Virus record (IMG/VR): IMGVR_UViG_3300046804_002248
Span: 1 to 32,621 of that record
Length of the DNA stretch: 32,621 nt
Strand: one strand, 5' to 3'
Source: a virus
Of the stretch, positions 1 through 32,621 are shown piece after piece. The translations under genes were made by a program, and so were the position numbers. A model generated the notes under the pieces. That model was not told where the DNA came from. It worked only from the letters and a program-made list of their open reading frames with translations, and did no database searches. Numbering within the stretch: the first letter of the stretch is position 1; each line of letters begins with the position of its first letter.

Positions 1-334
1 CCCAATTAGATGTATTCCAGTTATACCAATCCTTTTGAGTTTTGGCATGTGCAATTTCTTTAGCAAACCATTCAGGGTCTTGTGGGTCAATTCCTAGACG
101 ACTAGGTTGCTGAACATATTCTTCCATTGTAATACCCTCTTCAAGTGGAGAGTGGATATTCCAGAATGCAAAGACAGGGGCGGAATAATGAGTTTCCTTT
201 ACTTCCATTTCCCTAGTATCCATATTCCAAGTATCATGTAATACAGAGAATGGCTTATTCAGTCTATCTTTGATATAATCAATTTCAGACTTTGGCCCTT
301 GTATTGTTAATGTATTAAAACACCAATTTGGCAT
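1..334 (-). CDS. Api92-like / DUF1281-type ferredoxin-fold protein, 3' end outside window
   Basis: The gene is open at the window edge, leaving 111 N-terminal codons. The start reads MPNWCFNTLTIQG, the characteristic opening of the phage Api92-like/DUF1281 family (an MPNWC-N-L-x-I-x-G first strand followed by a helix, here IDYIKDRL). Family members are small phage or plasmid proteins of unknown role with a ferredoxin-like fold. The ATG follows GAAAGGAATCAAA, the same ribosome-binding stretch used across this arm, and a PafBC-type promoter lies 27 bp further upstream. The remaining part is rich in Trp and acidic residues. The family call rests on the N-terminal signature only. Confidence 0.75.
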   Translation of the reverse strand, partial: MPNWCFNTLTIQGPKSEIDYIKDRLNKPFSVLHDTWNMDTREMEVKETHYSAPVFAFWNIHSPLEEGITMEEYVQQPSRLGIDPQDPEWFAKEIAHAKTQKDWYNWNTSNW

Positions 335-360
335 TTTGATTCCTTTCTACTTATGACCCT

Positions 361-382
361 ATTATATATCCGACCACTGACA
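361..382 (-). promoter_or_regulatory. PafBC/RecA-NDp-type promoter P1
   Basis: ATGTCAGTG, 8 bp, then TATAAT on the minus strand (element 377-383, -10 at 361-366). It drives the Api92-like gene. It matches the consensus TTGTCRGTG-N8-TANNNT except for the first T. Confidence 0.7.
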
Positions 383-393
383 TTTGTCTATAT

Positions 394-408
394 GGTGTGG
401 ATCACACC
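394..408. promoter_or_regulatory. Palindrome GGTGTG-GAT-CACACC
   Basis: A 15-bp inverted repeat just upstream of promoter P1. It is a shortened relative of the TGTGA-N6-TCACA palindromes found upstream of other promoters in this arm. Its smaller spacer makes it the least convincing member. Confidence 0.35.
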
Positions 409-491
409 AAAGCTTGACCGAAATGTCCAAATTTCAGGGAATTTGATATTGACACCGTAAACAAATTTTGATACCCTCACAAACTATGGGC

Positions 492-521
492 AAATAAAAG
501 ATCCCCCTGTTTCCAGGGGGA
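492..521 (-). terminator. Rho-independent terminator
   Basis: A 7-bp stem (502-508 with 515-521), G/C-rich, with a 6-nt loop, followed on the minus strand by TCTTTTATTT. It ends leftward transcription from the 645-2687 operon, and would form the 3' end of the candidate small RNA. Confidence 0.75.
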
Positions 522-641
522 CTTTAAATGAATAGGGCTGCTAGTCAAACGAAAGGAATTAAGTAAACACTGCCTTACTTAGCGACTTGGTAAAAACCTA
601 GATAGCCGCACCCTATTGCTGCAACTGGCATTTAGCCAGTT
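502..641 (-). ncRNA. Candidate small RNA with anti-ribosome-binding-site segment
   Basis: On the minus strand, AATAGGG (617-611) can pair with CCCTATT (537-531), enclosing a GGT-TTTT-ACC mini-hairpin and an AAGTAA/TTACTT hairpin (580-561). A single-stranded linker, 560-547, reads AATTCCTTTCGTTT. This is the exact complement of the AAACGAAAGGAA stretch before many genes of this arm. A hairpin (641-623) lies at the 5' side and a strong terminator closes the 3' end. A TATAAT at 649-644, overlapping the upstream stop codon, could start it; otherwise it is a processed 3' UTR. The structure was folded by eye. The alternative is an inverted relic of a gene start. Confidence 0.45.
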
Positions 642-644
642 ACA

Positions 645-1049
645 TTATACCAAAACAAACGCTTCTGCGTATTTCTCACAGAATGTGTCAAGGTCCATGG
701 TGAAGATTGCTTCATTCTTCATGCCACGTACTTTGTTGTCCTGATTACGGAAATCGTCCTGCTCATGAAGACTGAATGTCTTCTGAACAAAATCGACAAT
801 AGCAATCTTGTGCTCGTTGTCACCGATTTCATTTACATGTAGGCCCCATCCAGTTTCCATATTCCATTGGTCCCCAATGAGGTTGCTAACAGCGATACGT
901 GTTGCATATGCTGTATCATTCCAGCGTGGCTTGGCCTTTGCTACAGCCTCAGCCAATTGGGCCAACATCTGATGTCCCGCCCAGTGTCCATACAGTACAA
1001 TTGTGTTTCCGTTCGGTTGTACAAATCCGAAGTTTGCTCTATCTCCCAC
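645..1049 (-). CDS. Conserved actinophage protein of unknown function (GDRANFGF type)
   Basis: The protein opens with GDRANFGFVQPNGN and has an LYGHWAGHQM segment, a WNMETGWGLHVNE block and a KVRGMKNEAIFTMDL block. This pattern is familiar from many actinobacteriophage genomes, with no known function. No signal or membrane segment is seen; it is likely a small soluble cytoplasmic protein. I prefer a GTG start at 1049 (134 aa) because AAAGGATGTAAA sits correctly before it. An ATG at 1064 gives 139 aa but has no ribosome-binding site. It overlaps the stop of the preceding gene, so translation is probably coupled. Confidence 0.75.
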   Translation of the reverse strand: MGDRANFGFVQPNGNTIVLYGHWAGHQMLAQLAEAVAKAKPRWNDTAYATRIAVSNLIGDQWNMETGWGLHVNEIGDNEHKIAIVDFVQKTFSLHEQDDFRNQDNKVRGMKNEAIFTMDLDTFCEKYAEAFVLV

Positions 1050-1050
1050 T

Positions 1051-1260
1051 TTACATCCTTTCATCGATTAGTTGTGGTACTTCTTCTGTCTTATTCAATT
1101 GTATAATTTCATAGGCCACTTTGTCAAGGGCCTCTTTATTTAAATTAAAATGATGACCGCAGAATGCTAATTCCCCGTCCATTAATTTAATTAAATACAT
1201 AGCTTGAGCTGAGCCACATTGGTCGCACCCAATCCATTTATTTAGATCCTCAGAGGTCAT
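1051..1260 (-). CDS. Small zinc-binding protein, DUF7455-like
   Basis: The 69-aa product carries CDQC near residues 12-15, and FCGHH about 20 residues later. The order CxxC, a beta-rich stretch, then FCxHH matches the DUF7455 type of small actinobacterial and phage zinc-ribbon protein, whose role is unknown. The start is the ATG at 1260, which overlaps the end of the upstream gene; a further upstream start at 1299 would overlap that gene extensively. The site is soluble and probably binds one zinc ion. Function is not known. Confidence 0.65.
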   Translation of the reverse strand: MTSEDLNKWIGCDQCGSAQAMYLIKLMDGELAFCGHHFNLNKEALDKVAYEIIQLNKTEEVPQLIDERM

Positions 1261-1405
1261 AGTCCACCGTCCCAAATTCAATGCGGTCAGCAACGTCATC
1301 CATTACTTGTCCCTCATCTGATGATTCAGCCCAGAGGCGGATATTAGCAATAATAACCTCCCTGGCGAATTTAACACCGTCTTCAAATCCCTCTTGATAA
1401 TCCAT
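1250..1405 (-). CDS. Hypothetical 51-aa protein
   Basis: A short acidic protein beginning MDYQEGFEDGVKFARE, mostly predicted helix (the GFEDGVKFAREVIIANIRLWAE type of helix is common in small phage proteins). The ATG at 1405 follows GGGAGATAAA, which decides this start over a longer one at 1447. It overlaps the next gene by 11 bp and is part of the 2687-to-645 operon. I do not recognise a function. Confidence 0.6.
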   Translation of the reverse strand: MDYQEGFEDGVKFAREVIIANIRLWAESSDEGQVMDDVADRIEFGTVDYDL

Positions 1406-1406
1406 T

Positions 1407-1619
1407 TTATCTCCCTGTATATCCTGTCGGCTCGTAGTCTGAGACATAAGTTTCCGTTAGATTAAACTTATCACGAATGCGACTTACTTTCTCAATGCTA
1501 CCAGTTCCGATGTTGAATGTCAATGGTGATAATGCATGTGGGTCTAACCCAATTACTTGGGCTTCCCAATAGGCCATCTCCATGGACAGCCTATCAGGAG
1601 CAGTTAACTCAAAGTACAT
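1407..1619 (-). CDS. Hypothetical 70-aa protein
   Basis: The product begins MYFELTAPDRLSMEMAYWEA and has no recognisable motif. The ATG at 1619 shares bases with the stop codon of the upstream gene (TAATG), so translation is probably coupled and no separate ribosome-binding site is visible. A longer start using TTG at 1628 adds only three residues. It belongs to the same leftward operon. Confidence 0.55.
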   Translation of the reverse strand: MYFELTAPDRLSMEMAYWEAQVIGLDPHALSPLTFNIGTGSIEKVSRIRDKFNLTETYVSDYEPTGYTGR

Positions 1620-2272
1620 TATCGCCAATCCACATCTGCATCTTCGACTTCATATGAGTCAATCACAATGTCGCCGTGGTATGCATCAACAGATAAATTA
1701 TCTTGCAGGAAGTAACGAGCATCGAAGTCTTCGACCTCTTCTAGTGGACAATCATAACGCAAATCAAAGGTGATAGTTCCTGTGATTCTGATTTCCTGCT
1801 TTGGCTCGTGTTCGAGGATTTCGCAGAGTTGCTCAAGAACTTCTGACTTTTCGATATTTGGATTATACCAACTATCTGCAGTTAAGTTTTCTAGAATTCT
1901 GCTAATCTGTGAGTTAGACATAGAGAGTTGCTTCTCTAAGCCTTTGATTCGCTCCAACTTCCACTCAAGGTCATTAACCTTAATTGTTGGATATGTAGGG
2001 ACACCGTCAATGATATCCTTATATGTGACAAGCACATTAGCGTTGTAGGTCGTTGGGACCTCTGTAGTTGTTTCCATATTATTCCTTTCATTCATAGGTG
2101 GTATTGTAGCATCTAGGACTGACACTAGTACAGGAGTTCGGCCACACGGGCATGTGATATTCCTCACACTCCCAGAAGGAAACCCAAACTTATCATTAGT
2201 TGTAACCTCGATTAAAGTATCACATTCATCAGGATCACAAACATATGTATTTTTAGTCCAGGTCTCAGACAT
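1619..2272 (-). CDS. Two-part protein: N-terminal zinc-ribbon-like segment fused to a phage hypothetical domain
   Basis: A 217-aa frame. Residues 1-60 hold two cysteine pairs (CDPDEC at 12-17 and CPC at 41-43), as in a small zinc ribbon. Residues 66-217 form a second unit with a helical stretch (about 95-140) and a beta-rich acidic end. The junction is unusual: codons 61-66 read through ATGAATGAAAGGAATAAT followed by ATG, the same ribosome-binding stretch used before independent genes in this arm. The second unit can therefore also start at 2077 as a 152-aa protein. The ATG at 2272 overlaps the preceding gene by 8 bp. Function unknown. Confidence 0.6.
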   Translation of the reverse strand: MSETWTKNTYVCDPDECDTLIEVTTNDKFGFPSGSVRNITCPCGRTPVLVSVLDATIPPMNERNNMETTTEVPTTYNANVLVTYKDIIDGVPTYPTIKVNDLEWKLERIKGLEKQLSMSNSQISRILENLTADSWYNPNIEKSEVLEQLCEILEHEPKQEIRITGTITFDLRYDCPLEEVEDFDARYFLQDNLSVDAYHGDIVIDSYEVEDADVDWR

Positions 2273-2687
2273 TAACTGGCTCCACCATTAGGTCTTGCCA
2301 AAGCCAGACGTTATTATCAAGGCGGGAACCAAAAGTTCTAACAAACTCAGCAATATCAGCAGTCTCACCAGTTAAGCAAGACTTAATTAATCCTACTGAC
2401 ATTTTAACTGAGCCATTGTATAGACCCATAGAACCTATATTTGTAGGTACATTAATTAGAGAGCGGTCTCTTTGTTCCCAGCCAACTCCCTCGTCACAAA
2501 CAAGGGCATAAATGTTGTCTCCCCAAACTTCGTCTTTCTTAGTCAACTTAATTAATAGCAAATCAGATACATCGATATTGTTATCAATTTCGTTTTCTAA
2601 ATATTGTGCGTTGTAAATTTTCTTAGCATGTTCTGCTAATAGTTTTCCGCTTACAACTTCACCAATATAGCCTTTTTTTCTTGACAT
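2265..2687 (-). CDS. Hypothetical 140-aa protein, first gene of an operon
   Basis: A soluble protein starting MSRKKGYIGEVVSGKLLAEH, with a central acidic, beta-rich portion and no motif I recognise. The start at 2687 is fixed by CGAAAGGAATATA directly before the ATG; an apparent start at 2720 would lie inside the promoter. It is the first gene after promoter P2 and leads six downstream genes that overlap or abut. Confidence 0.65.
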   Translation of the reverse strand: MSRKKGYIGEVVSGKLLAEHAKKIYNAQYLENEIDNNIDVSDLLLIKLTKKDEVWGDNIYALVCDEGVGWEQRDRSLINVPTNIGSMGLYNGSVKMSVGLIKSCLTGETADIAEFVRTFGSRLDNNVWLWQDLMVEPVNV

Positions 2688-2711
2688 TATATTCCTTTCG
2701 ATAATGGGTTT

Positions 2712-2733
2712 ATTATACACGCAGGGTCTGACA
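2712..2733 (-). promoter_or_regulatory. PafBC/RecA-NDp-type promoter P2
   Basis: ATGTCAGAC, 8 bp, TATAAT on the minus strand (-10 at 2712-2717). It precedes the gene starting at 2687. The TGTCRG core and spacing are kept; the trailing TG of the consensus is AC. Confidence 0.6.
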
Positions 2734-2764
2734 TTTGTCCAGCTTTTCCAGGGGATTTTTATAA

Positions 2765-2780
2765 TGTGCCGTAAATCACA
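2765..2780. promoter_or_regulatory. Crp/GlxR-like palindrome (one mismatch)
   Basis: TGTGC-N6-TCACA, centred about 60 bp upstream of the P2 -10. It matches TGTGA-N6-TCACA at nine of ten conserved positions. Confidence 0.5.
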
Positions 2781-2806
2781 TTTTCCGCCTTTAGCTATTG
2801 CGGGCG

Positions 2807-2935
2807 CTAATTAAATTTCCATGGATAATTTTTAATTTCATGATCAGCTTTAATGTGTGCAGTTAAAGTTAACGATGCAAACATTTGCCTAACTTGAATT
2901 TCTTTTTTACAGATCGCACAAATTACTATTCGCAA
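2807..2935 (-). CDS. C2H2-like zinc-finger microprotein, 42 aa
   Basis: Reading from a TTG at 2935, preceded by GGAGATAAT, gives 42 residues with CAIC at positions 6-9 and H27-x3-D-H32 farther on (Cys-x2-Cys ... His-x4-His). This is the layout of a classical zinc finger, and the tip is basic (CKKEIQVRQ). It may bind DNA or protein. The frame is too short for a routine ORF call. It lies only 9 bp beyond a strong terminator, so expression may depend on read-through of that terminator. The TTG start lowers confidence. Confidence 0.5.
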   Translation of the reverse strand: MRIVICAICKKEIQVRQMFASLTLTAHIKADHEIKNYPWKFN

Positions 2936-2943
2936 ATTATCTC

Positions 2944-2978
2944 CAAAAAAAATATGTAGGGGGGCTTTCGCCCCCCTA
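2944..2978 (-). terminator. Strong rho-independent terminator
   Basis: A 9-bp stem (2957-2965 with 2970-2978; TAGGGGGGC paired with GCCCCCCTA) with a TTTC loop (GAAA on the RNA), then a run of eight T on the minus strand after ACATA. It directly follows the stop of the DUF932 gene. Confidence 0.9.
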
Positions 2979-2983
2979 ACAAT

Positions 2984-3991
2984 TTACGCAGACTTTACAA
3001 TTTGTAAAATCTTATTTTTTTCTGCGGTAATCACAGGGTCAAAACCTGAAGCAGAAGCCCACTTAGATTCTGATTGACCACGAGTAGAACGGAAATAGTC
3101 AAGGCGTTCGGTTAGCGCATTGAAAGCACCCCACTTTGTGCCCTTGATATTTGCGTTAGTAGGTGAATTGAAATAAAGGTCATCAAGCAAAACGACTTTA
3201 TTCTCCCACTTAGTCATAGCAACCTTAGATGAATCTTCGGCAGGCTTTGGATAAACCTTGCGAACAATATCATAGAATTGCTTATCGGTAATTTCTGACT
3301 TGAACAATTCTTGAGCCTCTTTTTCAAAAGCGTCAAAATATCCAAGAGTAAGACCAAGAGTCTCACGAGCAATTTGAATCTTGCCCTCAGCGGTCTGCGT
3401 GTGGCGAATCTTGAAAGATTGCTTAGCAGATTTCATTGCTAGGTTTAGAGTATTTTGGCAAACTACACGAACAGGTGTAATCGCTGCCTGAACAGCAACA
3501 GAGCCGTCGTGAGATGTCCATACAATAAGATAAAGTTTAGTCTTATCGTTAGCACCTTGTGGGTCTAGCACCATTTCACGGGGAACATTGAGAGAGCCGA
3601 ATACGACTTTACCCTTTTTTAGAGAGCCAGCAGATTCCCAAGCACAACGAGAATCGCCGTCAAGGATATTGTCTGCGAATGAAAATAATTCTTCATTCTG
3701 AACAACCTTATAGCGAGAACCGACAACAGACAAAACATCGGTTTCGTTATTGAATGGGTTATTGCGGATTACATATTGAGCACCGCTAGTATCATTCCAA
3801 TCTTGTGGAATGTAATCGGTAATTGGTGTAAGACGAACATTCCAATTAGATAGTTTTGCTTCGTCAAGCATTAGTTGAGTTGAAACAGATTCTTCTTCTG
3901 AGAAGATTCTATTTGCTAGATTGTGCCAAGCGGGATTTCCACGCAAGGCGAAAGCGACTTCGTCGCCATTAGTCTCAAGATTATGAGCCAT
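2984..3991 (-). CDS. DUF932 family phage/plasmid-like protein
   Basis: The 335-aa product starts MAHNLETNGDEVAF and continues with a PAWHNLANR segment, then alternating strands and a Lys-rich middle. This is the pattern of the DUF932 (TIGR03299, phage/plasmid-like) family, common on plasmids and phages, usually of 280-350 aa, with unestablished function. The ATG at 3991 follows TCGAAAGGATAAAAA. The gene has its own promoter P3 upstream and a strong terminator right after the stop, so it is a single-gene transcription unit. It is the longest gene in the left arm, which suggests high expression. Confidence 0.8.
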   Translation of the reverse strand: MAHNLETNGDEVAFALRGNPAWHNLANRIFSEEESVSTQLMLDEAKLSNWNVRLTPITDYIPQDWNDTSGAQYVIRNNPFNNETDVLSVVGSRYKVVQNEELFSFADNILDGDSRCAWESAGSLKKGKVVFGSLNVPREMVLDPQGANDKTKLYLIVWTSHDGSVAVQAAITPVRVVCQNTLNLAMKSAKQSFKIRHTQTAEGKIQIARETLGLTLGYFDAFEKEAQELFKSEITDKQFYDIVRKVYPKPAEDSSKVAMTKWENKVVLLDDLYFNSPTNANIKGTKWGAFNALTERLDYFRSTRGQSESKWASASGFDPVITAEKNKILQIVKSA

Positions 3992-4023
3992 TTTTTATCC
4001 TTTCGATAGTTAGTTATAACCCG

Positions 4024-4045
4024 ATTATACACCACGCCACCGACA
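4024..4045 (-). promoter_or_regulatory. PafBC/RecA-NDp-type promoter P3
   Basis: ATGTCGGTG, 8 bp, TATAAT on the minus strand (-10 at 4024-4029). It drives the DUF932 gene. Only the first base differs from the published consensus. Confidence 0.75.
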
Positions 4046-4083
4046 TTGTAAATAGTTAGTTACAAGATGGGGCAATTCGGACA

Positions 4084-4099
4084 TGTGATAATTCTCACA
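4084..4099. promoter_or_regulatory. Crp/GlxR-like palindrome
   Basis: TGTGA-TAATTC-TCACA, a full match to TGTGA-N6-TCACA, centred about 65 bp upstream of the P3 -10. Confidence 0.65.
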
Positions 4100-4111
4100 A
4101 AATTTCTGGCG

Positions 4112-4143
4112 TTTTCCACAGATCACCGTAACCCTGTGGATAA
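4112..4143. promoter_or_regulatory. Inverted DnaA-box pair
   Basis: TTTTCCACA (4112-4120) and TGTGGATAA (4135-4143, the reverse of TTATCCACA) face each other 14 bp apart. Both fit the DnaA box consensus TTWTNCACA. They can also form a TCCACAG/CTGTGGA hairpin. The pair sits between the Crp-like palindrome and a CCCGCA/TGCGGG hairpin (4145-4161). Confidence 0.5.
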
Positions 4144-4217
4144 CCCCGCAGTATTTGCGGGCCAGCTTGGGAAATGGGGCAGGCATCTAGATTAGTGTGC
4201 AACCCGCCCCAAGATCT

Positions 4218-4460
4218 TTAGCCAAGCAATTTAGTTAGTTCAGTTTTCTTTGGAATAACTTCCATTGGTAAAAATAATGCTGTTGTCTTTTTCTTTTTTA
4301 CATTGTCGTAGACATAAGCACGAACATTACCAGAAAAACGGCGGAGATTAGAAAATACTAATTCGGTTAGATATTCTTTATCAACACCGCTTTCTGAATA
4401 GATAGTCAAATCATTTGACTTTACTTCATCATAGATTTCAATACGAAAACGATTTCTCAT
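4218..4460 (-). CDS. Hypothetical 80-aa basic protein
   Basis: The product begins MRNRFRIEIYDEVKS and has a Lys-rich patch (KKKKTTALF); no known motif. Its ATG overlaps the stop of the upstream gene (ATGA), indicating translational coupling. A G/C-rich imperfect inverted repeat (4176-4210) follows the stop and may end the transcript. Function unknown. Confidence 0.55.
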   Translation of the reverse strand: MRNRFRIEIYDEVKSNDLTIYSESGVDKEYLTELVFSNLRRFSGNVRAYVYDNVKKKKTTALFLPMEVIPKKTELTKLLG

Positions 4461-4666
4461 TTACCTGATACCTGTCCATTTCGGTAGAAGTTCTTTGTAT
4501 ACATTTTCCCATTAGGGTCTGATAAGTTATAGGTTGCGTATTCTTTGGCATCGCCATAGTCTACGCATTTATTCCACGCATTTACAATTTCAAGCAAATC
4601 TGCGCTGCGTGTTGTTGATACTAGTTCTCCGTCATAGGAGATTGTTAGGCTGTAATTGTATTCCAT
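4457..4666 (-). CDS. Hypothetical 69-aa protein
   Basis: A short soluble protein starting MEYNYSLTISYDGELVS, probably beta-rich at the start and helical around EIVNAWNKCVDYGDAKEY. The ATG is preceded by GGAAAGCAACAAA. It is the first gene of a two-gene unit with a sigma-A-like promoter. Function not recognised. Confidence 0.6.
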   Translation of the reverse strand: MEYNYSLTISYDGELVSTTRSADLLEIVNAWNKCVDYGDAKEYATYNLSDPNGKMYTKNFYRNGQVSGK

Positions 4667-4695
4667 TTTGTTGCTTTCCGTTAGTAGGGATAGAA

Positions 4696-4725
4696 ATTAT
4701 AACATTAGAGACTAGATTTTGTCTA
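4696..4725 (-). promoter_or_regulatory. Sigma-A-like promoter
   Basis: TAGACA, 18 bp, TATAAT on the minus strand (4720-4725 and 4696-4701). Unlike its neighbours it lacks the TGTCRG element. It drives the gene starting at 4666. Confidence 0.6.
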
Positions 4726-4768
4726 GTGGCAGGGTGTTGTCGGTAGCCCACGCACCCTGCCCCATAGA

Positions 4769-5191
4769 TTACAAGTATCTAGCGATAGCGTTGTAGGTTG
4801 AAGTTGAAACTACTTCCTCGTCCGTCATCTTTAGGATACGGATAGCATTTTCAATTTCCTCTACCATTTCCTTATACTGCCAATCGTGGTAAGTATCAAA
4901 GTCTTTGGTAGGTTCAGCAGGTAGGTCAATACAACCTTTAGGCAAGTTGAAATCAACATTTATCATACCATTGTAGCGAAGGCTTGCGGTCAAGTCCTCT
5001 GCCTTTGCGATAGCACCGAGAGCAAGTTTAGCAACATCTTTAGACCACTTTTCGTGAGCCTTTGTGAAGCGAGCCTCGTTCTCTGCCTGATTAGCCTTAT
5101 CCTTTTGGATTTGTGCTAACTTGTTTTCCAAAGCCTTGATAACTTTGGTTGTAGCGATTTTTACGCTAATGGATTTTCCATTTCTAGCCAT
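4769..5191 (-). CDS. Conserved phage hypothetical protein, 140 aa
   Basis: The N-terminal half is a long basic helix, probably coiled coil (about residues 14-65, rich in Lys, Ala, Glu and Gln), followed by a short beta segment and an acidic helical C-terminus ending in the YNAIARYL type of tail. The ATG at 5191 follows CAAACGAAAGGAAAAACAA, the full consensus ribosome-binding stretch. Promoter P5 precedes it. Function unknown; a structural or scaffolding-like soluble protein would fit the coiled coil, but this is a guess. Confidence 0.65.
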   Translation of the reverse strand: MARNGKSISVKIATTKVIKALENKLAQIQKDKANQAENEARFTKAHEKWSKDVAKLALGAIAKAEDLTASLRYNGMINVDFNLPKGCIDLPAEPTKDFDTYHDWQYKEMVEEIENAIRILKMTDEEVVSTSTYNAIARYL

Positions 5192-5221
5192 TTGTTTTTC
5201 CTTTCGTTTGGTTAGAGAGAG

Positions 5222-5243
5222 ATTGTAGCAGGTAGCACCGACA
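5222..5243 (-). promoter_or_regulatory. PafBC/RecA-NDp-type promoter P5
   Basis: TTGTCGGTG, 8 bp, TACAAT on the minus strand (-10 at 5222-5227): a complete match to TTGTCRGTG-N8-TANNNT. It drives the gene starting at 5191. The element lies in a perfect 11-bp inverted repeat (5228-5238 with 5246-5256). Confidence 0.85.
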
Positions 5244-5256
5244 AAGTGCTACCTGC
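5228..5256. repeat. Perfect 11-bp inverted repeat over promoter P5
   Basis: GCAGGTAGCAC and GTGCTACCTGC separated by 7 bp. RNA reading through from the upstream gene would form this hairpin, so it may serve as an insulator or terminator without a U-run while the DNA serves as promoter. Confidence 0.6.
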
Positions 5257-5263
5257 CATTTGT

Positions 5264-5416
5264 TTAGTTAGATACGCTTGTCCAGCGTTCTGTTCCATTT
5301 ACATCAAGAAGCACACGATTTACACCTGACGGGTGATTATCTACTGCCTTGATTATACCGACTACACCTGATTTCTCAGTTGTAAAGGTTTGTCCGATTT
5401 CTAGCGTTGTTGCCAT
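5264..5416 (-). CDS. Hypothetical 50-aa protein
   Basis: A short frame starting MATTLEIGQTFTTEKSG that looks like a small beta-barrel, with repeated short strands (GVVGIIKAV, NRVLLDV, TERWTSV). The ATG at 5416 has the consensus AACGAAAGGAAAAATAA before it and promoter P6 upstream, so this is a real gene despite its size. The stop lies 8 bp from the inverted repeat of P5. Function unknown. Confidence 0.65.
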   Translation of the reverse strand: MATTLEIGQTFTTEKSGVVGIIKAVDNHPSGVNRVLLDVNGTERWTSVSN

Positions 5417-5441
5417 TTATTTTTCCTTTCGTTAGGGGTCT

Positions 5442-5463
5442 ATTGTAGCGGATACCACCGACA
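5442..5463 (-). promoter_or_regulatory. PafBC/RecA-NDp-type promoter P6
   Basis: TTGTCGGTG, 8 bp, TACAAT on the minus strand (-10 at 5442-5447): full consensus. It drives the 50-aa gene at 5416. GCGGATACC (5448-5456) and GGTATCCGC (5467-5475) form an inverted repeat across it. Confidence 0.85.
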
Positions 5464-5508
5464 AGCGGTATCCGCCATCTCATTATTTGAGAAAGTTAGA
5501 GTGTGATT

Positions 5509-5784
5509 TTAGTCATACTGCGGAAGCCAAGCGTCTAGGTGGTGAGCCTCTACGATAGCGGAAGCGGGTGCTTGAGTTTTATCCCGCCAAGTAATTGGGG
5601 CGGGTAGGTCAATAAGGCGTTGATAGTCCTCATCATGATAAGCATCAATAGCATCAATACAAGGTTGTACCATTGATCGTGGAACGGGTGGATAGTGGTT
5701 GGCGGATAAGTGAATAGCAATACTATCCTCTAGAGATAAACCTAAGTCTAACTCTGCCAATTCAGTTGCGAAATTACTCCCCAT
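5509..5784 (-). CDS. Hypothetical 91-aa protein
   Basis: An acidic soluble protein starting MGSNFATELAELDLGLSLED, with a helix-loop pattern and an HH-rich patch (VEAHHLDAW). The ATG follows GAGGTAATCAACA and lies inside the end of the preceding gene (11-bp overlap), so the two are co-translated. Function not recognised. Confidence 0.6.
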   Translation of the reverse strand: MGSNFATELAELDLGLSLEDSIAIHLSANHYPPVPRSMVQPCIDAIDAYHDEDYQRLIDLPAPITWRDKTQAPASAIVEAHHLDAWLPQYD

Positions 5785-6049
5785 TGTTGATTACCTCATC
5801 TCTCATTTTTTCTAGTTCATCAATAGCGTTCATTAGGTCTATGATTTGTTGTTCATTGAGTAAAACTTTCATCGCCTTATCTACTGCGGTGGAAGCAAGC
5901 ATACAAGAATAAACATAAATAGATTTAGCGAATTGTTGTTCGTCTAAGTCTTTGGCGTGGTGGCAGAAAGCCTGAGCGAAGCCCATAACTTCATCATCAA
6001 AAATACTCTGTTCGGTTGCCTCGATTAGAGCGGTTGCGGTAGATAACAT
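5774..6049 (-). CDS. Hypothetical 91-aa helical protein
   Basis: Mostly alpha-helical and acidic, with Cys29, Cys49 and an HH pair, but no arrangement that clearly binds metal. The ATG follows AAACGAAAGGAAATAA. It is the first gene of a two-gene unit from promoter P7. Function unknown. Confidence 0.6.
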   Translation of the reverse strand: MLSTATALIEATEQSIFDDEVMGFAQAFCHHAKDLDEQQFAKSIYVYSCMLASTAVDKAMKVLLNEQQIIDLMNAIDELEKMRDEVINNGE

Positions 6050-6078
6050 TTATTTCCTTTCGTTTGCGTGGTGGGTAG

Positions 6079-6100
6079 ATTATACACCTACCCACCGACA
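6079..6100 (-). promoter_or_regulatory. PafBC/RecA-NDp-type promoter P7
   Basis: ATGTCGGTG, 8 bp, TATAAT on the minus strand (-10 at 6079-6084). It drives the gene starting at 6049. The element starts only a few bases past the stop codon of the upstream gene. GGTGGGTAG (6070-6078) and CTACCCACC (6088-6096) flank the -10 as an inverted repeat. Confidence 0.75.
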
Positions 6101-6104
6101 TTTA

Positions 6105-6356
6105 TTAGGCTAGGGCTAGATAAGCCGAAGAATAGCCCTCATTAACACGGTCTAATTCTGTTTGGATTTCAGACTTAGACATTAGAGAAGCATTACCGAT
6201 TAATTCACGAATAGCGGATTCGTTCATCTGAGTAAATACTTTGGCAGGTACAAGTTTAACTTTTTCGTACATTGTACTTTCAGGATTAATTAGAGATACG
6301 AATTCTACTCCGTCAACGGTGAACGGATAAGACTTCCAGTTTGCAAATTCCGACAT
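6105..6356 (-). CDS. Hypothetical 83-aa protein
   Basis: A soluble protein with a beta-rich first half (WKSYPFTVDGVEFVSLINPES) and a helical second half rich in Glu, Ser and Leu. The ATG at 6356 follows AAACGAAAGGAAAAAATA. It is a single-gene unit with its own complete regulatory module upstream. Function unknown. Confidence 0.6.
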   Translation of the reverse strand: MSEFANWKSYPFTVDGVEFVSLINPESTMYEKVKLVPAKVFTQMNESAIRELIGNASLMSKSEIQTELDRVNEGYSSAYLALA

Positions 6357-6388
6357 TATTTTTTCCTTTCGTTTGTCGTTATGAAGCG

Positions 6389-6410
6389 ATTATACACGAA
6401 GCCTGCGACA
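6389..6410 (-). promoter_or_regulatory. PafBC/RecA-NDp-type promoter P8
   Basis: ATGTCGCAG, 8 bp, TATAAT on the minus strand (-10 at 6389-6394). It drives the gene starting at 6356. TGTC and the spacing are kept, while later positions deviate. Confidence 0.55.
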
Positions 6411-6443
6411 TTTTCTAATCTAGTTACGGCGTGTCGCATGATT

Positions 6444-6459
6444 TGTGAGATTTCTCACA
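6444..6459. promoter_or_regulatory. Crp/GlxR-like palindrome
   Basis: TGTGA-GATTTC-TCACA, full match, extended by one base pair on each side (TTGTGA/TCACAA). It is centred about 60 bp upstream of the P8 -10. Confidence 0.7.
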
Positions 6460-6469
6460 AAATCCAGGG

Positions 6470-6502
6470 TTATCCACAAGTAACCCGTAAGGCTGTGGAA
6501 AA
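6470..6502. promoter_or_regulatory. Inverted DnaA-box pair
   Basis: TTATCCACA (6470-6478, perfect consensus) and TGTGGAAAA (6494-6502) face each other 15 bp apart. It mirrors the pair at 4112-4143, with the perfect and variant boxes swapped, and lies in the same position relative to the Crp-like palindrome. Confidence 0.55.
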
Positions 6503-6537
6503 CCCCCCATATTTTGCGGGCCCAAGCTGAGCTATTT

Positions 6538-6636
6538 TTATTTTTTAAAAACAGCCCAGATTGCAATTGCAAAAGGTCCCACGATCATGATCATGAATAT
6601 GCTAAATAAAATTGCAGCTAAAATATTTTCTATCAT
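6538..6636 (-). CDS. Single-span membrane microprotein, 32 aa
   Basis: Starts MIENILAAILFSIFMIMIVG and ends with a Lys-Lys tail: one hydrophobic segment of about 20 residues, cytoplasmic basic end. Its ATG overlaps the stop of the GP88-like gene (ATGA), so it is translationally coupled to it. Small phage membrane peptides include lysis inhibitors and superinfection-exclusion factors, but nothing here decides between them. Confidence 0.6.
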   Translation of the reverse strand: MIENILAAILFSIFMIMIVGPFAIAIWAVFKK

Positions 6637-7361
6637 TTTTTACTCGCAGAAAATCTAATATCCGCTTTATTGTAAACGCATAAACCACATGACACACATG
6701 CGCTGCCATTAGTTGAAATTAACGGAATTTGTTTATTATTCTCAGGACATTTTGCGCCAACCTTACCAGTTAATTCTTTCATGGTACTTTCAGTTAGAGC
6801 GAATGTCTTTCCTAAGTATGCTAAACGTGTACCGTGTAAATCACGGAGAGACTTAGCAATTTCTTTATTTTCATCATCAGTAGAGAAATAAAGAGATAAG
6901 TTAGGAATATCCTGCAGAATAGGTACGGCAGAATAAACACGGGTATACACCCAGAATTGAACATCCTTGTGGCGATTGATTACAGTCTTCCACGCATATG
7001 CATAGGTATCTGAAAAGAAATCTCCGTCCCAGTGGATACGGAATAGTTTTTCTGCATTGCGTTTATCGCAGTCCGCCTTGAATTCGATTATCATTTCATC
7101 AAGGAGAGATACCATTGTGGTAATATCTGCATTCTTAAGTAATTCCCAGTTATGCAGAAGAGTAGCCTTTACTCCCTTGAATAACTTTTCAAGTTTACCA
7201 GCGTAGCAAACAGTTTCACAGATAGACGTTGCACCAGGACATGAAAAGTCTTTTCCTGCGGGTAGTCCGAAAGTATTTGCGATTGTTGGGGTCTTTCCAT
7301 TTTTTGAGACAGCATTAGCCACCTTCCTATCATTAGAGCGTTTTAATTTCATAGCAGACAT
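6633..7361 (-). CDS. GP88-family phage protein with cysteine clusters
   Basis: A 242-aa product of the type first known as mycobacteriophage gene product 88. It shows NTFGLPAGKDFSCPGATSIC, then CYAGK near residue 52, an FRIHWDGDFFSDTYA block, an FSTDDEN block and a C-terminal cysteine cluster (CPEN; CVSCGLC). The cysteines suggest bound metal or an iron-sulphur cluster. The biochemical role is unknown. The ATG at 7361 directly follows the stop of the upstream gene and overlaps the -10 of promoter P9; an in-frame ATG at 7352 sits at the expected start point of that promoter and would be leaderless. Upstream starts to 7439 overlap the preceding gene and are rejected. Confidence 0.75.
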   Translation of the reverse strand: MSAMKLKRSNDRKVANAVSKNGKTPTIANTFGLPAGKDFSCPGATSICETVCYAGKLEKLFKGVKATLLHNWELLKNADITTMVSLLDEMIIEFKADCDKRNAEKLFRIHWDGDFFSDTYAYAWKTVINRHKDVQFWVYTRVYSAVPILQDIPNLSLYFSTDDENKEIAKSLRDLHGTRLAYLGKTFALTESTMKELTGKVGAKCPENNKQIPLISTNGSACVSCGLCVYNKADIRFSASKK

Positions 7362-7381
7362 TATACTATTCCCAACCGACA
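7360..7381 (-). promoter_or_regulatory. PafBC/RecA-NDp-type promoter P9, inside coding sequence
   Basis: TTGTCGGTT, 8 bp, TATAAT on the minus strand (-10 at 7360-7365), located in the last codons of the upstream gene. The predicted transcript start falls on the ATG at 7352. Confidence 0.6.
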
Positions 7382-7518
7382 AGCGAAAAGAATTCCATGT
7401 CCATTTGGTCAAAGCATTCGGCACATTGGTAGCCGTCATTATAGTATTCTAAATCTTTATCATTGACATAAGTAGCAGTGCCACAAATCTCATAAAAATC
7501 GCAGTAAATTGTAGTCAT
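7366..7518 (-). CDS. Zinc-ribbon-like microprotein, 50 aa
   Basis: Starts MTTIYCDFYEICGTATYV and has C6, C12 and a CAEC pair (about 33-36), i.e. four cysteines in two pairs, as in small zinc ribbons. The ATG at 7518 follows AACGAAAGGAAACTA, which rules out the longer frame to 7566. It has its own promoter P10 and is followed without gap by the GP88-like gene. Function unknown. Confidence 0.65.
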   Translation of the reverse strand: MTTIYCDFYEICGTATYVNDKDLEYYNDGYQCAECFDQMDMEFFSLVGWE

Positions 7519-7543
7519 TAGTTTCCTTTCGTTAGAGGGCTCC

Positions 7544-7565
7544 ATTATAGCGGAGCCCACCGACA
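7544..7565 (-). promoter_or_regulatory. PafBC/RecA-NDp-type promoter P10
   Basis: ATGTCGGTG, 8 bp, TATAAT on the minus strand (-10 at 7544-7549). It drives the gene at 7518 and overlaps the stop of the gene ending at 7567. GGCTCC (7538-7543) and GGAGCC (7552-7557) bracket the -10. Confidence 0.75.
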
Positions 7566-7566
7566 T

Positions 7567-8064
7567 TTACCAAGAAGAGTGGTATGAAAAGGACAATTTG
7601 TCGAAATCGGGCAAATTGAACAGGCGGTCAAGTTTCTTGATAGTTTCCTTGATATCTTGCCAATACCACTCATCGATATCATATGAACCAAAGAAGAAGC
7701 CAGCCTGCGGCGGCAGCAAACTAGGGTCTTTAGCGAATAAGGCTTGACGACAAGTTTCCCTAAGTTCTTTTAGTTTCTCATGGGATACATAGTAATCACC
7801 GCAGTCATCTTCACCGCCTTGTACATTATCGACAAACCATTTGTGAATCTGATTAGACTTACGCCAATAAGCACAAGTAACCTCTACATTTACACCATAG
7901 ATATCATGAGCGACATCTAGCATACCGCTAGTCTTTACAATATCTTTCCATAGTGGATTAATTGCTTCAGGTGAATCATAAGTTAATTCATCGTTATTGT
8001 GTAGAGTTTGCCAATTAACTTTCTCTACATACTTTTTTGCGTGGAGATACATATCTAAACCCAT
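7567..8064 (-). CDS. Conserved phage protein of the MGLDMYL type, function unknown
   Basis: The 165-aa product opens MGLDMYLHAKKYVEKV and contains a YWRKSNQIHKWFVDNVQGG block, a DDCGDYYVSHEKLKEL block and an EWYWQDI segment. This pattern recurs in phages and some bacteria without a known function; the YWRK-x-N-x-IHxWF block is the most conserved part. It is soluble, with many Trp, Tyr and acidic residues. The ATG at 8064 follows AACGAAAGGAAATAACT. Its promoter region has the full module (P11 with Crp-like palindrome). Confidence 0.75.
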   Translation of the reverse strand: MGLDMYLHAKKYVEKVNWQTLHNNDELTYDSPEAINPLWKDIVKTSGMLDVAHDIYGVNVEVTCAYWRKSNQIHKWFVDNVQGGEDDCGDYYVSHEKLKELRETCRQALFAKDPSLLPPQAGFFFGSYDIDEWYWQDIKETIKKLDRLFNLPDFDKLSFSYHSSW

Positions 8065-8094
8065 AGTTATTTCCTTTCGTTGGGATACGCAGCA

Positions 8095-8116
8095 ATTATA
8101 GCAGAGCCGACTGACA
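8095..8116 (-). promoter_or_regulatory. PafBC/RecA-NDp-type promoter P11
   Basis: ATGTCAGTC, 8 bp, TATAAT on the minus strand (-10 at 8095-8100). It drives the gene starting at 8064. Confidence 0.65.
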
Positions 8117-8144
8117 TTTTCAGCGACACGCCGAGAATTTTCAG

Positions 8145-8160
8145 GGTGATTTTTATCACA
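8145..8160. promoter_or_regulatory. Crp/GlxR-like palindrome (one mismatch)
   Basis: GGTGA-TTTTTA-TCACA, centred about 57 bp upstream of the P11 -10. Nine of ten conserved bases match. Confidence 0.55.
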
Positions 8161-8205
8161 CCCGTAACGACACGCCCGACCCCGTGTCTTTTGCGGGCGC
8201 AGCTG

Positions 8206-8280
8206 CGATGCGTATGGGATTTGAACCCATGATCTTCACAGTGACAGTGTGATGATTTAACCAAACTAATCTAACGCACC
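8206..8280 (-). tRNA. tRNA-Asp(GTC)
   Basis: A complete cloverleaf on the minus strand, 75 nt without CCA. The acceptor stem GGTGCGT/ACGCATC pairs at all 7 positions (one G-U). The D stem is GATT/AATC, the anticodon stem TCACA/TGTGA, the anticodon loop CTGTCAC (anticodon GTC, Asp), the variable loop 5 nt, and the T stem ATGGG/CCCAT with a TTCAAAT loop. The discriminator is G73, as expected for Asp. CCA is not encoded. It lies 10 bp after the stop of a 41-aa gene and is probably cut from that operon's transcript. The 65-aa frame across it is not a gene. Confidence 0.9.
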
Positions 8281-8290
8281 AAATTTTTAT

Positions 8291-8416
8291 TTATGTTTTT
8301 TTATTTTTATGTTTTCGTTTTCTTGTATAAGTTTTTTTACTTGGAATTGGTGTCGCCGCATTACTACGGCGAATTTCCAAAACTTTTTTTATTCTTTCTT
8401 TATTTTCTGTTTTCAT
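8291..8416 (-). CDS. Very basic 41-aa microprotein
   Basis: Starts MKTENKERIKKVLEIRRS and ends in a Lys/Arg/His-rich tail; roughly 40% of its residues are basic. AAAAAGGACAGAAA precedes the ATG at 8416. Such peptides often bind nucleic acid, but no motif proves it. It follows the 62-aa gene by 18 bp and is directly followed by tRNA-Asp. Confidence 0.6.
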   Translation of the reverse strand: MKTENKERIKKVLEIRRSNAATPIPSKKTYTRKRKHKNKKT

Positions 8417-8434
8417 TTTCTGTCCTTTTTTTAT

Positions 8435-8623
8435 TTAGTTGCTGAAAGTTGGTATTTTATAATTTGACGCTTTATAAAATTTATTTGCGTCAAATCGTGG
8501 ATTATCTTTTGCGAACATTTCCGCAAAATCTACAACCATTTTAGAAAAAACGGCTGGGTGTGTTTTGTCAGAAACAAACGCCAAAATTTTGGCGGTTTCT
8601 ACATAGTCTTTACGGGTCATCAT
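8435..8623 (-). CDS. Conserved actinophage hypothetical protein, 62 aa
   Basis: Two helices with a conserved-looking core: DYVETAKILAFVSDKTHP, then FSKMVVDFAEMFAKDNPRFDANKFYKA. The FADMFAxDNPRFD-type pattern is common in small actinophage proteins of unknown function. Its ATG overlaps the upstream stop (TAATG), with GGAGG 11 bp before it. Confidence 0.65.
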   Translation of the reverse strand: MMTRKDYVETAKILAFVSDKTHPAVFSKMVVDFAEMFAKDNPRFDANKFYKASNYKIPTFSN

Positions 8624-8769
8624 TATTCGCTAACCTCCAAAACATCAAACGCATCAAATTTTGCTAATTCGCTATCAGGCAAAGAAGCAAGAGATTTATT
8701 TAGAGCAAAGATAGCGGATAAATCGCTATCTGCCTCCACGACATAAGAAATCAAAACATTTTTTTTCAT
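8623..8769 (-). CDS. Hypothetical 48-aa acidic protein
   Basis: Starts MKKNVLISYVVEADSDLSA: one strand followed by acidic helices. AGGAGG lies 11 bp before the ATG at 8769, which I prefer over a start at 8811 inside the upstream gene. Overlaps the next gene's start. Function unknown. Confidence 0.55.
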   Translation of the reverse strand: MKKNVLISYVVEADSDLSAIFALNKSLASLPDSELAKFDAFDVLEVSE

Positions 8770-8770
8770 T

Positions 8771-8968
8771 TTATTTAGCCTCCTGTGTGGTAAATAGTGT
8801 TCCTGTATCAACTACGCTTTTGTCGTAGTCAATGATTATTTTGTATGGGTTACAATCGCAATACTCAAAGTCATAATCTCCGTCAGGTGATACCCAACCT
8901 GTTACGCCAAAGCCAAAGCAATCCTCACAATTTAGAATTGTGTCAATTAGTTCATTAGTGGTTTTCAT
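8771..8968 (-). CDS. Small Cys-rich protein, 65 aa
   Basis: Begins MKTTNELIDTILNCEDCFGF; cysteine pairs CEDC (14-17) and CDC (about 37-39) could bind a metal, similar to a degenerate DnaJ-type half zinc finger. Starts behind AAACGAAAGGAAAACTAAAA and is the first gene of a four-gene unit ending in tRNA-Asp. Function unknown. Confidence 0.6.
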   Translation of the reverse strand: MKTTNELIDTILNCEDCFGFGVTGWVSPDGDYDFEYCDCNPYKIIIDYDKSVVDTGTLFTTQEAK

Positions 8969-8998
8969 TTTTAGTTTTCCTTTCGTTTATGAAATCCG

Positions 8999-9020
8999 AT
9001 TATAGCAGAAGCCACCGACA
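8999..9020 (-). promoter_or_regulatory. PafBC/RecA-NDp-type promoter P12
   Basis: ATGTCGGTG, 8 bp, TATAAT on the minus strand (-10 at 8999-9004). It drives the 65-aa gene and overlaps the stop of the gene ending at 9022 (TAAATGTCGG). Confidence 0.75.
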
Positions 9021-9021
9021 T

Positions 9022-9234
9022 TTAGTCGGGTAGCCTTACTTCAACAGTAGCCCATTGGTCTACGATAGAACCTGTCGGGCGATAGCGAACCGCATAGTGT
9101 TCGTATCCGATAGGTGGATAGGTATCCTCTCGCTTAGTAGCATAGTTTATAATTCCACCATTGAAACGACGGCGGAGAGAGGTTGGCGCATAGTATTGGT
9201 CTACTAGCAAATCAACAATAGAGTAACTTCTCAT
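9022..9234 (-). CDS. Hypothetical 70-aa protein, paralogue of the gene at 10617
   Basis: A small beta-rich, basic protein. It shares an outline with the 64-aa gene at 10617-10811: a Ser-rich start, a helix ending in LLV, a tyrosine, RSR/RRR-like basic residues, then a Tyr-x2-VR-x-RP block near the end. This suggests an old duplication. The ATG follows AAAGAAAGGAAAACTA and a sigma-A-like promoter. Function unknown. Confidence 0.6.
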   Translation of the reverse strand: MRSYSIVDLLVDQYYAPTSLRRRFNGGIINYATKREDTYPPIGYEHYAVRYRPTGSIVDQWATVEVRLPD

Positions 9235-9259
9235 TAGTTTTCCTTTCTTTAGGTTAGCA

Positions 9260-9288
9260 ATTTTACCAAAAAATTACGGGCTTTTCAA
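9260..9288 (-). promoter_or_regulatory. Sigma-A-like promoter
   Basis: TTGAAA, 17 bp, TAAAAT on the minus strand (9283-9288 and 9260-9265). It drives the gene starting at 9234 and lacks the TGTCRG element of its neighbours. Confidence 0.65.
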
Positions 9289-9328
9289 ATCCTAGCGGGA
9301 TTTTCTCAGATTTTGAGACGCTCAGGCG

Positions 9329-9344
9329 TGTGACTTTGATCACA
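9329..9344. promoter_or_regulatory. Crp/GlxR-like palindrome overlapping a stop codon
   Basis: TGTGA-CTTTGA-TCACA, full match, extended to GTGTGA/TCACAC. The TGA stop of the upstream zinc-ribbon gene lies inside its right half. It is centred about 73 bp upstream of the 9260 -10. Confidence 0.65.
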
Positions 9345-9519
9345 CGGGGAGAACATCTGTTCCGTATTTTTCAACGGCATCATAGAGGCTCATCATTCCT
9401 TTATAGTCTTTACATCTAGGGCAAAATCTATTCCACCCATCTGTAAGAGCTGAACAAAATACGCAGATTTTATCTGTTACGCAGAAATTATTTTCTACCA
9501 AATAATCAATTGTATTCAT
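9340..9519 (-). CDS. Zinc-ribbon protein, 59 aa
   Basis: Reading from the ATG at 9519, behind AGAAAGGAAAACTAA, gives a 59-aa protein. CVFC (19-22) and CPRC (33-36) are spaced as in a classical zinc ribbon. An aromatic, charged stretch lies between the pairs. The gene is co-directional with the next upstream zinc protein, 14 bp away. Zinc ribbons of this size often touch nucleic acid or RNA polymerase; no specific role can be assigned. Confidence 0.65.
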   Translation of the reverse strand: MNTIDYLVENNFCVTDKICVFCSALTDGWNRFCPRCKDYKGMMSLYDAVEKYGTDVLPV

Positions 9520-9532
9520 TTAGTTTTCCTTT

Positions 9533-9745
9533 CTAGTCTGCGAAATAAATCGCACCTTTTACATTTTTATGATTTTCGCAAACATTTCCTTTTGCGATTT
9601 CTTTATGACAAACGAAACATAACATTGTAAATTGTTTAGTCATAAGACCTAATTCTATGTTCATTTGTTCATCTTTAGTTGCTTCTGAGAAATCAACCCA
9701 GCCAGCACCATTTTCATTTATTCTAAAAATTTCTAAATTAGCCAT
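9533..9745 (-). CDS. Small zinc-binding protein, 70 aa
   Basis: CFVCH and VCENH (last third) give a Cys-x2-Cys ... Cys-x2-His zinc-binding pattern. The N-terminal half is acidic with a beta-like start (MANLEIFRINENGAGWVDF). AGAAAGGAAAACTAAA precedes the ATG. First gene of a two-gene unit with a sigma-A-like promoter. Function unknown. Confidence 0.6.
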   Translation of the reverse strand: MANLEIFRINENGAGWVDFSEATKDEQMNIELGLMTKQFTMLCFVCHKEIAKGNVCENHKNVKGAIYFAD

Positions 9746-9778
9746 TTTAGTTTTCCTTTCTAATTTCTAACTATCGCT

Positions 9779-9807
9779 AGTTTAACAGAAAAAATCGCTA
9801 CTATCAA
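9779..9807 (-). promoter_or_regulatory. Sigma-A-like promoter
   Basis: TTGATA, 17 bp, TAAACT on the minus strand (9802-9807 and 9779-9784). Drives the gene at 9745; no TGTCRG element. Confidence 0.6.
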
Positions 9808-9848
9808 GTATACTGACGAGTAGTCTTAAAGAATGAGACGGCGTGTCG

Positions 9849-9864
9849 TGTGATAAAAATCACA
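9849..9864. promoter_or_regulatory. Crp/GlxR-like palindrome
   Basis: TGTGA-TAAAAA-TCACA, full match, centred about 75 bp upstream of the 9779 -10. Confidence 0.65.
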
Positions 9865-9909
9865 GGAATTTTCAGGGAATTACGTAAATCGGACATAACG
9901 GTACAAATC

Positions 9910-9950
9910 GCCCGCAAAAGATGCGGGCAGCTATCTACTTTGTCAAGTAG
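9910..9950. repeat. Two consecutive hairpins after the 9965 gene
   Basis: GCCCGCA (9910-9916) with TGCGGGC (9922-9928), and CTACTT (9935-9940) with AAGTAG (9945-9950). They lie just beyond the stop of the minus-strand gene and may protect or end its transcript; there is no U-run. Confidence 0.45.
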
Positions 9951-9964
9951 ACACGCCGCTATTG

Positions 9965-10108
9965 TTATTTAAATTTATGAAATCTTTTTTTATAAATCTT
10001 ATAACCGATCACAACAATTAGGGCGGGAATAATAACCTGCCATGATAACGCTATATAGCAAACATAGGTATCGAATTCTAATCCATAGTCATTTAGTTCA
10101 AGTGTCAT
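9965..10108 (-). CDS. Single-span membrane microprotein, 47 aa
   Basis: An acidic N-terminus (MTLELNDYGLEFDTY), then a hydrophobic stretch of about 20 residues (CYIALSWQVIIPALIVVIGY), then a basic tail (KIYKKRFHK): a type of membrane peptide with N-out, C-in by the positive-inside rule. It starts 6 bp after the stop of the preceding gene, with no strong ribosome-binding site, so it is probably coupled. Function unknown. Confidence 0.55.
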   Translation of the reverse strand: MTLELNDYGLEFDTYVCYIALSWQVIIPALIVVIGYKIYKKRFHKFK

Positions 10109-10113
10109 TTTAT

Positions 10114-10293
10114 TTATTCCATTTCCATTTCTATTTCTTCCATTGGTATATCAAAGCCATCATTTAGCAATTCATTTAGCGAAAGTTCATCGCTTTCATT
10201 TTCTTCTTCATAGTCATCTATTACAGAATATCCGTGTTGAATACTTTCATATTTATAATCGTTATTATTTACTTCCCAAGACATAGCATACAT
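10114..10293 (-). CDS. Very acidic 59-aa protein
   Basis: The second half is dominated by Glu, Asp and Ser (EEENESDELSLNELL), giving a strongly negative charge such as DNA-mimic or inhibitor proteins have; this is only a resemblance. The ATG at 10293 follows AAAGGAGAACGCATA and overlaps the stop of the previous gene (TAATG). The start at 10320 is rejected as it lies inside that gene. Confidence 0.55.
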   Translation of the reverse strand: MYAMSWEVNNNDYKYESIQHGYSVIDDYEEENESDELSLNELLNDGFDIPMEEIEMEME

Positions 10294-10412
10294 TATGCGT
10301 TCTCCTTTACACATTGGCAAGGTTCAATCTCATAGTCATTATCATTACCGATAAACACAAGACCAGCACCATAGCACTCGCTACAATCAAATACCATTAC
10401 GCTATTTATCAT
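10293..10412 (-). CDS. Cys-rich zinc microprotein, 39 aa
   Basis: Residues 10-13 are CSEC and a CQC pair lies near the end (32-34), with GAGLVFIGNDNDYEIE between: the same layout as the 65-aa Cys-rich protein at 8771-8968. Its ATG overlaps the previous stop (TAATG), and it is preceded by AAAGGATAATAAATA. Function unknown. Confidence 0.55.
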   Translation of the reverse strand: MINSVMVFDCSECYGAGLVFIGNDNDYEIEPCQCVKENA

Positions 10413-10525
10413 TATTTATTATCCTTTTCTTTTGTTGCTATTGTAGCGGTTAGCACCGACAAGGCTTCTGCCTTACTTGCTTCACGTGTCGCTATAACGT
10501 GAGCCTTGAATTCATCTAAGTTCAT
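10412..10525 (-). CDS. Hypothetical 37-aa microprotein
   Basis: A single amphipathic helix-like protein starting MNLDEFKAHVIATREASK. The ATG at 10525 follows TTGAAAGGAAATAAATAA. Promoter P13, which serves the next genes, lies within its last codons, so the coding and promoter sequences constrain each other. Function unknown. Confidence 0.6.
   Translation of the reverse strand: MNLDEFKAHVIATREASKAEALSVLTATIATKEKDNK
10440..10461 (-). promoter_or_regulatory. PafBC/RecA-NDp-type promoter P13, within a gene
   Basis: TTGTCGGTG, 8 bp, TACAAT on the minus strand (-10 at 10440-10445): full consensus. It lies inside the 37-aa gene and would drive the genes at 10412 and 10293. Confidence 0.75.
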
Positions 10526-10557
10526 TTATTTATTTCCTTTCAATTTGTTATGTCGTT

Positions 10558-10579
10558 AGACTATCAGACTTGACCGACA
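10558..10579 (-). promoter_or_regulatory. PafBC/RecA-NDp-type promoter P14
   Basis: ATGTCGGTC, 8 bp, TAGTCT on the minus strand (-10 at 10558-10563). It drives the 37-aa gene at 10525. CTTGA/TCAAG arms surround the element. Confidence 0.6.
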
Positions 10580-10607
10580 TTATCAAGCCGACACGCTAGA
10601 GCGTGGG

Positions 10608-10621
10608 TGTGAGTTATCACA
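10608..10621. promoter_or_regulatory. Crp/GlxR-like palindrome with a 4-bp spacer
   Basis: TGTGA-GTTA-TCACA (GTGTGA/TCACAC arms), two bases shorter than the other sites. It overlaps the end of the 64-aa gene (stop at 10617) and lies about 53 bp upstream of the P14 -10. Confidence 0.45.
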
Positions 10622-10811
10622 CACTCACCGCTACTATGCGATAGGTGTCTTTCAACCTATTGTTAGGGCGAATACGGACACGATACGCTTCAGCGTTCTC
10701 ATACCATACGGCATCGTGCTTTTCTGCGGATAGGATTTCTCCCTCTACGGAACGGCTACGATAGATTTTGCCTACTAGTAGGCTTTCGATATTGTATAGA
10801 TTAGCACTCAT
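10617..10811 (-). CDS. Hypothetical 64-aa protein, paralogue of the gene at 9022
   Basis: A basic, beta-rich protein starting MSANLYNIESLLVGKIYRSR and ending in a YRVRIRPNNRL-like block, the same outline as the 70-aa protein at 9022-9234. The ATG follows GAAAGGTAGGTAGCCAA. Function unknown. Confidence 0.6.
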   Translation of the reverse strand: MSANLYNIESLLVGKIYRSRSVEGEILSAEKHDAVWYENAEAYRVRIRPNNRLKDTYRIVAVSV

Positions 10812-10844
10812 TTGGCTACCTACCTTTCATTTTGTTATATTGGA

Positions 10845-10866
10845 ATACTATCAGATTAGAGCGACA
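10845..10866 (-). promoter_or_regulatory. PafBC/RecA-NDp-type promoter P15
   Basis: ATGTCGCTC, 8 bp, TAGTAT on the minus strand (-10 at 10845-10850). It drives the gene at 10811. Confidence 0.5.
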
Positions 10867-10886
10867 TTATCAAGACGACACGCCGT

Positions 10887-11054
10887 TTAGATTGTGTGAG
10901 TTGCCTCACACTCAGCGGAGCATTTAGACGGGAGGCTAAAGAGATACTTTAGGAGAGCCTTACGCTCAGACATTGAGATTTCAGGGTGATATTGTTTAAC
11001 ACCTCCGTGTTGATATTCATACACGATTTTTTCTAAGGTATTTTTGGTTAGCAT
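10887..11054 (-). CDS. Hypothetical 55-aa protein, first gene of the leftward arm
   Basis: Starts MLTKNTLEKIVYEYQHGG and looks helical with a basic middle; ends in CSAECEATHTI. The ATG at 11054 follows AGTAGGTAGCAAAT, like the next gene's site. It is the first gene downstream of promoter P16, after a leader of about 180 nt. The Crp-like palindrome at 10895 overlaps its last codons. Function unknown. Confidence 0.55.
   Translation of the reverse strand: MLTKNTLEKIVYEYQHGGVKQYHPEISMSERKALLKYLFSLPSKCSAECEATHTI
10895..10910. promoter_or_regulatory. Crp/GlxR-like palindrome inside a gene end
   Basis: TGTGA-GTTGCC-TCACA, full match, within the last codons of the 55-aa gene and about 55 bp upstream of the P15 -10. 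Confidence 0.6.
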
Positions 11055-11141
11055 ATTTGCTACCTACTTTCTTTTTTTAACTAGTGGCAGGGATTTCGCC
11101 TATTTACTATTTCTACCCTTATTTATTTTTTTGCTGACCTA

Positions 11142-11206
11142 GATTATTTGCTGATTATTTGCTTAGGCTCACCTTTCGGATTATTTGCTAAGGCTCACAG
11201 GCTCAC
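11142..11206. repeat. Direct repeats in the leader of the leftward arm
   Basis: GATTATTTGCT occurs at 11142-11152, 11153-11163 and 11179-11189; AGGCTCAC occurs at 11165-11172, 11191-11198 and 11199-11206. On the minus strand this gives two copies of a five-codon frame (GTG AGC CTN AGC AAA then TAA), one of them after GAAAG. Confidence 0.7.
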
Positions 11207-11242
11207 TAGGATTTTTCTCTATTTAATTTTTCTTATACTATA

Positions 11243-11264
11243 AGCATAACAGGGGGGTCTGACA
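11243..11264 (-). promoter_or_regulatory. PafBC/RecA-NDp-type promoter P16, head of the arm
   Basis: ATGTCAGAC, 8 bp, TATGCT on the minus strand (-10 at 11243-11248). A TATAGTAT follows directly and could be an alternative -10. It is the first leftward promoter. Confidence 0.5.
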
Positions 11265-11312
11265 TTTTTCAAGTCGCAAAACGGACATAAGGGACAAATT
11301 GAAAAAATACTT

Positions 11313-11328
11313 TGTGATATACCTCACA
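11313..11328. promoter_or_regulatory. Crp/GlxR-like palindrome
   Basis: TGTGA-TATACC-TCACA, full match, extended to TTTGTGA/TCACAAA; about 75 bp upstream of the P16 -10. Confidence 0.65.
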
Positions 11329-11452
11329 AACGACCCTATATTGCGCCTGATATGTGCGCTCTATCCCAAATGTCCGATTTTAAAAAAACCCTGGATCATA
11401 CAAATTAAAAATATATTAACATTTTTCAAAATCTGAAATACTAGTCGACTAC

Positions 11453-11472
11453 AATGTTTCATGTGAAACATT
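11453..11472. promoter_or_regulatory. parS-like sequence 1
   Basis: AATGTTTCATGTGAAACATT: 9-bp arms around a TG centre. The chromosomal parS consensus is TGTTTCACGTGAAACA, so only the central C differs. No parB gene is in the window. Confidence 0.6.
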
Positions 11473-11494
11473 CGAAAAAAGTTTTTTAAAAGTA

Positions 11495-11524
11495 TTGACA
11501 GTGGAATTTTCCCCGTGATACCAT
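11495..11524 (+). promoter_or_regulatory. Rightward sigma-A-like promoter
   Basis: TTGACA (perfect), 18 bp, TACCAT. It reads towards the 244-aa gene with a leader of about 195 nt. Confidence 0.65.
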
Positions 11525-11712
11525 TAACATGGTTTGTGGGGGCGTTACACTGAGAACTCAAATGTACCAGATGTATAAGCTTCCTATCCTACAAAGTGTT
11601 TTTTAAACTTTGGGGGGTAGGGGGGCATTTCCTAAAAATCTAAATCCCCAGATATAACTATATAATATATTATATATATATTAGTCAACTAGATTTTATT
11701 CAATAGAAATGA

Positions 11713-11718
11713 TATGAT
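11713..11718 (+). promoter_or_regulatory. Candidate -10 for a leaderless transcript
   Basis: TATGAT ends 6 bp before the ATG at 11725, and no ribosome-binding site is visible. Transcription from here would start at or next to the ATG. No clear -35; TAGTCAACTAG (11682-11692) lies at that position. Confidence 0.4.
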
Positions 11719-11724
11719 TTATAG

Positions 11725-12459
11725 ATGAAAAAAATAAAATTTACTCCTACTAAAAAAGATATTGCATTTAATCAAGAAATGCCAGGACCTGCATCTCGAT
11801 CTATAGCATCTTGGTATAAAGAAGCTCCAAATTTTATTCATGAAGGAAAAGGGTATAGAGATTATATTACTCTTCAAAAAGATAGAATTAAAAATGGTGG
11901 GAACGCTGAAGAAACTTTTAAAAATTGTCAACCTCTTATAGATGCTTTAACTTCTGGGTATATGCTAGTTACTCCATGCGACATAACAGTTATATTAAAA
12001 GAAAATGGAGATCCTCACCTATTCTGGAATATTGAAGATAGTGTTTTAGATAATCAAAATATAGAAGTTCTGGGTAATCATTTTCCAGTACCAGAAGGTT
12101 ATCATGCAATTGTATTTAGATGGTTTAATAAATGGCAAATCGAAACTCCAGAAGGATATAGTTGTTTATTTACACATCCATTAAATAGAACAGACTTGCC
12201 TTTTATTTCTTTATCTGGAATTATAGATTCAGATAAACATCCAAACAGTGTATTAGTTCCTTTTTTCTTAAAAAAAGATTTTGAAGGAATTATTGAGGCT
12301 GGAACTCCAATAGCTCAAGTAATTCCATTTAAACGAGAAGAATGGAAATCTGAAAAAGGTAAGTATTCAGAAAAATTTGAGTTTAGTCTAGACAAAGTTA
12401 AAAAATATATGATTAAGACATATAGAAGACTTTATTGGACTAAAAAAATATATAGATAA
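11725..12459 (+). CDS. Conserved phage hypothetical protein, DUF6065-like
   Basis: The 244-aa product has an N-terminal PGPASRSIASWYKEAP segment, a central CDITVILKENGDPHLFWN strand pair, then YSCLFTHPLNRTDLPF and a GTPIAQVIPFKREEW block near the end. I associate this order with a DUF6065-like family of viral proteins of unknown function; the THPLNR and AQVIPFKR blocks are the strongest points. It is soluble and beta-rich. Codon use is notably A/T-rich (nearly all wobble positions A or T). A parS-like sequence lies on each side, so the gene may be a recently gained unit. Start: ATG at 11725, no ribosome-binding site, possibly leaderless. Confidence 0.6.
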   Translation: MKKIKFTPTKKDIAFNQEMPGPASRSIASWYKEAPNFIHEGKGYRDYITLQKDRIKNGGNAEETFKNCQPLIDALTSGYMLVTPCDITVILKENGDPHLFWNIEDSVLDNQNIEVLGNHFPVPEGYHAIVFRWFNKWQIETPEGYSCLFTHPLNRTDLPFISLSGIIDSDKHPNSVLVPFFLKKDFEGIIEAGTPIAQVIPFKREEWKSEKGKYSEKFEFSLDKVKKYMIKTYRRLYWTKKIYR

Positions 12460-12480
12460 TCTAGTCAACTAGAATAATGC

Positions 12481-12498
12481 ATGTTTCATGTGAAACAT
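12481..12498. promoter_or_regulatory. parS-like sequence 2
   Basis: ATGTTTCATGTGAAACAT, identical core to the copy at 11453-11472 and again preceded by a TAGTCRACTA sequence (12462-12471). It overlaps the -35 area of the HNH gene. Confidence 0.6.
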
Positions 12499-12502
12499 CT
12501 GC

Positions 12503-12508
12503 TACAAT
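12503..12508 (+). promoter_or_regulatory. Extended -10 for the HNH gene
   Basis: TGC-TACAAT ends 8 bp before the ATG at 12517, so the transcript would be leaderless or nearly so. The parS-like palindrome lies directly upstream and could control it. Confidence 0.45.
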
Positions 12509-12516
12509 ATCGATAT

Positions 12517-12795
12517 ATGAAGACTGAAAAAGTCTCAATTGCTAAACAGAAGGCATACTTGTATAAATATATACGAGAATATAAGGAAAGACATCCTTGT
12601 GTCGACTGTAAGGTACAGTATCCATATTATGTAATGGATTTTGATCATGTCAGAGGTAAAAAACAAGCAAATGTAATGGAATTAGTACCTAGCTTGTCGA
12701 AAAAGAAAATTGATGAAGAAATTGCAAAGTGCGAAGTAGTATGTTCAAATTGTCATAGAATACGTACTCATATAAGAAAAAATAATAAGTCATAA
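12517..12795 (+). CDS. HNH endonuclease, small
   Basis: A 92-aa nuclease. CVDC (28-31) and CSNC (76-79) form the zinc-binding pair; between them DFDHVRGKK (D43, H44) carries the first catalytic histidine, ANV (N52) the asparagine, and CHRIRTH (H80, H85) the last histidine. This is the standard order for compact HNH proteins. It probably cuts double-stranded DNA, as a homing or free-standing nuclease. The ATG at 12517 is preferred to one at 12481 that would start in the parS-like sequence. It is followed by a hairpin terminator. Confidence 0.85.
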   Translation: MKTEKVSIAKQKAYLYKYIREYKERHPCVDCKVQYPYYVMDFDHVRGKKQANVMELVPSLSKKKIDEEIAKCEVVCSNCHRIRTHIRKNNKS

Positions 12796-12804
12796 AGTAC
12801 AAAA

Positions 12805-12842
12805 CCCAATCGGAGGCGGATCCAATTGGGCTTTGCTGTTCT
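12805..12842 (+). terminator. Terminator of the HNH gene
   Basis: CCCAAT (12805-12810) pairs with ATTGGG (12825-12830), with inner GGA/TCC pairs, followed by CTTTGCTGTTCTT. The U-tract is interrupted, so strength is uncertain. It lies between convergent genes. Confidence 0.55.
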
Positions 12843-12944
12843 TACGAACTGTATATGGGAGCAAGTGGGATGCTACAACCACATACAATTACAATTGTAA
12901 AATACTAGAAATTCAAAGTCAAGGGGCGGGAACAAAAAAGTTCC

Positions 12945-13199
12945 TCAGCCCATATATTTTTTCTCTCCAGTAATATCATATAACATAGACATCAGTATTG
13001 CACAATCATCATGTTTCCAAGTAAGATCACATACACCAGTATCTTCAGTCTGTAGACATCTTCTCAGATACCCTTCTAAATAGCCAGAAAGCCATTCTAA
13101 GGACCCTATAGCCATTGCCTGGTCCTCATAGTTGTCTTTGTATTTAAAACGGGCTGTATTCATAGACCGTGTAATTTGATCGATATAAAGCTTATTCAT
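12945..13199 (-). CDS. Hypothetical 84-aa protein
   Basis: A mostly helical protein starting MNKLYIDQITRSMNTARF, with C52, C61 and C70 irregularly spaced. Last gene of the lysis-side leftward operon, overlapping the preceding gene by 8 bp. GAACAAAAAAGTTC-type hairpin (about 12929-12945) follows its stop and may end the transcript. Function unknown. Confidence 0.6.
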   Translation of the reverse strand: MNKLYIDQITRSMNTARFKYKDNYEDQAMAIGSLEWLSGYLEGYLRRCLQTEDTGVCDLTWKHDDCAILMSMLYDITGEKKYMG

Positions 13200-13395
13200 C
13201 TTCTTGTGGAGTATATGAAGGGATTGGGCCTATGAGATATCCTTGATCATGATAGTTTACAAGTTTTGCTGTATCTTCGCTGCCGACCATTTTGTTCGCT
13301 ATGAGAACTAATACGTCATATATGCGAGATAGCATAATATAGTTAACCATTTCAAGGTTTTCTTCTAAATTAGCAGGTTTCTCTTCATTAGTCAT
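13192..13395 (-). CDS. Hypothetical 67-aa protein
   Basis: Starts MTNEEKPANLEENLEMVNYI: an acidic head followed by an amphipathic/hydrophobic helix (IMLSRIYDVLVLIANKMV), then a Pro-rich acidic end. The helix is borderline for membrane insertion. ATG overlaps the previous gene; GGGAGACCAA precedes it. Function unknown. Confidence 0.55.
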   Translation of the reverse strand: MTNEEKPANLEENLEMVNYIMLSRIYDVLVLIANKMVGSEDTAKLVNYHDQGYLIGPIPSYTPQEDE

Positions 13396-13513
13396 TTGGT
13401 CTCCCTAAATCTTCCCAAAATTTTTCTCTGCCCATGGCATCTAATTGGGGCATGGGGGAGGATTCGGTCTCTACTTTCGAATCACTGAAATTTTCACTTT
13501 TTTGCGTTGGCAC
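13388..13513 (-). CDS. Hypothetical 41-aa protein with GTG start
   Basis: From a GTG at 13513, preceded by TTGGAGTAAATA, the frame runs 41 codons and its stop overlaps the start of the next gene. The product is polar and Ser/Glu-rich with a conserved-looking end (GREKFWEDLGRPND). It fills the only apparent gap in this operon and has the right ribosome-binding site. Function unknown. Confidence 0.55.
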   Translation of the reverse strand: MPTQKSENFSDSKVETESSPMPQLDAMGREKFWEDLGRPND

Positions 13514-13516
13514 TAT

Positions 13517-13732
13517 TTACTCCAAATTGTGGGCTTTTAATACTTTAAGTATATCATTATAAAATTCGAGACCTATGGTGCGCTTGTAGTCGCATAGTAA
13601 GCAATATAAGTAAATATTATCTTCTGAATCCTGATTGCAAAACAAAAGGCCTTGGTCCATAGGACAATCTATCCTTGGGACCAGGCCCTCTGTCGAAAGG
13701 TTCAGATATTTAGATACCTTTTGTATCTGCAT
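13517..13732 (-). CDS. Putative zinc-ribbon protein, 71 aa
   Basis: Cysteines at 23, 32, 44 and 47 (CPMDQGLLFC and YCLLC) resemble a zinc ribbon in which the first pair is widely spaced. The C-terminal helix reads LEFYNDILKVLKAHN. AGGAGAAAG precedes the ATG. It follows the lytic enzyme by 14 bp. Function unknown. Confidence 0.6.
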   Translation of the reverse strand: MQIQKVSKYLNLSTEGLVPRIDCPMDQGLLFCNQDSEDNIYLYCLLCDYKRTIGLEFYNDILKVLKAHNLE

Positions 13733-13746
13733 CTTTCTCCTAAACC

Positions 13747-14310
13747 TTAATTAGGAAACAACGGTAGCCATTTCCTTGCTGCGGCATTTAAGCCTTTCCA
13801 GCTAGACCAATCACTTCCGCCATCGGTCATATAATACGTTATCTCTGCGTTTACTACTGGATCAAATAATAGTACATTCGATCTCAGGTCGAATTTCTCT
13901 TTACGATCTGTGCCAAGAGTTCCCAGCATATTGATCTGAAAAATTCCGTAGGAACTGTCTCCAGTATTCCTGTTGCCATTATAAGCTAGTGGTCTTCCAT
14001 TGGATTCCCGCTTTGCTATGGCCCAAGCCGTTCTTAAGGCTTTTCCTTCAAATCCTACTGATTCCAGTAGTTGCTTTAACTCTTTGTCAGTGAGCTGATC
14101 AGAAGGCTTGTATACAGTGTTGCTGAATTTTTCCAGCGTTGCTTTCTTCAGTTTTGCTTCTTGTTGTGCAGTTACTTCAGGCTTTACAGTCAAAGCTTCT
14201 GCTTTTTGCAATTGAGTTACGGGGTTCCCAGAAAACAAAAACAATGTTATCATTGCTATTGCAGACCAAGAATGAGCCACGTCGCTCAACTTTAGTTTGA
14301 TATTCTCCAT
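13747..14310 (-). CDS. Membrane-anchored lytic transglycosylase-like enzyme
   Basis: A 187-aa peptidoglycan-cleaving enzyme. Residues 15-28 (SAIAMITLFLFSG) form a hydrophobic N-terminal anchor or signal; a charged helical linker follows; the catalytic domain runs from about residue 85. WAIAKRESNGRPLAYN (96-111) carries the presumed catalytic Glu102, and GDSSYGIFQINM is the second SLT-domain motif, with an AAARKWLP end. It likely acts in lysis or in cell-wall penetration. The ATG at 14310 lies 9 bp after GGAGG; the longer frame to 14457 overlaps the divergent gene. A TTGACA/TATTAT promoter precedes it. Confidence 0.8.
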   Translation of the reverse strand: MENIKLKLSDVAHSWSAIAMITLFLFSGNPVTQLQKAEALTVKPEVTAQQEAKLKKATLEKFSNTVYKPSDQLTDKELKQLLESVGFEGKALRTAWAIAKRESNGRPLAYNGNRNTGDSSYGIFQINMLGTLGTDRKEKFDLRSNVLLFDPVVNAEITYYMTDGGSDWSSWKGLNAAARKWLPLFPN

Positions 14311-14343
14311 TGGCATTTCCTCCTCTAGAGATAACGAACTATA

Positions 14344-14373
14344 ATAATAACATTGTTTGACAATACCTGTCAA
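14344..14373 (-). promoter_or_regulatory. Promoter of the lytic enzyme operon
   Basis: TTGACA (14373-14368), 18 bp, TATTAT (14349-14344) on the minus strand. The -35 is half of an inverted repeat TTGACA-ATACC-TGTCAA (14357-14373), so a dimeric regulator could bind here. Confidence 0.65.
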
Positions 14374-14394
14374 GCCAGTTGACCAGAAAAAATA

Positions 14395-15387
14395 ATGAAA
14401 ATATCCTATTCTACGCCTACAATTAATCTGAGAAATACTCATCATGGGTACGGACAAGCATTAAATAGAATAGTTAAATCTTTAAATAACCTTGGGCATG
14501 AGACTAAATATCAAGATTCATCTGCTCCATTTCAATTTAATTTTGCACAACCTACTCTTTATAAATTACATAAAGATCAGTATCAAATTGGATATACTCC
14601 GTGGGAGTCCACAGTTATTCCAAAAGAATGGATTCCAAGATTAAATATTTGTGATGAAGTTTGGACAACCTCAGATTGGTGTGCAAATGTTTTTGAAGAT
14701 CATGGATATAAAAATGTTAAAGTTTATCCACATGGTGTGGATAAGATGTGGACACCTAAAAAACGTAGAGAATCTGAAGTTATAAAGTTTTTACATATTG
14801 GAGAGCCATCTGTAAGAAAAGGCGGGCAATTAGTTGTAGATGCTTTTATAGCTTTATTTGGCAATAACCCTAAATATTCTTTAACTATAAAATCTACTGG
14901 TGATCATTCTACTAGAGTATATAATAACTATATAGATAGACAGATTATAGGACTTCCAGAAAAGATATATAATAATATAAAGATTATAACTAAAGATATG
15001 GAAGACTTTGAGTTAGTTAGTTTATATCATAATCATGATATCTTGGTTTACCCGTCGGCAGGTGAAGGATTTGGTTTAATTCCATTACAAGCACTTGCAA
15101 CAGGTATGCCAGTTATATCCACATATGATTGGGCACATTATAAAAACTATCTTGGTCCATTAAAGGTTAAATCTGAGCTTATAGATTCAGAATGGGAATT
15201 AGTTCATCCAGGTAAAGTATTTAATCCAAACTATCAACATCTACTTGAGATGATGAGAGATGCTGCAATGAACTTTAAAGCATATTCAGGATATTATTAT
15301 GCTCAGTCAACTAAGATTCATGAAGAATACAATTGGGATCAGTTGACCAATAATGCATTTCAAAATGTTATTAAAAAATTTTCTTAA
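14395..15387 (+). CDS. GT4-like glycosyltransferase
   Basis: A 330-aa protein with GT-B fold features: an N-terminal domain ending in WTTSDWCANVF, a GYKNVKVYPHGVD linker, then the donor-binding domain with HIGEPSVRKGG (134-144; the Arg/Lys pair of GT4 enzymes) and PSAGEGFGLIPLQALATGMPVI-type nucleotide-sugar site around residues 220-241. Glu224 is present, but the second acid of the E-x7-E motif is Gln232. Probable substrate is a nucleotide sugar; the acceptor could be DNA bases, virion protein or host surface glycan. It begins 85 bp from the divergent lytic enzyme gene and no ribosome-binding site is visible. Confidence 0.75.
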   Translation: MKISYSTPTINLRNTHHGYGQALNRIVKSLNNLGHETKYQDSSAPFQFNFAQPTLYKLHKDQYQIGYTPWESTVIPKEWIPRLNICDEVWTTSDWCANVFEDHGYKNVKVYPHGVDKMWTPKKRRESEVIKFLHIGEPSVRKGGQLVVDAFIALFGNNPKYSLTIKSTGDHSTRVYNNYIDRQIIGLPEKIYNNIKIITKDMEDFELVSLYHNHDILVYPSAGEGFGLIPLQALATGMPVISTYDWAHYKNYLGPLKVKSELIDSEWELVHPGKVFNPNYQHLLEMMRDAAMNFKAYSGYYYAQSTKIHEEYNWDQLTNNAFQNVIKKFS

Positions 15388-15391
15388 CCCC

Positions 15392-15420
15392 TTCCCACTC
15401 TAATTAAAGTTTGGTAGAAT
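15392..15420 (+). promoter_or_regulatory. Promoter of the ribonucleotide reductase gene
   Basis: TTCCCA, 17 bp, TGG-TAGAAT (extended -10 at 15415-15420). A start point near 15427 excludes translation from a TTG at 15411 and supports the ATG at 15477. Confidence 0.45.
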
Positions 15421-15476
15421 TGGTATCTCACAGAATTTATATAAACCGCAAGGCGGAGAAGGAGCTTTACTCAAAA

Positions 15477-17411
15477 ATGTCAAGAATTATTGAAAACCCC
15501 TATGAAAACTTTATTGCATTATCTCGTTATGCACGATGGATTCCAGAAGAGAATCGCAGAGAGACTTGGGGTGAAACAGTAGATAGATATTTTGCGTTCA
15601 TGCTTGATCACCTATTCCAAAACTATTCTTATGAGCCATCATCAAAACTTGTAGAAGATTTAAAGCAAGCAGTTTATAATCGTGATGTAATGCCATCAAT
15701 GAGAGCAGTTATGACTGCAGGTGCTGCTCTTGATAGAGACCATGTTGCAGGGTACAACTGCTCATTTGTCCCAGTAGATTCACCAAGATCATTTGATGAA
15801 ACAATGTATATTTTAATGTGTGGAACAGGTGTTGGTTTTTCTGTTGAATATAAGTATGTTAATAAGCTTCCTGCCGTCCCAGAAACATTTGAAAAATCTA
15901 CAACTACAATTGTAGTAGAAGACTCTAAGACAGGTTGGGCAAAGTCTTATCGTGAACTATTAGCTCTATTGTGGTCTGGACAGATTCCGTCTATTGATGT
16001 TTCAAAGTTACGTCCAGCAGGTGCACGTCTTAAGACAATGGGTGGTCGTTCATCAGGTCCACAGCCATTAATTAATCTTTTTGATTTTACAATTGCAAAG
16101 TTCAAAGCAGCAGCAGGTCGTCAGTTGAAACCTATTGAGGCACACGATATAATGTGTAAGATAGGCGAAATTGTAGTTGTTGGCGGAGTTCGTAGATCAG
16201 CAATGATTTCTTTGTCTAATATCAATGATATCGAAATGGCTGCAGCAAAATCAGGAAACTGGTGGGAAAAGAATTCACAAAGAGCCCTATCAAATAACTC
16301 AGTAGCATATTCTCGTAAACCAGAGATGGAACAGTTTATTGCCGAATGGAAGAATTTGTATGACTCAAAATCAGGTGAGCGTGGCATATACAATGTTGCA
16401 GCAGCTCAGAAGCAAGCAGGAAAATGGGGACGTAGAGACCCTGAAATCCATTACGGAACTAACCCCTGCTCAGAAATTATCCTTAGACCTTATCAGTTTT
16501 GTAATCTATCCGAAGTTGTAATTCGTGAAAAAGATACATCCAAAACGGTGGCAGAAAAAGTAAGACTAGCCACTATTCTAGGAACATGGCAATCTACGCT
16601 TACAGACTTTAAGTATCTTCGTAAAATTTGGAAAGATAACACAGAAGAAGAACGCCTACTTGGGGTATCTCTTACTGGTCAATTTGGAAACAAGTTCTTT
16701 TCTGGTAAAGAAGATTTAAAGAAGCTTGAAGATACTCTTGAAAGACTTCGTGATTATGCAAGAGAGACAAATGCTGAGATGGCTAAGGAATTAAATATTC
16801 CTGCCTCCGCTGCTATCACATGTGTTAAACCATCAGGAACGGTTTCTCAATTAGTTGGAGTCTCATCTGGAATGCATGCATGGCATTCAGATTATTATAT
16901 TCGTACAGTTCGTGGAGACAAGAAAGATCCTCTATCTACATTCCTAAAAGAAGTTGGAATTCCTGTAGAAGATGATTTTATGAAGCCTAACGATACATAT
17001 GTATTTTCATTCCCAGTAAAAGCCCCAGAGGGTGCAATTACGAGAAATGACTTAACAGCAATTGATCATTTAAATACATGGCTTGTTTATCAACGTGCAT
17101 GGTGTGAGCATAAGCCATCAATTACTGTATCAGTAAAAGAAGATGAATGGATGGAAGTTGGTGCTTGGGTATATAAGCATTTTGATGAGGTGTCTGGAAT
17201 TTCATTCCTACCACACTCAGACCACTCTTATAAGCAAGCTCCGTATCAAGAAGTTACAGAAACAGAATATTTAGAACTTCTTGCTAAAATGCCGTCAACA
17301 ATTCGTTGGGAAGATTTATCTTTCTATGAAACAGAGGACGGAACAAGTGGAACACAGACATTAGCGTGTACATCAGACGGTAATTGTGAGATTGTAGACA
17401 TTTCCGCTTAA
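15477..17411 (+). CDS. nrdJ: Class II (adenosylcobalamin-dependent) ribonucleotide reductase, monomeric type
   Basis: A 644-aa enzyme that reduces ribonucleotides to deoxyribonucleotides using a radical from coenzyme B12. FIALSRYARWIPEENRRETW opens the catalytic barrel. Cys95 (GYNCSF) and Cys342 (QFCNLSE) form the reducible pair; Cys331 in TNPCSEI is the thiyl-radical cysteine, with Asn329 and Glu333 beside it. GVRRSA and KPSGTVSQLVGVSSGMH follow. Cys631 and Cys637 near the C-terminus would relay electrons from thioredoxin. The 11-residue spacing 331-342 equals that of the Lactobacillus RTPR enzyme. The ATG at 15477 has GGAGAAGGAG upstream. No intein. It supplies dNTPs for phage DNA synthesis and depends on host B12. 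Confidence 0.93.
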   Translation: MSRIIENPYENFIALSRYARWIPEENRRETWGETVDRYFAFMLDHLFQNYSYEPSSKLVEDLKQAVYNRDVMPSMRAVMTAGAALDRDHVAGYNCSFVPVDSPRSFDETMYILMCGTGVGFSVEYKYVNKLPAVPETFEKSTTTIVVEDSKTGWAKSYRELLALLWSGQIPSIDVSKLRPAGARLKTMGGRSSGPQPLINLFDFTIAKFKAAAGRQLKPIEAHDIMCKIGEIVVVGGVRRSAMISLSNINDIEMAAAKSGNWWEKNSQRALSNNSVAYSRKPEMEQFIAEWKNLYDSKSGERGIYNVAAAQKQAGKWGRRDPEIHYGTNPCSEIILRPYQFCNLSEVVIREKDTSKTVAEKVRLATILGTWQSTLTDFKYLRKIWKDNTEEERLLGVSLTGQFGNKFFSGKEDLKKLEDTLERLRDYARETNAEMAKELNIPASAAITCVKPSGTVSQLVGVSSGMHAWHSDYYIRTVRGDKKDPLSTFLKEVGIPVEDDFMKPNDTYVFSFPVKAPEGAITRNDLTAIDHLNTWLVYQRAWCEHKPSITVSVKEDEWMEVGAWVYKHFDEVSGISFLPHSDHSYKQAPYQEVTETEYLELLAKMPSTIRWEDLSFYETEDGTSGTQTLACTSDGNCEIVDISA

Positions 17412-17423
17412 TAGGTATATAAT
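17395..17423 (+). promoter_or_regulatory. Promoter inside the 3' end of nrdJ
   Basis: TAGACA, 17 bp, TATAAT. It would transcribe the holin-like gene with a leader that has two small hairpins (TTGGG-GAAA-CCCAA and CTGGG/CCCAG). Confidence 0.65.
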
Positions 17424-17481
17424 AAGAATTGGGGAAACCCAAAATTCCTGGGTACAATGCCCAGAAATAGGAGGATCATGA

Positions 17482-17685
17482 ATGGATCTAAATAAAATGT
17501 TGGAACAAATTCTATCAGCGCTAGGAACTTACGGACGTGCATTTTTGTCCGCTGTACTCGCTCTCTATATGACTGGTAACACAAACCCAGGAGACTTGGT
17601 TAAAGGCGGAATTGCAGCAGTTGTCCCAGTTATTCTAAAAGCACTCAATCCAAATGAGCCAGCTTTTGGTTTCAAAAAGAAGTAA
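17482..17685 (+). CDS. Holin-like small membrane protein
   Basis: A 67-aa protein with two hydrophobic stretches (AFLSAVLALYMTG and GIAAVVPVILKAL) joined by NTNPGDLVKG and a polar end (NPNEPAFGFKKK). The order TM-Asn/Pro turn-TM and the NPNxPAFG tail match a family of phage membrane proteins often annotated as holins. It would make membrane lesions that let the lytic enzyme reach the wall. AGGAGGATC gives the start at 17482. Role not proven: other small membrane proteins look alike. Confidence 0.55.
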   Translation: MDLNKMLEQILSALGTYGRAFLSAVLALYMTGNTNPGDLVKGGIAAVVPVILKALNPNEPAFGFKKK

Positions 17686-17708
17686 AACTTAATAAGTAGT
17701 TAGGACTG

Positions 17709-17746
17709 CTCCTATGCTAAAATGGGCATAGGAGTTTTCCTATTTT
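17709..17746 (+). terminator. Terminator after the holin-like gene
   Basis: CTCCTATGC and GCATAGGAG (17709-17717 and 17726-17734) form a 9-bp stem, followed by TTTTCCTATTTT. TGC-TAAAAT in the loop could also act as an extended -10 for the next gene. Confidence 0.75.
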
Positions 17747-17755
17747 AGGAGAAAA

Positions 17756-18100
17756 ATGGCAGCGCAAAAGAATTTTGAGGTAGATCAAGGGTCAACTTTT
17801 ACATTTGAGATTCAATATCTTGATGAGAATGGTACTCCTATACAACTTCATTATCATACTGCTAAAATGCAGGTACGTGATACACAGGGTGGGAAAAAGT
17901 TAGCATTTACCCTTACAGAAAATGACGGAATTACTATAAGCCCTACAGAAGGCAAACTCTCAGTAGCAGTTGCAGCAGAAAGAACAAATAAGTTATTCTA
18001 TCCAAAATCAGCATACGATATTGTACTTATAGACCCTAGTGTTAATAAGACAAGATTGCTTGAAGGATATTTAACTTTGAATAGGTCGGTAACTATTTAA
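17756..18100 (+). CDS. Putative baseplate or fibre-associated protein, 114 aa
   Basis: All-beta domain opening NFEVDQGSTFTFEIQYLDENG, with AKMQVRD, then TISPTEGKLSVAVAAE and a YDIVLIDPS-LLEGYLTLN end. This pattern is frequent in phage tail regions (upper-baseplate/BppU-like N-terminal domains). AGGAGAAAA precedes the ATG. First gene of the tail-fibre cluster, overlapping the next one (TAATG). Confidence 0.6.
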   Translation: MAAQKNFEVDQGSTFTFEIQYLDENGTPIQLHYHTAKMQVRDTQGGKKLAFTLTENDGITISPTEGKLSVAVAAERTNKLFYPKSAYDIVLIDPSVNKTRLLEGYLTLNRSVTI

Positions 18101-18537
18101 TGCCAACACGTTTAATTATTAATGAGAACAACCCGCAAATTATTGTTAGAGCATCAGGTGCTCCTGGCAGAACAATTATCAGCGGAAATGGAAACCCTGC
18201 AAATAATTTGGGTGTCCCTGGAGACTTTTACTTTGATAAAGATACCACTAGATTTTGGGGCCCTAAAGACTCTGCAACCAATACATGGAATATAGCACAA
18301 AGCTTTATCCTAAATAAACCATTGGCCCTATCTCACTCTTGGGAGCTCTCTCAAGTTGTAGGACCTACAAATGGAGTGTACTCAGTTCAAATAAACCACA
18401 ATTTAGGATTTAGCCCAAACGTCACTGTAAAGACTAGCGCAGGAGACATATTAGAAACGGGAATAGACTATAATAGTCTTAACACTTTAACACTGACAAT
18501 GGCCCAACCATTCTCAGGGACAGCGTATCTGTCTTAA
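18100..18537 (+). CDS. Putative tail-fibre protein, 145 aa
   Basis: Has a Gly-Pro-rich short segment (APGRTIISGNGNPANN), a GVPGDFYFDKDTTRFWGPK motif typical of fibre proteins, and a C-terminal beta domain (INHNLGFSPNVTVKTSAGD) of the HNLG-type also seen in the next gene. It probably forms part of a trimeric fibre. Role inferred from motif and position. Confidence 0.6.
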   Translation: MPTRLIINENNPQIIVRASGAPGRTIISGNGNPANNLGVPGDFYFDKDTTRFWGPKDSATNTWNIAQSFILNKPLALSHSWELSQVVGPTNGVYSVQINHNLGFSPNVTVKTSAGDILETGIDYNSLNTLTLTMAQPFSGTAYLS

Positions 18538-18553
18538 GGGAGAAGAAATATAA

Positions 18554-19978
18554 ATGGCACGTAAATTTGTAGTTAGCTTGGATCTCAATAAAAATGAGCT
18601 TCTCAATGCTAGAATCCAAAATTTAGGATCTGCACCATCTAGTCCAGTATCTGGTCAGATCTATTACGACACATCGAATAACACGATGTACTATTACAAT
18701 GGACTAACAGCACCAAACGGCCCATGGATGCCAATGTCGGGATCTACGGAAGTTATCCAAGATGTCATTGGATCAACAATCGTTGGTGGCACAGGAATCA
18801 CAGCAACATATGATGATACTGCTGGAACAGAAACAATTAGAATTACAAACACTGGCGTTACAGCTGGTTCATATGGTTCTACAACACAAATTCCAACATT
18901 TACAGTTAATGCACAAGGTCAATTAACCGCAGCAGGAACAGTAAACGTAGCAACAACACTTTCAATTGCTGCTGAAGCAGGAGTTCCAGATACTGTAGAT
19001 CTTCTTACTGACACGCTTACATTTGCGGCAGGAGAAGGTATTGACACTCTTGTAACAAATAATACAATTACAATTGCTGGTGAGGATGCAACATATACTA
19101 ATAAGGGTATTGCATCATATAGCGCAACAGATTTCGTAGTTTCAAGCGGAGCAGTAAGCCTAAATCAAGAGTCTATTCAAGACATTGTTGGCGCAATGGT
19201 TACACCTCCAAATACAGAAAATGGAATTACTGTAACTTATGATGATGCAAATGCAAAACTTAACTTTGATGTTGCCGATCCAACAATTACTCTTTCAGGA
19301 GATGTAAACGGTTCTGGTACAATAACAAATCTTGGCGATGTAACAATTACAACTACAATTCAGCCAAATTCTGTTGCTCTTGGTACAGATACCACAGGAA
19401 ATTATATTGCAACAATTGCTGGAACAGCTAATGAGATTGAGGTCTCTGGCTCAGGTTCAGAAACAGCAGCCGTAACAATCGGACTTCCAGATAACGTAGA
19501 AATTACTGGAAATCTACAAGTTGGTGGAAACCTTAATGTAGTAGGAACAGTAAACTCTGTAAATACTACACAGGTAAACATTGTTGATAATAAGATCAAC
19601 CTTAATACCGACTTTACTGGTACACCAGTAGCAGATGCAGGAATTCGTGTTGAGCGTGGAACATCCTCAGATGTTGAAATTCTATGGCGTGAAGTCGCAG
19701 GTTCATTGCAACCAGCAACCACATGGGGTCTAACAAATGATGGTACAAATTACCATGCAATTGCTCGTAAATATGTACAAACATTGAATTCATCAGCAAC
19801 AACTTACACAGTTACACATAATTTAGGAACACAAGATGTAAATGTTCAGATATCTGAAACAGCCTCTCCATATGCGAAGGTTGAAACAGACGTAGAACTA
19901 ACATCTTCTTCTACTGTAACAATTAAGTTTGCTACAGCGCCAGCTGCGGGAGAATATAAAGTAGTTATCGTAGGATAA
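18554..19978 (+). CDS. Tail-fibre protein, 474 aa
   Basis: N-terminal [23 protein letters not shown] motif, a long Thr/Ala/Asn-rich beta region with repeated YTFTV- and TAAGT-like strands, then [18 protein letters not shown] (about residues 314-331) with the [18 protein letters not shown] block, and a C-terminal [14 protein letters not shown] beta domain. The ITGNLxVxGNLxVxG motif is common in phage structural fibre proteins. AAGGGAGAAGAAATATAA precedes the ATG. Confidence 0.7.
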
Positions 19979-19989
19979 GGGAGAAATAA

Positions 19990-20769
19990 ATGTCTGTAAA
20001 AAGATTAGTCTCCCTTAACACGGTAAGTTTAGCAAACGATCCCTCAAGTCCTAAAGTTGGAGACATATACTTAAACAGTTCATCTAATAGTTTGAAGGTT
20101 TATACTTCAACTGGGTGGAAAGATGCAGGGTCGGCGGGTTCTGCAGTAAGTATTGGTTCTAATCCTCCAGCTTCAGCAAAAGAAGGTGATCTTTGGTATA
20201 ACAACGTAGATCCACATTTTTATACATATGATGGAACTTATTGGGTAGAAATATCTTTTGGTCCTGTTGGACCAGTAGGTCCAGGACTTGCCGCAGGTGG
20301 CACAACTGGACAAATTGCAGCAAAAGCCTCAAGTACAGATTATGATGTAACATGGATTAATCCATATACATCTTCAAATTTTAATACAGATTTTTCTGGT
20401 AAGACAACTTCAAGTTTAACTGAAGGTACTAATTTATATTTTACAAATCAAAGAGCTTTGAATGCCGTCACATCGTATGTGGATACAGCAGTCAATAATC
20501 TTTCCAATACGTCCGCAAACACATATATTCCGCAATCAGATGCGGGAAATATTGACGGCGTAGCAACCTTGGATTCCAATGGGTTTGTGCCAATATCCCA
20601 ACTTGGAAACCTAATTAATGGAGCGCCAGCCATTTTAGATACGCTAAATGAGCTGGCTACGGCTATTGGAAATGACGCTAATTTCACAACAAATGTTTAT
20701 AATGGAATAACTAATGTTTCTAATTCCGTTCTAGACACAGAAATTGATATAATAATGGGAGTAATGTAG
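19990..20769 (+). CDS. Tail-fibre protein with collagen-like short repeat, 259 aa
   Basis: Two DIYLNSSSNSLKVYTSTGW/DLWYNNVDPHFYTYDGTYW motifs at the start, then GPVGPVGPG (a collagen-like stub), a GTTGQIAAKASSTDYDVTW fibre motif and a C-terminal segment with LSNTSANTYIPQSDAGNIDG, LDSNGFVPISQLGN and LNELATAIGNDAN. That last segment is shared with the proteins at 25035 and 30066, so the three are mosaic relatives. Confidence 0.7.
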   Translation: MSVKRLVSLNTVSLANDPSSPKVGDIYLNSSSNSLKVYTSTGWKDAGSAGSAVSIGSNPPASAKEGDLWYNNVDPHFYTYDGTYWVEISFGPVGPVGPGLAAGGTTGQIAAKASSTDYDVTWINPYTSSNFNTDFSGKTTSSLTEGTNLYFTNQRALNAVTSYVDTAVNNLSNTSANTYIPQSDAGNIDGVATLDSNGFVPISQLGNLINGAPAILDTLNELATAIGNDANFTTNVYNGITNVSNSVLDTEIDIIMGVM

Positions 20770-20777
20770 GAGGGGAT

Positions 20778-21080
20778 ATGGCTAATTTACCAAAACAGTT
20801 TGTTAGAGCAGCAGCCTCTACTACCACCGCAACACTAGCGACGGTGGCTTCTGGAAAGACAGCCATTATTACAAATATATCAATTACAAATCCTACGGCT
20901 TCTGCAGTAACTGCAAATATATTGTTTAACGATATTGCATACTTGTCAGGAGTTACAATAGCAGCAAATGATACACTAATACTTGATATGAAAACTGTTT
21001 TATCTGCTGGTCAGACTATAAAAGGTTCTGCCTCTAGCACATCAGCAATTTTTCATTTATCAGGAGTTGAGGTCGGATGA
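20778..21080 (+). CDS. Small beta-sandwich tail protein, 100 aa
   Basis: An Ala/Thr-rich beta protein (SGKTAIITNISITNPTASAV, then LSGVTIAANDTLILDMKTVL and FHLSGVEVG). Its outline matches the 111-aa proteins at 21672 and 26137, giving three members of one family here. GGAGGGGATATGG positions the start. Likely decorates or caps a fibre. Confidence 0.55.
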   Translation: MANLPKQFVRAAASTTTATLATVASGKTAIITNISITNPTASAVTANILFNDIAYLSGVTIAANDTLILDMKTVLSAGQTIKGSASSTSAIFHLSGVEVG

Positions 21081-21301
21081 GTATAAGAACAGCAAATGCT
21101 TCTACAATAGTTTCTGCTACAACCCCCGCATCTTCTATACCAGTAGGTTCGGTTGCGGAAAGACCTCAAAATCCAGCTCATGGAGACCTGTTTTTTAATA
21201 CAACTCATGATACACTGGAGCAGTACACAAAAGGTGGCTGGCAGAAAATGGGATACCATATAGCCATGGCACTCAAAATGAACAAGATGGAGTTGATGTA
21301 A
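21077..21301 (+). CDS. Short fibre-associated protein, 74 aa
   Basis: Contains GSVAERPQNPAHGDLFFNTTHDTLEQYTKGGW, the GDLFFNTT...TL..Y..GGW motif of fibre proteins, on a very short scaffold. ATGA overlap with the previous gene. Perhaps a truncated fibre or an adapter. Confidence 0.5.
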   Translation: MSIRTANASTIVSATTPASSIPVGSVAERPQNPAHGDLFFNTTHDTLEQYTKGGWQKMGYHIAMALKMNKMELM

Positions 21302-21670
21302 ATGCCAGATTACACATCGTTATCAAACGAAATTGCAGCTATAAAGTCTGAGATTGCAGCGTCAGTTGCTGCCAGCACATATACAGCTCAAGATCTTGTT
21401 TATCTAGCATCCGCTCTTCAAACACTTGGCGGAATGTTGGGTGTTGGAGATATCGTAACTGCAACAGCAGATAAAATTACAGAAGTAAACACAGCAAAAA
21501 CAACAGCATTAAGCAATATCGAATCTGCAAGATCATCATCTGTAGCAGATGTTAATTTAGAAAGAACAAGCGCATTGGGAGCAATCACTACGCTTCGTGA
21601 TTCGGCTTTGAATCAGATTGCGGCGGGTTCAACAAGTTTCAATGTACTATTTATAGGGAGTATGATGTAA
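21302..21670 (+). CDS. Cassette gene A1: coiled-coil tail protein, 122 aa
   Basis: Mainly helical with heptad-like Ala/Ser/Ile spacing (SSLSNEIAAIKSEIAAS, then VADVNLERTSALGAIT). It is clearly homologous to the 119-aa protein at 25774 (shared GDIVTATADKIT, ESARSSSVADVN and SALNQIAAG blocks). First gene of the duplicated four-gene receptor-binding cassette. A coiled coil of this type could form the shaft under the glycine-rich adhesin. Confidence 0.65.
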   Translation: MPDYTSLSNEIAAIKSEIAASVAASTYTAQDLVYLASALQTLGGMLGVGDIVTATADKITEVNTAKTTALSNIESARSSSVADVNLERTSALGAITTLRDSALNQIAAGSTSFNVLFIGSMM

Positions 21671-21671
21671 T

Positions 21672-22007
21672 ATGGCAATTAATTATAAAGTATTAGGGCA
21701 GGTAGTTCCATCAGCAGCAAATACATGGACACAAATTTATCCATGCCCATCAGGAAAGCAAGCTATCTGTTCATCGCTAACAGTAGCAAATCTAACAGCG
21801 GATGATATTCTATATCGTGTGCGTGTGCGTGTAGCAAATGCCGCAGCAAACGATAAGCAGTATATTGTATATGATACAGCCGCAGCAGGCGGAGTATCAC
21901 AAGCATTACAACTCTCTATGACTCTTTCAGCAGATGATCGTGTTGAAATTTATGCAGCTTCAACATCAATCGCATTCAATCTATTTGGTTCGGAGGTAGA
22001 TGCATAA
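21672..22007 (+). CDS. Cassette gene B1: beta-sandwich protein, 111 aa
   Basis: Opens MAINYKVLGQVVPSAANTWTQ and ends IAFNLFGSEVDA, matching the protein at 26137 (MAIRYRVLGQKSPAANTDW ... FSIFGTEIDA). All-beta. Probably an adapter between shaft and adhesin. The next gene starts in its stop codon (TAATG). Confidence 0.65.
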   Translation: MAINYKVLGQVVPSAANTWTQIYPCPSGKQAICSSLTVANLTADDILYRVRVRVANAAANDKQYIVYDTAAAGGVSQALQLSMTLSADDRVEIYAASTSIAFNLFGSEVDA

Positions 22008-23104
22008 TGCCAGGCTTTAATACAATACCAGCAGTCGGAGGCGGCGGAGGACAACCGAATATGACCTATGTTGGTTCTGTTCATATGGTTACATATAATA
22101 GATCTTGGGCTCAAGGTGGTACAGCTGGATATTATGCACTTTATTCAACAAATCAAGAATCTGGTTATGCGTATTTTGTTGGTTCTGGAGTAAGCACTGG
22201 AGTTGCTTTAAATAGATTAGCAAGCATTTCACATTCCTTTACAAGAATTGATATTGTTGCTCCACAAAACGATATGGTTAGCTTATATAAAGCAAAAGTA
22301 AAAGCAACATCACTATTTAATAATCCATTCGATGCAGATCCATCAATAGGAAAAACAGCTCTATCCGCATTTCCATCACTTCTTACATCATCTGGAAACT
22401 TTGTTCTTCCTAATGCTGCTATGCCACTAGTCAACGTGTTAGTTGTGGGTGGAGGAGGATCGGGAGGTCATACTCATTGTGGCGCAGGCGGCGGTGGCGG
22501 CGGAGTTGTAAAACTTACAGCAATTCAAGCTGTTGGAACAACTGGCGTAACAATTGGTGGTGGAGGATCACATAATAGCATTGGTGGAACAACATATTTT
22601 GGAAACGTATATGCATTAGGTGGCGGTGGTGGCGGAGATCACGGTTATAACGCAACACAAGGAACTCAAGCTAATGGAGGTGGTGGTCCAGGACATAGAA
22701 GCAGTACAGCTGGTGGAAATGGAACAACTCAAACAACTTCTACTGGATTAGGAACAACGGGATCACCTGTTTATCATGGTGGACATTCTGGCGGCGGATC
22801 GTCTGGATCGGATAGCCAACAATCAGCTGGTGGTGGCGGCGGAGGTGCTGGAGCAGCAGGAACTGCTGGAAATAATAGCACATATGGATCTGGTGGCGTT
22901 GGTCATCAATCAGACATTACATCAACAAACACTTACTATTCTCATGGTGGAGATGGTGGAAGAGCTAATAGCAATACTCCTCAAACTCATGGAAATAGTC
23001 ATACACAATATTATGGTTCTGGCGGAAGAGGAGCTGGCTATCAAGGAAATGCTCATCAAGGTGGACAACAAGGAATAGTAGTAGTGAGGTATTATATCCC
23101 ATGA
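22007..23104 (+). CDS. Cassette gene C1: glycine-rich adhesin, 365 aa
   Basis: Residues 1-130 form a conventional beta domain; from about 145 on come Gly-runs separated by Asn, Ser, Thr, His, as in the glycine-rich (polyglycine) adhesins of tailed phages such as T-even gp38. Such domains pack polyglycine-II helices and place loops that bind the host receptor; loops are the likely specificity region. Homologous to 26474-27607 in the N-terminal part, diverged in the Gly region. Confidence 0.75.
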   Translation: MPGFNTIPAVGGGGGQPNMTYVGSVHMVTYNRSWAQGGTAGYYALYSTNQESGYAYFVGSGVSTGVALNRLASISHSFTRIDIVAPQNDMVSLYKAKVKATSLFNNPFDADPSIGKTALSAFPSLLTSSGNFVLPNAAMPLVNVLVVGGGGSGGHTHCGAGGGGGGVVKLTAIQAVGTTGVTIGGGGSHNSIGGTTYFGNVYALGGGGGGDHGYNATQGTQANGGGGPGHRSSTAGGNGTTQTTSTGLGTTGSPVYHGGHSGGGSSGSDSQQSAGGGGGGAGAAGTAGNNSTYGSGGVGHQSDITSTNTYYSHGGDGGRANSNTPQTHGNSHTQYYGSGGRGAGYQGNAHQGGQQGIVVVRYYIP

Positions 23105-23394
23105 GCATATATGCAAAAATTAATTCAGAAAATATTGTTGAAAATGTTATAGTCTGTGAAGATTCTGCAATTTCAACACAAATTGGATTACATATAAAAA
23201 TAACAGAATTAACAAATGATGCAAAAATTGGTTATGATTATGTAGTTGAAAAAAATAAATTTAAAGCACCACAACCTTTCGAGTCCTGGACTTTAAATGA
23301 AGAAACTTTAATTTGGGAGGCTCCAAAAGAAAAGCCTACAGATGGGTTTTATAGTTGGGACGAAGACTCAGAAGACTGGGTTAAAGTTTCTTAA
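23101..23394 (+). CDS. Cassette gene D1: fibre chaperone-like protein, 97 aa
   Basis: Short protein with PFESWTLNEETLIWEAP and FYSWDEDSEDWVKV near the C-terminus; the PFxSWxLNxxTxxWEAP...YxWDExxxxW pattern is common next to phage tail fibres. Such small proteins downstream of fibre genes are often assembly chaperones. Homologous to the gene at 27607. Starts with ATGA overlap. Confidence 0.6.
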   Translation: MSIYAKINSENIVENVIVCEDSAISTQIGLHIKITELTNDAKIGYDYVVEKNKFKAPQPFESWTLNEETLIWEAPKEKPTDGFYSWDEDSEDWVKVS

Positions 23395-23408
23395 TTAAGG
23401 AGATATAA

Positions 23409-24824
23409 ATGGCAGTAACATTGGATCTAGTCTCCAAAAACTCTTTGCCCGCCCTTGGCGGTAATTTGACGTTTAAGGCTCCATCAACATCTTCTGCTGT
23501 TACACAACAAATATTTATTCTTAACGTAGGAATGCTTGTAAGTGCTGGTATTTATACATTAACTTTTTCTGGAACTGCCCCATCAAATGTTAAATATATT
23601 AACCTACTTGATGGAGATGGAAACATTATTGATTCATCTTTTGTAGACCCAGATTTTTCTACTAACTTTAACTTTAATCCTTCAAAAGCATTTGCTAAAA
23701 TTGTTCTTGTAAGCGATAACCACTATATTTCATGGCCAGCCAACTCAAATGCAGTTGTTTCTTCTGGCCTTATTTCAAATACAAACCGTAGCCCAAGCCC
23801 AACTTTGCCAACAGTTGCAACTGTAGAGCTTAAAAATGCTACAACATGCAGAAATATTGGCGGAACAGATTATGTTTGGTCTTACTCTAAGTATGATGTA
23901 TCTACAAATACATATTATGCAGGAAAGATTGTGAATGCTTCTAGCATGGCAGCAGTTAATTTAAATTCAAATAATTATACTGCCGCTTCATATGCTTACG
24001 ACTATGTAAACAATAAAATGTACACAATTGGCGGTGGAGTATATAATTCAGCAGGCGGAGTACAATCACATAGCCAAACTATGTATACTACATTTGAACA
24101 AACAGATATGTCTACATCTTCATTTACTAAGACCGCAAAAGCGGCGTACCCAGATGCTATTAATACAATGAATATTCTTATGTGTGCTCCTGGAGATGGA
24201 AATGTTTATACATTTGGAACACACTATCAGGAAACATCAAATGTTCCTACATCACATTATTTTGGAAACCTAGCATTTAAATGGAACGGTACTACAAATA
24301 CATGGTCTCCTATTGCTAAAATGACTGGATTCCCTTCAGTATCCGCCGATAAAACATTTATCTTCTCATATCAGGGCAAGATCTATATCTCAGGTGCTAG
24401 ATATAATGCGGTGGACAAAGGATCAGAAGTATTATTTGATTACTTCCTAGGAAAGTATGATCCAGCAACAGATACATATACAACTTTAAAGAATTTTAAG
24501 AATACAAACCTTTCAGGTGGACAAACATTCCATACGCTTGGAAATATGAACGGCAGAAGCTACACAGAAGATGCTGATTACCTATACGATATTTTTGGTA
24601 AGAAGTATTCAAAAGCAGCATATATAACTGCTGGCCCAAATCAAGGATTCTTGCCTACACCTACATATTCTCCACAATATTGGGCTCCAACACCAGTTAT
24701 TTCTGTGGCATATAATCCAGGTAGTGCTACACAGTATGCACACTATACACAAAACAGTAATTTTTATTTAGTTGCTGAAACACAAACTCAGGTATCGGTT
24801 CCTTCATACGCAACTAGGGTATAA
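23409..24824 (+). CDS. Kelch-like beta-propeller tail protein, 471 aa
   Basis: Residues 1-130 form a beta-rich head (IFILNVGMLVSAGIYTLTFS). From about residue 150 on, blocks such as NKMYTIGGGVYN, NVYTFGTHYQ, LAFKWNGTTNTWSPIAKM, KIYISGARYN and LGKYDPATDTYTTLKNF recur with the spacing of kelch repeats, i.e. a beta-propeller. In a phage tail locus a propeller would bind glycan or protein on the host. AAGGAGATATAA precedes the ATG. Confidence 0.6.
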   Translation: MAVTLDLVSKNSLPALGGNLTFKAPSTSSAVTQQIFILNVGMLVSAGIYTLTFSGTAPSNVKYINLLDGDGNIIDSSFVDPDFSTNFNFNPSKAFAKIVLVSDNHYISWPANSNAVVSSGLISNTNRSPSPTLPTVATVELKNATTCRNIGGTDYVWSYSKYDVSTNTYYAGKIVNASSMAAVNLNSNNYTAASYAYDYVNNKMYTIGGGVYNSAGGVQSHSQTMYTTFEQTDMSTSSFTKTAKAAYPDAINTMNILMCAPGDGNVYTFGTHYQETSNVPTSHYFGNLAFKWNGTTNTWSPIAKMTGFPSVSADKTFIFSYQGKIYISGARYNAVDKGSEVLFDYFLGKYDPATDTYTTLKNFKNTNLSGGQTFHTLGNMNGRSYTEDADYLYDIFGKKYSKAAYITAGPNQGFLPTPTYSPQYWAPTPVISVAYNPGSATQYAHYTQNSNFYLVAETQTQVSVPSYATRV

Positions 24825-24831
24825 TATCTTT

Positions 24832-25038
24832 ATGACTACGATATTCCCATTAAACCCAACACTAAACCAAACTTTTACAAGTAGCGGTATTCGTTGGAAG
24901 TGGGATGGAATTAAGTGGCAGCTTTTTACAGATCCAGCAGTTGTATTTGAGCATTTGCATTCCTATGATGGAGTTGTGGTAACAACTGGACAGGCTTCTG
25001 GAGTATCTTATGACGGAGGAGACGCAAACCCAGCATGA
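24832..25038 (+). CDS. Small tail protein, 68 aa
   Basis: Starts MTTIFPLNPTLNQTFTSSGI, and has a GIRWKWDGIKWQLFT motif seen in short phage tail proteins. The ATG at 24832 is preferred to one at 24772 inside the previous gene. TATAAT ends 6 bp before the ATG and there is no ribosome-binding site, so a leaderless start is possible. The next gene overlaps its end. Confidence 0.5.
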   Translation: MTTIFPLNPTLNQTFTSSGIRWKWDGIKWQLFTDPAVVFEHLHSYDGVVVTTGQASGVSYDGGDANPA

Positions 25039-25736
25039 GTACAATGAATGTAACATTTAGAATGCGCCGTGACATCACGGCTAATTGGAATTTGTATGAT
25101 CCAGTATTAGAAGCAGGCGAAATTGGAATTGATACAACATTAAATAAGTTTAAGATAGGAAAAGGCGGACAATACAAATGGTCTGATCTACAATTTGCTA
25201 ATATCCTAGCCTCAGATCTAACCTCAGCAATAAATACACATAATAGTCAGACTACAAATATTCATGGTATTGCTGATACTGCCGCCCTTGCTACAAAGAC
25301 ATATTCAGATACAGCAGTTTCTACACATAATACTGCCACAACAAATGTGCATGGAATTGCAAATACTGCACTCCTTGCTACACAGACATATGTAGATACG
25401 GCAGTAAACAATCTTTCAAATACTTCAACTGCAACATATGTGCCACAGTCAGATGTTGGCAATATTGACGGCGTAGCCAGTCTTGACTCAAATGGACAAG
25501 TTCCACTAAGTCAGCTTGGAAATCTTGTCGATGGAGCCCCAACGGCTCTAAATACCCTAAATGAGCTGGCGGCAGCAGTAAATGATGATGCCAATTTTGC
25601 AGGTACAATAACTACCTCATTGGGAACCACAAACTCCAACGTTTCAAATTTAAATACCTCAGTCACAAACCTTACAAATACGGTCAATCAGTTCGATGCC
25701 CGCATAGTAAGCCTAGAATTAGGGCTGGGTATTTGA
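25035..25736 (+). CDS. Tail fibre with Mtd-like N-terminus, 233 aa
   Basis: Residues 5-55 (FRMRRDITANWNLYDPVLEAGEIG... FKIGKGGQYKWSDL-type) match the N-terminal, particle-binding domain of the major tropism determinant family (Mtd_N). Then two tandem repeats of the THN-x2-TTNxHGIAxTAxLATxTY kind, and the LSNTSTATYVPQSD/LDSNGQVPLSQLGN/LNELAAAV module shared with the proteins at 19990 and 30066. A fibre or receptor-binding protein anchored to the virion by its N-terminus. No reverse transcriptase or template repeat is present nearby, so diversity generation is not suggested. Confidence 0.7.
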   Translation: MSTMNVTFRMRRDITANWNLYDPVLEAGEIGIDTTLNKFKIGKGGQYKWSDLQFANILASDLTSAINTHNSQTTNIHGIADTAALATKTYSDTAVSTHNTATTNVHGIANTALLATQTYVDTAVNNLSNTSTATYVPQSDVGNIDGVASLDSNGQVPLSQLGNLVDGAPTALNTLNELAAAVNDDANFAGTITTSLGTTNSNVSNLNTSVTNLTNTVNQFDARIVSLELGLGI

Positions 25737-25749
25737 TAATAAATTATGC

Positions 25750-25755
25750 TATACT
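25750..25755 (+). promoter_or_regulatory. Extended -10 before the second cassette
   Basis: TGC-TATACT without a good -35, 18 bp before the ATG at 25774; GAGGTGATAATCA between them is the ribosome-binding site. A separate transcript of the second cassette is possible. Confidence 0.4.
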
Positions 25756-25773
25756 TTACAGAGGTGATAATCA

Positions 25774-26133
25774 ATGGCATTCGATAGTCTAAGTACACAG
25801 ATTGATACTTTGAAGACAAAGATCAATACGCTTATTGCATCTTCGACCACATCTCAGGACATGATCTATATGGCCAAGGCATTGGGAGAATTGGGAACAC
25901 TTCTTGGTGTAGATGATATCGTAGCAGCGACGGCAGCGAAAATCACAGAGTTGGAAACAAAGAGAACTACTTCTTTGGCAAACCTAGAGTCTGCAAGATC
26001 AGCTTCAATTGCAGACGTTAACACAGAAAGAACTTCTGCTCTAGGTGCAATTACAACAGCAAAAGATTCAGCACTTAATCAAATTTCAGGAGCGGGAACA
26101 ACATTACATCCGTTCCTACTGGCAGGAGTATAA
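25774..26133 (+). CDS. Cassette gene A2: coiled-coil tail protein, 119 aa
   Basis: Homologue of the 122-aa protein at 21302 with the same helical, Ala/Thr/Ser-rich layout (DIVAATAAKITELETKRTT, ESARSASIADVN, SALNQISGAG). Begins the second copy of the cassette. AGGTGATAATCA before the ATG. Confidence 0.65.
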   Translation: MAFDSLSTQIDTLKTKINTLIASSTTSQDMIYMAKALGELGTLLGVDDIVAATAAKITELETKRTTSLANLESARSASIADVNTERTSALGAITTAKDSALNQISGAGTTLHPFLLAGV

Positions 26134-26136
26134 TAA

Positions 26137-26472
26137 ATGGCAATTAGATATAGAGTTTTAGGACAAAAATCCCCAGCAGCAAATACTGACTGGGATATTT
26201 ACACAGTAAACGGTACAAAAGATGCAGTTGTAAGTTGCATTACAGTTGCAAATCGTGATTCAGCCGATTCTGCAACATACAGAATTGCAGTAAGGCCAGA
26301 TAACGCAACATTAACAAATGATCACTACATTGCATATGATGTTCAAGTTGGAGCAAATAGTTCAATAGCTTTAAATTTAGGGTTAACATTAAATACAGAT
26401 GATAGAATTACAGTTAGATCTTCATCTGGACTTCTTTCATTTTCAATATTTGGAACGGAGATAGACGCATAA
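26137..26472 (+). CDS. Cassette gene B2: beta-sandwich protein, 111 aa
   Basis: Same length and end pattern as the protein at 21672: MAIRYRVLGQKSPAANTDW to LSFSIFGTEIDA. The middle is diverged, with the DSADSATYRIAVRPDN strand pair preserved. Third member of a family with 20778-21080. Confidence 0.65.
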   Translation: MAIRYRVLGQKSPAANTDWDIYTVNGTKDAVVSCITVANRDSADSATYRIAVRPDNATLTNDHYIAYDVQVGANSSIALNLGLTLNTDDRITVRSSSGLLSFSIFGTEIDA

Positions 26473-26473
26473 A

Positions 26474-27607
26474 ATGGGAATTCAATCATTTACTCCAACA
26501 TCTGGCGGACAACCAGGACAAACATTTATTGATCAAGTTTATTTAACTTATAAAGTTAGACGTTGGGTTCGTGCTGGATCTCCAGGATTTTACAGAGCCA
26601 CATCTGCATTAGGTAAAGACGGATTTGTTTATTTTCTTCAAACAGATAACACTTTAGTTCAAGCCCCAATAAATGGTATTGCAAATGTTACACTTCCATT
26701 TACAGAAATTAGAATTTTAGCAACACAGTTTGATATGATTTCTTTATATAAAGTTTCAGCAAAAGGAACAGATTCTTTAACACTTACACCTAATTACACA
26801 AAAATTACTTCATCTGGCAACTATGCTTTTCCAACAAATTCAGTAGGGTTTGCTGATGCATGGCTCATCGGTGGTGGAGGTCAAGCAGTTCACCATGGCG
26901 GTGGCGGAGGCGGCGGAGGAATCACAGAAGTTATCTCAGCACCACTTGCAGTAGGAGCAACAGTTAATATTGTAATTGGCGCAGTTGGAGGAGATACTAT
27001 TTTTCAAGGAAGACGTGCCTCAAGAGGCGGACCAGGAAATGACAATGCTGATGCAATTACAGGCTATCCAACAGCAGGAGGTTCTGGTTCAGGGTCTGGA
27101 ACAAATAATAGAAATAGAATTGCAGGAGATGGTGGAGCTTCAACAATTGCATATGATAAAAGTTTATCAACATATTTAGCTACTTTAGGTACAGCACTGT
27201 CAGTACCTCTTCCAGAACAAGATATTATTTCTAGATATCCTACACCAATAACACCAGCAAACCATACTGGCGGAGGATGCTCAGATTCTTTGGGAGGACA
27301 CATTGGCGGCGGAGGCGGCGGAATTGGTGGTGCTGGAGTAAACTCAAGCAATAGTCACAATCATGGTGGTCCTGGTGGAGCTCCAATTACTGGACACTCA
27401 CCTTGGGGAATTACATCACTGGGAGTTCATTCAGTAGGTGCAGGTGGGCATGGTGGAAGACACACTCCAAACTCAGACAATAATACAAGGCCGCCATATC
27501 CAACTGGTTTTGATGCAAATGGATATGGAAACGGCTCAAATTCTAGACATAGTTCTACAGACGGTGGATCAGGTGGAGTTGCCTGGATCAGAACTTGGAG
27601 CGTATAA
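26474..27607 (+). CDS. Cassette gene C2: glycine-rich adhesin, 377 aa
   Basis: Second glycine-rich adhesin. N-terminal part (YLTYKVRRWVRAGSPGFYR...) aligns with YVGSVHMVTYNRSWAQGGTA of C1. From about residue 135 come Gly blocks of 6-8 (HHGGGGGGGGIT), a GGSGSGSGTNNRNR segment and Asn/His loops. Receptor-binding, by the same reasoning as C1. Two different adhesins may widen host range. Confidence 0.75.
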   Translation: MGIQSFTPTSGGQPGQTFIDQVYLTYKVRRWVRAGSPGFYRATSALGKDGFVYFLQTDNTLVQAPINGIANVTLPFTEIRILATQFDMISLYKVSAKGTDSLTLTPNYTKITSSGNYAFPTNSVGFADAWLIGGGGQAVHHGGGGGGGGITEVISAPLAVGATVNIVIGAVGGDTIFQGRRASRGGPGNDNADAITGYPTAGGSGSGSGTNNRNRIAGDGGASTIAYDKSLSTYLATLGTALSVPLPEQDIISRYPTPITPANHTGGGCSDSLGGHIGGGGGGIGGAGVNSSNSHNHGGPGGAPITGHSPWGITSLGVHSVGAGGHGGRHTPNSDNNTRPPYPTGFDANGYGNGSNSRHSSTDGGSGGVAWIRTWSV

Positions 27608-27897
27608 TGAGATATTATGCAGAAGTTAAAAATGGCATTATTTTAAATCTTGCTCAATCAGAAGAAGATTTAAATTGGGATGGATGGATAGAATATTCTC
27701 CAACAGGAGAATTTAGAGGCGCACCAGCAATAATTGGTGGCTTATATAGTTATGATAAGGATAAATTTTCTTTACCAAAACCTTATCCATCTTGGACATT
27801 TAACAATGATTTATTTGAATGGCAGGCTCCAATTGCAAAACCACAACCTATAGCTGCCTGGGATGAAATAAATCAAATTTGGAACACACCAGAGTAA
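27607..27897 (+). CDS. Cassette gene D2: fibre chaperone-like protein, 96 aa
   Basis: PYPSWTFNNDLFEWQAP and AAWDEINQIWN match the PFxSWxLNxxxxxWEAP pattern of gene D1, and the start MRYYAEVKNGIILNLAQ resembles its opening. The ATG at 27607 overlaps the previous stop (TAATG); the frame extension to 27595 is rejected. Last gene of the second cassette. Confidence 0.6.
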   Translation: MRYYAEVKNGIILNLAQSEEDLNWDGWIEYSPTGEFRGAPAIIGGLYSYDKDKFSLPKPYPSWTFNNDLFEWQAPIAKPQPIAAWDEINQIWNTPE

Positions 27898-27906
27898 AGT
27901 AAAGTA

Positions 27907-27936
27907 TTGACAATAATTCCCTACATGTAGTATCAT
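27907..27936 (+). promoter_or_regulatory. Promoter of the halogenase operon
   Basis: TTGACA (27907-27912), 18 bp, TATCAT (27931-27936). The -10 lies inside a 12-bp perfect inverted repeat. Confidence 0.7.
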
Positions 27937-27950
27937 ATATGTAGGGAATT
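27915..27950. repeat. 12-bp inverted repeat around the halogenase -10
   Basis: AATTCCCTACAT (27915-27926) and ATGTAGGGAATT (27939-27950) with a 12-nt loop that contains the -10. It is either a repressor operator or, in upstream transcripts, a stem without a U-run. Confidence 0.65.
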
Positions 27951-27974
27951 ACCTTTTAGAGAACAGGAATTAAA

Positions 27975-29567
27975 TTGATTAACCTTAATAAAATCGTCAT
28001 TGTTGGCGGTGGATCTGCAGGATGGATGTCCGCAGCATCTATGATTAGAGCATTTCCAGATAAAGAAATAGTTGTTATTGAATCCCCCGATTATCCAATC
28101 ATCGGAGTAGGAGAATCTACATTGGGCGGAATTACTGGATGGGCAAATTGGATTGGTATTGATGAGAAAGACTTTATGCCTGCCACCGACGCAGTTTATA
28201 AGATGTCTATTAAGTTTACAGATTTTTATAAGAAAGATGCAGGAGGATTCCATTATCCGTTTGGCAAAGTATTTTTAGACGGAACAGTAAATGGTCTTAA
28301 CGACTGGTATGTTAAGAAGGCTAAATTCCCAGAATTAGATGTTGCAGATTATGCACGTACATTTTTCCCCGCCCTTACTTTGGCAGAACAAAACAAGTTG
28401 TCTTGGAATGAATCAGGAAAACTTGGAAACTTTAATTTTAAGCAGGATGTAGCCTATCACTTTGATGCTACAAAATTTGGCCAGTGGCTAAAAAATAATT
28501 ATTGTATTCCTCGTGGTGTTACTGTAATTCCTCAAACAGTTATTGATTTTTTTGTTGATGAAAATGGAATTGAATCTTTAAAGCTTTCAAATGGGCAAAA
28601 TATCACAGCAGATTTATTTATCGATTGCACAGGATTTAAGTCTATGCTTCTTGAAGGGGCATTAGAAGAGCCGTGGGATGATTTCTCTCATATGCTTCCA
28701 AATAATAGCGCATGGGCTACTCGCATTCCTTATACAGACAAAGAAAAAGAAATGGAACCATATACTAACTGCACAGCAATTGGGCACGGGTGGGTATGGA
28801 ATATTCCTTCATGGGAACGTATTGGAACAGGATACGTATTTAGCGACAAATATATATCACCAGAAGATGCCCTACAAGAATTTAAAGATCATCTACGCTC
28901 AGACAAGATGACTATTCATGATCCAAATCGTGATGTAGATTCATATGAATATAAACATATTAAATTCCGTGTCGGAATTCATAGACGTACATTTGTAAAG
29001 AATGTTGTTGCTATTGGATTTGCTGCTGGATTTATTGAACCTCTAGAATCAAATGGCTTGTTTACTGTGCATGAATTCCTTGATAAGCTTGTAAAAACTT
29101 TAGAGCGGGGAACAGTAACTCAAACAGATCGTGATGTATATAATATGACAACACGTCGTCAATACCTTGGATTTAAAGAATTTGTTGCACAACATTATGC
29201 TTTATCAAATAGAACAGACACACAGTATTGGAAAGATATTACTGACAAGGTATTTCAGCCAGATTTGCCAGATCTGAAGCCATCTATGGTTGTAGGATTT
29301 AATGATATGGCCGACATTCACATTAATAGACAACGATATGATGGAGTTGGTGGAATTCATTGTATTGCTACTGGAATGAATTATTTTCCAGTCAATAAAC
29401 ATACAATTGAGCGTTGGCTTCATTATGATAATGTTGATTATTATGATTATACAAAAAGTACATTTGCTACATGGGAAATTTTCCGCAAACTTTGGCAGGA
29501 AGAGGCAGATGCATCTCCTACAATGTATAAGTGGTTAGGCGAAAATATCCATAATGATAAAGCCTAA
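27975..29567 (+). CDS. Flavin-dependent (tryptophan-type) halogenase
   Basis: A 530-aa enzyme that uses FADH2, oxygen and halide to halogenate an aromatic substrate. GGGSAGWMSA (11-20) binds FAD; GVGESTLGG (44-52) follows; Lys76 in VYKMSIKF corresponds to the active-site lysine (K79 of PrnA/RebH); WVWNIP (273-278) is the halogenase WxWxIP motif that excludes monooxygenase activity; EPLES (355-359) carries the second catalytic acid Glu355. Length equals the family norm. Substrate unknown: phage halogenases known from cyanophages act on varied aromatic compounds. Translation appears to start at TTG 27975, with CAGGAATTAAA before it. First gene of a three-gene operon. Confidence 0.9.
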   Translation: MINLNKIVIVGGGSAGWMSAASMIRAFPDKEIVVIESPDYPIIGVGESTLGGITGWANWIGIDEKDFMPATDAVYKMSIKFTDFYKKDAGGFHYPFGKVFLDGTVNGLNDWYVKKAKFPELDVADYARTFFPALTLAEQNKLSWNESGKLGNFNFKQDVAYHFDATKFGQWLKNNYCIPRGVTVIPQTVIDFFVDENGIESLKLSNGQNITADLFIDCTGFKSMLLEGALEEPWDDFSHMLPNNSAWATRIPYTDKEKEMEPYTNCTAIGHGWVWNIPSWERIGTGYVFSDKYISPEDALQEFKDHLRSDKMTIHDPNRDVDSYEYKHIKFRVGIHRRTFVKNVVAIGFAAGFIEPLESNGLFTVHEFLDKLVKTLERGTVTQTDRDVYNMTTRRQYLGFKEFVAQHYALSNRTDTQYWKDITDKVFQPDLPDLKPSMVVGFNDMADIHINRQRYDGVGGIHCIATGMNYFPVNKHTIERWLHYDNVDYYDYTKSTFATWEIFRKLWQEEADASPTMYKWLGENIHNDKA

Positions 29568-29844
29568 AGAAATAATAGAAGTCACCAAGCAATTAGGCCG
29601 TAAAGAATATTGGAATAAAACCAATATAATTGAATTTTGGGCGTTCTCTACCAAATTGATTATTATCTTTCCTGGCCTACTGTTTGGTGTACAATTTTGG
29701 TGGCTTTATATATTTGCTTTGGTCTCTAGTTTAACTCTAGTATTAACATCAACTATAAAGACTTTACCAACAATTATATACTTTAATGTAGGTTGGAGTA
29801 TTTTGGCAACCGCCGCTTTAGCTAAACATTTTATAGGAGCCTAA
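29554..29844 (+). CDS. Membrane protein, 96 aa
   Basis: A basic N-terminus (about residues 1-25), then three hydrophobic stretches (about 27-45, 48-65, 70-90: FWAFSTKLIIIFPGLLFG, WWLYIFALVSSLTLVL, TIIYFNVGWSILATAALA). Overlaps the halogenase stop by 14 bp and is thus co-translated with it. Could be a partner of the halogenase, or a holin-like protein. Function unknown. Confidence 0.6.
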   Translation: MIKPKEIIEVTKQLGRKEYWNKTNIIEFWAFSTKLIIIFPGLLFGVQFWWLYIFALVSSLTLVLTSTIKTLPTIIYFNVGWSILATAALAKHFIGA

Positions 29845-30047
29845 TGTCAGATCAAGTTTTGCCACCGCCATTTGAATCAAAGCATATAATTTTGTCGGCG
29901 GCACATATGGTTCCAGAACCACTATACTCATTCATGGTAGACTTAGCAGAAGATATGGATAATATCAAAACTCTAAACTTACATAAATCCGCCATCATTT
30001 TGGCTAACGAAATCCTAAAAGAAGCGGATATCTCAGAAACCGAATAA
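29844..30047 (+). CDS. Hypothetical 67-aa protein
   Basis: Starts MSDQVLPPPFESKHIILSAA and is helical and acidic with HMVPEPLYSFMVDLAEDM. TAATG overlap with the preceding gene; last of the halogenase operon. Function unknown. Confidence 0.55.
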   Translation: MSDQVLPPPFESKHIILSAAHMVPEPLYSFMVDLAEDMDNIKTLNLHKSAIILANEILKEADISETE

Positions 30048-30065
30048 CGGTATAATAGGAGGGAT

Positions 30066-32621
30066 ATGGCTACTAACTATCCTGCTGGTTTAGATAACTT
30101 AACGAATCCTGTCACCACCGACCCCGTTAATAGCCCTTCCCATGCCGTACAGCATGCAAATGCCAATGACGCTATTGAGGCGCTACAGGCAAAGGTTGGA
30201 ACAGATAACTCCCTAGTAACAACTAGCATAGACTATAGAGTTAGACAATTAGAAGCTAACCCTGTAGGAACAGCAAATAAGATTACCCAACTTGTTATCA
30301 ACAATACTGGGTCAACGCTGGCAAAAGGCAAAGTTGTTTATGCTTCAGGATCTGTCGGAGCTTCGGGACAATTAAGAGTTTCTCTTTCATCAAATGCAGC
30401 AGAGTCAACATCAAGTAAAACATTTGGAGTTTTGGCGGAACAAATTATTCAAGGCGGACAAGGAACGGTTGTTTGTGAAGGTCTTCTAGAAAACATAGAC
30501 ACAACTGGAGCAAATGACGGAGATCCAATTTGGCTTGGAACAAACGGCTCAATGATCTTTGGGTTAGCAAATAAACCTGTTGCTCCCGCCCATTTAGTAT
30601 TTGTAGGAATTGTAGTAAGAGGCGGCAATGCAAATAATGGTTCTATATTTGTAAAAATACAAAATGGTTTTGAATTAGATGAACTACATACAGTATTACT
30701 ATCATCATTAGCAGATAAAGATCTTTTAACATATGATTCAGCGACGGGTCTATGGAAAAATAAAACATTTACAACCCTAGATATTCCTACTAAGACATAT
30801 GTAGATACAGCATTAAGTAATTTATCAAATACAGTTACAACAGACTATGTTCCAATTTCAGATGTTGGAAATCCAGATGGCGTAGCCAGCCTAGATTCAA
30901 CTGGTAAAATTCCACTTGCACAAATGGGTAATTTGGTAGCAGGTGCTCCAACAGCCCTAGACACATTAAATGAATTGGCGGCAGCATTAGGAAATAATCC
31001 AAATTATGCAACAGATATAACAACAGCTTTAGGAACTAAAGTTTCAAAAAATGGCGGAGATGTAATTACATCAAGTCTTCCATCTGTAGTTGGATTAACA
31101 ATTAAAGGTGCTACATCACAAACGGCAGATTTGCAACAGTGGCAACTACCAAATTCAACAACAGTTGCTTCGATGGCCGCAACAACAACAGGCTCATCAA
31201 CAAATGGAGTATTAAAGTTATTGGGTGCTTACGGCGGAATTATAAGTAACGGTGAGTGGAGAATTCAAAGAGATGGCGGAGCTCTTTCAATATTAAGTCC
31301 TAATGGACTTAATATTAACAGTGTCTATGGAGGAACAACTCTTACCGTACAGTCTAATTCAGGTCAAACTGCAAATATTACTGAATGGAAAAACTCTGCT
31401 GGTACGGTACTTGCTAAGGTGGATGCAAGTGGAAATATTGGAATAGGTGCAGGAACAAACTCTTTAAATTACGGGCTAGATATATTTACTGGCTCTATGA
31501 GAGTATGGAATGGCGTAACTGGAGCAGGACAAACTGGAACAATCTATCTTGGAGATGGAAGTTTTAGTAAAACTTATGGTTCTGGATGGACTTTTAATGG
31601 CGGAATAACAACTAATAATGAAATTTATATTACTGGAGGAACATTACATTTAGGAGATGGATATTTAACTAAAACATCTGGAAATCCATTTATTATTAAT
31701 TCAGGATTTTGGGTTAATGGTGCATGGCTTACCGTTGGTGGCTCAAATATAAATTATAATAATTCACTTACTGTTTATTCAGGTTCTTCAACAAGAGTAG
31801 GTGCAGTAATTCAAGGAGCATCATCACAAACTGCTAACTTACAAGAATGGCAAAATTCAAGTGGAACAATACTTGCAAGCATAGGCTCTAATGGTGCATT
31901 TTATTCAAATGTAACAAATTCTGCTACTGCATTATTATCTATTTTACAGGGCGGAACAACTAGATTTGAAATAAACCAATACGGACAATCTTGGAATTCT
32001 ACAAGCTCCACGTTTGGAACTTATTATAATACAGATGGTGGAACGCTTCCGCAAGTTAGCATATTTCCAGTAGGCGCATCAAATAAAGGTTTAATTATTA
32101 GAGGCTACGTTTCTCAAACCGCTAATCTTCAAGAGTGGCAAAATTCAGCGGGAACGGTATTAGCACAAATAGATGCTGCTGGAAATGCTGTATTTAATAA
32201 TGCATCTACAACCAATAATATTAATGCTTTTTATGGAAAGATTTCTGCTAATACACAAGGTTCTGGATTCTTAGGTCAAATAAGTGCAATTGCAACATCA
32301 GCATCTACAATTGGTATGGTTATTCGTGGTGCCGCCTCTCAAACTGCAAATCTACAAGAATGGCAGAATAGTAGTGGTACTGTACTTGCTAAGGTTAATG
32401 CTACGGGAGACATAACTGCTCAAAATATTGCTTTAACAACTTATGGTGGTATTTATGGAGTTGGAAGTTATATGACTCTTAATCCAGGAGATACAAGAAT
32501 TGTGTCTTCTGGACTTTCAGTTAGCAATGCATCTGTCGGTACATCTGCTCAATTACAAGTTACAAATGGCGTTGCATCTACTGTTGCTGTAATTGTCAAG
32601 GCCGCCGCTTCTCAAACAGCC
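30066..32621 (+). CDS. Long tail-fibre protein, C-terminus outside window
   Basis: 852 codons are visible and the frame is still open. Residues 1-60 are polar (MATNYPAGLDNLTNPVTTDP, with SPSHAVQHANANDAIEALQAKVG, a fibre N-terminal motif). Then a beta stretch, followed by the LSNTVTTDYVPISDVGN/LDSTGKIPLAQMGN/LNELAAALGNNPN module shared with 19990 and 25035. From about residue 350 on, a unit of the SQTANLQEWQNSSGTVLAKV kind recurs about six times, separated by other beta segments. AGGAGGGAT precedes the ATG, with TATAAT upstream. Such repeats form the trimeric shaft of long phage fibres. Confidence 0.8.
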   Translation, partial: MATNYPAGLDNLTNPVTTDPVNSPSHAVQHANANDAIEALQAKVGTDNSLVTTSIDYRVRQLEANPVGTANKITQLVINNTGSTLAKGKVVYASGSVGASGQLRVSLSSNAAESTSSKTFGVLAEQIIQGGQGTVVCEGLLENIDTTGANDGDPIWLGTNGSMIFGLANKPVAPAHLVFVGIVVRGGNANNGSIFVKIQNGFELDELHTVLLSSLADKDLLTYDSATGLWKNKTFTTLDIPTKTYVDTALSNLSNTVTTDYVPISDVGNPDGVASLDSTGKIPLAQMGNLVAGAPTALDTLNELAAALGNNPNYATDITTALGTKVSKNGGDVITSSLPSVVGLTIKGATSQTADLQQWQLPNSTTVASMAATTTGSSTNGVLKLLGAYGGIISNGEWRIQRDGGALSILSPNGLNINSVYGGTTLTVQSNSGQTANITEWKNSAGTVLAKVDASGNIGIGAGTNSLNYGLDIFTGSMRVWNGVTGAGQTGTIYLGDGSFSKTYGSGWTFNGGITTNNEIYITGGTLHLGDGYLTKTSGNPFIINSGFWVNGAWLTVGGSNINYNNSLTVYSGSSTRVGAVIQGASSQTANLQEWQNSSGTILASIGSNGAFYSNVTNSATALLSILQGGTTRFEINQYGQSWNSTSSTFGTYYNTDGGTLPQVSIFPVGASNKGLIIRGYVSQTANLQEWQNSAGTVLAQIDAAGNAVFNNASTTNNINAFYGKISANTQGSGFLGQISAIATSASTIGMVIRGAASQTANLQEWQNSSGTVLAKVNATGDITAQNIALTTYGGIYGVGSYMTLNPGDTRIVSSGLSVSNASVGTSAQLQVTNGVASTVAVIVKAAASQTA

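Follow-up and report, generated by a model that had tools for sequence, protein, structure and literature searches.

The leftward arm of the viral DNA analysed here is, judging from its letters, quite probably a regulon whose scattered promoters are of the host PafBC (RecA-NDp) type; these would work by SigA adaptation and be triggered by ssDNA. The window, meaning the whole stretch of 32,621 nucleotides (positions 1 to 32,621 of IMG/VR virus record IMGVR_UViG_3300046804_002248), carries an array of rigidly spaced sites restricted to one arm of about 11-12 kb, at a density of ~1.4 sites per kb. The array is conserved in relatives, the same element is present at recA and other repair genes of PafBC-encoding actinobacteria, and no phage-encoded counterpart of PafBC was recognisable. 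RecA-NDp promoters follow the consensus tTGTCRgtg-8 nt-TannnT (PMC5656591), and PafBC acts at a -26 element by sigma adaptation after activation by ssDNA (PMC11804915).

A promoter array on one strand and its conservation

All 15 minus-strand sites listed by a sequence-only reading of the window were recovered at the positions given. One further site, at 2103, is very likely a real extra promoter, as suggested by its SD, ATG and CRP box. The predicted promoters, and the gene used as anchor for relatives, are as follows.

361..382, minus strand, PafBC-type promoter: -26 TGTCAGTGG, -10 TATAAT; -35-like TAGACA at 18 bp; ATG at 334
2103..2124, minus strand, PafBC-type promoter absent from the earlier list: TGTCAGTCCTAGATGCTACAAT; SD; ATG at 2077
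2712..2733, minus strand, PafBC-type promoter: TGTCAGACC variant; -35-like TGGACA at 18 bp; ATG at 2687
2984..3991, minus strand, DUF932 gene: ~50% identity to gp4 of Streptomyces phage Yaboi; used as anchor in the relative search
4024..4045, minus strand, PafBC-type promoter of the DUF932 gene: -35-like TTTACA at 17 bp
5222..5243, minus strand, PafBC-type promoter: full match TTGTCGGTG-N8-TACAAT
5442..5463, minus strand, PafBC-type promoter: full match TTGTCGGTG-N8-TACAAT
6079..6100, minus strand, PafBC-type promoter: palindrome across the -10, kept in relatives with base changes on both arms
6389..6410, minus strand, PafBC-type promoter: TGTCGC variant
7360..7381, minus strand, PafBC-type promoter of a GP88-family gene: leaderless start near 7352
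7544..7565, minus strand, PafBC-type promoter
8095..8116, minus strand, PafBC-type promoter: TGn extended -10
8999..9020, minus strand, PafBC-type promoter: top score with a matrix from host genes only
10440..10461, minus strand, PafBC-type promoter: full match TTGTCGGTG-N8-TACAAT
10558..10579, minus strand, PafBC-type promoter: -35-like TTGATA at 17 bp; TGn extended -10
10845..10866, minus strand, PafBC-type promoter: TGTCGC variant; -35-like TTGATA at 17 bp
11243..11264, minus strand, PafBC-type promoter: TGTCAGACC variant; -35-like TTGAAA at 18 bp; without a downstream start codon

With the strict pattern TGTC[AG]G-N10-TA...T, 15 sites are counted on the minus strand and none on the plus strand, where the earlier reading had also reported none. 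The shuffle control that it proposed gave a mean of 0.29 and a maximum of 2 (300 dinucleotide shuffles). This strict count leaves out the listed TGTCGC sites 6389 and 10845 and takes in two sites missing from the earlier list, 2103 and 18992, the latter probably a chance match within a plus-strand gene. Within the arm, strict sites number 14 against 0.09 expected. The full consensus TTGTCRGTG-N8-TANNNT is matched at 5222, 5442, and 10440, as had been claimed. The looser pattern TGTC-N12-TA...T occurs 22 times on the minus strand, versus 1-8 times at other spacings. A gap-5 peak was rejected as arising largely from CTA within the spacer. Thirteen of the 15 listed sites have an SD (mostly GAAAGGA) and an ATG 24-33 bp past the -10. 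At 7360 the ATG lies 7 nt past the -10, and a search downstream of 11243 found no start codon. The sole Rfam match was a tRNA.

Relatives were found via the DUF932 gene and picked without regard to the motif. All 80 of these loci carry the array, with 6-20 copies on one strand (mean 15.2 per locus), compared with 0.04 per locus on the reverse strand and 0.06 when the spacing is changed by one base in either direction. In a pattern scan of IMG/VR, the PafBC spacing gave at least 119 stretches, versus 1 with the spacing shifted by 3. When only TGTC and TA...T are fixed, RG follows TGTC in 91% of 735 sites, and 57% of them have 0-1 mismatch to TTGTCRGTG. The sites of large relatives are all on one strand and, in the relative where they were mapped (G002), in one arm only. 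Leaderless starts recur as well, with an ATG 6-7 nt past the -10 at 49 sites versus 5 at the other distances of 3-13 nt. Megablast of the arm against named phages gave no match. A reading of the sites as RNA attenuators was dropped because hairpins over promoters are not generally enriched (15% of sites versus 17% of controls). The promoter pattern with a short AAAGGA leader had 51 matches in genome contigs, none in a record titled Actinobacteria; two of these share one contig with a WhiB gene and are probably misbinned phage.

The element at actinobacterial repair genes

Across 395 Actinomycetes genomes, TGTCRGTG-N8-TANAAT occurs far above a reversed control (1 match). The host side was represented by 30 small, streamlined actinobacterial genomes, chosen by size rather than as identified hosts of the phage. 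The element precedes recA in 19 of these 30 (0.2 expected) and carD in five genomes; recA of the lower-GC genomes G579, G652, and G549 has only TGTCCTA. Over the whole 1.5 Mb genome G617, the element is found at recA, a clgR-like gene, DUF6504-dnaE2-Y-polymerase, and a DNA methylase. WYL proteins are encoded in all 30 small genomes, usually as an adjacent pair of ~310-340 aa. The pair of G617, the one genome in which PafB/PafC identity was established by comparison with solved structures, matched PafB and PafC at 5e-43 and 4e-23 and has tatA next to it (pafB-pafC-tatA). A matrix built from host sites only picks seven listed sites as its top seven matches in the window, and six listed sites score below zero. 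Leaderless host genes have their ATG at the same distance from the -10 as the leaderless phage sites. Given the element before recA, clgR, dnaE2, and carD of small actinobacteria and the WYL/PafBC proteins encoded there, the window sites are best read as promoters of the host-PafBC type. The earlier reading of the sites as RecA-NDp/PafBC-type promoters is strongly supported in this respect, by the consensus, the actinobacterial repair genes, and the failure to find a WYL/PafBC protein in the phages; as a whole it is partly supported.

The arm could instead be turned on by a phage-encoded DNA-binding or sigma-appropriating protein, other than a WYL protein, that reads TGTCRG, the likeness to the host element then being mimicry or coincidence. 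The far higher density of sites in the phage arms than in a host genome (14 sites in 1.36 Mb) would suit such a protein, as would the many small genes of the arm and of replication whose function is unassigned. However, WYL proteins were found in 0 of 34 phage records, Sigma70_r2 domains in 0 of 26, and PafB/C-like ORFs neither in two large relatives nor in the window; WhiB is present in 16 of 26 array-carrying phage records. The six bases, the variable R, and the exact spacing also all match the host recA element of small actinobacteria, and a dedicated phage protein appears unlikely.

Promoter structure and CRP-type boxes

The earlier statement that none of the promoters has a normal -35 does not hold. 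TTGACA is matched at five of six positions, at 17-18 bp, in 6 of the 15 (361, 2712, 4024, 10558, 10845, and 11243). A -35 at this level or better is absent in 9 of the 15 window sites and in 77% of 619 related sites, 22.6% of which have a near-consensus -35 at 17-18 bp. A TGn extended -10 is present at 6 of the 15 window sites and about half of the related sites, and two related loci (L045 and L102) have hybrid promoters with full TTGACA plus TGTC. The array as a whole does not follow the housekeeping SigA pattern of a TTGACA-like -35 at 16-18 bp. Still, the -35-like hexamers and extended -10 of some sites suggest that part of the array may fire without PafBC. These same features, hybrids included, would fit ordinary SigA promoters (extended -10, weak -35) in which TGTCRG is an operator for a repressor in the spacer. 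That explanation is improbable: a usable -35 is missing at most sites, the same element precedes recA, clgR, dnaE2, and carD of actinobacteria, and the spacing from element to -10 is exact to the single base (0.06 versus 15.2 per locus), which suits a factor touching RNA polymerase better than a repressor. Highly improbable is another host activator at -26, either a PafBC paralogue or a SiwR-like WYL protein; SiwR does act at -26 in mycobacteria, but via a GGA triplet, not TGTCRG (PMC10693628), and the WYL set of most small genomes is only one adjacent PafBC-size pair and one ~730-790 aa protein.

Missed by the sequence-only reading, a CRP-type box lies upstream, in helical phase, at about 60% of the clade's promoters. 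The boxes in the window are candidate CRP/GlxR-type sites, listed without strand.

2153..2168, CRP/GlxR-type palindrome TGTGA-N6-TCACA: 44 bp upstream of the -26 element of promoter 2103
4084..4099, CRP/GlxR-type palindrome: 54 bp upstream of promoter 4024
6444..6459, CRP/GlxR-type palindrome: 49 bp upstream of promoter 6389
8145..8160, CRP/GlxR-type palindrome, 1 mismatch: 44 bp upstream of promoter 8095
10608..10623, CRP/GlxR-type palindrome, 1 mismatch: 44 bp upstream of promoter 10558
10895..10910, CRP/GlxR-type palindrome: 44 bp upstream of promoter 10845
11313..11328, CRP/GlxR-type palindrome: 64 bp upstream of promoter 11243

TGTGA/TCACA half-sites occur in 484 copies at spacing 6 versus 0-15 at other spacings. 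Box offsets of 34, 44, 54, 64, and 75, with a set at 49-50, place the boxes on one helix face. The palindrome is identical to the CRP/GlxR sites of actinobacteria, and the upstream steps of about one turn are those of class I CRP promoters. A CRP homologue is encoded in the actinobacterial genome G617; the phage sequences tested yielded none. Groups that carry the -26 array but are divergent show only a few CRP boxes or none at all. A CRP/GlxR-type dimer bound to the same helix face probably gives the main clade a second, metabolic input.

Known systems and a proposed damage switch

The phage sites resemble RecA-NDp/PafBC promoters of mycobacteria and Streptomyces in element, orientation, and 8-nt spacing to the -10. 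They differ in that about 15 stand in one arm and that the first T is often A; TGTCAGACC and TGTCAGTCC are frequent variants, and most sites have a CRP-type box upstream. Among phages, Stanwilliamsviridae (Streptomyces phages Yaboi, Coruscant, and others) are alike in RNR (~67% identical), DUF932 protein (~50%), and gene order, running from a leftward arm of small genes to a glycosyltransferase and RNR. The Yaboi arm, in contrast, has TTGAC-N18-TA...T promoters without the -26 element, and the array is absent from the other cultured Stanwilliamsviridae records (Streptomyces phages); since the nearest relatives in culture manage their homologous arm without it, the element is not essential to this phage type. 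By annotation the Yaboi arm lies in a ~12 kb terminal direct repeat, with the arm genes again at 119-131 kb, whereas the window is a fragment. Coliphage 186 and Bacillus phage GIL01 couple their expression to LexA, the SOS regulator of the host, and likewise have a phage gene set read through a host DNA-damage sensor; LexA is a repressor removed by damage, whereas PafBC is an ssDNA-activated activator. LexA/SOS boxes (up to 2 mismatches) were too few for such a role here, with 21 in 1.37 Mb of the 80 loci and 0 in the window.

Because the arm promoters look like those of host DNA repair, the virus probably uses the host DNA-damage alarm as a gene switch. Each gene or small operon would have its own promoter, in which TGTCRGTG is centred near -26, TGTCRG stands exactly 10 bp before the hexamer of a SigA -10, and a strong -35 is usually missing. 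By sigma adaptation, host PafB would read the -26 element while PafC would keep SigA region 4 off the -35. PafBC is known from mycobacteria to be switched on by ssDNA; when ssDNA arises from infection, phage replication, nucleases, or prior damage (sunlight), expression of the whole arm would rise, expression being the right word where the sequence-only reading had gene dosage. PafBC binding and induction, early timing, and host identity are inferences. We lean, if only slightly, towards a broader reading in which a large freshwater actinophage clade keeps its entire arm, which may hold early genes within a terminal repeat, as a PafBC regulon, with infection ssDNA as the trigger and a cAMP-CRP-type input in the main clade.

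The idea is testable now with 'Ca. Planktophila', which is in culture with phages (PMC10202952), and with M. smegmatis pafBC mutants. The array also offers a sequence signature by which these freshwater actinophages can be spotted in metagenomes. If the reading is true, these phages would be, within the literature searched, the first group on record to place an entire genome arm under the control of PafBC, the chief activator of the DNA-damage response in actinobacteria, and they would be a case of activator-based hijacking of that host response. The ssDNA trigger would then connect infection and damage by sunlight with the expression of phage genes in freshwater.

Promoter sites and start codons in the leftward arm

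All 15 leftward promoters proposed by the sequence-only reading were found, each with a TANNNT hexamer separated by exactly 10 bp from an upstream TGTCRG or TGTCGC. The minus strand of the window has 15 matches to TGTC[AG]G-N10-TA...T and the plus strand, where the sequence-only reading likewise found no such promoter, has 0; shuffles average 0.29. The arm itself holds 14 strict sites versus 0.09 expected. The proposal that none has a normal -35 did not hold: a hexamer matching TTGACA at 5/6 positions stands at 17 or 18 bp in 6 of the 15. Two strict matches had been overlooked, at 2103 and 18992. An SD and a start codon (2077) accompany the former, as does a CRP box lying 44 bp upstream, and it is very likely promoter number 16; the latter sits within a plus-strand gene and is probably due to chance.

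Of 657 related sites, 39 have an ATG 7 nt past the -10 and 10 have one 6 nt past it, counting only ATGs that open a frame of 60 codons or more; all other distances from 3 to 13 nt account for only five. The leaderless distance is the same in host genes under the -26 element (TGTCRG(TG)). Because ATG codons cluster 6-7 nt past the -10, likewise in host genes, there is indirect support for transcription beginning where predicted, 6-8 bp past each -10.

A perfect palindrome covers the -10 of one orthologous promoter, at 6079-6100 in the window and in relatives such as loci L182, L184, L192 and L205; both of its arms are changed between relatives (GTGGGCTAG...CTAGCCCAC, GGTGGGTAG...CTACCCACC, GAGGGCTAG...CTAGCCCTC). 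At 9225-9344 and 9740-9864, a CRP box is followed by a TATAAT-like hexamer and an SD, with the TGTC element absent at its usual place; these are possibly additional promoters of another type. Other features of the window include:

8205-8280, tRNA-Asp (gtc), within the promoter arm
27975-29567, tryptophan halogenase-family gene (Pfam 1e-101), among phage tail-type genes

Spread of the array and identity of the phage

An IMG/VR scan for the promoter together with an SD yielded at least 119 stretches, versus 1 with the spacing altered by 3. The array of -26 elements is present in 80/80 relatives collected by DUF932 protein alone, each having between 6 and 20 sites, all on a single strand, with a mean of 15.2; control means are 0.04 for the reverse strand and 0.06 for spacings ±1 together. 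The array is characteristic of the clade. When TGTC and TA...T alone are kept constant, RG comes directly after TGTC in 91% of 735 sites. The majority of sites lie on one strand in 34 larger records, and in G002, a 116 kb relative, they fill one ~12 kb arm and are absent elsewhere in the record.

The window, a 32.6 kb virus record of 38% GC, resembles Stanwilliamsviridae. Its ribonucleotide reductase is ~67% identical to those of Streptomyces phages and its DUF932 protein ~50%, and it shares with Yaboi a leftward arm of small genes leading to a glycosyltransferase and the reductase. Yaboi's arm genes are annotated a second time at the genome's right end, which places its arm in a ~12 kb terminal repeat. 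The array is absent from the 13 cultured actinophage records examined, Stanwilliamsviridae included, and Yaboi arm promoters have TTGAC-N18-TA...T in place of the -26 element. Hybrid promoters in loci L045 and L102 combine TTGACA, TGTC and TATAAT, and a near-consensus -35 persists in roughly one in four related sites, which suggests a gradual shift between the two promoter types. WhiB, an actinophage marker, is encoded in 16 of 26 array-carrying relatives. Contig CAINGU010000031.1 (109.9 kb; loci L133 and L174), filed under a cyanobacterium, carries two copies of the promoter along with a gene for WhiB, and is probably a misbinned actinophage.

CRP-type boxes and a third motif

Most arm promoters, in the window and in 80 related loci, are preceded by CRP/GlxR-type palindromes placed in phase with the helix. 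TGTGA-N6-TCACA (up to 2 mismatches) occurs within 120 bp upstream of ~60% of 708 related promoters versus 10% of random positions, at offsets of 34, 44, 54, 64 and 75 bp, i.e. one-helical-turn steps, with an extra set at 49-50. In the 80 loci, pairs of TGTGA and TCACA half-sites number 484 at exact spacing 6 versus 0-15 at others. A third motif is GGCGTGTCG; its core, GGCGTGTC, has 400 copies in the 80 loci over both orientations together (permuted controls, 1 and 1). GGCGTGTC(G) often lies 16-25 bp ahead of the -26 element or precedes a TTGAC. Window positions are:

2153, 2765, 4084, 5502, 6444, 8145, 9329, 9849, 10608, 10895, 11313, palindromes TGTGA-N6-TCACA
6428, 9840, plus strand, motif GGCGTGTC(G)
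8125, 8169, 9950, 10877, minus strand, motif GGCGTGTC(G)

In divergent groups the array occurs with CRP boxes scarce or absent, so what all share is the -26 element. No CRP homologue turned up in the phage sequences that were searched; the actinobacterial genome G617 encodes one. In G617, GTGA-N6-TCAC is strikingly rare (2 copies versus 21-51 at other spacings).

PafBC-type promoters in actinobacteria

The recA P1/RecA-NDp consensus is tTGTCRgtg-8 nt-TannnT (PMC5656591), and PafBC, activated by ssDNA, works by sigma adaptation at a -26 element (PMC11804915). TGTCRGTG-N8-TANAAT matches in 63 of 395 Actinomycetes genomes; the reversed control matches once. The host-type genomes compared were selected for size and motif; placing them in Nanopelagicales or Luna-type Microbacteriaceae would be guesswork. 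In small genomes (1.2-1.6 Mb) the element, typically TGTCAGTGGCGCCTGCTACCTT, lies upstream of recA in 19/30 loci versus 0.2 expected, and it is found at carD in five genomes. At PafBC spacing, TTGTC[AG]G occurs 9 times in the whole of G617 (1.5 Mb), versus 0-4 at other spacings; among the genes that lie downstream are recA, a clgR-like regulator, a DUF6504-dnaE2-Y-polymerase cluster and a DNA methylase. WYL proteins occur in 30/30 genomes searched, mostly as an adjacent pair, and the G617 pair, which tatA follows, matches solved PafB (5e-43) and PafC (4e-23). When a matrix built from host sites only was scanned over the window, ranks 1-7 were all listed phage sites; six other listed sites score below 0. 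In L310 (G617) and L315 (from actinobacterial genome G687), a short ORF and a leader core common to both loci, ACACGCAAGGCCGCCAAACCAGGCCTTA, are preceded by PafBC-type promoters, of which L310 has a tandem pair; there is no Rfam match.

No recognisable phage-encoded counterpart of PafBC was found, nor, in the open-licence literature, any report of phage promoters under PafBC. The arm carries a conserved array of rigid geometry, and the same element stands at repair genes of PafBC-encoding actinobacteria. Judged from these sequences, the arm sites most probably are PafBC promoters of the host type, which would run the arm.

Follow-up and report, generated by a model that had tools for sequence, protein, structure and literature searches.

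The minus strand of the viral DNA analysed here (a window of 32,621 nucleotides, the whole of the stretch) carries, past the last gene of a leftward operon, a folded sequence complementary to a ribosome-binding site (RBS) that recurs before many genes of the same arm. The question raised by this locus is whether it encodes a small RNA (sRNA) acting on those translation starts or, as a preliminary description of the sequence allowed, is the inverted relic of a lost gene start. We suggest that it encodes a trans-acting antisense sRNA which would simultaneously mask the RBS of some ten genes. That the RNA itself is real we hold to be nearly certain; that it acts in this manner is, on the sequence evidence assembled here, likely.

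A check of the window found every minus-strand element where the preliminary description had placed it. The pairing of AATAGGG with CCCTATT is present and corresponds to a conserved stem, P1; the strong terminator said to follow the folded structure is there as a hairpin; and the TATAAT at 649-644, reported to overlap a stop codon, does overlap that of the upstream gene (647-645) and forms part of an extended -10 promoter, TGGTATAAT (Table 1). We place the ends of the RNA from the positions of this promoter and of the terminator. Discrete, equipped with a promoter and terminator of its own and distant from its predicted targets, the locus has the layout of a trans-acting antisense sRNA gene. 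Two elements had to be redrawn: the inner AAGTAA/TTACTT hairpin is present but is not the conserved part, pairing fully in 15 of 60 distinct relatives, and the antisense stretch, although an exact complement as claimed, is not an unpaired linker but caps a third conserved stem, P3, as its apical loop. The minus-strand fold has a z score of -5.5, a value reached by 0 of 200 shuffles, against -1.3 for the plus strand, and an RNA or gene on the plus strand was rejected, given the weak fold and the lack of an open frame after the plus-strand motif. No family in Rfam 15 matches the RNA region at E<=1, and by ARAGORN and Rfam the region is neither tRNA nor tmRNA; the sole tRNA in the window is a tRNA-Asp (GTC) gene at 8205-8280, minus strand, within the target gene block.

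Table 1. Features of the sRNA locus and predicted target sites in the window.
Feature	Position	Strand	Basis or remark
Extended -10 promoter TGGTATAAT of the RNA	644..652	-	overlaps upstream gene's stop codon; sequence
Predicted small RNA, ~140 nt	495..637	-	promoter and terminator positions; fold z -5.5
5' hairpin ACUGGC..GCCAGU	621..643	-	relatives often have a hairpin here, of AATAGGCC..GGCCTATT type
Conserved core, P1, P2 and P3 around a three-way junction	530..618	-	covariance model match 82.1 bits, E 1.5e-18; covariation
P1 5' strand AAUAGGG, paired with 537-531	611..617	-	both-side changes at four pairs
P2 5' strand GCGGCU, paired with 587-582 AGUCGC	604..609	-	99.2% of cells paired; third pair GC31/AU16/CG12/UA1
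Junction UAAGUAA joining P2 to P3, nearly invariant	575..581	-	
P3 5' strand GCAGU, paired with 545-540, A bulged at 542	569..573	-	compensated variation among relatives
Anti-RBS loop UUCCUUUCGUUU, complementary to AAACGAAAGGAA	547..558	-	exact complement; core CUUUCGUU in 79/79 loci
Intrinsic terminator hairpin	501..522	-	hairpin and T run in 53/60 distinct relatives
Predicted target RBS UAUCGAAAGGAA, gene starting 2687	2692..2703	-	duplex -13.7 kcal/mol
Predicted target RBS UAUCGAAAGGAU, DUF932 gene starting 3991	3997..4008	-	duplex -11.3
Predicted target RBS, exact complement, gene starting 5191	5198..5209	-	duplex -19.1
Predicted target RBS, gene starting 5416	5423..5434	-	duplex -14.9
Predicted target RBS, exact complement, gene starting 6049	6054..6065	-	duplex -19.4
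Predicted target RBS, exact complement, gene starting 6356	6363..6374	-	duplex -18.7
Predicted target RBS, gene starting 7518, overlapping GP88 gene	7523..7534	-	duplex -16.0
Predicted target RBS, gene starting 8064	8071..8082	-	duplex -15.1
Predicted target RBS, exact complement, gene starting 8968	8977..8988	-	duplex -16.3

Conservation of the RNA was followed from two anchors. Close relatives of the upstream 139-aa gene in IMG/VR contigs gave 79 loci with downstream sequence, 60 of them distinct, and in all 79, picked by way of the neighbouring protein, CTTTCGTT lies on the same strand within 230 nt of the stop of that gene, with the loop core CUUUCGUU in every one. The second anchor was the DUF932 gene, itself a predicted target; at 67 of the 68 loci with enough downstream sequence the loop is present in an RNA context. 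The preliminary description had held that relatives keeping the genes and losing the linker would speak against its reading, and, with one exception among the 68 (L209, see below), the relatives in these two sets keep both. MAFFT with RNAalifold alone misaligned the loop and returned few covarying pairs, and anchored parsing with a covariance model was used instead. The parsing resolved three stems, P1 (nnnnGG/CCnnnn), P2 (GCnnCU/AGnnGC) and P3 (GC and a stem that varies, a bulge preceding GCAGCC). Of their cells, 82, 98 and 82%, respectively, are paired, as opposed to 22-54% when slid. The covariance model found a single match in each of 66 first-round contigs, at 47.7-83.3 bits, the next best reaching 17. 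On the 60 sequences, 96.9% of cells are paired, 8 of 15 pairs have changed on both sides, and the covariation score of 0.459 compares with 0.138 for shuffled alignments (0/500) and at most 0.108 for slid ones; the compensatory changes in related phages that had been proposed as a check are hence found. Indeed, the P3 stem occurs as AG/CU, GUC/GAC, AUCGG/CCGAU and ACGGUUC/GAACCCGU, and the loop CUUUCGUU is unchanged among these variants.

The RNA is present in exactly one copy in each of eight whole contigs of 104-115 kb. Of the 60 distinct relatives, 44 have a TGn followed by a -10 hexamer upstream and a further 3 have only TATAAT; 13 RNAs are without a recognisable promoter of their own. A blastn search of the RNA region against cultured phages gave no match, the genome contigs searched with the 139-aa gene for a host gave none either, and no described RNA of this kind was found in the literature searched. 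We also note a second conserved non-coding stretch (GCCC..GAGGGTA.CATAT..TTTACG..GTCAA..TTTCCTGGAAATT) at 380-495 on the minus strand, downstream of the terminator, which follows the RNA in 53 of the 60 distinct relatives and leads to the next gene's promoter. Two TATAAT promoters on the same strand (361-390 and 2712-2741) have a palindrome, GACAAATGTC, at or near -35, possibly an operator shared by the block. Elsewhere in the window, at 12481-12501 on the plus strand, an HNH-like gene begins ATGTTTCACGTGAAACAT, containing TGTTTCACGTGAAACA, which we take to be the bacterial parS (ParB-binding) consensus.

The complementarity of the loop to the 12-mer AAACGAAAGGAA is exact. The preliminary description had this match as perfect before seven gene starts; it is so before the genes starting at 5191, 6049, 6356 and 8968, while before those starting at 5416, 7518 and 8064 the first base, and that base alone, is changed. 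With up to two mismatches, the 12-mer has 18 matches in the window where 4.1 are expected, a number attained in 0 of 100 shuffles. The loop core CUUUCGUU is complementary to the extended RBS AACGAAAGG, the consensus of which is AACGAAAGGA, so that an exposed and conserved seed faces the translation starts of its predicted targets, as in known trans-acting antisense sRNAs. At the best sites in the window the predicted loop:RBS duplexes reach about -15 to -19 kcal/mol, compared with about -9.8 for the pairing of the RBS with the anti-Shine-Dalgarno (anti-SD) sequence.

This extended RBS belongs to one part of the genome. In the window it precedes left-arm genes only, the structural genes of the right arm having plain AGGAG-type sites, and some genes in the target block are without it. 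Across 20 related contigs there are up to 14 copies of AACGAAAGG on the strand of the RNA, nearly always near it (the distance to predicted target starts reaches about 10 kb in some cases), and most contigs have a single copy on the opposite strand, namely the RNA itself. Among the xGAAAGG starts of six whole contigs of 107-115 kb, x is C in 60 of the 81 that share the strand of the RNA and are no more than 12.5 kb from it, against 0 of the 22 elsewhere (Fisher p = 7e-11); non-C sites occur both near the RNA and elsewhere. Given the 16S ends of actinobacteria, it is A, not C, that would pair with the anti-SD at this position. The C of CGAAAGG is therefore not explained by 16S pairing, but it matches the loop of the RNA.

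That selection acts on the loop sequence is indicated most strongly by its repeated relocation, as read from the relatives, at least four other hairpins of which carry it. In one contig (L075) a simple GC-rich hairpin with the loop stands where the RNA would otherwise be; in others (L215/L217/L220, L219/L221/L223 and L322) a hairpin of this type has the loop at a second place; in L207/L208/L015 a loop hairpin is additional to the usual RNA; and in the L219 group UUCCUUUCG is located in the P2 loop of the scaffold. With the same loop placed in different hairpins in several lineages, what is functionally conserved appears to be the loop rather than the scaffold. The sole exception among the 68 loci of the second anchor, L209, keeps four AACGAAAGG sites and lacks the anti-RBS loop, which there reads AUUCCCAG. 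The target sites themselves vary with the loop: in contigs whose loop reads UUCCUUUCG, 73% of the sites per contig have A at position 9 of the RBS, compared with 34% (p = 6.5e-6) in contigs whose loop reads ACUUUCG or UCUUUCG, loops that have nothing to pair with this position. On the tree this amounts to one main change and at most a few others, and with so few independent changes we regard the covariation as supporting evidence, not as proof. The base just before AACG covaries with the loop only weakly, in a single contrast.

The family extends beyond these lake-water contigs. Cultured Streptomyces Cluster BE phages, Gordonia phage Yvonnetastic and lake phage DSL-LC01 carry distant relatives of the 139-aa gene, and in Streptomyces phage Yaboi each of the two terminal repeats is matched by the covariance model, at 27.4 bits (E 9e-5). 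The Yaboi homologue (L180, 787-855) follows the last gene of the leftward terminal-repeat operon and adjoins a TTGACA-TACACT promoter; by blastn the homologous region is present in 92 Streptomyces phage records, and in nearly all records listed it is not annotated as RNA. Yaboi, NootNoot and their relatives in Cluster BE thus share the P1/P2/UUAAAUA/P3 layout, the place at the end of an operon and a promoter of their own. Unlike in the phages studied here, the P3 loop is not anti-RBS: six of the seven Streptomyces phage sequences compared have a covarying P3 with the loop AWGGUCGG, and the seventh, Annadreamy, diverges further. A search of the Yaboi loop, GGUCGG, against the starts of the terminal-repeat genes showed no enrichment. 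Since these homologues have a different loop, the scaffold is older than, or separate from, the anti-RBS loop, and may have another or older function. DSL-LC01 (L177) is a metagenome-assembled lake phage (PMC10611076). It has 20 copies of an extended RBS, ACGAAAGGA, mostly [AG]ACGAAAGGACAA, at record positions 24015-43361; all lie in this cluster of 19 kb, and the rest of the 129-kb genome has none. A search of DSL-LC01 for the antisense partner found no convincing copy, the only match being an 8-mer at chance level, and it follows that the extended RBS can exist without a detected RNA.

We propose that a host-type extended -10 promoter of its own would drive transcription of the RNA, with read-through of the upstream operon as a probable second source, and that the P3 loop of the RNA would present 5'-UUCCUUUCGUUU-3' to the extended RBS AACGAAAGGA of about ten genes of the non-structural block. 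Pairing in the cell would block binding of the 30S subunit, and the whole block would thereby be repressed together. As the RNA is encoded at the end of the block that it would target, this repression may serve as a temporal shut-off or as negative feedback. The loop being the exact complement of an RBS used only there, it is probable that one RNA could shut down translation of the entire block in one step. The retention of the loop, the covarying stems, the confinement of the RBS to the block and the reappearance of the loop in other hairpins all favour the trans-acting reading that the preliminary description had put forward.

Other readings of the locus have to be weighed against repression of the block by RBS masking. 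An inverted relic of a lost gene start would explain an exact RBS-like 12-mer on the plus strand, but no open frame follows that motif, the plus strand folds with a z of only -1.3, and the covariation of the minus strand already contradicts such an origin; compensatory changes, together with a promoter kept in 44-47 and a terminator in 53 of 60 relatives, rule it out, and we assign it a negligible probability. Alternatively, the RNA could be conserved for an unrelated function of its scaffold, its complementarity to the RBS being incidental, as might be thought from the Streptomyces phages, which keep the scaffold with a different loop, and from DSL-LC01, which has the RBS motif without the loop. 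We consider this very unlikely: the chance that a conserved 8-nt loop would match the one block-specific motif is, by a rough estimate, about 1 in 10,000, and the loop persists when simple hairpins replace the scaffold.

It is also conceivable that the RNA acts mainly on the host, its CU-rich loop masking the Shine-Dalgarno (SD) sequences of host mRNAs, with the phage RBS as a sponge or an incidental match; the loop does contain UCCUUU, the complement of the generic SD core AAAGGA. The match nevertheless runs on over AACG past the SD core, this extension is found only in the phage block beside the RNA, and position 9 of the phage sites tracks the loop, and we think a host target improbable. 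Finally, the sign of the regulation is not readable from sequence, and the RNA could activate rather than repress, for instance by opening a structure in the leader or by protecting the mRNAs of the block, the leaders of which are A-rich and look unstructured. Against activation, the SD itself lies within the pairing, and known sRNAs that pair there generally act as repressors; moreover, there is no obvious leader hairpin upstream of the motif to be opened; we leave this reading a slim chance.

In kind, the proposed RNA is a trans-acting anti-SD sRNA, and its novelty is the combination, in a phage, of such an RNA with an RBS code private to the phage's own gene block. Bacterial anti-SD sRNAs with C-rich loops include the UCCC-motif sRNAs of S. 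aureus and the CCUCCUCCC "cuckoo" RNAs of Rhodobacter and the Rhizobiales. These too are structured sRNAs with a pyrimidine-rich loop that pairs with the SD regions of several mRNAs, but they address the generic SDs of chromosomal mRNAs and not a private extended RBS of a phage block; the UCCC motif of the S. aureus type is absent from the conserved core, CUUUCGUU. In phage T4, RegA acts as a repressor at the translation starts of many early phage genes, one phage factor for many genes as proposed here, but RegA is a protein that acts through degenerate sites, whereas the present candidate is an RNA with exact complementarity.

A closer likeness is to the start-associated sequences (SAS), which Pope et al. 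(2011; PMC3203893) described in Cluster K mycobacteriophages and which also occur in Cluster EF Microbacterium phages (PMC7302621). There, as here, a motif located at the RBS recurs some 10-20 times, in a subset of mostly non-structural genes, and is conserved past what 16S pairing would account for, although the consensus is GGGATAGGAGCCC or GGGAAAGGACCCC instead of AACGAAAGGA, and about half of the SAS sites have upstream 17-bp inverted repeats (ESAS). Pope et al. noted the conservation past 16S pairing, left open whether the partner is RNA or protein, and recorded a single opposite-strand SAS copy in several K1 genomes (PMC3203893); the literature we found reports no trans-acting partner for SAS. 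In the K1 phage Anaya, we find that the opposite-strand copy falls within a non-coding gap of 385 bp and that the RNA read from it forms the loop of a hairpin, GCGCGG[CCUCCUAUCC]CCGCGC (L126, 29850-29925). The loop of this hairpin is kept in CrimD, Niklas and Amelie, and an antisense SAS loop is absent from the K phages Marshawn, SirPhilip, Yuna, Keshu and Pixie. Two candidates were rejected: in the EF phage AnnaSerena there is no antisense copy, the 9-mer found being in a terminator-like stem, and the opposite-strand SAS of the K2 phage ZoeJ is the ordinary RBS of a leftward gene. The SAS are thus a possible parallel, borne out only in part of Cluster K, and we offer them as a lead and not as a finding. 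More broadly, actinobacterial phages might mark a gene block with a private extended RBS, which a cognate antisense RNA would recognise as its address, with the Cluster K SAS as another instance and the K1 hairpin as its cognate RNA; we put this forward as a tentative and rather doubtful generalization.

If the proposal is true, the RNA would be a counterpart of RegA-like translational repressors of phages, in that one small RNA would control a gene block by way of a translation start signal common to its genes and specific to the phage, and it would supply a testable hypothesis for the question that SAS raise, namely why RBS in actinobacterial phages are conserved past the need of the ribosome. 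This family of lake-water phages carries a previously undescribed RNA family, and the relatives in cultured Streptomyces phages open that family to laboratory study.
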